Assembly (NCBI GenBank): GCA_964019415.1
Contig: OZ025874.1
Location: 3,268,696-3,332,695 of the forward strand
DNA length: 64,000 nt
Reading direction: 5' to 3'
Origin: Ianthella basta
Lineage: Eukaryota; Porifera; Demospongiae; Verongiida; Ianthellidae
Shown: positions 1 through 64,000 of the stretch, piece after piece
Layout of the letters: each line of letters begins with the position of its first letter
Numbering within the stretch: position 1 is the stretch's first letter
Translations under genes and position numbers: made by a program
The notes under the pieces: model-generated
The model's input: the letters and a program-made list of their open reading frames with translations, nothing else
Databases searched by the model: none
Told to the model about the DNA's origin: nothing

Positions 1-340
1 GAAATCCCTAACTGGTGTGCTTGTCACTGTCCGCCACTGAAGGCTACACAGGAATCATTGCGGTTGGTATGTGACTTCAGTAGCCTGCATGGTATATACC
101 ACTCTATAGCTTGCTATATTGATTACCAACTGTAGGGTATGCACTAAGCAATATTGCTTTATATGATTGTCATACTTTGTCAGATGTTTTATTGAATTAA
201 CACATGTACGTCATCTTAAATCACTCTTCTGCCCCACAAATATATGTAAGTATTACCAGCCGTAATGTGGTTGACACTTTTGTTTCCCAACTAAACCAAC
301 TTGCAGGCCCAGCCCACTCACATCTGAGGGTTTGGACAAT
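1..340 (+). promoter_or_regulatory. 5' leader of receptor R1 (non-coding exon and leader intron)
   Basis: The stretch aligns by eye with DNA upstream of R3 (26431-26769) and, less closely, of R2 (12565-12849). All three share a block ending in a candidate splice donor (here GTATGTG at 67) and a polypyrimidine/AG acceptor just before the coding exon (TTGCAG ending at 306). I infer an untranslated exon ending near 66 and a leader intron 67-306. The promoter itself lies outside the window. Confidence 0.5.
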
Positions 341-3300
341 ATGAAGCCTCTCCAGGTCCACCTACTGCAGGTATGTGTACTCTGCATCTGGCTGCTCACA
401 TCCAGTACTGGAGCAGATTCCATCAACTACAGAACCATGTGGGTTAGTACAGCAGGAGTGGATAGTCCACGGTGTATACTTGATACACTAGCAAGTGGCC
501 CACTACCCCATCCACACCACACTAATGAAACATGTGGGTCACTGAACTATGCTATTACACACATGACGAATTATACTATCATTCTGATCCTGTGTGGTAC
601 TCACGAACTCAAACCACTTGATGACAGTTCACCAGACAGGAAACCACTGTCAAACATCAAGAGGTTAAGTGTAGTGGGGGAATGTCCAAGTGGATCACCA
701 CAAATTCACTGCACCAACGGAGCAAACTTGGCATTTTACAAAGTTCTGTCATTTGCGATTATGAATTTAACATTCAACAACTGTGGTGAACAGCTACAGT
801 ACAGTGATTCCCTCTCCCGTTCATCAGTGCTGTACATTCAGGACTGCAATACAGTACTGATAGCACATGTTAACATAACTATCACTGGTCCCTATGGAAG
901 AGGCATTTCTTTCATCAGGTACAATCAAACAGCTGCAGATGAACATGTAAAGGTGACATTTCATTTTGTCTCCATATACCATAATGGGTTTCATGGCAGT
1001 GGAATACACTGTGAAATTGTAACAGGTAGTATGGCAACAGGCACACCCTTGCTAGGTGCAAACCTTCAGATGATTCAGCAGAACATTGAAGTTATCAATG
1101 ATAATGCCCATTCCAATAATAGCCTTTCCATTGACTTCACTTGTATCAACGTCACTGTGATAGGAAAAGGAGAGGGTGGTAGAATTTCTCTAAACCATGT
1201 TTCAGTCAACAGAAGCACCACTAGTGGCACTGGCATCTCAATATCTCTGCTAGACAATGTAAGTAAATTTCAAGTACAGCTCATAGGCTTAGTTGTCACA
1301 GGTGTACGGAAGAAATTGCAAAACAGTAGCAAAGTTGTATTAGCTGTGCCTTCAAATTTTGATTACTTATCCAGTAACACAAAGAGTGCTGCAAACAATG
1401 CCACTGCATGTGCATATTCCGGCATCAAGATTGAACTCAGAAACAATTCAAAAGACAACCACATAATAGTTGGAGAGGTTCATGTATTGCATAGAAAGGG
1501 TGTCACTCCAGGCAGTGCATTCTCCATTGAAGTCACAGATCAATCAGAGGGAAACATGTTTTGGCTACAGGGAATCTGGTTAGCACAGTTGATGAGCTCC
1601 AGCATCTCCAATGCAGACAGAAGAGGATTACAAATAAGATTTACTGAAATGGCAAGGAGAAATGTAATACAGGTGGATCACTTATGGTCTTTATCTCATA
1701 GAGCATATTGTGGTGGTGGAGTATATGTAGAATTCATTGGGAAAACAATGGCAAATTTGGTAGAACTCAGTGTAAGCGTTTTTCAACATAACCATGCCTT
1801 CAGAGGTGGCAGTCTTGCTGCAGTGTACAAGGACTTTGCTGCACAGAATGTAATCAAGTTAGACAATGTAACTGTCAGTGGTAACTTTGCAGAACTGGGT
1901 GGTGGATTCTATCTCATCCTGCAGGATTCCTCAAGCAAGAACACCATTGTTCTCGCAGACATGAAGGTTCTCAACAACATTGCACACTGTGGAGGAGGCA
2001 TGTTCATTCACTTTCAGGAAACATCAGTAGCAGGCAAAGTTGAAATTTTTGGTGGCTATATGATGAACAATACCCTACTCCCATCAGAGAAACATGACAT
2101 GATGGGTGGAGGTATTCATGTGGAGTTCTCCACTGTCAGTGCCACTTTCAGGACAGACAACACTGTCAATATTACATCTCACGGTCTATACTTCAATACT
2201 GCAATGCATGGAATTGGCGGTGGAGTATCTGTACTGTACAAACACTCACATTACCAAGGTGACAATGGAGATGCTGTGTGGTTGGAACAATTATTTATGA
2301 TTGGCAACAGGGCTATAAGTGGAAGTGCATGTGCCTTCTAGTCACTTCCTACTCATGGGAAGAGGCTGTTCAGAGGTGTCAGAATAATTAATACTCTTGT
2401 ACTTCATACTGCTTCTGTTTCTGTGAGTTTGATCAACAAGCATCTACCACAGCTGTTTATGACTTTCGATTCCTTCATTTCTCACTTATATGATCCATCA
2501 GAGGCACTTCTACAGAAGCTGCTATCACAACCCATCAACCCTTCATTTCAGGTAAAAACCAATACAAACATGATTTCTGTAAAATCAGTACATATAGAAA
2601 TAGAAAAATTTAACATAGCATGTGAAACTACATCACAGGGAATATACTCACTAGACTCAGAAATTGTGGTGCAGGGAGATACAATGTCAATGGTGGCATT
2701 CTGTGTTGCTACCCATGGTGGTGCTATTGCTCTGCATGGAGAGAGTCGCATTACACTCAGAAGAAATGCAGGTTTAATACCCTTTAAAAACCGTGCTTTC
2801 CATCGAGGAGGGGCCATCTATGTCAGCTCTGCACCTGGCATGGTACCAGTGTCAAATTGCTTCTTCCGAGGAGAAATTGGCAGTGTGCTTGCTGTTATTG
2901 CCAACTCAGCCAATGCCGATGGACAGTCAGCTTATGTATCAGATATTAGAAACTGTCTCTACCACCAAAGCATATGGAAGTATGCTGCCAACTATGCACC
3001 GCCTTGGTTCATCCAATTAAATCGAACCATGGAATTTGAGTTGTTTACAGGATATGATATTTTTAATGAAGACAAGCCAATCACCGTGGTAATGTCTGGT
3101 CCCAGCCATGTCGCCAGTACCCTTGTCAATGCGGACAAATCATTGACCATACCCTTCATCCCTGGCAAACAGAAGAGACTTCCCTACACTCATGCATATG
3201 ATGCATTTGGCAATAATATTAGTTCAGTGTTCGCAGTACAGATTAACAAGATGGATACCTCACTACCTGTGGAAATGAATCTTTTCTCAAAGTACACTGC

Positions 3301-5221
3301 TGACTTTACAGTCATCCTCCATGGCATTCCACTGCATCATGGCATGGCCAAACATTCCTTTCCTAACATATCTTCAATAAACCAAACTCCTCAGCTGGTT
3401 CTGCAGTCAGTAGACAACATAGACCTACTCCTGGTGATGACCATTGAGCTCCAGTGTTGTCCTCCTGGATACATCTTCCGATATGGTTCAGGAGATATGG
3501 GAACATGTCACTGTGGACTGCTCAGTGTGACTGGGATAGCAAAATGTAGTAATGGTGTAGAGATTGGTGCTGTCTTGGAGAGAGACCACTGGGCTGGATA
3601 TCTATCATCCAGTGACCAACACAGCTGCGATGAACAGAAGTTCTTCACTGCACAATGTCCTCCAGGTTATTGTCAAACACAAGCAATCACACTTCCACAG
3701 AACAACTCTCAACAAGACCTCCAAGATTTGATGTGTAGTGGATCTAACAGAAATGGAACCCTCTGTGGAGATTGCCTTGAAGGGAAAGGCATTGCAGTGA
3801 ACTTCAATGGGATAAGACCAGTGTGTGTCAGTTGTGAGGAAGGGCTCAGTAAAGTGGGCATTCTTGTGTGGATCCTGAGTGAGTGGGTGCCCATGCTCGC
3901 CTTCATGTTTGTCTTGATGCTCTTCAACATAGATCTAGTGTCAGGAAAGTTCAACTCATTTCTACTGTTTGCACAACTCCTGGCCTTCTCCACCATCAGA
4001 GGTAATACTGAATTGGGACCAGTCCACAATGCATTTGTCAGGATATACCGATTTCTGTATGGCATGTGGAACCTGGACTTCTTTGGTGTGCTCCTCCCCC
4101 CGTACTGCCTTGCCCCACATGCCCATCTCACCCTACTACAGACACTCCTTCTGCACTACTCCATTGGATTGTTCCCTCTGACAGTGGCCATCACACTCAC
4201 TGTTCTGGAGAGGTCTGCAGAGAAGTGGATATGCTGTCATCGAGTGGACCAGTGCCTCAGGAGAATGCGACGGTGGAAGGCAAAGTACTCAGATGGCATG
4301 TCATATGACAGAGCACTTCCTGCCTTTGTCATTCTTGGATTCAGTCGCTTCCTGGTCAGCTCCTCTTACATTCTTGTCCACCAGAATATCAAAGGGGACG
4401 ATGGAGAGGGGAGGATGGTGGTGTGGTGGCAGGGCACTGTACCCTATGGCTCCATCCAACACATTGCCTACTTCATACCAGCCATTATCATATTGCTGGT
4501 GTTTGTACTTCTGCCCTCCTTTCTTCTCCTCACTCTTCCCATTGTGCCTCAGCTGTTTGGCAGACTCCTCATAGCTGTGCCACCATTGAGGAAGCTGCAG
4601 AGGATGCAGACATTCTGCAGCAATGTCTACACTGACAGATGGGTATACCACTTTGTCAATGTATTACAAGGTTGCTACCAAGAACGCTTCAGAAGCTTTT
4701 CTTCCCTCTACCTATTCCATCGTATCGTCCACCTGCTTGTTGCCATGTTCATACCCAGAACAGAAGATGCTCTCCGCACCCAGGTCTTCCTCACTGTGGC
4801 CTTGCTGCTACTCATTGCCACTTGCCAGCCCTACAATTCACACAGACTCAACACTTTGGATGCAGCCATCCTTGGTAACCTGGCCCTCATCCTCATCCTG
4901 AGTCTTCACATAACTGATCTCAACACACCCATTGAGACAAGACAGTTCTTTGCTTCCATCCAGATGATCCTCATCTACCTACCCCTCCTGTATCCTGGCA
5001 TTCTACTGGTAAGAAAGGTGTACCTGAAGTGCAGGCAGTTGAGATGCTGTCAGAAACAGGAAGAACAAAGGGAGGATAATGCTGAGCCACTTTTGGAAGC
5101 ACCAGCAGAGAGACTTGGGAACCTTGTTCTAATAACAGAACTGCGTGCTGGAGTGCCCGCCTCAGAGGATGATGATGATACAGTGACTCCTACTGAGACA
5201 GAGACTGAAACATACAACTAG
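341..5221 (+). pseudogene. Receptor R1: giant multi-pass membrane protein interrupted by one in-frame TAG
   Basis: ATG at 341 opens a signal peptide (MKPLQVHLLQVCVLCIWLL), followed by an ectodomain with repeated GGG/GGI turns and F-x-x-N-like motifs of the kind seen in Pmp-like parallel beta-helix proteins, a Cys-rich stalk (CCPPGYIFRYGSG ... LCGDCLEGKG), a multi-pass hydrophobic domain and the acidic tail SEDDDDTVTPTETETETY. The frame is open except for TAG at 2339-2341 (codon 667), where R2 and R3 have CAG. The downstream half (to 5221) is in the same frame and otherwise clean, so one C-to-T change separates it from a full-length gene of about 1,626 codons. As it stands it could make a secreted 666-aa ectodomain without membrane anchor. 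Recent pseudogene, segregating null allele or sequencing error are the alternatives; readthrough is not supported by the TAG-T context. Confidence 0.85.
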
Positions 5222-5712
5222 TGATTCATCATGTGGAATAATTGCTAGCATAAGTACTGTATATAGGTAGTTGACCATGCAGTTTGTTATATTAGCATCC
5301 ATACTTATTATGGTTCACTTATGAATAATTATATAATTTATGTTGTGAAAGATAGCTTATCCATGTACATAGCTCCATATAGCACTTGCATAATTATTAC
5401 AGATGCAATTCAATATCAAGAACACAATTTTTCAAGCTTGTAATGTTTAGTAGCTAGAGCAACTAATATGAACATAATTTATAGTATTATTATTGCATAA
5501 TGGATATAGGATCACATGCAGAACAAAATAGGCATTGCATCCAAATTATATTAAATTTACTTCAAAAACAATTATTGCTATTTGACTTACTGAAGTGTAA
5601 TTGCGAAATAAAAACTACACAAACAGCACACAAAACAAAATTATGTCTCAAATGTGTAAGTCAACACAACACTGCCACAGTTCAGTTCGGTTGTTGGACA
5701 TTGACAGTGCAG
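5222..5712. other. 3' flank of R1
   Basis: AT-rich DNA that is nearly identical to 17716-18400 downstream of R2 and recognisably similar to 31642-32274 downstream of R3. The R2 copy carries an extra 235-bp insertion (17993-18227). No gene seen; it should include the 3' UTR of R1. Confidence 0.6.
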
Positions 5713-5806
5713 TCACTTTGCTTTCCTCTTTGAGCTCTTCTTGCAACAATCTGGACAGAACCAGGGAACATCGTCAGGAGGAGGCTTTTCTAGTCCAACA
5801 CACACC
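5713..5806 (-). pseudogene. Orphan copy of TAF3 exon 8 (C-terminal half of PHD finger)
   Basis: Read on the minus strand, a CTGCAG acceptor precedes an open exon encoding VCVGLEKPPPDDVPWFCPDC followed by a lysine-rich tail and TGA. It is almost the same as the true last TAF3 exon at 32275-32368. The zinc-binding CPDC pair and the acceptor are intact. It lies tail-to-tail with R1 just as the real exon does with R3, so it was copied along with the receptor gene. No other TAF3 exons except a truncated exon 7 (6136-6199) are nearby. Confidence 0.85.
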
Positions 5807-6135
5807 CTGCAGGTGGGAGGGGACACATCAGGCGTTGTATGTGTAATGAGGATATAATACGTGTAGCTATGGCATGTGTGTGTTGTGTGTATGGTGTGTA
5901 CTGTAAGTGTGCTTGTATGCCTGTATGTTATAATACACGTGTGTGTGTGCACGTGTGTTTGTGCAGACACACGTGTGCGACTGCACATGCTGATTGCTGT
6001 ATGACCATGGGTATGGGCACATGGGTGTGCATATTCTCATAGTGGGTGGATGGGTGGGTGTCCTTTTGTTCCTTGTATGTGAGGTGGTGTGTCTGCAGAG
6101 CATGTGCTACAAAGGTATCACAGGACTACACTTAC

Positions 6136-6199
6136 CAGTGGAACCACCTGTCATCACAGCGGTCACATGCCACCATTGGTCGGCCATCATCTGGCGGAT
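6136..6199 (-). pseudogene. Truncated orphan copy of TAF3 exon 7
   Basis: Minus-strand homology to the 3' half of TAF3 exon 7 (VACDRC ... WFHW) with its GTAAGT donor kept. Similarity stops abruptly near 6199, so the first zinc-ligand pair (CPVC) is lost. A TG-rich tract between it and the exon 8 copy corresponds to TAF3 intron 7. Confidence 0.8.
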
Positions 6200-6291
6200 T
6201 CTAATAATAATAATTCTAATACCCATGTAATAATATAAAATATAATTGTAATTGGCTTAAAACCAGTAACTATCAGTATGTTTTAGCATGT

Positions 6292-8586
6292 ATGCAAGTC
6301 AAAGCACACCTGCAGTGAATGCTGCTATGATGGTGCTAACATTGACACATTGTCTCCCTGCCCCCTAACTGATCCACCTTGCAACACCTATGTACAATTA
6401 TGCAATTTCACTTGTCACCTGTACATACATGAAGGCGTACGAACAATATAATTACTCATTCATGTACATTCATGTAAGTATACACACAAATGAATGCACA
6501 TGAACAGTTAATGTCTACCTCTCCTGCTCAAATCTAGGGGACCCCTTAGCTGCACGAATGTATTGTAGGCTAGGGTTCCCCAACCAGCTACCTACCAAAT
6601 TGTCTACCTAGCCCTATATTTAGAAGAAGCATGGTACCAGATTGGAACCTTGCCTTTTGTTAAAGGTGTGATATCCAGATGTGGCCTTTGACCTTTGACC
6701 TTTGACCTCTGCGCTCTGCGTAGTGATTAATATAACTTAGAAGCCACACCTGGAAGAGACCCACCACCCTTTCACGCTTTGTGAGAAAGCAGAGACAACC
6801 ATAAAATAAAGCATGTGAGCTGGGTCATAGATGAATGAGATGGGGTGAAGAGTGAGAGCATGCAAGTGAGTAAAATGATGGGTAGAAATACTGCTACCCA
6901 TACTACTATTGCAAAACGATACAAAAAAAACCCTGTCAATGTGCAGAGGGAGCACGAGGCAAGTGTTGCGCATGTGCAGAGCCCTGCGACATGGTCTGAC
7001 GTGCCTCACGTGCGCAACGCAGCTAGCCATGTTGTATATACTGACGAAGCTCCCGAGTTACGCTGTTAACTACGTTCAACCAGGGTTAAACTACATGCAA
7101 ACACACTGCAGCCATGGAACAGTGATTAGTATATGTGGCATGACCAGTGCACACATGGTTCCACTGTGTGTACAGAATCAAACTGCACACCACACAGACT
7201 GCATGTATGGGCATTCATTACAACACTATATTGTGCATGTATATTGAATAACAGAAAGTTGCACAATAGAACAAACTAGGGTTCAAGTTCATTTGTTCAG
7301 TTAATAAAGGTGATTGTACAGTTGTCTTTCATATCACCAGTGAATAGACAATAGCACAATACAATAGTTAATATATACAGTTTCAAGTTTATAGTGTCAC
7401 AATGCATGTTAATTCATTCAGTAAATATATATAGGTACATGTCAATGAATTTAAACCGACAGACAAGTCAATTAAAGTCAGACAAGTCAATTAGGTCATG
7501 TACATCTGGGACAAGCCTGGATGCAGCTGCAAATAATACTGCCGATGCTTTGCTAAAGACCATGAATAACATAAAGTATAGTAGAGACCATGAGTATTAT
7601 AGAATGTGGTGGCACATATTCAAGTCAGGTATGCTATGTACTGTACAGTATTAGCTGTATAGCATATTTAAACCTGGTCCAGGAATCGCATAGATAACAT
7701 TATGTCTATATACAGAGGTCACCTGATAGGTCAACAAGCATAGCAATCTGGTATATTGTACACAATGGAGATGCTAGCAACTAGCTCCTTCAGCCCAGTG
7801 CATACACATGTCCCCCAAATACCAAGGACAAGTTTATCTCACTGGTGGATGCAACAACAGCTGTAATACCTTGGAACTGACAGTCACAATACCTTACATA
7901 TGCATGATAAGGAACAGGGTGGCATGAGCAATTATCATGCTTGCACATGCACTGGCCATGGTTGTATACTCAACTGCTATTAGCCATATCATATTAACTT
8001 CCACATAATTATATTGCTCATTTGTGTCACTGAGAGTCTTATCACCTGCGCTGTGTGTGAATAAAACGTATACTGTACAAGTGACTCAACTATTGGTACA
8101 TACAGATTCTAATTATTATCCAAGTAATTGGCCATGGCTTGAAACCAGTAACTAGCATCATGTTTTAGCCTGCAGCTGCCCCATGTATGCAAAAATATAT
8201 AATTACTATACTGTATACCGTATACGCTTTAACATTCATGTGGTTAAACGTTCGTGGATTTTGCTATGATATGTATGTATACACGGCTTTTGTGAGATGG
8301 GGTCACATACTGTACACAATCATAGATTATTATATTGTAATTGGTATTTGTATACAAATCAAGTATACCTGCTGTTAATGCTGCAGTAGAGGTGGTGTTT
8401 GGCACATTGCCTCTCCTCCTCTCTACCTGATCCACCCTTGCAATGCAACAACCGTGCAAGTGTCACCTGACAGGCTATGCATGAAGGTGTACTACAATAA
8501 TTATGTGTTCATTTGCATTGGTATGAGAACACACATTATGAATGTACACATGCACACAGGTATACACTACAGCCAACAGAGTACAG
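6292..8586. repeat. Duplicated non-coding block, copy 1
   Basis: Closely matches 18993-21069 downstream of R2 over its whole length, apart from a deletion of about 200 bp in the latter near 19890. It contains recurring submotifs found many times in 6-25 kb, such as CTGATCCACCCTTGCAA and TTAATAAAGGTGATTGTAC. The submotifs recur within the block, so it is itself built of older tandem units. No coding capacity recognised; the short reading frames here are not conserved between the copies. Confidence 0.75.
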
Positions 8587-9910
8587 CATGGCCGGCGCCA
8601 GTAGTCCGGCAGGTCCGGCATTTGCCGGACCACTTTTCAGGCTAAACTCCAAAAAAGTTAAACTGAAATAACTAGCAAGTACACAAAATGTGAATTGTGT
8701 GAATTGCCTGAATGAGCTTACCTGATTTTTTAATAACTAGAAGCATTGAAGGTACATATTTTACTTCTAAGTAATTTGAATGTCCATTTTCAAGGGGAAA
8801 CATAACCAATTACCGACGAGGTGTCCAAAAGCGCCATCTTATGAGCCAGCCATGTGATATAAGATTGCGCAACCACCCTCGTGATACAGGCCTCAAGGTT
8901 TAATTGTTTCCGGCTTTGTTCGTTCGGTTTGTTCAGCGCTGGAGTCAACCTCGGCGTCGCAGATGGCATTGCCACCTTCTCCTCACCAACCGAAACACTT
9001 TGTCTTCCCCAAGAGATCTTTTGGGAAGAAATCAATCGAAGAGCGTACTTTCCGAGCTGCATGGTTCGACAAATGGTCATGGCTACATTACAACGAAACA
9101 GACGACTATGTCTTGTGCCACGTCTGTGCTACAGCTTTCCAGGAGGGAAAGTTGAAGGAATCAGCTGCCGACGCTTTTGTTTCTAAGGGATTTACAAACT
9201 GGAAAGATGCTACTGTTGCATTTCAACGCCACCAGCAGACGAAATGTCACAAGGACGCGGTTGACATAGTTGTCACTATCCCCTCAACAACAAAAGATGT
9301 TGGAGAGCTCTTGTCTAGAGAGCACGCAAAAGAGAAGGAGATTAATAGAAGAATGTTTGTGAAAATTGTTACATCAATCAAGTATTTGGCCAGGCAGGGG
9401 ATTAGCTTGCGGGGTGATGGAGATGAAGAAGATGGCAACTTCATGCAACTGCTGAGACTTAGAGCAGATGATGACCCTGACCTTGTTGCATGGCTTCAGT
9501 GGAAACAGAATAAGTACACGTCTCATGAAATTCAAAATGAAATTTTGAAAACCATGGCCATATCTGTCTTGAGGAACATTGCCAGTTGTCTTCAAAGCTC
9601 ACCCTTCCTCACTTTGATGATGGATGAGACAACTGATGTGCCAAGTTCGGCTGAACAACCTTTTGCTGTTGCATGTCCATAAGAACTGTACTGACTCCCT
9701 AGATGCACACATAGTTGGCAATGATTTTGTTGAAGGGTCAGAACACAGACTACGAGTCTTTGGAAAGTTCTAATTATTATTTCAGTACTGTAATATTTTA
9801 TATACAGACTCAATACATTACTCTGAGAGTAATGTATTGATTATATTTATTGACTTGCAAGTTTTCATCCATTTTTGCCGGACCACCCGGAAACTGCTTG
9901 CTCCGGGCCT
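8587..9910 (+). mobile_element. Internally deleted hAT-type DNA transposon
   Basis: A 1,324-bp segment interrupts a duplicated block exactly where the paralogous block (about 21069) is continuous. GTACAG flanks it on both sides (8581-8586 and 9911-9916) and occurs once (GAGTACAGTATG) at the empty site. The ends are imperfect inverted repeats rich in CCGG: left GGCCGGCGCCAGTAG and TTGCCGGACC, right the complement of GGTCCGGCAAAAATGG and GGCCCGGAGCAAGCAG. It carries the N-terminal part of a hAT/ZMYM1-like transposase. At 9805-9836 there is a short perfect hairpin near the right end. Clear six-base duplication only; a full 8-bp hAT duplication would need two mismatches. Confidence 0.8.
8963..9682 (+). 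pseudogene. Truncated hAT/ZMYM1-like transposase
   Basis: 239-aa reading frame. An early segment has a TTF/BED-like zinc-finger pattern (C-H-V-C about 50 residues in, then H-x5-C-H). This is followed by the helical region typical of this transposase group and the motif LMMDETTD, which in hAT transposases holds the first catalytic Asp. Family members run to roughly 600-800 aa; here the frame ends shortly after that motif and the remaining catalytic domain is missing before the right inverted repeat, so the element cannot move by itself. Confidence 0.8.
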
Positions 9911-12296
9911 GTACAGTATGTATATAAAATGAACAGTGCACGGCTCCACAGTGCTGTGTATATATAAAATAGAATCAAAACTGCACACATGCACAACACA
10001 TGCACAACTATTGACTCCATGTATTCAATATACATTGTGTGTCCAACACTATTGCACAAGCCATTGAATAACAGAAAGGTGCACTATTGAATGAACTAAG
10101 GTTCAATTTTGTTATGAAGACCTTCTATTGTGTCATCAATAAAGGTGATTGTACAGTTGTTGTGCATGTGTGTGCGTGTGTGAGTGTGTGTGTATGTGCG
10201 TGTGTGTGTATGTGCATGTGTGTGTGCATGTGTGCATGCGCATGTCGCTGCGCATATTTTTTGTAGTGGGTGGATGGATGGGTGTGCTTTGTTCCTTGTA
10301 TGTGAGGTGATGTGAAGTGGTGTGTCTGCAGAGCATGTGTTACAAAGATATCACAGCAATACACTTACCAGTGGAACCACCTGTCATCACAGTGGTCACA
10401 TGCCACCATTGGTCGGCCATCATCTGGCTGATTGCACACAGGACAGTAGTACACCAGAGGGACATCAGTGGATTGAGAAACAGGCAGCTGCAGGGAATGT
10501 TGCATCTATATCATTGGGGTGGATGGAGGCAACAGCATTGCATCACCATCAATCCAACATTGCCTTAGCATACAAGCCACACCATGCATACTAGGCTGCT
10601 TGGAGGTGATTGATGACTCCTTAGATAGACTCATGTACTGCAATTAACTCATTCAAAGCTGAAAGTCTAAAGATCTATAGGTAGTTACAAGATGCAGACC
10701 TGTCAGTCTGTACTCATGCAGAACCTGACAGGTCAACAAGTGTAGCAATCTGGTACATGTCAGTGTATATTCATGATGGAGATGCTAGCAGCTCCCAAAC
10801 ACCCAAAACACGTTTGCCCCACTAGTGGATTCAACAATAACTGCAATACCTTAGAATCCTGCATGATAAAGAACAGGGTGGCATGAGCAATTAGACTGCA
10901 CATTCACTGGCTGTACATTTACCCACAATTAGCTACAGTAATAGCCTCCATGTTATGTGTTCATGTGAGTAGAACTTTATCGCCTGTATTGTGCATGAAA
11001 TAGCTGTACATTGTACAAGTGGTTGAACTATTAGTACATCCGGATTCTAATAGCCATGTAATAAGTTTGGAACCAGTATGCATTATAAAATGTTCATACT
11101 GCACATACATACATGCTATACATGTGTAATGTGGGGTCACAACCACATAGGCATTAGTGCATGTATGCAAACCAAAGCACACCTGCAGTGACTACTGCAA
11201 TAGATGGTGCTAACATTGACACATTGCCTCCTGTCCTCCCTAATATAACTGATCCAACCTTACAACATCTACGTATAATTATGCCATTTCACTTGTCACG
11301 TACGTACATACATGAAGGCGTATGTACAATACAATTATTCATTCATGTATATTCATGTGCATTGCCACTCTTCCTCTCTAACTAACATGGCTAACTGATC
11401 CACCCTTGTAAGAACAACGTATAATTATGCAATTTCACTTGTGCACCTGTACATACGTGAAGGAGTACTTATACAATATAGTTATATGCATTCATGTGCA
11501 TTCATGTGAGTATGCACACAAATGAATGCACATGATCAGGAAAACACTGCAGCCATGAAACAGAGATTAGAATGTGGCATGATCAGTGCACACATGGTTA
11601 CACTGTGTGTACAGAATCAAACTGCACACCACACAGACTGCATGTATGGGCATTCATTACAACACAATATTGTGCATGTATATTGAATAACAGAAAGTTG
11701 CACAATAGAATGAACTAGGGTTCAAGTTCATTTTGGAGACCTTTCTATTGTGCAGTTAATAAAGGTGATTGTACTGTTGTCTTTCATATATCACATGTGA
11801 ATAGACAATAGCGGCACAATACTATAGTTTTACAGTTTCAAGTTTACAACGTCATGCACAGTGCATTATTGTTCATTCAATGATGTAATGTGTACATGTC
11901 AATGAATTTGAACCAACAGACAAGTCAATCAGGTCAAGTACGCCTGCATGTGACAAACACGGATGCAGCTGCAAATGTGGCCTATTACGCATAGATGCTT
12001 TGCTGAAGACAATGAAGTAAAGTAGAGACCATGAATATTAGAGTATGTGGTGACTCATATCCAACGAAATACTGCCTATCTTATTAATTAATTGCAGCAT
12101 ACAAGTCAGTTATTTGTGCTTCTACTGCCTGCATTTTAATTAATTATTTGTCATCCCCTGACCGCTGACATTCTACGCACTATACAGTACAGCATATTTA
12201 AACATGGTCCAGGAATTGCATAGTTAACAGCATTACATACGTCACTATAATAATAATACTAATTTCCTGTGCATATATAACCAGCTGCATGTTACC

Positions 12297-12299
<3 letters not shown>
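9911..12299. repeat. Duplicated non-coding block, copy 1 continued
   Basis: Continues the duplicated block after the transposon and matches 21070-22450 and then 23840-24740 downstream of R2. It includes a degenerate TG-rich tract (about 10155-10245), an orphan TAF3 exon 7 (10369-10487) and internal tandem copies of a module with CTGATCCACCCTTG (about 11175-11350 and 11365-11530). No gene other than the orphan exon recognised. Confidence 0.7.
10369..10487 (-). pseudogene. Orphan full-length copy of TAF3 exon 7 (PHD finger N-half)
   Basis: Minus strand: CTGCAG acceptor, open exon LPVSQSTDVPLVYYCPVC through WFHW, and GTAAGT donor, with the same entry phase 0 and exit phase 2 as the real exon 7. 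One change alters the second zinc knuckle from CDRC to CDHC. No exon 8 copy accompanies it. Splice sites and frame are preserved, so it could still act as a cassette exon, but a relic is the simpler reading. Confidence 0.8.

Positions 12300-12336
<37 letters not shown>
12300..12336. repeat. (AT)n microsatellite
   Basis: About 37 bp of uninterrupted AT dinucleotide between the duplicated block and the R2 promoter region. Confidence 0.95.
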
Positions 12337-12339
<3 letters not shown>

Positions 12340-12491
12340 TAATATAATATACACTTTGTACAAACTACCATATTATATAGGAAGTGCTGTAATTCAGTAG
12401 CAACAATGAAAATTCATAGCTATTCAGCCATTTGACAAGGTCATAATCAATGTTTGCCCTAGATAAAATACCATATTTGCAACTTGCATTG

Positions 12492-12816
12492 TATAAAACC
12501 CATGCACTGTAATGCAGTGGATAAGGTAGACAGCATAAGTGTGCTGATAAGGCAAACAGTGGCTACTTTGCTAAACCCTAACTGGTGTGATTTTAGATTC
12601 TGGCAGGCACTGAAGGTTACTCCGGAATCCTCAGAGTTGGTAGGTCTGCATTGTATCACTCTAGCAATTGATTATAAGAGTTCTTTTACTCTTGCAATTG
12701 CCTATAATAATGGCTGTCATATATACCTTGTTAGATGTACTATTTATAATAAACTGGATTGAATATAACTAATTAACTTGCTGTTATGTGACACTTTGCC
12801 CCAATTAAACCAACAG
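12492..12816 (+). promoter_or_regulatory. Putative TATA box, leader exon and leader intron of R2
   Basis: TATAAAA at 12492-12498 sits in a module (ACTTGCATTGTATAAAACC) also found twice upstream of R3 (26189 and 26355). About 140 bp further on, a block shared with R1 and R3 ends in a candidate donor GTAGGT at 12640, and an acceptor CCAACAG ends at 12816. I infer transcription starting downstream of the TATA-like box and one leader intron. Confidence 0.45.
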
Positions 12817-12849
12817 GCCCACCTACATCTGATCGAGGGTTTGAGCACA

Positions 12850-15800
12850 ATGAAGCCTCTCCAGGTCTGCCTACTGCAGGTATGTGTACTCTGCATCTGG
12901 CTGCTCACATCCAGTACTGGAGTAGCTTCCATCGACTACAGAACCATGTGGGTTAGTACAGCAGGAGTGGATAGTCCACAGTGTATACTTGATACACTAG
13001 CAAGTGGCCCACTACCCCATCCACGCCACACTAATGAAACATGTGGGTCACTGAACTATGCTATTACACACATGATGAATTATACTGTCATTCTTGTTTT
13101 GTGTGGCACTCATGAACTGAAACCACTTGATGACATTTCACCAGACAGCACACCACTGTCAAACATCATGGAGTTAAGTATAGAGGGGAATTGTTCGATT
13201 GGACTTCCAAATATTCACTGCACAAATGGAGCAAACTTGGCATTTTACAAAGTTCAATTACTTGGGATTGAGAAATTAGCATTCAACAACTGTGGTGAAC
13301 AGCTACAGTACAGTGATTCCCTCTCCCATTCATCAGTGCTGTACATTCAGGACTGCAATACAGTAGTGATAGCACATGTTAACATAACTATCACTGGCCC
13401 TTATGGAAGAGGCATTTCCTTCATCAGGTACAATGAAACAGATGCAGATGGGGATGTATTGGTGGAATTTGATTTTGTCTCCATATACCATTATGGGTTT
13501 CATGGCAGTGGAATACACTGTGAAATTGTAACAGGTAGGGCAACAGACACATCCTTGCCAAGTGCAAACCTTCAGATGATTCAGCAGAACATTGATGTTA
13601 TCAATGCTAATGTCCATTTCAATAATAGCCTTACCATTGACTTCACTGGCATCAACATCACTGTGATGGGAGATGGAGAGGGCGGTGTAATTGATCTATC
13701 CAATGTTTCAGTCAATATAAGCACCAGTGGTACTGGCACCTCAGTATCTCTGCTAGACAACGTAAGTGAATATGAAGTACTGCTCACAGACATAGTTGTC
13801 ACAGACTTATGGAGAAAAGGGAAGGAAGTGCAAAACAATACTAATGTGTACTTTACATTATTCATGGCATATGAATCAGATTATAACTACTTACCCAATA
13901 GCACTAAGAATGCTGCAAACAACTCCACTGCATGTTCCAGCATCAAGATTGAACTCAGAAACAATTCAAAAGACAACCGCATATTATTTGGTAATGTATT
14001 GGTTTTGCACAGAAGAGGTACCATTCCAGGCAGTGCATTCTCTATAGAAGTTACAGATCATTCAGAAGGAAACAGTATTTGGTTAATAAATATAAGGCTA
14101 GTACAGTTGAAGAGCTCCAGCATCTCCAATGCACAGAGAAGAGGACTACAAGTAATACTTACTAAAATGGCAAAGAGGAATGAAATAAGAGTGGAACTCT
14201 TGCAGTCCATCTCTCACAGAGCACATTGTGGTGGTGGATCATATGTTGAATTCAGTGGCGAAGTGATGATGAATTTGGTGATGATCAATAAGAGCAAGTT
14301 TCAACATAACCATGCCTACAGAGGTGGCGGTATTGCTGTAGTATATAAGGACTTTGCCACACAGAATGTATTTGAGTTATACTCTGTTGTACGTGTCACT
14401 GACAATTTTGCAGAACTAGGTGGTGGTATCTACCTTATCCTGCAGGACTCCTCATACAATAACACAGTTCTACTAACAGATGTGCATCTTCATAACAACA
14501 CTGCACACTGTGGTGGGGGCATGTTCATTCACTTTCAGGAAGCAACGGTAGCTAGCAAGGTTGAAATGTGTAAAGGTTATATAATAAACAATACCCTACT
14601 CCCATCAGAGAAACATGACATGATGGGTGGAGGTGTTCATGTGGAGTTCTCCACTGTCAGTGCCACTTTCAGGACAGACAACACTGTCAATATTGCGTTA
14701 CATGCTGTTTACTTAAACACCGCAGAGCATGGAGTTGGTGGAGGAATATCTGTGCTCTACAAACACTCACATTACCAAGGTGACAGTGGAGACATTGTGT
14801 CTTTGGAAGTTGTACATATATTTGGCAACAAGGCTGTAAGTGGAAGTGCATGTGCTTTCCAGTCACTTCCTACTCATGGGAAGAGGTTATTCAGAGGGGT
14901 CAGAATGACAAATATTATTGCATTGTTTACTGGTTCTCTTGATCCAAATTTCATCACCAAACTGATGTTTCGTCAAGATACAGATACCTTCAGATCTCTC
15001 ATATATGAACCATCACTGGCACTTCTGCTGAAGCTGGAATCACAACCTATCAATGTTTCATTTCAGGTGCAAACCAAAACAAACATGCTTTTTGTAAAAT
15101 CAGTACAAATAGTAGCACATAACTTAAACATTATTTGTGGAACGTCCTCACAGGGAATATACTCAATGGATTCAGAAATTGTGCTGCAAACAGACACGGT
15201 GTCATTGGTATATTATTGTGTTGCTAACCATGGTGGTGCTATTGCTCTGTATGGAGAGAGTCTTATCACAATGGACACAAATGCTAGCTTATTACTTCAT
15301 AATAATCATGCCTTCAAAAGGGGAGGGGCCATCTATGTCAGCTCCGCACCTAGTGTAGTACCAGTGTCTAACTGCTTCCTCCAAGGTGATAGCAGCACCG
15401 TAATTTCATTCAAGAGTAATTCAGCTAAAGCTGAGGGGCACTCAGCGTATATATCTGATACTAGACTGAACTGCATCTTTCAAAGTAGAATAAATATATG
15501 GAGGTACAGCAACCAAACGTATGTATTTCCAGTTCCGACGCCATCCACCTTTCTATATGGCAAAGAGAAGCTAAGATCAGAGATAGTGTCTGCTCCCATC
15601 CATGTCACCAGTACCCTAGTCAACCTGGACAAATCATTGACCATACCCTTCATCCCTGGCAAACAGAAGAGACTTCCCTACACTCATGCATATGATGAAC
15701 TTGGCAATAACATTACTTCAGTGTTCGCAGTACAGATTAACAAGATGGATACCTCACCACCTGTAGAACTGAATCCTTTCTCAAAGTACACTGCTGACTT

Positions 15801-17715
15801 TACAGTCATCCTCCATGGCATTCCACTGCATCATGGCATGGCCAAACATTCCTTTCCTAACACATCTGCAATAACTCAAACTCCTCAGCTGGTTCTACAG
15901 TCAGTAGACAACATAGACCTACTCCTGGTGGTGAACATTGAGCTCCAGTGCTGTCCTCCTGGATACATCTTCCGATATGGTTCAGGAGATATGGGAACAT
16001 GTCACTGTGGAATGCCCAGTGTGACTGGGATAGCAAAATGTATTAATGATGAAGAGATGGGTGCTGTCTTGGAGAGAGACCACTGGGCTGGATACCTACC
16101 GTCCAGTGATCAACACAGCTGTGATGGACAGAAGTTCTTCACTGGACAATGCCCTCCAGGTTATTGTCAAACACAAACAATCACACTTCCACAGAACAAC
16201 TCTCAACAAGAGCTCCAAAATTGGATGTGTGGTGGATCTAACAGAAAGGGAATCCTCTGTGGAGATTGCCTTGAAGGGAAAGGCATTGCAGTGAACTTCA
16301 ATGGAATAAGACCAGTGTGTGTCAGTTGTGAGGAAGGGCTCAGTAAAGTGGGCATTCTTGTGTGGATCCTGAGTGAGTGGGTGCCCATGCTCGCCTTCAT
16401 GTTTGTCTTGATGCTCTTCAACATAGATCTAGTGTCAGGAAAGTTCAACTCATTTCTGCTGTTTGCCCAACTCCTGGCCTTCTCCACCATCAGAGGTGAT
16501 GCTGAATTGGGACCAGTGCACAATGCATTTGTCAGGATACACCGATTTCTGTATGGCATGTGGAACCTAGACTTCTTTGGTGTGCTCCTCCCCCTGTACT
16601 GCCTTGCTCCACATGCCCATCTCACTCTACTACAGACACTCCTTCTGCACTACTCCATTGGACTGTTCCCACTGACAGTGGCCATCACACTCACTGTTCT
16701 GGAGAGGTCAGCAGAGAAATGGATATGCTGTCATCGAGTGGACCAGTGTCTCAGGAGAATGCGACGATGGAAGGCAAAGTACTCAGATGGTATGTCATAC
16801 GACAGAGCACTTCCTGCCTTTGTCATTCTTGGATTCAGTCGCTTCCTGGTCAGCTCCTCTTACATTCTTGTCCACCAGAATATCAAAGGGGACGGTAGAG
16901 AGGGGAGGATGGTGGTGTGGTGGCAGGGCTCTGTACCCTATGGCTCCATCCAACACATTGCCTACTTCATACCAGCCATCATCATATTGCTGGTGTTTGT
17001 CCTTCTACCCTCCTTTCTTCTCCTCACACTACCTATTGTGCCTCAGTTGTTTGGCAGACTCATCATAGCTGTACCACCATTGAGGAAGCTACAGAGGATG
17101 CAGACATTCTGCAGCAATGTCTACACTGACAGATGGGTCTACCACTTTGTCAATGTATTGCAAGGTTGCTATCAAGAACGCTTCAGAAGCTTCTCTTCCC
17201 TCTACCTATTCCATCGTATTGTCCACCTGCTTGTGGCCATGTTCATACCCAGAACAGAAGATGCTCTCCGCACACAGATCTTCCTTACTGTGGCCTTGCT
17301 GCTACTCATTGCTGCCTGCCAGCCCTACAATTTACACAGACTCAACACTTTGGATGCAGCCGTCCTTGGTAACCTGGCCCTAATCCTTATCCTGAGTCTT
17401 CACATAACTGATCGCAACACTCCCATTGAGACAAGACAGTTCTTTGCTTCCCTCCAGATGATCCTCATCTACCTACCCCTCCTGTATCCTGGCATTCTAC
17501 TTGGAAGAAAGGTGTACCTGAAGTGCAAGCAGTTGAGGTGCTGCCAGAAACAGGAAGAACAAAGGGAGGATAATGTTGAGCCACTTTTGGAAGCACCAGC
17601 AGAGAGACTTGGGAACCTTGTTCTAATAACCGAACTGCGTGCTGGAGTGCCCGCCTCAGAGGATGATGATGATACAGTGACTCCTACTGAGACAGAGACT
17701 GAAACATACTACTAG
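12850..17715 (+). CDS. Receptor R2: intact giant multi-pass membrane protein
   Basis: 1,621 aa from the ATG at 12850; the frame stays open upstream, but only this ATG starts a signal peptide and it is shared with R1 and R3. Residues 1 to about 25 are the signal peptide. About 30-1000 is an ectodomain with many N-glycosylation sequons and beta-helix-like repeats (HAYRGGGIAVVY, NFAELGGGIYLIL, NTAHCGGGMF). About 1030-1165 is a Cys-rich stalk (CCPPGY, CPPGYCQ, LCGDC, CVSCEEG). About 1170-1555 holds a series of hydrophobic segments (roughly eight or more), including the QPYN-x5-LD motif seen in large multi-pass proteins with a TRP-like or GPCR-like membrane domain. The tail is short and acidic. 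Cell-surface receptor or adhesion role is inference; no characterised orthologue recognised. The whole coding region is one exon. Its mid-ectodomain (about residues 885-920) is unlike R1 and R3, whereas the membrane domain is almost identical to theirs. Confidence 0.85.
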   Translation: MKPLQVCLLQVCVLCIWLLTSSTGVASIDYRTMWVSTAGVDSPQCILDTLASGPLPHPRHTNETCGSLNYAITHMMNYTVILVLCGTHELKPLDDISPDSTPLSNIMELSIEGNCSIGLPNIHCTNGANLAFYKVQLLGIEKLAFNNCGEQLQYSDSLSHSSVLYIQDCNTVVIAHVNITITGPYGRGISFIRYNETDADGDVLVEFDFVSIYHYGFHGSGIHCEIVTGRATDTSLPSANLQMIQQNIDVINANVHFNNSLTIDFTGINITVMGDGEGGVIDLSNVSVNISTSGTGTSVSLLDNVSEYEVLLTDIVVTDLWRKGKEVQNNTNVYFTLFMAYESDYNYLPNSTKNAANNSTACSSIKIELRNNSKDNRILFGNVLVLHRRGTIPGSAFSIEVTDHSEGNSIWLINIRLVQLKSSSISNAQRRGLQVILTKMAKRNEIRVELLQSISHRAHCGGGSYVEFSGEVMMNLVMINKSKFQHNHAYRGGGIAVVYKDFATQNVFELYSVVRVTDNFAELGGGIYLILQDSSYNNTVLLTDVHLHNNTAHCGGGMFIHFQEATVASKVEMCKGYIINNTLLPSEKHDMMGGGVHVEFSTVSATFRTDNTVNIALHAVYLNTAEHGVGGGISVLYKHSHYQGDSGDIVSLEVVHIFGNKAVSGSACAFQSLPTHGKRLFRGVRMTNIIALFTGSLDPNFITKLMFRQDTDTFRSLIYEPSLALLLKLESQPINVSFQVQTKTNMLFVKSVQIVAHNLNIICGTSSQGIYSMDSEIVLQTDTVSLVYYCVANHGGAIALYGESLITMDTNASLLLHNNHAFKRGGAIYVSSAPSVVPVSNCFLQGDSSTVISFKSNSAKAEGHSAYISDTRLNCIFQSRINIWRYSNQTYVFPVPTPSTFLYGKEKLRSEIVSAPIHVTSTLVNLDKSLTIPFIPGKQKRLPYTHAYDELGNNITSVFAVQINKMDTSPPVELNPFSKYTADFTVILHGIPLHHGMAKHSFPNTSAITQTPQLVLQSVDNIDLLLVVNIELQCCPPGYIFRYGSGDMGTCHCGMPSVTGIAKCINDEEMGAVLERDHWAGYLPSSDQHSCDGQKFFTGQCPPGYCQTQTITLPQNNSQQELQNWMCGGSNRKGILCGDCLEGKGIAVNFNGIRPVCVSCEEGLSKVGILVWILSEWVPMLAFMFVLMLFNIDLVSGKFNSFLLFAQLLAFSTIRGDAELGPVHNAFVRIHRFLYGMWNLDFFGVLLPLYCLAPHAHLTLLQTLLLHYSIGLFPLTVAITLTVLERSAEKWICCHRVDQCLRRMRRWKAKYSDGMSYDRALPAFVILGFSRFLVSSSYILVHQNIKGDGREGRMVVWWQGSVPYGSIQHIAYFIPAIIILLVFVLLPSFLLLTLPIVPQLFGRLIIAVPPLRKLQRMQTFCSNVYTDRWVYHFVNVLQGCYQERFRSFSSLYLFHRIVHLLVAMFIPRTEDALRTQIFLTVALLLLIAACQPYNLHRLNTLDAAVLGNLALILILSLHITDRNTPIETRQFFASLQMILIYLPLLYPGILLGRKVYLKCKQLRCCQKQEEQREDNVEPLLEAPAERLGNLVLITELRAGVPASEDDDDTVTPTETETETYY

Positions 17716-17992
17716 TGATTCATCATGTGGAATAATTGCTAGCATAAGTACTGTATATAGGTAGTTGACCATGCAGTTTGTTATATCAGCATCCCCATAC
17801 TTATTATGGTTCACTTATGAATAATTATATAATTTATGTTGTGAAAGATAGCTTTTCCATGTACGTAGCTCCATATAGCACTTGCATAATTATTACAGAT
17901 GCAATTCAATATCAAGAACACAATTTTTCAAGTTTCAGAACTTGTAATGTTTAGTAGCTAGAGCAACTAATATAAACATAATTTATAGTATT

Positions 17993-18227
17993 GTAGTTCA
18001 GAGAGGGAACTCGGCATCAGTGCTGGGGACCACTGGCCGGCTGCTTGGTCAGGACTTCCTTTTTTAACTAGCTAACTAGCCAACAGTGAAGCATGACCAT
18101 TACTTTATTAGGCATGCATAAGTAATACAGTATCTAAAAATATCTAAAAATATTAAATTATTTTTCTCCTGTCGCCTCTTTTCTTTAAGTTGTGAAGGTA
18201 CAATTACAATACATTTGAAAAAAAATT
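17993..18227. mobile_element. SINE-like retroposed insertion
   Basis: 235 bp present downstream of R2 but absent from the equivalent place downstream of R1 (near 5485). It is flanked by an 11-bp direct repeat, TTTATAGTATT (17982-17992 and 18228-18238), and ends in an A-rich run just before the right copy. Target duplication plus A-rich end and a non-coding body point to a short retroposon. The 5' part is GC-richer than the surroundings; I did not identify clear tRNA A/B boxes. Confidence 0.65.
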
Positions 18228-18403
18228 TTTATAGTATTATTATTGCATAATGGATATAGGATCACATGCAGCACAAAATAGGCATTGCATCCAAATTATA
18301 TTAAATTTACTTCAAAAACAATTATTGCTATTTGACGTACTGAAGTGTAATTGCGAAATAAAAACTACACTTACTACTACAGTTCAGTTCATTGACAGTG
18401 CAG

Positions 18404-18497
18404 TCACTTTGCTTTTCTCTTTGAGCTCTTCTTGCAACAATCTGAACAGAACCAGGGAACATTATCAGGAGGAGGCTTTTCTAGTCCAACACACACC
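18404..18497 (-). pseudogene. Orphan copy of TAF3 exon 8
   Basis: Minus-strand copy equivalent to 5713-5806 and 32275-32368, with acceptor, open frame and TGA kept. Substitutions change DDVPWFCPDC to DNVPWFCSDC, leaving the zinc ligands intact. It was duplicated with R2. Confidence 0.85.
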
Positions 18498-18627
18498 CTG
18501 CAGGTGGGAGGGGACACATCAGGCGTTGTGTGTGTGATGAGGATATAAGACATGTAGCTATGGCATGTGTGCATGTGTTGTGTGTATAGTGTGTAAGTGT
18601 GCTTGTATGCCGGCTGCTATAGTGCAC

Positions 18628-18728
<101 letters not shown>

Positions 18729-18881
18729 CATGTGTGCATTACTGTATGACCATGGGTATGGGCACATGGGTGTGCATATTATTAGAGTGGGTGGATGGAT
18801 GGGTGTGGTTTTTGGTCAGGTGATGTGAGGTGGTGTGTCTGCAGAGCATGTGTTACAAAGGTATCACAGCACTACACTTAC

Positions 18882-18991
18882 CAGTGGAACCACCTGTCAT
18901 CACAGCAGTCACATGCCACCATTGGTCGGCCATCATCTGGCTGATTGCACACAGGACAGTAGTACACCAGAGGGACATCAGTGGATTGAGA
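18882..18991 (-). pseudogene. 5'-truncated orphan copy of TAF3 exon 7
   Basis: Minus-strand open segment covering YYCPVC to WFHW with the GTAAGT donor kept. It loses homology at 18991, before the acceptor. CDRC has become CDCC. It pairs with the exon 8 copy at 18404-18497. Confidence 0.8.
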
Positions 18992-21462
18992 ATGTAGGCA
19001 AGTCAAAGCACACCTGCAGTGAATGCTGCTATTGGTGGTGCTAACATTGACACATTGCCTCCCTGCCCCCTAACTGATCCACCCTTGCAACACCTATGTA
19101 CAATTATGCAATTTCACTTGTCACCTGTACATACATGAAGGAGTACGTACAATATAATTACTCATTCATGTACATTCATGTAAGTATACACACAAATGAA
19201 TGCACATGAACAGTTAATGTCTACCTCTCCTGCTCAAATCTAGGGGACCCCTTAGCTGCACGAATGTATTGTAGGCTAGGGTTCCCCAACCAGCTACCTA
19301 GCAAATTGTCTACCTAGCCCTGTATTTAGAAGAAGCATGGTACCAGATTGGAACCTTGCCTTTTGTTAAAGGTGTGGTACCGGATGTGGCCTTTGACCTT
19401 TGACCTCTGCGCTCTGCGTATTGATTAATATAACTTAGAAGCCACACCTGTAAAGGACCCACCACCCTTTCACGCTTTGTGAGAAAGCAGAGACAACCAT
19501 AAAATAAAGCATGTGAGCTGGGTCATAGATGAATGAGATGGGGTGAAGAGTGAGAGCATGCAAGTGAGTAAAATGATGGGTAGAAATACTGCTACCCATA
19601 CTACTATTGCAAAACAATACCAAAAAATCCTGTCAATGTGCAGAGGGAGCACGAGGCAAGTGTTGCGCATGTGCAGAGCCCTGCGACATGGTCTGATGTG
19701 CATCACGTGCGCAACGCAGCTAGCCATGATGTATATACTGACGAAGCTCCCGAGTTACGCTGTTAACTACGTTCAACCAGGGTTAAACTACATCCAAACA
19801 CACTACGGCCATGGAACAGTGATTAGTATGTGGCATGACCAGTGCACACATGGTTCCACTGTGTGTACAGAGTCAAAACTGCACACCACACCACACAATA
19901 CAATAGTTAATATATACAGTTTCAGGCTTACAGTGTCACAATGCACGTTAATTCATTCAGTAATTATATATAGGTACATGTCAATGAATTTAAACCAACA
20001 GACAAGTCAATTAAGGTCTGCCGATGCTTTGCTAAAGACCATGAATAACATAAAGTATAGTAGAGATCATGAGTATTATAGAATGTGGTGGCACATATTC
20101 AAGTCAGGTATGCTATGTACTGTACAGTATTAGCTGTATGGCATATCTAAACCTGGTCCAGGAATCGCATAGATAACATTATGTCTATATACAGAGGTCA
20201 CCTGACAGGTCAACAAGCGTAGCAATCTGGTACATTGTACACAATGGAGATGCTAGCAACTAGCTCCTTCAGCCCAGTGCATACACATGTCCCCCAAATA
20301 CCAAGGACAAGTTTATCTCACTGGTGGATGCAACAACAGCTGTAATACCTTGCAACCGACAGCCACAATACTTTACATATGCATGATAAGGAACAGAGTG
20401 GCATGAGCAGTTAGCATGCTTGCACATGCACTGGCCATGGTTGTATACTCAGCTGCTATTAGCCATATCATAATAACTTCCACATAATTATAATGCTCAT
20501 TTGTGTCACTGAGAGTCTTATCACCTGCACTGTGTGTGAATAAAACGTATACTGTACAAGTGACTCAACTATTGGTACATACTGATTCTAATAATTATCC
20601 AAGTAATTGGCCATTGCTTGAAACCAGTAACTAGCATTATGTTTTAGCCTGCAGCTGCCCCATGTATGCAAAAACATAAAATTACTATACTGTATACCGT
20701 ATACGCTTTAACATTCACGTGGTTAAACTTTTGCGGTTTTCGCTATAATATGCATGTATGTATACACGGCTTTTGTGAGATGGGGTCACATACTGTACAC
20801 AATCATAGATTATTATATTGCAATTGGTGTTTGTATACAAATCAAGCACCTGCTGTTAATGCTGCAGTAGAGGTGGTGTTTGGCACATTGCCTCTCCTCC
20901 TCTCTACCTGATCCACCCTTGCAATGCAACAACCGCGCAAGTGTCACCTGACAGGCTATGCATGAAGGTGTACTACAATAATTATGTGTTCATTTGCATT
21001 GGTATGAGTACACAAATTATGAATGCATGCAGATGCACACAGGTATACACTACAGCCAACAGAGTACAGTATGTATATGACATGAACAGTGCACAGCTCT
21101 ACAGTGCTGTGTATATATAAAATAGAATCAAAACTGCACACATGCACAACAAATGTACAACTATTGACTCCATGTACGGGCATTCAATATACATTGTGTG
21201 TCCAACACTATTGTGCATGCACATTGAATAACAGAAAGGTGCACTATTGAATGAAATAGTGTTCAATTTTGTTATGAAGACCTTTCTATCGTGTCATCAA
21301 TAAAGCTAATTGTACAGTTGGCGCGTGTGTGCGTGTGTGCATGTGCATGTAGGCTTGCATATGTTTTGTAGTGGGTGGATGGATGGGTGTGCTTATATTT
21401 CTCATATGTGAGGTGGTATCTTCAGAGCATGTGTTACAAAGGTATCACAGCACTACACTTAC

Positions 21463-21581
21463 CAGTGGAACCACCTGTCATCACAGCGGTCACATGCCAC
21501 CATTGGTCGGCCATCATCTGGCTGATTGCACACAGGACAGTAGTACACCAGAGGGACATCAGTGGATTGAGAAACAGGCAG
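21463..21581 (-). pseudogene. Orphan full-length copy of TAF3 exon 7
   Basis: Minus strand: CTGCAG acceptor, open 119-nt exon, GTAAGT donor, with CPVC, CDRC and WFHW all preserved. It is the best-kept of the extra exon 7 copies. It lies about 10.7 kb downstream of the TAF3 stop in the direction of TAF3 transcription, and its phase fits TAF3 exon 6. Confidence 0.85.
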
Positions 21582-23076
21582 CTGCAGGGAATGTTGCATC
21601 TATATCATTGGGGTGGATGGAGGCAACAGTATTGCATCACCATCAATCCAACATTACCTTAGCATACAAGCCATACCATGCATACTAAGCTGCTTGGAGG
21701 TGATCGATGACTCCTTAAATAGACTCGTGTACTGCACCTAACTCATTCAAAGCTGAAAGACTGAAGAGGGGGTATAGGTAGAGTATAGGTCTATAAGTAG
21801 TAACAAGGTGCAGACCTGTCAGTCTGTACTCATGCAAAGGCTGACAGGTCAACAAGTGTAGTAATTTGACACATGTCAGTGTATATTTATGATGGAGATG
21901 CTAGCAGCTCTCCAACCACCCAAAACATGTTTGTCCCACTAGTGGATTCAACAACTGCAATACCTTGGAATCCTGCATGATAAGGAACAGGGTGGCATGA
22001 GCAATTAGACTGCACATTCACTGGCTGTACATTTACCCACAATTAGCTACAGTAATAGCTTCCATCATTATGTGTTCATGTGAGTAGAACCTTATCGCCT
22101 GCATGTATTGTGCGTGAAATAGCTGTACATTGTACAAGTGGTTGAACTATTAGTACATATACTGATTCTAATGGCCATGTAATAAGTTTGAAACCAGTAC
22201 TTTAGTATGTTTTAACTTGTCCCTGTACGCATTATGAAATGTTCATACTGTTACCTTATGTTATACATGTGTAATGTGGGGTCACAACCAAATAGGCATT
22301 AGTGCATGTATGCAAACCAAAGCACACCTGCAGTGACTACTGCAATAGATGGTGCTAACATTGACACATTGCCTCCTGTCCTCCCTAATATAACTGATCC
22401 AACCTTACAACATCTACGTATAATTATATGCCATTTCACTTGTCACCGGTATGTACATACATTGGTGTATGTATATACAAGTCAAGCATACCTGCTGTTA
22501 ATGTTGCAGTAGAGTGCTTGACACATTACCTCCCTTCCTCTCTAGTTGATCCACCCTTGCAACAACCACACAAATGTCACCTGTACATGAAGGCATACGT
22601 ACAGTAAATATGTGTTCATGTGCATTAATACGAATACACACATTATAGGAATGCACACACACAGGTATACGCTACAGCCAATAGTGTACAGTATGTGGCA
22701 TGACCAGTGCATGGCTCCACAATGCATGCAGAATTATGCTGTGCATATATAAAATAGAATCAAAACTGAACACATGCACAACTATTGACTCCATGTATGG
22801 GCATTCAATATACATGTGTGTCCAACACTATTGTGCAAGCCATTGAATAACAGAAAGGTGCACTATTGAATGAACTAGGGTTCAATTTTATTACGAAGAC
22901 CTTTCTATTGTGTGATCAATAAAGCTAATTGTACAGTTGGCCTGTGTGTGCATGTGTGCATGTGCATGTAGGCATGCATATGTTTTGTAGTGGGTGGATG
23001 GATGGGTGTGCTTTTATTTCTCATATGTGAGGAGATGCCTGCAGAGCATGTGTTACAAAGGTATCACCGAACTACA

Positions 23077-23103
23077 CCAGTGGAACCACCTGTCATCACA
23101 GTG
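23077..23103 (-). pseudogene. Remnant of a further TAF3 exon 7 copy
   Basis: Only about 27 bp of the exon's 3' end remain; the donor has been lost by a small deletion and the 5' side joins unrelated GGAGGAGGG sequence that resembles the DNA 5' of the true exon 7 (about 32910-32930). Confidence 0.6.
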
Positions 23104-24895
23104 GATTGGGGAGGAGGGAGGTACCAGTATTGCATCAACATCAATTCCACATTACCTTAGCATACAGGGTGAATACTGGGCTGTTTGGAGGTGATGACTC
23201 CTCAAATAGACTCATGTATTGCACCTAACTCATTCAAAACTGAAAGACTGAAGATGTACAGGCAGTGGTGGGATGCAGACTTGTCAGTCTATACTCATGT
23301 AAGGCTGACAGGTCAACAATTAAGTGTAGCAATCTGGCACATAGTATTATATGTTTATCTCACTGGTGGATTCAACAACAACTGCAATACCTTGGAATTC
23401 TGCATGATAAGGAACAGGGCGGCATGAGCAATTAGATTGCACATTCACTGGCTGTATATACATTCACCTGCAATTTGCTATAGTACTAGCTTTCATAATA
23501 ATTAATTGTGTGTTCATGTTTGGAGAACCTTATTACCTATATATATTGTGCATCAAATAGTTATACATTGTACAATTAGCTGAAGTATTTAGTTTATTTA
23601 TAGTATATTTATCTTACGGATTCTAATATCCATGTAATTGGTTTGGAACCAGTAACTATCAGTGTGTACATTTTAGCTTGTCCCATGAACACATTTATGT
23701 TCATACTGTTACCTTATACTATTCATGTGTATATAATGTGGGGTTATCCACGTAGATATTGATGCATGTATGCTAATCAAAGCACACCCGCTGTGAATGC
23801 TGCTATAGATAGTGCTAAAATTGACACATTGCCACTCTTCCTCCCTAACTAACTGATCCACCCTTGCAACAACAACGTATAATTATGCAATTTCACTTGT
23901 GCACCTGTACATACGTGAAGGAGTACTTATACAATATAGTTATGCATTCGCGTGCATTCATGTGAGTATGCACACAAATGAATGCACATGAACAGGCAAA
24001 CAATGCAGCCATGGAACAGTGATCAGTATGCGGCATGACCAGTGCACACATGGTTCCACTGTGTGTACAGAGTCAAAACTGCACGCCACACAGACTGCAT
24101 GTATGGGCATTCATTACAGTGTACAGCACTATAATGTGCAGGTATATTGAATAACAGAAAGTTGCACAATAGAATGAACTAGGGTTCAAGTTCATTATGG
24201 AGACCTTTCTATTGTTCAGTTAATAAAGGTGATTGTACTGTTGTCTTTCATATCACCAGTGAATAGACAATAGCACAATTAAGACTATTATTTTACAGTT
24301 TCAAGTTTACGATGTCATAGTGCATGCACGACTGTTCATTCAGTGATGTATAGGTACATGTCAATGAATTTGAACAAACAGCAAGTCAATCAGGTCATGT
24401 ACATTTGCAACTGACATTGATGCAGCTGCAAATATGGCTAGTAAAGAATGATGCTTTGCTGAAGACCATGAATATTACAAAATGTGGTGGATGCCATGAT
24501 GAATCTTCCATATTGTGGTGGATCCAACAAATATAATATACACAATTATAGTAGAGACCAAGAATATTACAGGATGTGGTGGCATATATTCAACAAAAAT
24601 TCAATAATGCCAATCTTGCAGCAAGTCAGATATTTGTCCTTATACTGCCTGCATCATAATTAACTCATCATCCCCTGGCTGTATACTTACATGCTACGTA
24701 CTGTAGAGTTTTAGTTGTAAGGCATTTACTCAAACCTGGTCCAGAATCACACAGATAACAATATTATGCCTGCAGAGGTCACTATGATAGTAACAGAAAT
24801 TTTCTGTGCATATATATAATTATGTAATATATATAGACCTCTTGAAGGGGCTGTATTAGGTGATATTTCCCGAGGCCGAAGGCCGAAGGAACACA

Positions 24896-25935
24896 ATGAA
24901 GCCTCTCCAGGTCCACCTACTGCAGGTATGTGTACTCTGCATCTGGCTGCTCACATGTCCAGTACTGGAGTAGCTTCCACTGACTACAGAACCATGTGGG
25001 TTAGTACAGCAGGAGTGGATAGTCCACAGTGTATACTTGATACACTAACAGGCATTAATGGCCCACTATACCCTGCCCGTGCACGAAACCTAAATGAATC
25101 ATGCAGGTCACTGAACTATGCTATTACACACATAAAGAATTATACAATGATTGTTGTTTTGTGTGGCACTCACGAAATCAAACCACTTGATGACAGCTCA
25201 CCAGACAGCACTCCACTGTCAAACATCAAGAGGTTAAGTATTGAGGGGAAGTGTTTAATTGGACTGCCATAAATTCACTGCACAAATGCAGCAAATTTGG
25301 CATTGTACAAAGTTCAATTACTTTTGATTAGGTCATTAGCATTCAACAACTGTGGTGAGCAGCTACAGTACAGGGATTCCCTCTCCCGTTCATCAGTGCT
25401 GTACATTCAGGACTGCAATACAGTAGTGATAGCACATGTTAACATAACTATCACTGGTCCCTATGGAAGAGGCATTTCCTTCATCAGGTACAAATGAAAC
25501 AGTAGCAGATGGGGATGTACAGGTGACAGTAGCAGATGGGCGTGCATGGGTGAGATTTCTTTTTGTCTCCATATACCATTATGGGTTTCATGGCAGTGAA
25601 GTACACTGTGAAACTGTAGGGCAACAGACTCTTCCTTGCCAAATGCAAACCTTCAGATGACACTGCAGAACACTATAATTTTCAATGCTAATGCCCATTC
25701 CAACAATAGCCTTACCATTGACTTCACAGGCATCAACATCACTGTGATGGGAGATGGAGAGGGCTGTAGAATTGATCTATTCAATGTCTCTGTTAATATA
25801 AGCACCAATGGTATTGGCACCTCATTGTCTCAACTAGACAACGTAAGGAATTATGAAGTACAGCTCACAGACATAGTCATCACAGACATATGGAAGAAAC
25901 TGCAAAACAATACTAATGTTGACATTGCATTTGTG
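24896..25935 (+). pseudogene. psiR: decayed 5' fragment of a receptor gene
   Basis: Homologous to about the first 345 codons of R1-R3. Damage visible: a 2-bp insertion in the signal-peptide segment (CTCACATGTCCAG against CTCACATCCAG), a TAA at 25270 where the others have CAA, a 1-bp insertion near 25491, and an imperfect duplication of a GTAGCAGATGGG segment. Homology ends near 25935, so the stalk and membrane domain are absent. Its mid-ectodomain matches R2 better than R1 or R3 (for example NVSVNIST and DIWKK). Confidence 0.9.
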
Positions 25936-26769
25936 AAAGCTAATTATTGCATAGCTATTGATATTATGACTACACAGGGGAACAATATCATTATCTATAA
26001 AGTAACCCGCTGCAGGATACCATGTATTGACTAGTATAGTATACACTCCCAACAATTGCAACCTACCATATTAGGAAGTACTGTAATTCAGTAGCTACAG
26101 TGAAAATAGACAGCTATTCATCTGCTCTTTAACAAAGCCATGATCAATGCTTGTTCTAAGTACTTATATACCATTGTAACTTGCACTGTATAAAACCTAC
26201 TGTCATGCAGTGACTGAGGAAGACAGTGCATGTGCATGTGTGCATGTAATTCAGTAGCTACAGTGAAATTGATAGTGCTATTCACCTCTTTGACAAAGCC
26301 ATAATCAATGCTTGTACTATAATATTAGGTATTATACCATTACAACTTGCACTGTATAAAACCCACTGTCATGCAGTGGATCAAGCTATACAGCCCATTT
26401 AAGCAGATCAGGCAAACAGTTACAACTTTGTGAAATCCCTAACTGGTGTGCATGTCACTGGCCGCCACTGAAGGCTACACAGGAATCATTGCAGTTGGTA
26501 TGTCACTTCAGTAGCCTGCATGGTATATATCACTCTCTATAGCTAGCTAGAGATTACCAGCTGCAGAGTTCTTTGTGCACTTGCAATTGCATATTAGGAC
26601 TGTCATACTTTGTCAGATGTATTAATTATTAGCATGCACTTCATCTCAGTTCAGCTTCTGCCCCACAAATATATGTAAGTATTACCAGCTGTAATGTGGT
26701 CTACACTTTTGCTTCCCAACAAAATTCACTTGCAGGCCCAGCCCACTCACATCTGAGGGTTTGAACACA
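25936..26769 (+). promoter_or_regulatory. R3 upstream region: tandem TATA modules, leader exon and intron
   Basis: Two imperfect tandem copies (about 26071-26228 and 26246-26400) each contain ACTGTATAAAACC (TATA-like boxes at 26189-26195 and 26355-26361). A block shared with R1 follows, ending at a candidate donor GTATGTC at 26498, and an acceptor ACTTGCAG ends at 26735, 34 bp before the ATG. I infer transcription from one or both TATA-like modules and a leader intron of about 238 bp. Confidence 0.45.
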
Positions 26770-29700
26770 ATGAAGCCTCTCCAGGTCTGCCTACTGCAGG
26801 TATGTGTACTCTGCATCTGGCAGCTCACATCCGGTACTGGAGCAGCTTCCACTGACTACAGGACCATGTGGGTTAGCACAGCAGGAGTGGATAGTCCACA
26901 GTGTATACTTGATACACTAGCAAGTGACCCACTACCCCATCCACGCCACACTAATGAAACATGTGGGTCACTGAACTATGCTATTACACACATGACAAAT
27001 TATTCTATCATTCTTGTTTTGTGTGGCACTCATGAACTCAAACCACTTGATGCCAGTTCACCAGACAGCACACTATTGTCAAACATCAAGAAGTTAAGTT
27101 TAGAGGGGAATTGTTCTATTGGACTTCCACAAATTCACTGCACAAATGGAGCAAACTTGGCATTTTACAAAGTTCAATTACTTGGGATTGAGAAATTAGC
27201 ATTCAACAACTGTAGTGAACAGCTACAGTACAGTGATTCCCTCTCCCGTTCATCAGTGCTGTACATTCAGGACTGCAATACAGTACTGATAGCACATGTT
27301 AGCATAACTATCACTGGTCCCTATGGAAGAGGCATTTCCTTCATCAGGGACAATGAAACAGTTGCAGATGGGGATGTACGGGTGAGATTTGATTTTGTCT
27401 CCATATACCATTATGGGTTTCATGGCAGTGGAATACACTGTGAAATTGTAACAGGTAGGGCAACAAGCACATCCTTGCCAAGTGCAAACCTTCAGATGAT
27501 TCAGCAGAACATTGAAGTTATTAATGCTAATGCCCATTCCAACAATAGCCTTACCATTGGCTTCACAGGCATCAACATCACTGTGATGGGAGATGGAGAG
27601 GATGGTAAAATTTCTCTAATCAATGTTTCTGTCAACAGAAGCACCACTAGTGGCACTAGCATCTCAATATCTCTGCTAGACAATGTAAGCAACTTTCAAG
27701 TACAGCTCATAGGCTTAGTTATCACAGGCAAACGGAAGAAACCGCTAATCAGAACGAAAGTCGTTTTTGTTACAGCCTCACATTTTGATTACTTATCCAG
27801 TTATGCCAAGAGTGCTGCAAACAACACCAATGTGTGTACATATTCCTATATCAAGATTGAACTCAGAAACAATTCAAAGGACAACCGCATACTAATTCAA
27901 GATGTACGGGTTATGCACAGAAGTGGCATCACTCCAGGCAGTGCATTCTCTATTGAAGTTACAGATCATTCAGAGGGAAACAGTATTTGGCTACTAGATA
28001 TATGGCTAGTACAAATGAAGAGCTCCAGCATCTCCAGTGCACACAGAAGAGGACTACAAGTAATACTTACTAAAATGGCAAGGAAAAATGTAATATGGGT
28101 GGATGACTTATGGTCTTACTCTCACAGAGCATATTGTGGTGGTGGAGCATATGTTGAATTCAGTGGAAAAGCAATGGTGAATTCGGTGGAATTCAGTACA
28201 AGCATTTTTCAACAAAACCATGCCTTCAGAGGTGGCGGTATTGCTGTAGTGTACAAGGACTTTGCCACACAGAATGTAATCAAGTTAGACCATGTAGCTG
28301 TCAGTGGTAACTTTGCAGAACTGGGTGGTGGGGTCTATCTCATCCTGCAGGATTCATCAAATGATAACACCATTGTTCTCACTGATACAGAGGTTACCAA
28401 CAATGTTGCGCACTGTGGAGGAGGTATATTCATTCGCTTTCAGGAAACATCAGTAGCAGGCAATGTTAAACTATGCCGAGGTTATCTAATAAACAATACC
28501 TTACTCCCATCAGAGAAGCATGACATGATGGGTGGAGGTGTCCATGTGGAGTTCTCCACTGTCAGTGCCACTTTCAGGACAGACAACACTGTCAATTTTA
28601 CATCTTATGATTTTTACTTTAATGCCGCAAGCCATGGAATTGGCGGGGGTATATCTGTACTCTACAAACACTCACGTTACCAAGGTGATAATGGAGATGC
28701 TGTGTGGTTGGAACATTCACTTTTGTTCGGCAACAAGGCTGTAAGTGGAAATGCGTGTGCCTTCCAGTCACTCCCTACTCATGGGAAGAGGTTGTTCAGA
28801 GGCGTCAGAATAACTGATACTCTTGTATTTTATAGTACTGCTGATTCTGACAGTTCAATCATTAAAGAGCTATCACAGATGACGGATTCCAACTATTATG
28901 TCCTAATTGAAATATCTAAGGCTCTTCTAAAGAAGCTGCTATCACTACCTATCAACCCTTTGGTTCAGGTGCAAGCCAACACAAACATGATTCTTGTAAA
29001 ATCAGTACAGATGTTAGCAGATGACTTATACATCTTGTGTAGAACTGCCTCACAGGGAATATACTCACTAGACTCAGAAATTGTGGTGCAGGGAGATACA
29101 ATGTCAATGGTGGGATTCTGCGTTGCTACCCATGGTGGTGCTATTGCTCTGCATGGAGAGAGTCACATCACAATGTCACCAAATGCAGGTTTAATACCCT
29201 TTGGAAACCATGCTTTCCATCGAGGAGGGGCCTTGTATGCTACCTCTGCACCTGGTGTGGTACCAGTATCAAATTGCTTCTTCCAAAGTGAAATCGGCAG
29301 TGTGCTTCTTGTCAATAGTAACTCAGCCAATGCTGATGGACACTCAGCTTATGTATCAGATTTTAGAAACTGCCTCTACCGCCAAAGCATATGGAAGTAT
29401 GATGCTAACTATGCACCGCCTTGGTTCATCCAACTAAATCGTACACTTGATAAACAAGAGTTTATTTATTATGATATTTTTAATGAAGACAAGCCAACCA
29501 CTGAGGTAAGGACTGCTCCCTATCATGTCGCCAGTACCCCAGTCAATGTGGGCAAATCATTGACCATACCCTTCATCCCTGGCAAACAGAAGAGACTTCC
29601 CTACACTCATGCATATGATGCATTTGGCAATAATATTACTTCACTGTTCACAGTACAGATTAACAAGATGGATACCTCACCACCTGTAGAACTGAATCTT

Positions 29701-31641
29701 TTCTCAAAGTACACTGCTGACTTTACAGTCATCCTCCATGGCATTCCACTGCAGCATGGCATTACCAAACATTCCTTTCCTAACACATCTGCAATAATTC
29801 AAACTCCTCAGTTGGTTCTGCAGTCAGTAGACAACATAGATCTACTCCTGGTGATGAACACTGAGCTCCAGTGTTGTCCTCCTGGATACATCTTTCGATA
29901 TGGCTCAGGAGATATGGGAACATGTCACTGTGGAATGCCCAGTGTGACTGGGATAGCAAAATGTATTAATGACGATAAAGAGATGGTTGCTGTCTTGAAG
30001 AGAGACCACTGGGCTGGATATCTACCATTCCATGACCAACACAGCTGTGATGGACAGAAGTTCTTCACTGGACAATGCCCTCCAGGTTATTGTCAAACAC
30101 AAACAATCACCCTTCCACAGAACAACTCTCAGCAAGAGCTCCAAGATCTGATGTGTAATGGATCTAACAGAAAGGGAATCCTCTGTGGAGACTGCCTTGA
30201 AGGGAAAGGCATTGCGGTGAACTTCAATGGGATAAGACCAGTGTGTGTCAGTTGTGAGGAAGGGCTCAGTAAAGTGGGCATTCTTGTGTGGATCCTGAGT
30301 GAGTGGATGCCCATGCTTGCCTTCATGCTTGTCTTGATGCTCTTCAACATTGATCTAGTGTCAGGAAATTTCAACTCATTTCTGCTGTTTGCCCAACTCC
30401 TGGCTTTCTCCACCATCAGAGGTGATGCTGAATTGGGACCAGTGCACAATGCATTTGTCAGGATATACCGATTTCTGTATGGCATGTGGAACCTAGACTT
30501 CTTTGGTGTGCTCCTCCCCCCGTACTGCCTTGCCCCACATGCCCATCTCACCCTGCTACAGACACTCCTTCTGCACTACTCCATTGGACTGTTCCCACTG
30601 ACAGTGGCCATCACACTCACTGTTCTGGAGAGGTCAGCAGAGAAATGGATATGCTGTCATCGAGTGGACCAGTGCCTCAGGAGAATGCGACGATGGAAGG
30701 CAAAGTATTCAGATGGCATGTCATACGACAGAGCACTTCCTGCCTTTGTCATTCTTGGATTCAGTCGCTTCCTGGTCAGCTCCTCTTACATTCTTGTCCA
30801 CCAGAATATCATAGGGGACGGTGGAGAGGGGAGGAAGGTGGTGTGGTGGCAGGGCTCTGTACCCTATGGCTCCATCCAACACATTGCCTACTTCATACCA
30901 GCCATTATCATATTGCTGGTGTTTGTCCTTCTACCCTCCTTTCTTCTCCTCACTCTTCCCATTGTGCCTCAGCTGTTTGGTAGACTCCTCATAGCTGTGC
31001 CACCATTGAGGAAACTGCAGAGGATGCAGACATTCTGCAGCAATGTCTACACTGACAGATGGGTATACCACTTTGTCAATGTATTGCAAGGTTGCTACCA
31101 AGAACACTTCAGAAGCTTTTCTTCCCTCTACCTATTCCATCGCATTGTCCACCTGCTTGTGGCCACGTTCATACCCAGAACAGAAGATGCTCTTCGCACA
31201 CAGATCTTCCTTACTGTGGCCTTGCTGCTACTCATTGCTGCCTGCCAGCCCTACAATTCACACAGACTCAACACTTTGGATGCAGCCATCCTTGGTAACC
31301 TGGCCCTCATCCTCATCCTGAGTCTTCACATAACTGATCGCAACACACCCATTGAGACAAGACAGTTCTTTGCTTCCCTCCAGATGATCCTCATCTACCT
31401 ACCCCTCCTGTATCCTGGCATTCTACTTGGAAGAAAGGTGTACCTGAAGTGCAGACAGTTGAGATGCTGCCAGAAACAGGAAGAAGAAAGAGAAGATAAT
31501 GTTGAGCCACTTTTGGAAGCGCCAGCAGAGAGACTTGGGAACCTTGTTCTAATAACAGAACTGCGTGCTGGAGTGCCTACCTCAGAGGATGATGATGATA
31601 CAGTGACTCCTACTGAGACAGAGACTGAAACATACAACTAG
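26770..31641 (+). CDS. Receptor R3: intact giant multi-pass membrane protein
   Basis: 1,623 aa from ATG 26770, same architecture as R2: signal peptide to about 25; N-terminal module YRTMWVSTAGVDSPQC ... CGSLNYAI; beta-helix-like ectodomain with GGG turns (HAFRGGGIAVVY, NFAELGGGVYLIL, NVAHCGGGIF); Cys-rich stalk about 1033-1165; hydrophobic segments from about 1170 (VGILVWILSEW) to 1550 (ILIYLPLLYPGILL); acidic tail. One coding exon. Ectodomain segments alternate in similarity: like R2 near residues 110-150 and 390-420, like R1 near 290-330 and 880-920. The gene lies tail-to-tail with TAF3, stops 634 bp apart, an arrangement copied in the R1 and R2 units. Surface recognition or adhesion is a guess from architecture. 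Confidence 0.85.
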   Translation: MKPLQVCLLQVCVLCIWQLTSGTGAASTDYRTMWVSTAGVDSPQCILDTLASDPLPHPRHTNETCGSLNYAITHMTNYSIILVLCGTHELKPLDASSPDSTLLSNIKKLSLEGNCSIGLPQIHCTNGANLAFYKVQLLGIEKLAFNNCSEQLQYSDSLSRSSVLYIQDCNTVLIAHVSITITGPYGRGISFIRDNETVADGDVRVRFDFVSIYHYGFHGSGIHCEIVTGRATSTSLPSANLQMIQQNIEVINANAHSNNSLTIGFTGINITVMGDGEDGKISLINVSVNRSTTSGTSISISLLDNVSNFQVQLIGLVITGKRKKPLIRTKVVFVTASHFDYLSSYAKSAANNTNVCTYSYIKIELRNNSKDNRILIQDVRVMHRSGITPGSAFSIEVTDHSEGNSIWLLDIWLVQMKSSSISSAHRRGLQVILTKMARKNVIWVDDLWSYSHRAYCGGGAYVEFSGKAMVNSVEFSTSIFQQNHAFRGGGIAVVYKDFATQNVIKLDHVAVSGNFAELGGGVYLILQDSSNDNTIVLTDTEVTNNVAHCGGGIFIRFQETSVAGNVKLCRGYLINNTLLPSEKHDMMGGGVHVEFSTVSATFRTDNTVNFTSYDFYFNAASHGIGGGISVLYKHSRYQGDNGDAVWLEHSLLFGNKAVSGNACAFQSLPTHGKRLFRGVRITDTLVFYSTADSDSSIIKELSQMTDSNYYVLIEISKALLKKLLSLPINPLVQVQANTNMILVKSVQMLADDLYILCRTASQGIYSLDSEIVVQGDTMSMVGFCVATHGGAIALHGESHITMSPNAGLIPFGNHAFHRGGALYATSAPGVVPVSNCFFQSEIGSVLLVNSNSANADGHSAYVSDFRNCLYRQSIWKYDANYAPPWFIQLNRTLDKQEFIYYDIFNEDKPTTEVRTAPYHVASTPVNVGKSLTIPFIPGKQKRLPYTHAYDAFGNNITSLFTVQINKMDTSPPVELNLFSKYTADFTVILHGIPLQHGITKHSFPNTSAIIQTPQLVLQSVDNIDLLLVMNTELQCCPPGYIFRYGSGDMGTCHCGMPSVTGIAKCINDDKEMVAVLKRDHWAGYLPFHDQHSCDGQKFFTGQCPPGYCQTQTITLPQNNSQQELQDLMCNGSNRKGILCGDCLEGKGIAVNFNGIRPVCVSCEEGLSKVGILVWILSEWMPMLAFMLVLMLFNIDLVSGNFNSFLLFAQLLAFSTIRGDAELGPVHNAFVRIYRFLYGMWNLDFFGVLLPPYCLAPHAHLTLLQTLLLHYSIGLFPLTVAITLTVLERSAEKWICCHRVDQCLRRMRRWKAKYSDGMSYDRALPAFVILGFSRFLVSSSYILVHQNIIGDGGEGRKVVWWQGSVPYGSIQHIAYFIPAIIILLVFVLLPSFLLLTLPIVPQLFGRLLIAVPPLRKLQRMQTFCSNVYTDRWVYHFVNVLQGCYQEHFRSFSSLYLFHRIVHLLVATFIPRTEDALRTQIFLTVALLLLIAACQPYNSHRLNTLDAAILGNLALILILSLHITDRNTPIETRQFFASLQMILIYLPLLYPGILLGRKVYLKCRQLRCCQKQEEEREDNVEPLLEAPAERLGNLVLITELRAGVPTSEDDDDTVTPTETETETYN

Positions 31642-32274
31642 TGATAATAGAATTAGTTTTAATACTGCATTCATATTTTGACAGTTATTCAATGCATCAC
31701 AGAATAACATGCACTAACATAAAATGTGTATCATTTATATAATATGCATCAACCTGCATGAGCATCTAATCATGACTGCATGACTGATCTGAATTCATGT
31801 TGAATAATTACTAACATCAGTATACACGTAGTTGACCAGTTCATTTTAGTAGCATGCATGCTGCATAATAATTATATACTTGCTATGGTTCACTTATGAA
31901 TAATATTTTATATTAATGTTGTGAAAGATAGCTTCCATGTAGCTCCATATCTCGCTTGTTAGAGATGCACTTCAATGTCAAGAACACAGTTATTCAGGCT
32001 TCAGAAATTGTGATGTTTAGTAGCTAGAGCAATTAATGTAAACAAATTAATTATATGGCATAATGGATATAGGAGCACATGCAGCACAAAAATTGGCATT
32101 GCATCCAAATTATATTAAATGTACTTCGAAAACAATTATTGCTATTTGACTTACATCACTGAAGTGTAATTGCAGAAATAAAAACTACACAATCAGCACA
32201 CAAAACAGAATCATGTCCCAAATGTGTAAGTCAACACAACACTGCCACAGTTCGGTTGGACATGGACGGTGCAG
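31642..32274. other. Convergent intergenic region R3 / TAF3
   Basis: AT-rich; must contain the 3' UTRs and polyadenylation signals of both genes. Similar to the flanks of R1 and R2. No gene seen. Confidence 0.6.
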
Positions 32275-38104
<5,830 letters not shown>

Positions 38105-38133
38105 TTTGTTTGCTTGTGGATCACCTCAGGAAA
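38105..38133. promoter_or_regulatory. 29-bp head-to-head gap between TAF3 and RIDA start codons
   Basis: The TAF3 ATG (38104, minus) and RIDA ATG (38134, plus) are separated by 29 bp. Each start codon sits in a YY1-like context (TAF3: AAAATGGCGGAGG; RIDA: AAAATGGCTGCC), a motif that in other animals often overlaps transcription starts. Either the leaders are extremely short or the two 5' UTRs overlap and promoter elements lie inside the neighbour's first exon. No TATA box seen. Confidence 0.7.
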
Positions 38134-39940
38134 ATGGCTGCCAGCGGAGCGATCAGGCGGGCGATTGTCAGCACAGCAGCTTCTCCCAAAGCAATTGGGC
38201 CATACAGGTAATTACTATGACGAGAATTTTACCAATCATGTGCGTGGTTCAGTGTTCAATGTGTTGTTCAAGATATGTTTTGTGTGAAACCGTACACTCA
38301 TTTGCACGTGGTGCAAACACACTTGACCTTCCGTGATATATCAGCAGTTTGCATCTTGTGTACAAATTGTGTCTTTGTAGCTGATTTGTATTATTATATT
38401 ATTCATTAATATGTAAGTATCCCGATGTAGCTGTATGCACTCCTCAGTGTACACACGTGTGAACACTTGGACACAATGCTGTCCACTGTATTGTCAAAGA
38501 CCATTGAGCACACTATGGAGGTGTATCCTGCCACATGAGTTAATGTCATGCATTAATTCGCTGTGAGCTGAGTTTGATACATAATCACACACACATTGAC
38601 AGTGTTTAGTGCAAAGATGAGAATAGAGTAGTTTATTAGACTCACAAGAGAGACAGGACCCTCACTGACCACCGGACCCAGTGGTGTCAGGTACATGGTT
38701 GCGCTTTTATTGAGTGCCACTCAGACACATTACTGCAGATGTCAGCAATGAATAGCATACTCTAAGTGTCAACCACCACACAAGAGAGTGGGTCCTGCCT
38801 GGTACTGTACACACATGGGCATGCGGTCAAAGGACATCACGACTGTCAAGAGCCATTGCTAGAGTGCACCACATGGGGGTGTATTGTGGTGCTTGCATTA
38901 TGCAGTGCTACTATTAATGGAGACACCCTTGTTTGTAGATACTACATTATTGGGTTATTGGAGTTTATTTAACTGGGGAAACTTCTAAAGGGTCACCAGG
39001 GGTGTATTGCGGGGTGGGGGATGATCTTGCCCCCTCCCGACGCCCTTGAAATTTGACAAGCCTATTGTCAGCAAGTATTGCTTCCTTTACTCCTTTGCAT
39101 CACCACTCTTATTTCTTGGAACTTCAGTTTCACGCCCCCCTCTCCCCCTTGAAGATTTTCTAATTACAGCACTGGTCATTGTTGCTTAGTTACTGGTTTA
39201 CATTGGTCTGTGTGTTCTTGTCCACTGCAGCCAGGCTGTAAAGGCTAATGGAATGGTCTATCTCTCTGGGCAGCTTGGCTTGGATGCAAAGGTAATACTG
39301 TGTATGTTTTACTGCATGCACGGACTACTTGTGTGGTTGTGTGCACGTTAACATGAACTGTTACATAGTCTACTAACACTTGCTTTAGTCTTGTGTGCTA
39401 GCCCCTCCTCCCCCTCCCCCTCCTCCACCACCACCATCATGGAAGTGGGTGCTAGCATTGCATGAGACCACTAGTGTCCAGAGCCTGTGTCCTGTTCAGT
39501 CACTGATTACTGCATGATGCCATTCCTGAATTTAACAGGCTCGGTTATCATAATCTGTGGTAGGCATATCACAATGGTGATGCGAGGTATCGTCAGACAC
39601 ACGGTTGCATTGGATTGCTTAAGTATACATGTACTCTGAAAGCTGAGCAGGAGCAAGCAATAGGGTTGTTTGTTGGAGTACTGCAACTTTGAGCCAGGGG
39701 CTAATGGGAAATATGCAATAATCACAGCTCTTTGACTACTTATGCAATTCTACCAGATCCTTCCTTTTCCATGGGAAGGGAATGGGGTGGTGCATGATAC
39801 TACACTTGTTCTTGTTCACCTCTCAGTTTGTTTCTGTCAATTACTGGTTTCTCTGTTGTTGTTTGTGCATGCTTCATCGTACCCGGACAGTCAATGAATT
39901 TGGTTAGTGACAACGTTGTTGAGCAGACAAAACAGGTAAG

Positions 39941-39976
<36 letters not shown>

Positions 39977-40368
39977 ATGTTGTGCGCATACATGCATGCA
40001 TGCGTGTATATGTGTGTGCATGTAATGGTTGTAAACACACTTTATCACTATGAATGTGTAGTCTAATGCTTCCCTTCACAACACCTCCATAGGCATTGAC
40101 AAACATGAAACATGTTTTGGAGGCTGCCAACTCCAATCTTGCCAGTGGTAAGTTGTACGTTGCACTACAACCAGTGACTGCAGGTAGCCCTCGACTGTCT
40201 GTGCTAGTACGGCTGTGGCGTTGTGTTTGTTGGTTGCAGTTGTCAAGACAACGGTGTTTCTAGCAGACTTGAAGGACTATGCTGATGTTAACAAGGCATA
40301 TGCTGAGTGTGAGTCGTCACGCAAACACAATCTCATCACATGCTCATGTACACATGCATGTACATACA

Positions 40369-40448
<80 letters not shown>

Positions 40449-40679
40449 TAACTGCTTTGTCATTTAGCACAATGTAAGTCTATCTTCTTCTACCTTCATA
40501 GCTGCAATACTCTGTGAATACTTTTCATTTTTATTAAATGTTTATCTCTTTTGTGTTTTTTAGTTTTCCCTGCAGACCCCCCTGCTCGCAGTGCAGTGCA
40601 GGTTGCTAGGCTACCAAAGGATGCCAAAGTGGAGATTGAGGCCATTGCTGTAGCTCAAGATAGTAGTGCTAATTTGTAA
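38134..40679 (+). CDS. RIDA: RIDA, 2-iminobutanoate/2-iminopropanoate deaminase
   Basis: Six plus-strand exons: 38134-38207, 39231-39291, 39891-39935, 40093-40147, 40240-40308 and 40564-40679. All have GT-AG introns and matching phases; the CDS is 420 nt, 139 aa (human RIDA 137). RidA enzymes hydrolyse reactive enamine/imine intermediates such as 2-aminoacrylate. Family hallmarks: RAIVSTAASPKAIGPYSQAV at the start, YLSGQLGLD, KTTVFLADLKDY, and PPARSAVQVARLPKDAKVEI with the substrate-binding Arg at residue 110. Exon 5 and 6 junctions are clean. Only 58 bp separate its stop from the T1 ATG. Its last exon has relics at 45530 and 59727. Confidence 0.95.
39945..39974. repeat. (TG)n tract in RIDA intron 3
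   Basis: Starts nine bases after the donor GTAAGT of exon 3. Confidence 0.9.
40367..40446. repeat. (CA)n microsatellite in RIDA intron 5
   Basis: About 80 bp of CA repeat; a shorter descendant accompanies the RIDA relic at 59727. Confidence 0.95.
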
Positions 40680-40692
40680 CTTGTCTTTTAGA

Positions 40693-40737
40693 CGCCATTT
40701 TAGGTGGGCCTTCTACATCACGTGACTATATTTCAAG
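40693..40737 (+). promoter_or_regulatory. T1 promoter module with GCCATTTT and E-box
   Basis: GCCATTTT at about 40694 (YY1-like in reverse) and the palindromic E-box TCACGTGA at 40718-40725, 13 bp before the ATG. The same pair precedes T2, T3 and T7. The whole space between RIDA and T1 is 58 bp. Confidence 0.6.
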
Positions 40738-42108
40738 ATGAGTGCATCGCAAGATAACTCGTTCACTGAGAACACCTTCGGCGACTTGTCGTACACGTTC
40801 CTGGAGCCGGTGCCAAACTACCTCACATGTATCATCTGTTTCGGTCTACTGAAGGAGCCTGTGGCCACCGAGTGCTGTGGTAAGATGTTTTGTTACGAGG
40901 ATTCTCCCCGTAACGAGGAAGCGTGTCCCGCATGCAGACACTCTCCGTTAGCCGTGTCTAGAAATAAGGGGATAGACAGCATCGTGAAGGACCTGAAGGT
41001 GTTCTGCCTTAATCACAAGGAAGGTTGTCCGTGGAGCGGCCATCTTTGCTTCGAGCCAGAACACCGGAATACGTGCGAGTTTGAAGTGGTCTCTTGCAGT
41101 AAAGGCTGCGGGACGGACGTGCAGCGACGGCACATGGAAACACATCTCAGCGAGGATTGTTCTCAGAGGGACACGAAGTGTGATTTTTGTGAATTGTCTG
41201 TCCTAGCGGTAGAGTTGGCGACCCATCAGGAATCGTGCCCTGCGCGCGCACGAGAGATGCGGTATCCTCGTGGATGTGAGATGATCCTCCCTTGGAATAT
41301 GACGGAAGGACAGTCCTCCACTAGCCCCGATCAGGTTGTACCATGTCCCTTTGCTGATGCCGGATGCAACCAACAGGTAAAACATAAAGATTTGTTTTCT
41401 CACATTCAGTCGTTTGCTGTAGAGCATCTGTTGTTGGTTTCAGCGGAAAATGTGAGTCTTCGTAAAGAACTGCTAGCTCTCAAAAGGGAACAAGCGGCAA
41501 TGAAACAGGAGAAAAAGGATATGCGACTGGAGCTGCAGTTATCAAAGGAAAAGTGTGACGAATTGGGGAAATCATTGGCACTGTTGCAGCAAAATGCACA
41601 ATCGTTCTGGCACACATTCCTAATGCACCAATCAGGGAACTTACCCGAAAAGCTTCCGATGATCTTCAGCAATGGCAAATTCCAAGAGCACTTCATCAGG
41701 GGTGTTGACTGTTACAGCCCTCGATTCTACACCCGCAGTGTAGGTTATCTCATGTGCCTTTGTATGTTTCCCAATGGCCTGAACTCAAGTTGCACAGATT
41801 GCATGTCTGTGACTGTCCTTGCATTGCCAGGTGTATACGACGACACACTCAAGTGGCCTATGGAGGGATCCTTGAAGGTTGAGATTCTGAACCAATTGGG
41901 TGACCACAGTCACTATGGCAAGACCCTTGAATTGGTGGAGATGCCAAAGAAGTACAGGGAAAGACCAAAGCAGGATCCGACGAGACGTAAAGAAACTGGT
42001 TGGGGTATTGCGAGATTCATCGATCATCATAGTCTCTTTGCTGAGAGTGACAGTTGCCGTTATGTGGTCAACGGTACAGTGTACATGAGAATCACCAGTG
42101 GGGAGTAA
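40738..42108 (+). CDS. T1: TRAF-like RING / TRAF-ZnF / coiled coil / MATH protein
   Basis: 456 aa, single exon. RING-like segment about 33-70 (CIICFGLLKEP ... CCGKMFC ... CPACRH); TRAF-type zinc fingers about 95-220; coiled coil about 230-290 (VSLRKELLALKREQAAMKQE); MATH/TRAF domain about 305-456 (YSPRFYTRSVGY, MSVTVLALPGVYDD, LKVEILNQLGDHSHY, GWGIARFI). TRAF proteins trimerise through the coil and MATH domain and bind receptor tails; the RING may give E3 ubiquitin ligase activity. The RING His ligand of the paralogues (FCYEH) is Asp here (FCYED), and the third zinc finger has lost its CPHGC start (RYPRGCEMIL) and its HSPTC end (replaced by QSSTSPDQ), so ligase activity is doubtful. Uninterrupted; pair member of T5. 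Confidence 0.88.
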   Translation: MSASQDNSFTENTFGDLSYTFLEPVPNYLTCIICFGLLKEPVATECCGKMFCYEDSPRNEEACPACRHSPLAVSRNKGIDSIVKDLKVFCLNHKEGCPWSGHLCFEPEHRNTCEFEVVSCSKGCGTDVQRRHMETHLSEDCSQRDTKCDFCELSVLAVELATHQESCPARAREMRYPRGCEMILPWNMTEGQSSTSPDQVVPCPFADAGCNQQVKHKDLFSHIQSFAVEHLLLVSAENVSLRKELLALKREQAAMKQEKKDMRLELQLSKEKCDELGKSLALLQQNAQSFWHTFLMHQSGNLPEKLPMIFSNGKFQEHFIRGVDCYSPRFYTRSVGYLMCLCMFPNGLNSSCTDCMSVTVLALPGVYDDTLKWPMEGSLKVEILNQLGDHSHYGKTLELVEMPKKYRERPKQDPTRRKETGWGIARFIDHHSLFAESDSCRYVVNGTVYMRITSGE

Positions 42109-42597
42109 ATGCCAGCGAATTCTTGGTGGTTATAATAGTTATGCAACTTTATAGCTACATGTGACGTCAAATTTGATATAGTGTGTGTGGCCATATTCAG
42201 AATAGCCTTAGCTACGTATGTGCTCATTTAGCTGTGTAGCTAGTTAGCTATCAGAAGACATTTGTAGCTATCTCTGTAGCTACACATATTGTACACATGT
42301 ATACTATTTTTGTTTGAGTTTACTTTTCTGTGGTATGAATTCCGCTTGCTTGTTTTGTACACCATCTATGCATGCTATTATACCTTTGTGGCAGGTAGCT
42401 AGCGCTGAGTTGAGCCATATGCCACCAACCCTAGGATTCAGTTGGTACAGGCTCTATAGCTACAGCCATTTTAGCAAACACACACCAGGTTAGGAAGTTT
42501 AAAGTCAATCAAACCTAGACTGTATATACCACTCCGTGAGAACTCGAACCACACATACGCGCGTGCATGCATGCATATCATTATGGCGCGGCGCATG
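42109..42597. other. Intergenic T1-T2
   Basis: AT-rich with TAGCTA runs. About 42490-42570 resembles 46125-46210 upstream of T3 (shared CCTAGACT and ACCACTCCGT), so the T2 and T3 upstream regions have a common origin. No gene seen. Confidence 0.6.
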
Positions 42598-42742
42598 TAG
42601 CCTCGCGTAGCCAGTCCCTGTCACCGCAAGTTTGCATAAAGCTCACCTTTCACCGTCCCAGGAATGTTGAAGTTGTGGGGCATGCGACCAGGCCCCTAGT
42701 TTACGCGATGAAATAGGGACTGGCGACGCGATCGCGAAGCTA
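42598..42742. mobile_element. Putative MITE with terminal inverted repeats
   Basis: 145 bp, GC-richer than its surroundings. Left end TAGCCTCGCGTAGCCAGTC and right end complementary to it with a small bulge (AGGGACTGGCGACGCG, then CGCGAAGCTA). No open frame. It interrupts the T2 upstream region relative to T3. Target duplication not clear. Confidence 0.5.
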
Positions 42743-42762
42743 CGGCTCATGCAGGGAACGCC

Positions 42763-42819
42763 ATTTAGGGGCTTTTATCACGTGAGCTCATCTTAGTTGT
42801 TGTATTCTCAATCTGAAGG
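42763..42819 (+). promoter_or_regulatory. T2 promoter module
   Basis: CGCCATTTAG followed by TCACGTGAGCTCATC (E-box 42778-42785), 34 bp before the ATG. It matches the T3 module (46264) almost base for base. Confidence 0.6.
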
Positions 42820-44259
42820 ATGAGCCTCGGGATGGATGATTCGTTTACAGAGAACACTTTCGGCGACTTGTCGTACACGTTCCTGGAGCCGGTGCCAAAC
42901 TACCTCACGTGTATCATCTGTTTCGGTCTACTGAAGGAGCCTGTGGCCACCGAGTGCTGCGGTAAGATGTTCTGTGGCGAGCACTCCTCCCGTACCTCAC
43001 CAGTTTGTCCGGCATGCAGACACAATCCGTTGTCAGTATCTAGAAACAAGGGCTTCGACAGCATTGTGAAGGATTTAAAGGTATTTTGCCTTAACGACAA
43101 GGAAGGTTGTCAATGGAGCGGCCATCTTTGCTTCGAACCCACCCATCGAGTTGACACATGCGACTACCAGTCAATTCCCTGCGAGAAAGAGTGCGGTGTG
43201 CGCGTAGCAAGAAGGCTCATGGCGAATCACCTGGCCAAGGAATGCCTACTGAGGGAGATAGATTGTGAATTTTGTAATTACAAGGGGACAGCTGCGGAAG
43301 TCAAATTCCACTTGGAGACATGCCTTGGGTATCACATTGCGTGCCCTAATGGATGTGAATTGCAGTTGCCTCGGAAAAGCCTGAAGGACCACTTGATTGC
43401 TTGCCCCGAATTACCTGTTGCCTGCCCCTTTGCCAGTGCTGGTTGTGAGCAGCGTATGAAAAAGAGAGATGTGACCATGCACATCCAAGTATCTGTTGTG
43501 GAACATCTCTCACTGATTTCAGCACAGAATGTTAGCCTTCAGGAGAAGCTGACGACCATCATGAGTGATCAGGAGGCATCACACCAGGCAAAGAAAGATC
43601 TGCAGGATGAGTTGCGAAGACTGAATTGTAAGGTAGTTGATTTGAGCAGAGAGCTTGAGGAAACGAAGAAGGCATTACAAGGTGCCACAGCACAGCTGCA
43701 GACTTGCACGCAGTCAATTCTGCGTTGGGACAGCTACCTTGGCTATCTTCCAGATATCACAGCACAAAACCTTCCTGTGATTATCAGATATGACTGTGTC
43801 CAATCAGATTATGAGGATGATAGCACTTGGGATAGCCCGGAATTTTGTACCAGTGAAGAAGGCTACAAGCTTCTAATGTGTGTATCTCCCAATGGGTTGC
43901 GCCAAGCTAAGCATCATCACATGTCTGTAACTTTCTTAATTCTGTGTGGAGACGACGATGATGATTTGGAATGGCCGTTTGAGGGGTCAGTGGCTGTTGA
44001 GATTTTGAACCAGCTTGGAGACTGCAATCATTATCGCAGGGTAGTTGAATTTGAAAAGTTTCCGATGAAGAATAAGAGGAAGCCAAACCAAGATCCAAGA
44101 GACACTGGCAGTAAAGGGTGGGGAATCTGGAAGTTTATCAGCCAGGACCGTCTTTTCACAAAAGGTGATGACCACCATTATGTGGTTGATGGTACCATTT
44201 ACTTTCGACTCACTCTCGTTAGTGAAGGTTATGATGATGCATCCTCTGATTCTAACTAA
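42820..44259 (+). CDS. T2: TRAF-like RING / TRAF-ZnF / coiled coil / MATH protein
   Basis: 479 aa, single exon, uninterrupted. RING-like about 31-70 with CIIC, CCGKMFCGEH and CPACRH. Zinc fingers about 90-220 (CNYKGTAAEVKFHLETC, CPNGCELQLP, CPFASAGC). Coiled coil about 225-300. MATH about 320-465 (WDSPEFCTSEEGYKLLMC, WPFEGSVAVEILNQLGD, GWGIWKFI), then a short acidic/Ser tail. Predicted cytoplasmic signalling adaptor. Its degenerate partner is T6, which shares the FEPTHR-DTCDYQSI and ARRLMANHLAKECLL segments. Confidence 0.88.
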   Translation: MSLGMDDSFTENTFGDLSYTFLEPVPNYLTCIICFGLLKEPVATECCGKMFCGEHSSRTSPVCPACRHNPLSVSRNKGFDSIVKDLKVFCLNDKEGCQWSGHLCFEPTHRVDTCDYQSIPCEKECGVRVARRLMANHLAKECLLREIDCEFCNYKGTAAEVKFHLETCLGYHIACPNGCELQLPRKSLKDHLIACPELPVACPFASAGCEQRMKKRDVTMHIQVSVVEHLSLISAQNVSLQEKLTTIMSDQEASHQAKKDLQDELRRLNCKVVDLSRELEETKKALQGATAQLQTCTQSILRWDSYLGYLPDITAQNLPVIIRYDCVQSDYEDDSTWDSPEFCTSEEGYKLLMCVSPNGLRQAKHHHMSVTFLILCGDDDDDLEWPFEGSVAVEILNQLGDCNHYRRVVEFEKFPMKNKRKPNQDPRDTGSKGWGIWKFISQDRLFTKGDDHHYVVDGTIYFRLTLVSEGYDDASSDSN

Positions 44260-45116
44260 AGATGGCATGGAAAGGAGGTCTTGCATTTGGATTGTTGTTC
44301 ATAATTATATTCATAGTTTTATTTTGTATGATATGGAATACTGCAATTTTAACAAACTAAAGTCAACTTGCAGCTGGTATTGAATGTGGCACCTGCATAA
44401 TAACTTGTCATATGATCACATGCAATGATCATGAATTGGATTTTGTTGCCTTCTTCTCTTTAATAAATATTGCTTTACTGATTGGTTGTGCACATATTAA
44501 TTATTATGCATTATTATTTGAATATGCACCCACGCTGGCCTTCCTTTCGTTTGTAATCTTTGATCTAAATAAAAAAGCATTAATTTTATGTATTTCGCTT
44601 TCAAAGCTATATAGCATTGTAGCACGTGGCTGCACAGCCAGCCTTAAGTTTTGGCCGTATATGTATGTCATGATCACTTTAATTGCGGCTCAACATCAAC
44701 GAACCTTTTAAATAGATCGGTTCATATATTTATAATAGCTATATATACTGTACCACATGCATGTTCTTGCACTATAGGAAGAAATTATAATTGTAAGCTC
44801 AATTTAGTCAATCCAAATTTATTATAAGCAGAGTGATGTCTATAATGTACATTCTTACTTTGGTTGCTATAATTATGGTTTGCTATAGAGAGTTCATGCA
44901 TGCATTGCAGCATTTATCATTTGGGCATTTAATGTGCACATGTGCATGTGCATTGTCAGATCTATATGGACATTGCAGTATTAGCACTATCTAATAATTA
45001 TAAATGTCATCACCGTGCTATCGATTAGTGAAAATGCATGGCCTTGAGCTCGTGTGCATACCATGCAGGTAAGTATACAACACTGAGTGAGTTGTCTGTT
45101 TAAATGGCAGATCTAG
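44260..45116. other. Intergenic T2-T3, proximal part
   Basis: No gene. Two stretches have counterparts between T6 and T7: 44300-44360 resembles 58235-58310, and 44930-45065 resembles 58695-58840. This supports collinear block duplication. Confidence 0.6.
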
Positions 45117-45375
45117 AGATGACGACACACCAGGTATCGTGCCTTGCACATGAAATGAGACGGATGATCAAGACACCTTCATGCATGCATGGGTGAAATG
45201 ATTCTCCATTGGAATATGTATGCATGGCGGAAGGGCTCTCCTCCGCTTGACTTGATCATGCAGCTTGCTAATTGCACGCCTCTTAAATAAGTTTGCTGAT
45301 GTTGAGTGCAACCATGCACCGGTATGCAGTATAATTACGTATAGCTAAGCAAATTGTTTCTCACATTCTGGGGGC
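45117..45375 (+). pseudogene. Relic of a T1-like zinc-finger segment
   Basis: Eroded homology to T1 41215-41410: matching pieces include CAGGTATCGTGCC, GAAATGATTCTCC, TTGGAATATG, TTTGCTGATG and TTTCTCACATTC. These are interrupted by insertions, many of them GCATGCAT-type. No open frame. Confidence 0.65.
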
Positions 45376-45529
45376 TGGATCACAAGACAGCATACTTAAA
45401 CACATGCATATATATACACATTTGCACAGTAACAACTACTTGCATTCTAGCTATATAATTCTTCTTAGTTAGCTAGCTATATATCAAGCTTGCCTATATA
45501 CTTTAATTCATTAACCTATAGCTAATTGC

Positions 45530-45652
45530 AGTTGTCTCAGTGGACCTCCAACCTGCTTGCAGTGCAGTGCATGCAGCTGTGTACCTGTGTACCAAAGTAC
45601 TAGTGGAGACTGAGGCCATTGCTCCAGCTGAGATAGTAGGGCTATAACACTG
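45530..45652 (+). pseudogene. Relic of RIDA exon 6 (old copy)
   Basis: Resembles 40564-40679: a CCTGCTTGCAGTGCAGTGCA stretch, then TACCAAAG and GTGGAGACTGAGGCCATTGCT, with several indels. More diverged than the copy at 59727. It lies just after the T1-like relic and before T3. Confidence 0.65.
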
Positions 45653-46239
45653 TGCGAAAAATTTTAATTCCATGCGAATATAACTTATCTGCTCATCAGA
45701 TGCATATATGCCCACAATAGTGCATGTCATAAAATGCCATTCATACTTTTGCTGATGTGTGCTGCAGCTCATGCAATATACATATTTTTATGCAGCTTGA
45801 GGATGTGTGAAAATGAAACTGTATGCAGTATATGTATGCATATACATACTATAGCTAGCTAGCTAGCTCATTAAGTCATTATAATTAAACCGATGTAGCT
45901 ACACACATGCACACACGCATGCACACACACACACACGCACACAAGCACGCACACACACACACACACACGACATGCACAAGCCACATACATGCAAGCACGC
46001 ATATGTACACACTTGCACAGTAACAACTAGTTACTTGTTGTTCTGCATTGTAGCTAGCTAGCTAGCTACCAGCAAAGATGACGGGTCGGATGGGGTCAAG
46101 TAGGCCCCGGCATTTTGGCAAACACAATAGTTAGAAAGCTTAAAGTCAACAAACCTAGACTATACATTATACCACTCCGTCAGAAACTCAAAACCACACA
46201 CGTGATTGCATGCATAAAGTTCGCCCGCACGCAATCTGG
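45653..46239. other. Intergenic before T3
   Basis: Contains an interrupted CA/GCAC-rich tract (about 45900-45970) and a stretch shared with the T2 upstream region (46125-46210). No gene seen. Confidence 0.6.
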
Positions 46240-46306
46240 AACGCCATTTTCTGGGCGTTTCAGTCACGTGAGCTCATCTCGCTGCTCGGGACTATCTATG
46301 CTCAGG
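46240..46306 (+). promoter_or_regulatory. T3 promoter module
   Basis: ACGCCATTTT and TCACGTGAGCTCATC (E-box 46264-46271), 35 bp before the ATG at 46307; same order and spacing as T2. Confidence 0.6.
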
Positions 46307-47662
46307 ATGAGTTCCTTAGATGATTCGTTTACAGAGAACACCTTCGGCGAATTGTCGTACAAGTTCCTGGAGCCAGTGCCAAACTACCTCACGTGCATCA
46401 TCTGTTTCGGTCTACTGAAGGAGCCTGTGGCCACCGAGTGCTGTGGTAAGATGTTTTGTTACGAACATTCCCCCCGCACCGAGCGCATCTGTCCAGCATG
46501 CCGACACACTCCGTTAGCCGTGACTAGAAACAAGGGGATTGACAGCATCGTGAAGGACTTAAGGGTATTTTGTCTGCACCACGGGGAAAGCTGCGAATGG
46601 AGCGGTCACCTTTGCTTCGAGCCAGAGCATCGCAAGAGCACCTGCGAATTCGAAGTGGTTTCCTGCAGGTAAGGCTGTGGAGCAGACATGCAGCGACGTT
46701 GTATGGAGACCCATCTACTCGAGGATTGTCCCCAGAGGGAGGTTAAGTGCGAATTTTGCGAGTTTCCTTTCACAGCGGCTGAATTGAAAAGCCACCATGA
46801 ATCATGCTCTGAATGTCCAGTGAAATGCCCCCACGGATGTGAGCTGACCCTACCGCGAAGGAAGATAGAAGAACACTCCCCCACTTGCCCTGAGCTGCCT
46901 GTACCCTGCCCTTTTGCCAGTAACGGATGCACCAAGTGTGTAAGGAATAAAGATTTGTCTGACCATATACAATCATCTGTTGTTGAGCATCTCTTTCTAC
47001 TGTCAGCAGAAAATGTGAGTCTTCGTAAGAAAGTGGAAACTCTCAAAAAGGACCACGCAGCAGTGAAACTGGATATGCAATCTGAACTGAGGTTAATGAA
47101 AGAGAAATGTGATAAATTGGAACGATCAATTCAGCAGATTCAGCAAAATGCTGCTACATCCTGGTGTGCACACCTAGTGCGAGAGTCAGCAAGTGCTTCA
47201 AATAGGCTTCCAATGATCTTCAAATATGACGAATTTAACGAGAACACAGGTGTTGGCATATACAGCCCTACATTTTACACTTGCAGTAGCAATGGCTTCT
47301 ACCACGTGTGCCTTTGTATATTTCCTAATGGTCTCGATTCAAAGTTCTCAAAGAGCATGTCTGTGACTATCCTTGTAATGCCAGGCAAGTATGATGACGA
47401 GCTTGATTGGCCTATGGAAGGATCCTTGAATGTTGAGATTTTGAACCAGTTGGGGGACCACAGCCACTTTTGCAAGACTTATGAGTTTGAACGTTTGCCA
47501 AGGAAGTACAGGAAAAGGGCTACACATGATCCAAAGAAAGTTGGCGAGCGTGGGTGGGGTATTGCAAGATTCATAGATCATTCTAGTCTCTTTGATGACT
47601 CAGAGGACACTCGTTATGTGGTCGATGGTTCAATGTACATACGAGTCACCAATGGGGAATAA
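46307..47662 (+). pseudogene. T3: TRAF-like gene with one in-frame TAA
   Basis: Same architecture as T7 and very close to it in sequence; 1,356 nt from ATG 46307 to TAA 47662. TAA at 46670-46672 replaces an AAA (Lys) codon of T7, between the RING and the zinc fingers; the rest is in the same frame and intact. The change turns CAGGAAAGG into CAGGTAAGG, a textbook splice donor, so splicing to a downstream acceptor is possible in principle. I see no intron of sensible size with a matching acceptor phase, so nonsense is the simpler call. RING with CCGKMFCYEH; MATH ends RYVVDGSMYIRVTNGE. Confidence 0.85.
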
Positions 47663-47933
47663 AGGGCTGTGCTTTGCAGTATACAAGTATCATCAACTTT
47701 TTGATACGTATCTATAATAATTGAGAAGTATTCATTCATATGTATACCCCTGTTGTGTGTATGTATGTATGTATATATAACATTTTAGCAGATGGTGCTT
47801 TGTAGGAAGATGACAGTGCATTGTACCTACAGCTATACTATGCAGTTTTCTGCATCATATAAATCCACATAAATGTTTCTACACCTTATTGTTATAATGA
47901 CGTGCATGATATTGTTGCCTTCAGGTAGCTTCC
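47663..47933. other. 3' flank of T3
   Basis: AT-rich, begins like the 3' flank of T7 (GGCTGTGCTTTGCAGTATA) and then diverges. No gene. Confidence 0.6.
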
Positions 47934-48018
47934 AGTCTGGCTTGCTAGACTGTCCCACGTAAATGCCTTCAGGTCGCACCTGTGGGCGTTTACATGGGAC
48001 AGTCTAGCAAGCCAGACT
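47934..48018. repeat. Perfect-type hairpin (MITE-like inverted repeat)
   Basis: Arms of about 34 nt (AGTCTGGCTTGCTAGACTGT and its complement ACAGTCTAGCAAGCCAGACT) with a loop of about 16 nt. No coding content. Confidence 0.85.
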
Positions 48019-48592
48019 AGGCATAGCTTCAAACACTGGATTTTGCATGTAATCATGCCCGGCAGAAGAGCCTAGGCTGCCCAGGCCACGACCTGATTAG
48101 ATTTTTACGCCTGCCCATGCTTTTGTATAGCAAAGATAATTGCTGGCCTGTGCATGTGGCCATCTAGGTAAGATTGTCATGACGTGGCCTGACCACCTTT
48201 AAAGTGCTTCCATGGTCGACATCCATATCATTATGCATGTTATCGAATTCTTTTTATTTGCCAGTACTGCACGAGGCTTCAGCCATGTGTATAGCAATAT
48301 ATATTGTGCACTAGCTGTTCTACTTGTTCCTGTGCATGTATGCACATGCTGCACACACATGTGCATAAACTTGATAGCTGCAGTTTTCAAATGCGCCATT
48401 TGCTGATAAACATATATACATAGGCCCAGAGGCACTAGCTTCAAGAATGGTCTAGCGAGCCAGAGGTACGAGTGTAGGTTAGGAGGTCGCCTCTCAGCTT
48501 TCTTAAAGGCAGTTTATGAGGATGCAAGTTGTGAAGCAAAGGTGGGAGAGCACGCAGCCACCACCACCTGTGCCAGTAGAGTATCTGTGGCA

Positions 48593-49007
48593 GTTGGTCA
48601 TAGAAAAAGACCACCAGTACAAGTTACAGTGGCCCGGGCCAGCACACACACCATTCGCACCACCACATGTGCTGGAAAGTTACAGCCGGTTAGAGCCTGC
48701 ACCACCGCCATTGGAGTGCACGCTGCAGCAAGCAAATGTAAGCTTGCCTAAGGGCATGCCATTGAATGAGAGTGCATGGGAAAAAATTCAATGGCATGCC
48801 CTTAGGCAAGCTTACATTTGCTTGCTGCAGTGTGCACTCCAATGGCAGCGGTGCTGGTTCTGACCGGCTGTAATGTGCGCTGGTGGTCTTTTTCTTCAGA
48901 CATTGAGCACATTTACTTTCCAGCACATGCGGTGGTGCGAATGGTACGTGTGCTGGCCCAGGGCCACTGTAACCTGCAATAGCTGGTGGTCTTTTTCTAT
49001 GATCAAC
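48593..49007. repeat. 415-bp fold-back element with arms near 190 nt
   Basis: Left arm 48593-48767 and right arm 48788-49007 are complementary nearly throughout; the loop holds about 20 nt. Ends read AGTTGGTCATAGAAAAAGACC and its near complement. The right arm carries an extra internal stretch of about 35 nt near 48882-48920 that repeats the GAAAAAGACCACCAG terminal motif. The overlapping reading frames on both strands are products of the symmetry. Likely a fold-back MITE. Confidence 0.85.
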
Positions 49008-49414
49008 TAGTGAATTTTTAAGAGAAAGACTATAATTATTGACTGAAAATCTCACTCTCTTTTATCAATTTCCAGCATGCAAACGACTTAGCTAGCTATT
49101 AGCTACCCTTTTCCTCACTTAGTCTAGCTATCTAGGCAGAATGAGTCTCTGTTTCTAGTTCACCTTAGTGTCTGTTTTCAAGCCAAAGACCCCTGGAAGA
49201 CCAGCATTTTGCTGAAGGGGCACTTCCTGTTAAATGAAAATTTATGTACGTAGCTATGTATATTATACCTAGGAAGTAGGGGCGTTATATTTACGAGATT
49301 TGTTTCCGTCATAAAGTTACGGCTTCCCGCGTAGTTTGCGCGTTATTACGGTTGGGCGTTGGCAAAAGGTAAATCGAGAGCGTATGGCTGCGCGAGACTA
49401 AGATTATCGGAAGG
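49008..49414. other. Upstream region of T4
   Basis: No gene. Unlike T1, T2, T3 and T7, no GCCATTTT/TCACGTGA module is seen before T4; the last 100 bp are CG-containing (TTCCCGCGTAGTTTGCGCG). Confidence 0.55.
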
Positions 49415-50914
49415 ATGAGCGCTGTAGACAATTCTTTTACGGAGAATACCTTCGGTGACTTGTCGTACACCTTCCTGGAGCCGGTGCCAAACTTCCTGAC
49501 GTGCATAATTTGTTTCGGCCTACTGAAGGATGCCGTGGCTACTGACTGCTGTGGTAAGATGTTCTGTACCCAGCATTCCTCCCGCACCGGAGATGCGTGC
49601 CCCGCATGCAGACACACTCCGTTAGCTGTGACTAGGAACAAAGGGATTGACAGCATCGTGGACGATCTGAAGGTATTCTGTCAGCACCATGAAGAAGGCT
49701 GTCCATGGACTGGTCACCTTTGCTTTGAGTCAAACCATCGCAATACTAAGTGCAACTACGAAATGATCTTCTGTAACAAAGGCTGCGGGGCGGGTATGCA
49801 GCGAAAGCAGATGGACACGCACCTTCTCAAGGATTGTCCACGGAGGCAAGTCAAGTGCGATTTTTGTGCGCTGTCTGTCATAGCAGCTGAATTGAAGACC
49901 CACTATGAATCATGCCTGGCATTTCCAGTGGAATGCCCCCATGGATGTGAGCTGACCCTGCCACGGAAAGAGGTGGAAGAACACTCCTCCACTTGCCCTG
50001 AGGTGCACGTACCCTGCCCTTTTGCTGCTGCCGGATGTAGCCATCATGTCAAGAATAAGGATCTGGCCACTCATGTCCAGGCATCTATCATGGAACATCT
50101 CTCTCTTGTTTTTGCACAGAATATCGCTCTTCAAAAGAAGCTAGCAACAGTTGGCAGTCAGCAGGAGGCATCAGAGCAAGCACAGAAGGCTCTACAGTGT
50201 GAGCTACATGAGGTTTCAAAAGAAAATGTGAGTTTGCGCGAGCAACTGCAAAGTCTGGAAAGGGAACATACAGCAATAAAACGAAACATTGAATGTGAGC
50301 TGAGATTGGTGAATAAGAGGTATGATGAACTGAATAAAGATCTATGTACTTTAACCACACATGGCAGAGAATTGGGTGAGAGTGTGGCACATTTGGAGCA
50401 GAGTGCACATTCACATTGGCGCACTTTCCTAGTGCAAGCATCAACCACTCGGTCAGAGAAACTCCCTATGATATGCAGGTATGGTGAAGTGAAGGAAGAC
50501 ATGGCTAGTAACAACGGTAGGTACAGCCCGTCATTTTATATAAGTGATAGAGGCTACAGACTCTGCCTTGCATGGATTCCAAGTGGTTTATCATCCACAA
50601 GAGGCTGGATGTCTGTGACTGTTGTCATCCTGCCTGGTGATCATGATCGTACACTACAGTGGGATATGCAAGGGTCATTAAAGGTAGAGGTTCTAAATCA
50701 ATCGGGAGATAACGATCACTACAGCAAGGAGATTGACTTTGAGAGGTTTCCAAGGAAGTATAGGGAAAGGGCTCAGTGTGATCCAAGAGATAGTGGGGCT
50801 GCAGGATGGGGTATCCTCAGATTCATCAGCCATCGTGATCTCTTTGAAGGTTGTGATGGTCATCGCTATGTGGTTGATGGGGCCATCTACTTTCGAATAA
50901 CCGGATCTTCTTAG
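49415..50914 (+). CDS. T4: TRAF-like protein with extended coiled coil
   Basis: 499 aa, single exon, uninterrupted. RING-like about 30-68 (CIICFGLLKDA, CCGKMFCTQH, CPACRH); zinc fingers about 90-215 (CPHGCELTLPRKEVEEH, CPFAAAGC); coiled coil about 225-340, some 40-50 residues longer than in T1-T3 (VSLREQLQSLEREHTAIKRN); MATH about 350-497 (YSPSFYISDRGYRLCL, SLKVEVLNQSGDNDHYSKE, GWGILRFISH, HRYVVDGAIYF). Predicted trimeric cytoplasmic adaptor. Partner of the broken T8, which shares the long coil. Confidence 0.88.
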   Translation: MSAVDNSFTENTFGDLSYTFLEPVPNFLTCIICFGLLKDAVATDCCGKMFCTQHSSRTGDACPACRHTPLAVTRNKGIDSIVDDLKVFCQHHEEGCPWTGHLCFESNHRNTKCNYEMIFCNKGCGAGMQRKQMDTHLLKDCPRRQVKCDFCALSVIAAELKTHYESCLAFPVECPHGCELTLPRKEVEEHSSTCPEVHVPCPFAAAGCSHHVKNKDLATHVQASIMEHLSLVFAQNIALQKKLATVGSQQEASEQAQKALQCELHEVSKENVSLREQLQSLEREHTAIKRNIECELRLVNKRYDELNKDLCTLTTHGRELGESVAHLEQSAHSHWRTFLVQASTTRSEKLPMICRYGEVKEDMASNNGRYSPSFYISDRGYRLCLAWIPSGLSSTRGWMSVTVVILPGDHDRTLQWDMQGSLKVEVLNQSGDNDHYSKEIDFERFPRKYRERAQCDPRDSGAAGWGILRFISHRDLFEGCDGHRYVVDGAIYFRITGSS

Positions 50915-51488
50915 TGACTGCTTCTATATAGCTTTGCTATACACTTATAGTATGCATGCATTGCAAATTGTAAGCATATCTAACATGCACTTTAATTTAT
51001 GCAAAAGCTATACATTATATACATGCGCATATGTATATTTTGTATGCAATGTACCTTATAATTGTATAATTATGTAGTTTCATATGCTTTCCAGTTTTAG
51101 GCCAGCTGCGTTGTTCTGATGTTCAATCTCTCCCACAGTATGGTGGGCCTCCATAGTAAGTTAAGGTGGCACGAAAAGACAACACTTTAAAACTAGCTGG
51201 TATTCGTTTCAGCAAAATTAACAAAATTATTAATATTTGTAAAGTATACTTGTCTCTCTTCATTGATCTGTGCTAACTCAAATTAATAAAGTTGAGGGTC
51301 TAACCATAAGCTGTAAGGGCTACGCAGCTAGCTAGCTATATTAGCTAGCTCACAAAGATTATCATTGCTCAGAAACAGGAGGGTGGAGAGTGACCATAAT
51401 GTGGACATGGTTGCACCAGTGACCTCATTTTATTACTCGAAAAATTACCATAGCGATAGGCTGCAGGACTATTGAGGTATACTCCAAA
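50915..51488. other. Intergenic T4-T5 (block boundary)
   Basis: AT-rich, several TAGCTA runs. No gene seen. Marks the junction between the two TRAF blocks. Confidence 0.6.
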
Positions 51489-52119
51489 GATGATTCGCTT
51501 ACTGAGAACACCTTCGGCGACTTGTCGTACACGTTCCTGGAGCCAGTGCCAGGTTGATTCAGGCGAGGTATGACTCTGTGCTTGAGTTGCCGCAGCAAGG
51601 TACAGAAACATCCTGACATTAATACCTAGTACACGAGTCATCAAATGTATCAGATAGGCTTCCTATTGTCTTCAAGTATGAGAAGTTTCAAGAACACTTT
51701 GACTGGGATCTGAATTGCTACACCCCTAAAGTGTACACCCGCAGTGGAGGTTACTGCTTATGCCTTTGTTTGTTTCCTAAGGGGTTGAATTTGGAATTCT
51801 CTGGTTACATGTCTGTGACTGTCTTTGTATTGCCAGGCAGGTACAACGACACACTCAAGTGGCCTATAGAGGGATCCTTGAAGGTTGAGATTCTGAACCA
51901 ATTGGGTGACCATAGTCACTATGGCAAGACCCTTGACTTGGTGAAGATGCCAAAGAAGTACAGGGAAAGACCAAAGCAGGATCCGACAAAGTGTAAGGAA
52001 TCTAGTTGGGGTATTGTGAGATTCATCGATCATCATAGTCTTTTGTCAAGGGTGCACCTGATGGTCCACACTATTTGGTCAATGGAACAATATATATACG
52101 TATCACCAGTGGCAAATGA
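51489..52119 (+). pseudogene. T5: deleted TRAF-like pseudogene
   Basis: 51489-51550 encodes the conserved N-terminus (DDSLTENTFGDLSYTFLEPV) and then breaks off. Homology resumes near 51625 at the end of the coiled coil and runs through the MATH domain (YNDTLKWPIEGSLKVEILNQ, HYGKTLDLVKMPKKYRERPK), closest to T1. RING and zinc fingers are deleted; a frameshift near 52045 destroys the last MATH strand. An intact MATH frame from about 51731 remains but without a plausible start. Confidence 0.85.
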
Positions 52120-52640
52120 ACCATGGTTATCATTTTACCCGTCTTATTACTTACAACATCACAAGAACATACTGTGTAAGTATTTTATCTTTGTAGCTAC
52201 TCATTGTATTTTATATGAAGCTAGCAAATCTGTGATCACTTACTTCCATCTTGGTGTATATCAATCTTATCCTATATATAATGGAGCTAAGCCCGAGTAT
52301 CCGTGTTCCGTATTCTTAGGAGCGTTTAGCGTTTAGCGACGCGAAAACGACCAGCTTTCTTATACAGCACTTCGGTTTACCTCCGTTCGATTCGGCCGTG
52401 ACGCGAAAACAGCCACGCGTGATGCCTCTGCGGAGAGAATCGGTGAAATACCATTGCTGCAGCCATGTTTTCCGGATAACGACGCCATCTTTGCCAAAGG
52501 TTGCCAAGGAGCCACGGCTGTTTCGCAGTGGCAACTTAGATTTATAGCTGCCAATTGGGAATTGGAACTGGGATCCTATCCATCCAAGAAGACACAACTT
52601 CAGCTTCCTTTTTCTCCACGAAAACTGGATAAATGCAGGA
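52120..52640. other. Region between T5 and the inverted repeat
   Basis: From about 52305 the DNA is richer in CG dinucleotides (GCGTTTAGCGACGCG). 52508-52530 (GAGCCACGGCTGTTTCGC) matches the complement of 54778-54797, showing that diverged inverted-repeat homology extends outside the near-identical core. No gene recognised. Confidence 0.5.
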
Positions 52641-52903
52641 TTAACGTCGGAACACAGCAGAAATGACAGGTTTCCAGTGAGTCCTAGCCTTGAAAGCGTA
52701 GTTTTTACTACTACAATGGCGAAATTCCAGCCGACCCTGGCATCCTTTATTCTTCTCCTAGCGCTCTTCTGCCAGTTTTCACGCTATCGTGCTATACCTT
52801 GTATGAAAGCCCAAGGGGTCTATAACATGACGGTGAAGGGCCTGTTCTACGGCGCATCGCAGATTTTAGGTTACAAATGCTAATACATGGGGCATCATAT
52901 ACA
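52641..52903 (+). repeat. Left arm of long inverted repeat
   Basis: About 263 bp, complementary to 54381-54643 with very few differences across the peptide gene, then sharply diverging on both sides. The arms are separated by about 1.5 kb. Confidence 0.85.
52716..52883 (+). CDS. 55-aa secreted-type mini-protein (plus copy)
   Basis: ATG 52716 encodes MAKFQPTLASFILLLALFCQ, a typical signal peptide or membrane helix, probably cut after RYRA near residue 26. The mature part, about 29 residues, has two Cys (IPC near the start and GYKC at the very end), an NMT glycosylation sequon and no other recognised motif. The frame remains open upstream to a GTG, but this ATG gives the signal sequence. The inverted copy encodes exactly the same protein. 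Not recognised as a known family. The two Cys could close one loop in a secreted peptide; function unknown. Confidence 0.55.
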   Translation: MAKFQPTLASFILLLALFCQFSRYRAIPCMKAQGVYNMTVKGLFYGASQILGYKC

Positions 52904-54380
52904 ATTACCGCTAGCTGCATAACTATAGAGCTACAGTGAGTGCACAATGCCTACTGCAGTCACCATGTGATGCAATCTGCATCTTACTCCCAACAGTGCC
53001 ATGGTACTGTGTGCATATGTGAAGTAAAGATCGTTTAGCTACACATTGTTCAATGTTTGTGCCATGTACGTAGCTATATATATAGCTGGCTACAAGATTG
53101 GGCTTCCATCATGCCAGTTTCATACTTATAATTGCTAGTTAACTGTTCAAGTTCCTAAGTAATTCTTGTTTAATTGCTTGGCCATGGTCTTGTCAGAATT
53201 CCACTTTGGTTACTGCATGGGGCATAGTGCATTGTACCGTTTGTCTAGTAATAGTCAGGTGACACCACATGCATGACATCTACTGCAATTGTGCTTTCAA
53301 AAACACTTGTTAGTCCTGCATTCTCTTGAGAGATCGATTTGTTGGGTTCTTATTTTTGCTTTCCTCTCTCAACAGATACAATTAGAGCATTCATGTGACG
53401 CTTAAGTGTAGTACTACATGTATACACGTGTGTACTTGTACATGCAGTGCATCTCATAAGGCTTGCCTTCATTACATGCACTAAACTACTGTGTGCTGCA
53501 TTGGAAGATGACACCCTCCCATGCCCAATCACCCACTTATCACTCCTCACGTCACTGATGGTCAAGTGAATTCTTTATGTGCTACTTATAGGAAAGTGCA
53601 TTATGTAAGTGCCATTGCACACATGTCCACCACCCAACCGCAGTGGTACTTTTCAAGGAATGCTCAGTGCTAAGTTTATTGTCACAAAAAGATATACTAA
53701 GGAGCAGTTCAGATATGTAGTATGCACTGCGTGTAATTCCAAAACCATTTTAATTGCTTGTGTGGGAGCACTGACCACTACTGCTGACCTCCATAATCTT
53801 CACAGTCTGTTGTTCATGCACAAATACCTGTGGTTGCTGTTTTACTATTCATGTATATACCTGCACTCTTCCTGCACAGATTCATTTGTGCTGCAGGCCA
53901 TCTTAATGCATTGGGCAGGATATCATCTTGGGATCGGAGTACTGAACTGCATTGAAATGGTACTCACCAAGTCATTATCAGCTAATAGATAATGCAAGAA
54001 AGCTAACCCTTGACATTACTTGTTTCCATTATCTTTCTGTACTTTATTTTCAAAAATGTTGCATACAGATTAAGACATGATACATATTTACACATTTAGC
54101 TGTCAAGAATAAGAAGCTCATCGAACAAAGAACATGCATATATATAACAAACATCTGCCTACAAGGTACCTCATGATCAGTACCTATAGGTATAGGTTCA
54201 AGTGCATGTGTGCATGTACGCCAAGCTGAGCAGATGGCATTTGTTTACCTCTATGCTAAATGTATGTCACTGGGAACCACTGCCATCAGCACTAGCTTAC
54301 AATATTTATTGGTAGTACTAGCTAGATACCGATTATAATCATTGATGTTCTAATTATTCGCGTGGGCTAATACTGTGACG
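52904..54380. other. Spacer between inverted-repeat arms
   Basis: AT-rich. A 127-aa plus frame at 53609-53992 has no recognisable domain and ordinary non-coding composition; I would not call it a gene. The arms plus spacer could be one mobile element of about 2 kb, but no transposase and no clear target duplication are visible. Confidence 0.45.
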
Positions 54381-54643
54381 GCCGTGAAATACGATGCTCC
54401 ATGTATTAGCACTTGTAACCTAAAATCTGCGATGCGCCGTAGAACAGGCCCTTCACCGTCATGTTATAGACCCCTTGGGCTTTCATACAAGGTATAGCAC
54501 GATAGCGTGAAAACTGGCAGAAGAGCGCTAGGAGAAGAATAAAGGATGCCAGGGTCGGCTGGAATTTCGCCATTGTAGTAGTAAAAACTACGCTTTCAAG
54601 GCTAGGACTCACTGGAAACCTGTCATTTCTGCTGCGTACTGAC
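54381..54643 (-). repeat. Right arm of long inverted repeat
   Basis: Complement of 52641-52903. Beyond about 54643 similarity to the left flank continues only in patches (for example CTCCACGGAAACT against CTCCACGAAAACT). Confidence 0.85.
54406..54573 (-). CDS. 55-aa secreted-type mini-protein (minus copy)
   Basis: Same 55-residue product as 52716-52883. In the coding region I find one base difference, a silent Lys codon change near the end (AAA to AAG). Both copies are intact and convergent. Confidence 0.55.
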   Translation of the reverse strand: MAKFQPTLASFILLLALFCQFSRYRAIPCMKAQGVYNMTVKGLFYGASQILGYKC

Positions 54644-54757
54644 GTTACTTCTTACTTCTTGGTAGAGTTTCCGTGGAGTAAAAGCCTATTCCCTTTTGCC
54701 GTTTAAACCTCGAGCTCAGTCTCGCCGCGTGTTCCCGGTTTCCAAACCAAAACTAAG

Positions 54758-55093
54758 ATGCCACAATTTATATGGTGCGAAACAGCCGTGGAGCGCGAGG
54801 TGGCAGCGCAACCGAACGCAATGATCTTTATAGGAGACGCAACCGAACGCAATGATCTTTATAGGAGAAGCTCAGCAACCGGCGAAGCCAGCCATACTCA
54901 AGAGACGGGGACCGCGCTTCCCTCAGGCATATCCCGCGAAACGTCTGTGCTTCCTGATGACTGCGCTCTCCACCTCTATGTACGATCTCCAGGAGCGACT
55001 ACAGTGGAAGAGCCTGTCCTTACAGAAGATCCTCTAGACAGCTGTCAGCAGCAATTGCAGCAAGATCAAGACTGCCTGTGGTTAGCTCCTTAG
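54758..55093 (+). other. Possible broken small gene with 31-bp tandem duplication
   Basis: ATG 54758 opens MPQFIWCETAVERE. A perfect 31-bp direct repeat at 54807-54837 / 54838-54868 shifts the frame; with a single unit the frame would run on as EAQQPAKPAILKRRGPRFPQ to about 55037. Composition looks coding-like (GC-richer than flanks) but no family is recognised. Could equally be an unspliced exon or chance. Confidence 0.3.
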
Positions 55094-55801
55094 CGTTTTT
55101 CTTGCCCAGCCTCAGCAACTTTACGTGCTTGCTCACGATGACATCATGTAGCTAGCTAAAGCCAGGACCAGACACACCATTGGTATTTACTTACACAGGC
55201 CCCTTTCTCATGGCCAGCTGGATATTGCACTCAGTCGTGTAGGTGCACTACAGCATCTTAAAGTTAAAGACAACATACCAATGACCATGGCACACGTTAG
55301 CTACACTGACAATGTTGTATCATTATCCTGAAATTTTATGACAATATTTAGTCTATCTGTTTCCTCCTTTTCTTGACTTGCACTATATTATGATCATATG
55401 ACATTTGAATACTCCAGTCAGTGTCAGTGTGTGATACACTGACATTTTCACATGCACACTATGTCAGATAGGCCATTGATGACTATTGGGACCCCACAGC
55501 TGTTGCCAATGTGTTGGCCCCCAAATAGCTATTGTAGATGTGCTTGTGTGGACATGCCGGCGCCGGGTAGCCTTCGTCGGTGTGCCATAGCAGGAAAGCC
55601 CGCCAAAGGCGGGCTTTCTTGCTAGTACGTATAAATGTGCAATGTACCGGTACCTAGGGCTGTACATGGGCATGTGACTGAGTACACCTGTATATATAAA
55701 ATGTGTGCATGCAATAGTGCATGTCATAAGGTCATCTATTTGCTAGCACAAACCGTAAACCCCACAACAGGGTCTATGCACAGGCAATGTCAGCTACTAG
55801 G
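55094..55801. other. Intergenic before T6
   Basis: No gene. Contains the 55589-55623 hairpin. The C/G-rich stretch about 55555-55610 stands out from the AT-rich surroundings. Confidence 0.55.
55589..55623. repeat. Short strong hairpin
   Basis: AGCAGGAAAGCCCGCC, an AAA loop, then GGCGGGCTTTCTTGCT: 16-bp stem with one mismatch. Function unknown. Confidence 0.8.
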
Positions 55802-55830
55802 TCACGTGATCCTACACGTTCTGCATTACA

Positions 55831-57439
55831 ATGGCGGGCTTGGATGATTCATTTACTGAGAACACCTTCGGTGACTTGTCGTACACATTCCTGGAGCCAG
55901 TGCATGCCATACTACCTCACGTGCATCATCTGTTTCGGTCTACTAAAGGAGCCCATGGCCACTGACCGCTGTGAAAAGATGTTTTCTGGCGAGCATTCCT
56001 CCCGTACCTCACGTGTTTGCCCCGCATGCAGACACACTCCCTTGTCAGTGTCTAGAAACAGAGCGTTTGACAGTATCATGAAGGATCTAAAGGTGTTTTG
56101 CCTTAACCGCAAGGAAGGTTGTTCATGGAGTGGTCATCTTTGCTTTGAACCCACCCATCGACTTGACACATGTGACTACCAGTCAATTACCTGCGAGAAA
56201 GAGTGCAGTGTGCGCGTAGCAAGAAGACTCATGGCAAATCACCTGGCCAAGGAATGCCTGTTGAGGGAGATAGATTGCAAATTTTGTGATTACAAAGAGA
56301 CAGCTGCAGAAGTCAAATTCCACTTGGAGACATGCCCTGAGTATCCCATTGCGTGCCTTCATGGATGTGGTTTGCAGCTGCCTCAAAAAGACTCGAATGT
56401 CCACTTTTTCACTTGCCCTGAAGCACCTGTACCCTGCCCTTTTGTTGCTTCTGGATGTGACACAACACCCGTGAAGAGGAAGGAGATGTCAGGTCACTTG
56501 GGGACTTCTGTAGGAGCTCATCTCCTGTTACTGGCAAGGGACAACCAGCGCCTGTCTGAGGAGGTGGTTGAACTGAGGAAGGACAGGGAGGAGCGTCTCA
56601 AGCAAGATAGAGTGGAAGCGGCTGAGATGGAAAGGATGAGGACGGAGCTCCATCAGGTGAAGACAGACGTATATCAGCAAATGACAGAGGTAAGTGAGGT
56701 GAAGACAGAGCTACTTCAGGTAAAGATGGAACTACTGCAGGTGATGGACAAGGTCAATCAAAAGACCGAGAAGGAGAATTCACGCGAGGTGGAAAGTGGA
56801 TTGCAGTCAGCAGTGGCAAAAGAACTTGCTACAGTTTCAGTGCCTCACAATATTTTTCACACTCATGATTCCGTCAGTGAGTGAAATGCTAATGACGCTG
56901 AAGAGGAGGAGTATATACAGTCTCAATGAAGAGAACACCTATGAAAGGAGTTGGGTGGAAGGCATGTGTGCTGTGCCAAACAGTGCGCATGATTTGGATC
57001 TACCTGTTGTTTTGAGGTATCAAAATGTTGAAGCTGACATGATAAACAGCAGAACTTGGACCATCCCTCAATTTCGTGATGACAATGGATACTACATGTG
57101 CTTGCATGTTTCTCCAAATGGTCTTAAACAGGCTGCAGGCTTTTTGTGTCCGTACAAATTCAGTTGCCAACCGGTGTCAACGATAACTATCTGCCTTGGC
57201 CATATGATGCAGAGCTGAATGTTGAAATCCTGAACCCAGAATCTGACCATCGACATTACAGAAAGACAATGGATTCCTTGTCTTATCCAGCTCAATGTTT
57301 CAGAAAGCCCAATCTATTCCATAATGAACCATGGGGGATACTTCGATTCCTTAGCCATGATCAACTGTACAACTATCTCTGGGAAGACACTCTGTATTTT
57401 CGTATTCAGCATGCATCAAAAGCTATAATATGGCGATAA
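55831..57439 (+). pseudogene. T6: frameshifted TRAF-like pseudogene
   Basis: ATG 55831 follows an E-box (TCACGTGA 55802-55809) and starts the usual DDSFTENTFGDLSYTFLEPV, but a small insertion at about 55902 (GTGCATGCCATACTACC against GTGCCAAACTACC) shifts the frame. The RING then continues in another frame with ligands lost (CCGKMFC is RCEKMFS). Zinc fingers match T2 (DTCDYQSI, ARRLMANHLAKECLL). The coil has internally repeated VKTELLQVK-like heptads. The frame stops at 56882-56884, then MATH pieces follow in two other frames (SRTWTIPQFRDDNGYYMC; LNVEILNPESDHRHYRK; PWGILRFLSHDQL). At least three frameshifts. Confidence 0.9.
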
Positions 57440-58012
57440 ATGCATGTATACGTACTTTGTAGGCATTATTAATTTGTTGTACGGCAACATTATTATGGCA
57501 GTGTAATTATAATTGTTTCTTACGAATATGTACACGAGTGCATGCATGGTTTTGTAATGAGTTGACAATGTTTTTGCTCTCCGAATTATAACCCATATGC
57601 ATGCATGAGGAAGAATTAATTGATCAGTTGTATTGCATACAGGACTGACCAAGCAAAAGTATGCAATATAATTAGCTAACAAGTAGAAAACAGCCACAGA
57701 ATTTTCTGCAATTTGCATTTTGTTGTCGATGATGTCTTCCATTAGACAAAATGTTAAACCATGCATATGCATACGCATGCAGAAGCAAAACTACAGTGTG
57801 CACATAACCCTTTAGCTGCAGATGATGCATGAAGTGCATGGTTATGGGATATAGTTAGCAGGTTACCATGTGCACGGTATGACAACTTATGTTAATATGC
57901 TTCATGACACTTGGCAGTATTTAGCTATGGGTATATATGTAGCTATATATAATTGTATCTCTGCAGGCTATATTATATGGAAGATTCCAATGGAAATGTT
58001 GCATAACTTCAG
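57440..58012. other. Intergenic after T6
   Basis: AT-rich; no gene seen. Confidence 0.5.
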
Positions 58013-58092
58013 AACACCTGAAGCATGCAGTGGCAGCACCATCTGTTGACAATCTTTCTGGTCTAGCGATCTCCTGGCCTGTTGTGTCCAAG
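58013..58092 (+). other. Possible orphan exon
   Basis: Between an acceptor (ACTTCAG) and a donor (GTATGC) lie 26 open codons reading HLKHAVAAPSVDNLSGLAIS and WPVVSK. Coding-like composition in AT-rich surroundings, exit phase 0. Family not recognised; it may belong with 59332-59466. Confidence 0.25.
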
Positions 58093-59331
58093 GTATGCAA
58101 AGATCTGTACATGTCAAAGCTTGCACAAACTCGATCATGCTTTGCCGCATATATATATAAGCCCAAAAGCATGCAGAGGCTTCAGAAGGCACAGTATATT
58201 GCTCAGTCTTGTCTTGTCTACCATCCGTGTCAGGCAATTCTTTCCCTTCTCATTTTGTTCATATTTAGTTTTATTTTGTATAATGTACGGAATATGCAGA
58301 TTTGACAAATAAACCATTTGACAAATTAAACATTAATTACAATGTTTAATCAATGTATTGTTTGTAATGTAATACTAAGTTACTGTACAGAAGATATAAT
58401 AAATTATAAGTTTGTAATTCACAGTACTAAAATGATGAAATAATATACATGCAGGCGTTCACAGATAAACACTCAGCACAAGTATACACACCATCCATGG
58501 GCCACCTCAAAATAATAGAGACATAATTATATATACTGTAAAATATATAATAAACATAATTACTGTGAAATAATATTCAATAATGTTTCATTCTGGCAAT
58601 TAATTACTAATCACATGCAGCCATTCAAAATCATGGCAAAATTAAAATTCTGCATTTGTATTAATTTTTGCATGTTTATAGGTCTGGCTCACAAGTACCT
58701 GCATACATGTGCATTGTCAGATCTATTTATAGACATTGCAGTATTACACTATTTAATATTAAAAAGGCCATGTTGTGGGCAATGTTATCAGACAAGAAAA
58801 GCATGGCCTCATGTGTGTAGATATATATACCAGGTACGTATTGTTGTAATTATTAGTATGAAACTAACAGAATTAATGGCAACTCAATTAACTGGACTGC
58901 CAGGGCAATTTCGCAAACCATTCCTGTTGATGGTGAAAATGAATGAGCATAATTAGCTATAGCTTTGCATTAGTATTCAAGTATATCTACTGATGAGTGA
59001 CTTAGACTCTCTTCTGTTCCATGACAGACTGTTGCTCACCATGCATGCAGCAATTAAGCAAGTGCTAGGGATTAGAAATCAGGTGATAAAGCGAGAGTGT
59101 AATAGAACCTACAGCTATAGCTCGCTACAGGGTTGAGCTAATTTTCAGAAATCTGATCATGCATGAGCTTGAGCCTGCATGAGGAAGGGAAAATCTTGAC
59201 TGTGTTATGGGTACTGTAATATAAACATAATTATGTTATATCGCTAATAATAGCTAGTCAACACTTTAGAGATTGAACACAAGGAAATAGCTATAAATTA
59301 TATAGTTATAGCTAGCTGGCTATAATGAAAG
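58093..59331. other. Intergenic T6-T7
   Basis: AT-rich, with stretches homologous to the T2-T3 interval (58235-58310 and 58695-58840). No gene recognised. Confidence 0.5.
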
Positions 59332-59466
59332 CTGGCAAAGGAGCTCCGGAGTGGTGATCAACTGAGAAGAGAGCTTCTGAAAGCACTGAATGCAATAGGC
59401 AGACTAGTACGAACACCTAGTGCTGTTGTCAGCCACTCAATCTCTGATCATGAAATGCAAGCTAAG
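59332..59466 (+). other. Possible orphan exon, 45 codons
   Basis: Preceded by AATGAAAG (AG acceptor, poor pyrimidine tract) and followed by donor GTAATA. The open frame LAKELRSGDQLRRELLKALN ... VSHSISDHEMQAK looks like real helical protein and is phase 0 at both ends. No family recognised. It may be an exon of an unidentified gene or a duplicated fragment of one outside the window. Confidence 0.35.
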
Positions 59467-59656
59467 GTAATAAAATTTTAAGTTATAGCAAATTCGAATT
59501 GCTTTCAGTCAGGGAGCATGTAAGAAGGTCACGTAATCCCACTAGGATCTTTAAAGCATGATGGCGGTCTTGTTTGACTCCTGTATGGAGAACATCACGC
59601 AAACATGATCTCATCACATATGTTTATAGCTACACACATGCATACACACCCACACA

Positions 59657-59657
59657 C

Positions 59658-59702
<45 letters not shown>
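59657..59702. repeat. C-run plus (CA)n tract
   Basis: About 16 C followed by CA repeats; derived from the CA tract of RIDA intron 5, as the flanking CACGCAAACA and TCTCATCACAT also match 40318-40340. Confidence 0.9.
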
Positions 59703-59704
<2 letters not shown>

Positions 59705-59726
59705 GCGCATGCACACAAACAACTGC

Positions 59727-59832
59727 AGATCCCCCTGCTCGCAGTGCAGTGAAGGTTGCTAGGCTACCAAAGGATGCCAAAGTGGAGATTAATTCCATTG
59801 CTGTAGCTCAAGATTGTAGTACTATTTTATAA
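59727..59832 (+). pseudogene. Relic of RIDA exon 6 (recent copy)
   Basis: Close copy of 40570-40679 (CCTGCTCGCAGTGCAGTG, then AGGCTACCAAAGGATGCCAA), still open to TAA with a few changes (EIEAIAV is EINSIAV; AQDSSANL is AQDCSTIL). It carries only the last exon and a shortened intron 5, so it cannot make an enzyme. The adjoining GCCATTTT ... CACGTGACTAT also comes from the RIDA-T1 junction. Confidence 0.9.
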
Positions 59833-60104
59833 CTGTCGAACGCCATTTTATCTGAGCCTACAGCACGTGACTATAGATGGGCGTTAAAATCACGCGAGCT
59901 CATTCCTTTGCGGTTCACGACTAGTGCGTGCTTGTACAGGAGATTGTGGAATCTTTGCAATGCAAACCGAAAAGCGGTTGATCACGCTCACCAATGAAAT
60001 CCTTCCAAACAGGTGACGTAGTAGCGCTCCCTTTGTGGGGGTGCACGTGACTGAAACCACTTCTTTTGTTGCAAAGGTTGCGCAATTTCCTGTACTGTTG
60101 AAGG
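59833..60104 (+). promoter_or_regulatory. T7 promoter region with repeated E-box-like sites
   Basis: CGCCATTTTA at 59840, GCACGTGA at 59863-59870, TCACGCGAGCTCATT at about 59890, and GCACGTGA again at 60043-60050. It combines the T1-type module and the T2/T3-type CACG-GAGCTCAT module. Confidence 0.55.
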
Positions 60105-61451
60105 ATGAGTTCTTTGGATGGCTCGTTTACTGAGAACACCTTCGGCGACTTGTCGTACACGTTCCTGGAGCCAGTGCCAAACTACCTCACGTGTATCATC
60201 TGTTTCGGTCTACTGAAGGAGCCTGTGGCCACCGAGTGCTGTGGTAAGATGTTTTGTTACGAACATTCCCCCCGCACCGAGCGCATCTGTCCAGCATGCC
60301 GACACACTCCGTTAGCCGTGACTAGAAACAAGGGGATTGACAGCATTGTGAAGGACTTAAGGGTATTCTGTCTGCACCACGGGGAAAGCTGCGAATGGAG
60401 CGGCCACCTTTGCTTCGAGCCAGAGCATCGCAAGAGCACCTGCGAATTCGAAGTGGTTTCCTGCAGGAAAGGCTGTGGAGCAGACATGCAGCGACGTTGT
60501 ATGGAGACCCATCTACTCGAGGATTGTCCCCAGAGGGAGGTTAAGTGCGAATTTTGCGAGTTTCCTTTCACAGCGGCTGAATTGAAAAGCCACCATGAAT
60601 CATGCTCTGAATGTCCAGTGAAATGCCCCCACGGATGTGAGCTGACCCTACCGCGAAGGAAGATAGAAGAACACTCCCCCACTTGCCCTGAGCTGCCTGT
60701 ACCCTGCCCTTTTGCCAGTAACGGATGCACCAAGTGTGTAAAGAATAAAGATTTGTCTGACCATATACAATCATCTGTTGTTGAGCATCTCTTTCTGCTG
60801 TCAGCAGAAAATGTGAGTCTTCGTAAAAAAGTGGAAACTCTCAAAAAAGACCACGCAGCAGTGAAACTGGATATGCAATCTGAACTGAGGTTAATGAAAG
60901 AGAAATGTGATAAATTGGAACGATCAATTCAGCAGATTCAGCAAAATGCGGCTACATCCTGGTATGCACACCTAGTGCGAGAGTCAGCAAGTGCTTCAGA
61001 TATGCTTCCAATGATCTTCAAGTATGACAAATTTAACCAGAACACAGGTAATGGGATATACAGCCCTACATTTTACAGCAATGGCCTCTACCACGTGTGC
61101 CTTAGTATATTTCCTAATGGTCTCGATTCAAAGTTCTCAAAGAGCATGTCTGTGACTATCCTTGTATTGCCAGGCAAATATGATGACGAGCTTGATTGGC
61201 CTATGGAAGGATCCTTGAATGTTGAGATTTTGAACCAGTTGGGGGACCACAGTCACTTTCGCAAGACTTATGAGTTTGAACGGTTGCCAAGGAAGTACAG
61301 GAAAAGGGCTAAACATGATCCAAAGAAAAATGGCGAAAGCGGGTGGGGTATTGCAAGATTCATAGATCATTCCAATCTCTTTGATGACTCTGAGGACTCT
61401 TGTTATGTGGTCAATGATACAATGTACGTACGAGTCACTGATGGGGAATAA
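60105..61451 (+). CDS. T7: TRAF-like RING / TRAF-ZnF / coiled coil / MATH protein
   Basis: 448 aa, single exon, intact. RING-like about 31-68 (CCGKMFCYEH, CPACRH). Zinc fingers about 90-215 (CRKGCGADMQRRCMETHLLE, CPHGCELTLPRRKIEEH, CPFASNGC). Coiled coil about 225-285 (VSLRKKVETLKKDHAAVKLD). MATH about 300-448 (YSPTFYSNGLYHVCL, MSVTILVLPGKYDDELDWP, LNVEILNQLGDHSHFRK, GWGIARFIDHSNLF). Nearly identical to T3 for most of its length but without T3's stop, so it looks like the working member of the pair. Predicted signalling adaptor. Confidence 0.9.
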   Translation: MSSLDGSFTENTFGDLSYTFLEPVPNYLTCIICFGLLKEPVATECCGKMFCYEHSPRTERICPACRHTPLAVTRNKGIDSIVKDLRVFCLHHGESCEWSGHLCFEPEHRKSTCEFEVVSCRKGCGADMQRRCMETHLLEDCPQREVKCEFCEFPFTAAELKSHHESCSECPVKCPHGCELTLPRRKIEEHSPTCPELPVPCPFASNGCTKCVKNKDLSDHIQSSVVEHLFLLSAENVSLRKKVETLKKDHAAVKLDMQSELRLMKEKCDKLERSIQQIQQNAATSWYAHLVRESASASDMLPMIFKYDKFNQNTGNGIYSPTFYSNGLYHVCLSIFPNGLDSKFSKSMSVTILVLPGKYDDELDWPMEGSLNVEILNQLGDHSHFRKTYEFERLPRKYRKRAKHDPKKNGESGWGIARFIDHSNLFDDSEDSCYVVNDTMYVRVTDGE

Positions 61452-61770
61452 ATGCATGGCTGTGCTTTGCAGTATATATACAAATATCATCAACTATGCA
61501 TAACATTGAGAAGTATTCATTTATACATTATACCCCTGCATGTCATCATATGTTGTCACTGGTCATAGCCAAAACGGCCCTTGACCTCAGCAGAGATACT
61601 TCATATAATATATAATAGAATTGGTTTGTGCAGATAGTACAGGGCTATGACTTAATTGCATATGCATGGAACATAGACAAGTTAAGTTGCGTGAGATAGC
61701 AAGGTTGGGTTCAGGGGGTCAAGGTCATGTGCCTTCGAAAAATGGCTGACGCGGCTGCTCTTTACTGTGT
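61452..61770. other. 3' flank of T7
   Basis: Begins like the T3 flank. Near 61742 an ATG in YY1-like context (AAAAATGGCTGACGCGG) opens a short frame MADAAALYCVQ that runs into the hairpin at 61771; possibly the start of an interrupted gene. Otherwise nothing seen. Confidence 0.35.
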
Positions 61771-61923
61771 ACAGTCAATTTCAGGTTGCTTGTCCCATGA
61801 ACGCAAAAGGGAATCCAAACTGACCAATCAAAATTGCCATACCTAATGACGTAGGCAATTTTGATTGGTCGGCTTGATTTCATGTTGTACGTTCATGGGA
61901 CAAGCAACCTGAAATCAACTGTA
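61771..61923. mobile_element. 153-bp fold-back MITE
   Basis: Ends ACAGTCAATTTCAGG and CCTGAAATCAACTGT; outer arms share CAGGTTGCTTGTCCCATGAA and its complement. A second inner palindrome (GACCAATCAAAATTGCC with GGCAATTTTGATTGGTC) flanks the centre. No coding content. Confidence 0.8.
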
Positions 61924-62989
61924 TTTTACTTATACTGGCTAAGAGCAGACATATTGCGAGAAACACGTTGCATCGCTTGTTTCTTTGCTTTTGAGCACAC
62001 AGTTGGACAAGGACTTTCAAGAAATGGACCCTTCCCTGCCCTTCCCCAGCATCTAGGTAGGTTTTGCAAGCATTTTTACAACGCCGGTGTACGAGTGTTC
62101 GCTGATGCTGGCTACGAGACAGATCGAGCCTAATCTGGAATACTGAGCAAGTGCTGCTGTGGAAGTTACTCCTTACAAGCTGGTAGCAAGTCCTCATTGA
62201 TCACTTCAGGACTGCAAGACTGTTAGGTTGACTGCTTCTGCAATTGGAGTGCAATCGGCAGCCACATCCATGCAATTGTCTTGGTTCTGTACACAATTTG
62301 TTACATTCGACAGCAGGGATGCTAGAAATGGCTTAAGCATGCTGGCAATCCTCAAGAAACGTTGCGATAACTTGCAACATTTCAATTGTGAAAGCAGTCC
62401 AACAATTTAGCCCTATCCACCGTAAGGCTCCTTGGCTACGTACGTACGGGTCATACCAGGGGCGCGAATGTGCTACAAGACCCTGCCATAGCTCAGGGTA
62501 GGCACACTTGGCCTTGGAGCACAGTAAGCTAATACACTGAGACGCGATTGAAATGTCAGGAATGCAATTATTAAGGTGCTGGTATTGCACAATCCCAGGA
62601 CGTTGTCCGACCCCCCTTGAGTTGGGTTGAGGATGTGAGTTAATGGTGCAAGGCTTTAATCAATGGGCGGGGACAAGAAAAGTGATCTAGCTGGCTTGCA
62701 TGGATTTAATTATAGATATAGAGGGCAGTTTCTTGTACTAGGGCAGGGTGGGGGTGCACATCAGCTGCAAGCAGGAATGAAGAATTACTTTAGGGCTCAG
62801 GTGGGGGAAAATGTGACTGCTTGTTGTATGAGTGGGGATCTGAGGTCACATATAGGAGCAATTGAATAGGAAGTGAATTTCGTCTTTAATCACTTGATTG
62901 GTTTCAATGTGGTCTGATAGTTGCACTTTCAGATCTTTCCCTGCTGAGTGTGTCATACAGCCTGATGACTCCGGCTGATGTCTGGATAA
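61924..62989. other. Region before T8
   Basis: No convincing gene. 61930-62130 has moderate coding-like composition (a 90-aa frame ending FADAGYETDRA) but spans the hairpin edge and has no recognised domain. Confidence 0.4.
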
Positions 62990-64000
62990 TGAACCATGGG
63001 GAATACTGCCACTCTGATCTGATCCTGCCACGGAAGGAGGTGGAAACACATTCCCCTGATTGCCCTGAGCTGCCTGTGCCTTGCTCCTTTGCTGATGCCG
63101 GATCCGGATGCAACCAGCTTGTAAAGAATAAAGACCTAGCCGCTCACATCCAGGCGTCCATCATAAAGCATCTCTCGCTTATTTCTGCACAGAATATTAT
63201 ATAGACTGCAGAAGGAGCTTGTGGCCGTTAGGCATGATCAGGAGACCTCGAAACAAGTGCATAGGAATGTACAGGGTGAGCTGCATCGGGTTTCTGAGGA
63301 AAATGAGCGTCTGCGTGAAGAATTGATGCTTGTTAAGAAGGACCTTGCAGCAGTCAAACACGAGAATTTGGAAACTCAGCATGAGCTAGGATTGATGATG
63401 GATCAGTGGGGTGGGATGAATAGAGATATTTGTGCTGTGGCTACCCAAAACAAAGAATTTGGAAGGACTGTGGCACAGCTAAAGCAAGTTATGACGTCAT
63501 TTTGGTGCACATACCTAAAACAAGTGTCAGCCACCCCATCAGGTAAACTTCCAACAATCTACAGGTATGGTGATTTTGGCTTTGACTTGGAAAATGATAG
63601 AGGTAGATACAGCCCATCATTTTACACCAGTTTTAATGGGCCAGGTTACAATCTCTGCATTAAAACCTTTCCAGATGGCTTAAAATGGGAAGGCTGGATG
63701 ACTGTGACGTACTGCTGTTGTCCTGCCTGGTGCTTATGATGATCAGCTTTGGGGATGGCCTGTTGCGTGCTCCTTAACAGTGGAGATTCTTAACCAGCTG
63801 GGAGACTATGGCCACTTCAGCAAGGAGATTGAATTTGAAAAGTTTCCAAGGAAATGGAAAAGAAAAGCTCAGAATGATCCCAGAGATGACGACAGTGATG
63901 GATGGGGTATTCTCAAGTTCATTGACCATCACAGCCTCCTTCATGAAGTTGATGGTCATCGTTATGTTGCTGATGGTACCATCTATCTACGTATCACCCA
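62990..64000 (+). pseudogene. T8: 5'-truncated, frameshifted TRAF-like pseudogene (runs off window)
   Basis: Homology to T4 begins near 62990 inside the third zinc finger (LILPRKEVETHSPDCPEL). RING and earlier fingers are missing. A frameshift near 63197 (CAGAATATTATATAGAC) precedes the long coil (RLREELMLVKKDLAAVKHEN), and a second near 63708 cuts the MATH domain (MTVTYCCCPAWC then stop). The rest of the MATH domain continues in the third frame (VEILNQLGDYGHFSKEIEFE, GWGILKFIDHHSL) to the window end. Confidence 0.88.

Follow-up and report, generated by a model that had tools for sequence, protein, structure and literature searches.

The giant receptor genes that lie in tandem in this region of the genome of the sponge Ianthella basta form a small, peripheral array within a very large family of animal surface receptors. 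One of them, R2, is the clearest mosaic of the array, with a central ectodomain that is far older, relative to its neighbours R1 and R3, than its own ends and the DNA downstream of it. A single face of the predicted ectodomain fold, moreover, changes under diversifying selection. These observations point to germline-diversified recognition receptors built on a beta-helix scaffold and reshuffled by gene conversion or unequal crossing-over, a reading to which we give a probability of roughly 0.6.

An array of giant receptors and its family

The window, by which we mean the whole stretch of 64,000 nucleotides analysed (GCA_964019415.1, contig OZ025874.1, positions 3,268,696 to 3,332,695), carries three long single-exon receptor genes, all on the forward strand. 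R2 (12850-17715, 1,621 codons) and R3 (26770-31641, 1,623 codons) are intact, and R1 (341-5221, about 1,620 codons) has one in-frame TAG at 2339-2341 (+) and is therefore either a broken gene or a nonsense allele. A fourth element on the same strand, psiR (24896 to about 25921), is a frameshifted relic. The sequence-only reading had ascribed one architecture to all four; R1, R2 and R3 are alignable from end to end with 79-83% amino-acid identity, and of psiR only the first 340 or so codons are left. The repeat unit of the array measures about 12-14 kb and includes intergenic DNA: the stretch 3′ of R1 (5222-12016) is repeated 3′ of R2 (17716-24472) and partly 3′ of R3 (31795-32942). The R1 and R2 versions of this downstream DNA are separated by Jukes-Cantor (JC) distances of 0.015-0.138 in five aligned blocks, while R1 and R3 differ there by 0.10-0.22 and R2 and R3 by 0.05-0.17. 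The upstream flanks are not young (JC 0.20 for R1/R3 over 336 sites, 0.37 for R2/R3 over 452 and 0.43 for R1/R2 over 61).

Other reading frames share the window. Between R1 and R2 there is a transposon-like frame (8963-9682, forward strand) with weak matches to DUF4371 and to a C17orf113-type zinc finger, both below cut-off, and beyond R3 a Ser/Lys-rich, low-complexity frame of 765 amino acids without any Pfam match (33534-35831, reverse strand). The receptor array is adjoined by a tandem cluster of TRAF-like genes (40738-63739, forward strand) with zf-TRAF and MATH domains and, judged by eye, a RING-like N-terminus; two of its copies (46304-47752 and 60102-61538) are 94% identical, and the former is broken by an in-frame stop near 46670.

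The receptors begin with a signal peptide, predicted at about residues 4-22, and hydropathy reveals 8-10 hydrophobic segments between about residues 1156 and 1555. Each of 34 cysteine positions is retained by at least 27 of 29 members, and the N-glycosylation sequons of R1-R3, 19-25 per protein, all lie N-terminal to residue 1150. Taken together, these features indicate a protein with an extensive extracellular portion, a stalk rich in cysteines and a membrane module of several passes. In R2, all on the forward strand, residues 1-250 (12850-13599) comprise the signal peptide and an N-terminal part with low silent divergence from R1 and R3, residues 381-923 (13990-15618) the central ectodomain with old silent divergence, residues 360-662 (13927-14835) coils of the predicted right-handed beta-helix, and residues 960-1621 (15727-17712) the stalk, the hydrophobic segments and an acidic C-terminal tail. 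This last region (hereafter the TM half) is the most conserved portion of the protein and has the lowest mean silent divergence in the family.

The ectodomain, of about 900 residues, is predicted to be a right-handed beta-helix, judging from a structure model of low confidence (mean pLDDT 32.6, built from only two sequences) and from its internal repeats. In R2, GGG or GGA motifs occur at residues 461, 492, 524, 555, 593, 630, 795 and 825, and such GGG/GGA-x-hydrophobic motifs are spaced mostly 30-38 residues apart. They recall the POMP and Chlam_PMP repeats, although here they occur in a eukaryote and precede a module of several membrane passes, not an autotransporter barrel. The NCBIfam POMP_repeat model TIGR01376 (cut-off 15) was exceeded in two of six scanned members (15.9 in L007 and 15.2 in L032), with R2 at 14.2, R3 and L004 both at 11.3 and L039 unmatched; Pfam Chlam_PMP scored only 8.2 against a cut-off of 20.6. 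A Foldseek search with the ectodomain model returned no match at E<=0.001, and a PDB sequence search returned none for R2, for a profile of the membrane region or for the distant relative L041; two PDB matches to the ectodomain profile (E 0.39 and 0.69) were taken as chance. In seven proteins scanned against Pfam (R2, R3, L004, L007, L032, L039 and the C-terminal frame of R1) no domain exceeded threshold, nor was there any signature domain of the SRCR, NLR, LRR, Ig or lectin kind. No Pfam 7tm match was obtained in the six full-length members, the R1 C-terminal frame or L041. A GPCR-like fold of the membrane module is still conceivable despite this result and the 8-10 segments; a structure model of the module was useless (pLDDT 30).

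The window lies on the contig labelled C7 in our searches of the 209 Mb assembly (96 contigs). With full-length R2 as query, and 29 of the 392 candidates scored, there were at least 40 matches, the weakest with E 3e-87, and the best one outside C7 was 69% identical. A query of 126 residues from the membrane module gave at least 150 scored places (of 176 candidates), most of them 83-90% identical; among the matches listed, they form arrays on C4, C13, C15, C12 and C9 and occur elsewhere singly or in small groups. In our reading of these listed matches, well over 100 places are left once the rows from C86, split pieces and distant rows of about 30% identity are set aside. Contig C86 duplicates part of the C4 array (G000:C4:10882037-10954147), with identical scores, two copies of each place and a spacing of about 52.9 kb, which is either a recent segmental duplication or an unmerged haplotype. 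Two distant relatives, L041 on C7 and L042 on C10, have the membrane module behind a short N-terminus rich in cysteines, and no beta-helix part was seen in the sequence examined. Twenty-nine full-length members were read (R1-R3 and 26 more), and 24 of them are free of internal stops. The family is thus a tandem expansion with many intact copies, as are recognition-type multigene families, a likeness of kind and not of homology. No relative was found on viral contigs, and no publication on such a receptor family was present among the matches listed from the open-licence PMC literature. The same genome gave 34 matches to Wnt genes, several of them in tandem on C16 and C7, with several copies within about 35 kb at G000:C16:1991483-2026924; these genes mark the genome as that of an animal. 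Tandem kinase arrays, which like the TRAF-like cluster point tentatively to a sponge, are present as well.

Topology and silent divergence along the genes

The receptors had been described from the sequence as mosaics whose closest relative changes along the ectodomain, on the strength of three short patches. The quoted comparisons (EGNCSIGLP against VGECPSGSP, SVNRSTTSGT against SVNIST, and residues 880-920) are all present in the sequence. On their own, however, they do not prove a changing relationship. The first patch, near residues 110-150, is mostly change private to R1: with L004-L006 as unanimous outgroup, residues 106-250 contain 10 sites private to R1, one derived state shared by R2 and R3 and three shared by R1 and R3, and psiR also sides with R2 and R3 in the first quoted string. 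Approximately unbiased (AU) tests, run with nine of the 29 genes, separate no tree there (p-AU over residues 1-250: 0.79 for R1+R3, 0.30 for R2+R3, 0.16 for R1+R2; over 105-250: 0.80, 0.29 and 0.06). The other two patches both give one and the same tree, R1+R3 against R2.

The mosaic is nonetheless there, on better grounds than those strings. Between residues 250 and 900 the R1+R3 tree has a p-AU of 1.0 against 1e-4 and 1e-5 for the other two; it is still the best, not significantly, in 900-1130 (0.85, with 0.17 for R2+R3). In 950-1620, R2+R3 becomes the best tree (0.92) and R1+R3 is rejected (0.025; R1+R2 0.11), and in 1130-1620 the values are 0.97, 0.045 and 0.052, respectively. Derived states polarised by L004-L006 reverse in the same way, the ratio R1R3:R2R3:R1R2 being 36:6:10 in residues 251-950 and 6:14:4 in 951-1621 (Fisher p=2.4e-5 for 36:6 versus 6:14), mostly past residue 1150 (R1R3:R2R3 is 4:4 in 951-1150 and 2:10 beyond). 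The relic psiR changes partner too: among informative alignment columns 818-1081 it pairs with R2 in 22 of 26 and with R1 in none, and before column 818 with R1 in six of 11 and with R2 in three (contrast p=1.1e-4); columns after 1081 were excluded because homology is doubtful there. A scan for the partner of R3 placed a break at residues 278-954 (p=0.002), with an inner patch at 382-439 (27/37 versus 106/383, p=0.002). This inner patch was not used as evidence, since its polarised sites are mostly private R1 change (10 private to R1 and one common to R2 and R3 with the L004-L006 outgroup; six and five with a wider outgroup).

Silent divergence shifts within the same genes. At fourfold sites R2 differs from R1 and R3 about 2.5-6 times more in the central ectodomain than in the terminal regions: for R1/R2 the counts are 50/196 in the centre (residues 250-920), 30/290 in the TM half (960-1621) and 7/86 in the N-terminal part (20-250), and for R2/R3 they are 51/199, 27/300 and 4/93; R1/R3 gives 37/230, 26/288 and 5/85. 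In change-point scans, which covered nine gene pairs, R1/R2 diverges by 0.290 in residues 381-923 and 0.094 outside (p=0.004), R2/R3 by 0.350 in 498-890 and 0.079 outside (p=0.002), and R1/R3 shows no significant shift (p=0.19). Third-position GC is about equal in the N-terminal part (0.366) and the centre (0.377), so composition is not the cause of the silent difference between these two; in the TM half it is 0.525. The switch of topology and the shift of silent age within R1-R3 are more than chance, and they uphold the earlier suggestion of gene conversion or unequal crossing-over.

As for the source of the older centre of R2, R1-R3 form one clade against the 26 sampled relatives, both in the full-length tree and in each of the seven segment trees. 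Residues 826-959, queried apart (residues 381-825 were queried only within whole R2), found no donor, the best place outside C7 being 58% identical. Monophyly and the lack of a close copy of 826-959 rule out import from the sampled paralogues on C13, C15 or C21. The centre may instead come from a lost or unassembled copy or from a different haplotype, or may be the original sequence of a gene whose ends were overwritten.

Across the family, when the 406 pairs of the 29 genes are grouped by the divergence of their centres, mean fourfold divergence rises from 0.07 to 0.42 in the centre and only from 0.11 to 0.22 in the TM half. In the five closest pairs pooled, the TM half is the more diverged of the two (162/1459 versus 86/1247, p=1.7e-4; the same holds in four of the five, although pairs with genes in common are not independent). 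This result fits exchange of membrane modules and speaks against a lower silent rate in them, though codon constraint with a few fast sites may imitate part of the low TM divergence: of the fixed fourfold codons, 32/120 are invariant in the TM module and 2/44 in the centre. The pattern of R2 recurs in the C15 pair L039/L040 (0.207 in residues 131-826 and 0.059 outside, p=0.004), L007/L011 have a different silent shift, within the TM half (p=0.026), and four of the six pairs outside C7 have no significant change-point. Within nine C13 genes the PHI test detects recombination in all three regions (p=0.001, 0.004 and 0.004). Exchange between copies, another property of recognition-type multigene families, is thus found here, even though PHI gives no significant result with all 28 genes or with the C7 genes plus L004-L006, perhaps through saturation or few sequences, and a GENECONV-like test on silent columns yields no globally significant tract (best p=0.085). 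Mantel tests were not decisive: silent distances of all regions are intercorrelated and, on C13, correlated with map distance, and those of the two halves of the TM region correlate with r=0.72 over 28 genes and 0.27 on C13 alone. L014, near-identical to L010, was left out of the selection, Mantel, GENECONV-like and PHI analyses.

A broken copy on C21, L019 (G000:C21:2568787-2576646, five stops), has an ectodomain that groups with C13 genes, grouping with C7 being rejected (p-AU 1e-9 and less, with 19 of the 29 genes). Over residues 960-1620 it is the C13 grouping that is rejected (p-AU 0.048), and the copy fits with C7. This is suggestive only, and could reflect an interchromosomal exchange or a translocated mosaic.

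Diversifying selection on the ectodomain

Selection was estimated for 27 genes (L014 and L019 dropped) with a custom site model that used a 13x13 grid of rates, a fixed kappa of 3 and a separate FastTree tree for each segment. The threshold P(beta>alpha)>0.9 was passed by 15/226 sites in residues 20-250, 27/218 in 251-480, 23/219 in 481-700, 22/216 in 701-920, 4/321 in 960-1280 and 9/334 in 1281-1615. Null simulations in which no site exceeded neutrality gave, over six replicates each, at most 4, 1, 2, 9, 1 and 1 in the same order, which makes the selected sites in 251-700 secure and those in 701-920 less so.

Seventy-two residues exceed 0.9 between positions 250 and 870, and over that interval the excess of replacement has a 33-residue period (p=0.001 in both a permutation and a block-shuffle test). 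The selection signal of the TM half has no period (p=0.19), and its replacement rate alone peaks at 50 residues (permutation p=0.016, block shuffle 0.50). Between residues 360 and 662, all 30 selected sites fall within two residues of nine long strands, one per predicted coil of the beta-helix. Selected sites found with R1-R3 deliberately excluded also predict where these three genes differ (50/66 versus 204/540). Silent change also rises and falls every 33 residues, in step with replacement change but less strongly (power 11.7 versus 33.3), and fourfold differences are slightly more frequent in the long strands than elsewhere (0.369 versus 0.331; p=0.03 per residue, same-residue codons). At selected sites, however, mean beta is 1.98 and alpha 0.73 (0.42 and 0.64 elsewhere), so the mild silent rise falls far short of producing the replacement signal. 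Diversifying selection thus appears focused on one surface, as in recognition-type families; its exposure follows from the low-confidence model.

The breakpoint and site-wise tests proposed with the sequence-only reading have therefore yielded neither a single consistent tree nor uniform purifying selection. The label of recognition-type receptors given there gains strength from the placement of selected sites on one repeated strand with a 33-residue period, and it still describes a putative function.

Competing explanations and significance

Our preferred reading would work as follows. Behind its signal peptide, each receptor would have a beta-helix ectodomain and a Cys-rich stalk, followed by a membrane module of 8-10 passes and a short tail of acidic character. 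The predicted outer face, formed by one beta-strand per coil, diversifies under statistically demonstrated positive selection and so probably contacts variable partners, which may be molecules on the surface of microbes or markers of self and non-self. The genes would be reshuffled in the germline as tandem copies undergo gene conversion or unequal crossing-over, which would keep the membrane modules alike and leave, or place, differently aged central ectodomains in different copies.

Part of the pattern would be expected from birth and death without any exchange, under one tree ((R1,R3),R2), with constraint and positive selection alone making the patches. The R1+R3 tree does fit residues 250-1130 best, the first patch is mostly private R1 change, R1/R3 has no significant silent change-point, and PHI is not significant for the C7 genes with L004-L006. 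Against this stand the C-terminal half, which favours R2+R3, rejects R1+R3 (p-AU 0.025) and reverses the shared-derived counts, and the 2.5- to 6-fold variation of silent divergence along the pairs that include R2, which leave this explanation improbable. Still harder to sustain, and in our view very improbable, is targeted hypermutation, in which the centre or its exposed strands would simply mutate faster: the higher silent divergence of the centre in most pairs, the faint in-phase silent period and the small excess in the long strands speak for it, but the five closest pairs, taken together, show the reverse of a faster centre, with less divergence there than in the TM half, and replacement rates at selected sites lie far above the silent rates there. 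A more serious contender, which we hold to be quite possible if not the favourite, invokes balancing selection instead of conversion between paralogues, with old balanced alleles of the centre put into tandem copies by unequal crossing-over between haplotypes. It would account for a centre older than the ends and the downstream DNA, for the missing close donor of 826-959 in the assembly and for the monophyly of R1-R3 in all seven segments, but a lost donor copy or an unsampled member of the array explains these facts equally well.

What the variable face binds is a separate matter. It might serve homophilic adhesion or self/non-self recognition, by analogy with the beta-helices of Ag43, and not the recognition of microbes, a possibility that we rate as rather unlikely. 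The beta-helices of Ag43 associate head to tail by way of polar residues, with variants that differ in strength (PMC8993888), and sponge grafts show a repeatable specificity attributed to a polymorphic genetic system (PMC5450542). However, at least 100 genes in several arrays exceed the needs of a single compatibility locus.

The closest parallel to the reading that we prefer may be found in the LRR recognition receptors, such as the VLRs of lampreys and hagfish and the LRR-RLK and RLP proteins of plants, solenoids in which the exposed residues of one repeated strand diversify and which belong to multigene families with exchange between copies. The sponge receptors would resemble them in the diversifying solenoid strand and in the exchange, but differ in having a beta-helix-like coil of about 33 residues with GGG motifs and no Pfam LRR match, a multi-pass membrane part, no kinase domain seen, and germline diversity. 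The beta-helix proteins that could serve as comparators (RbmB, PfbA, tailspikes, Ag43 and polygalacturonases) are enzymes and adhesins, mostly microbial; their Foldseek E-values were not significant, and none emerged as a sequence relative in the PDB. Diverse recognition or immune families are known in animals, some of them clustered, among them fester/FuHC of Botryllus, Alr of Hydractinia, the sponge aggregation factor, SRCR proteins and NLRs, with Ig-like, Sushi, Wreath/Calx-beta, SRCR and NACHT domains. None of these domains was matched in the seven Pfam-scanned proteins.

Sponges and other early animals recognise what is self and what is not, and they house dense communities of microbes. 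Tentatively, and with somewhat less than even confidence, we propose that an early-branching animal carries at least 100 germline receptors that combine a beta-helix solenoid with a multi-pass module, and not Ig, LRR or SRCR domains, in which a continuous, diversifying recognition face, a homogenised membrane module and separately aged ectodomain cassettes would coexist. A large, fast-evolving family with a mapped candidate binding face offers concrete genes and 72 concrete residues. If the proposal is true, these genes would constitute a new receptor class in animals, for immunity or for allorecognition, and the beta-helix would join the short list of scaffolds used for variable recognition.
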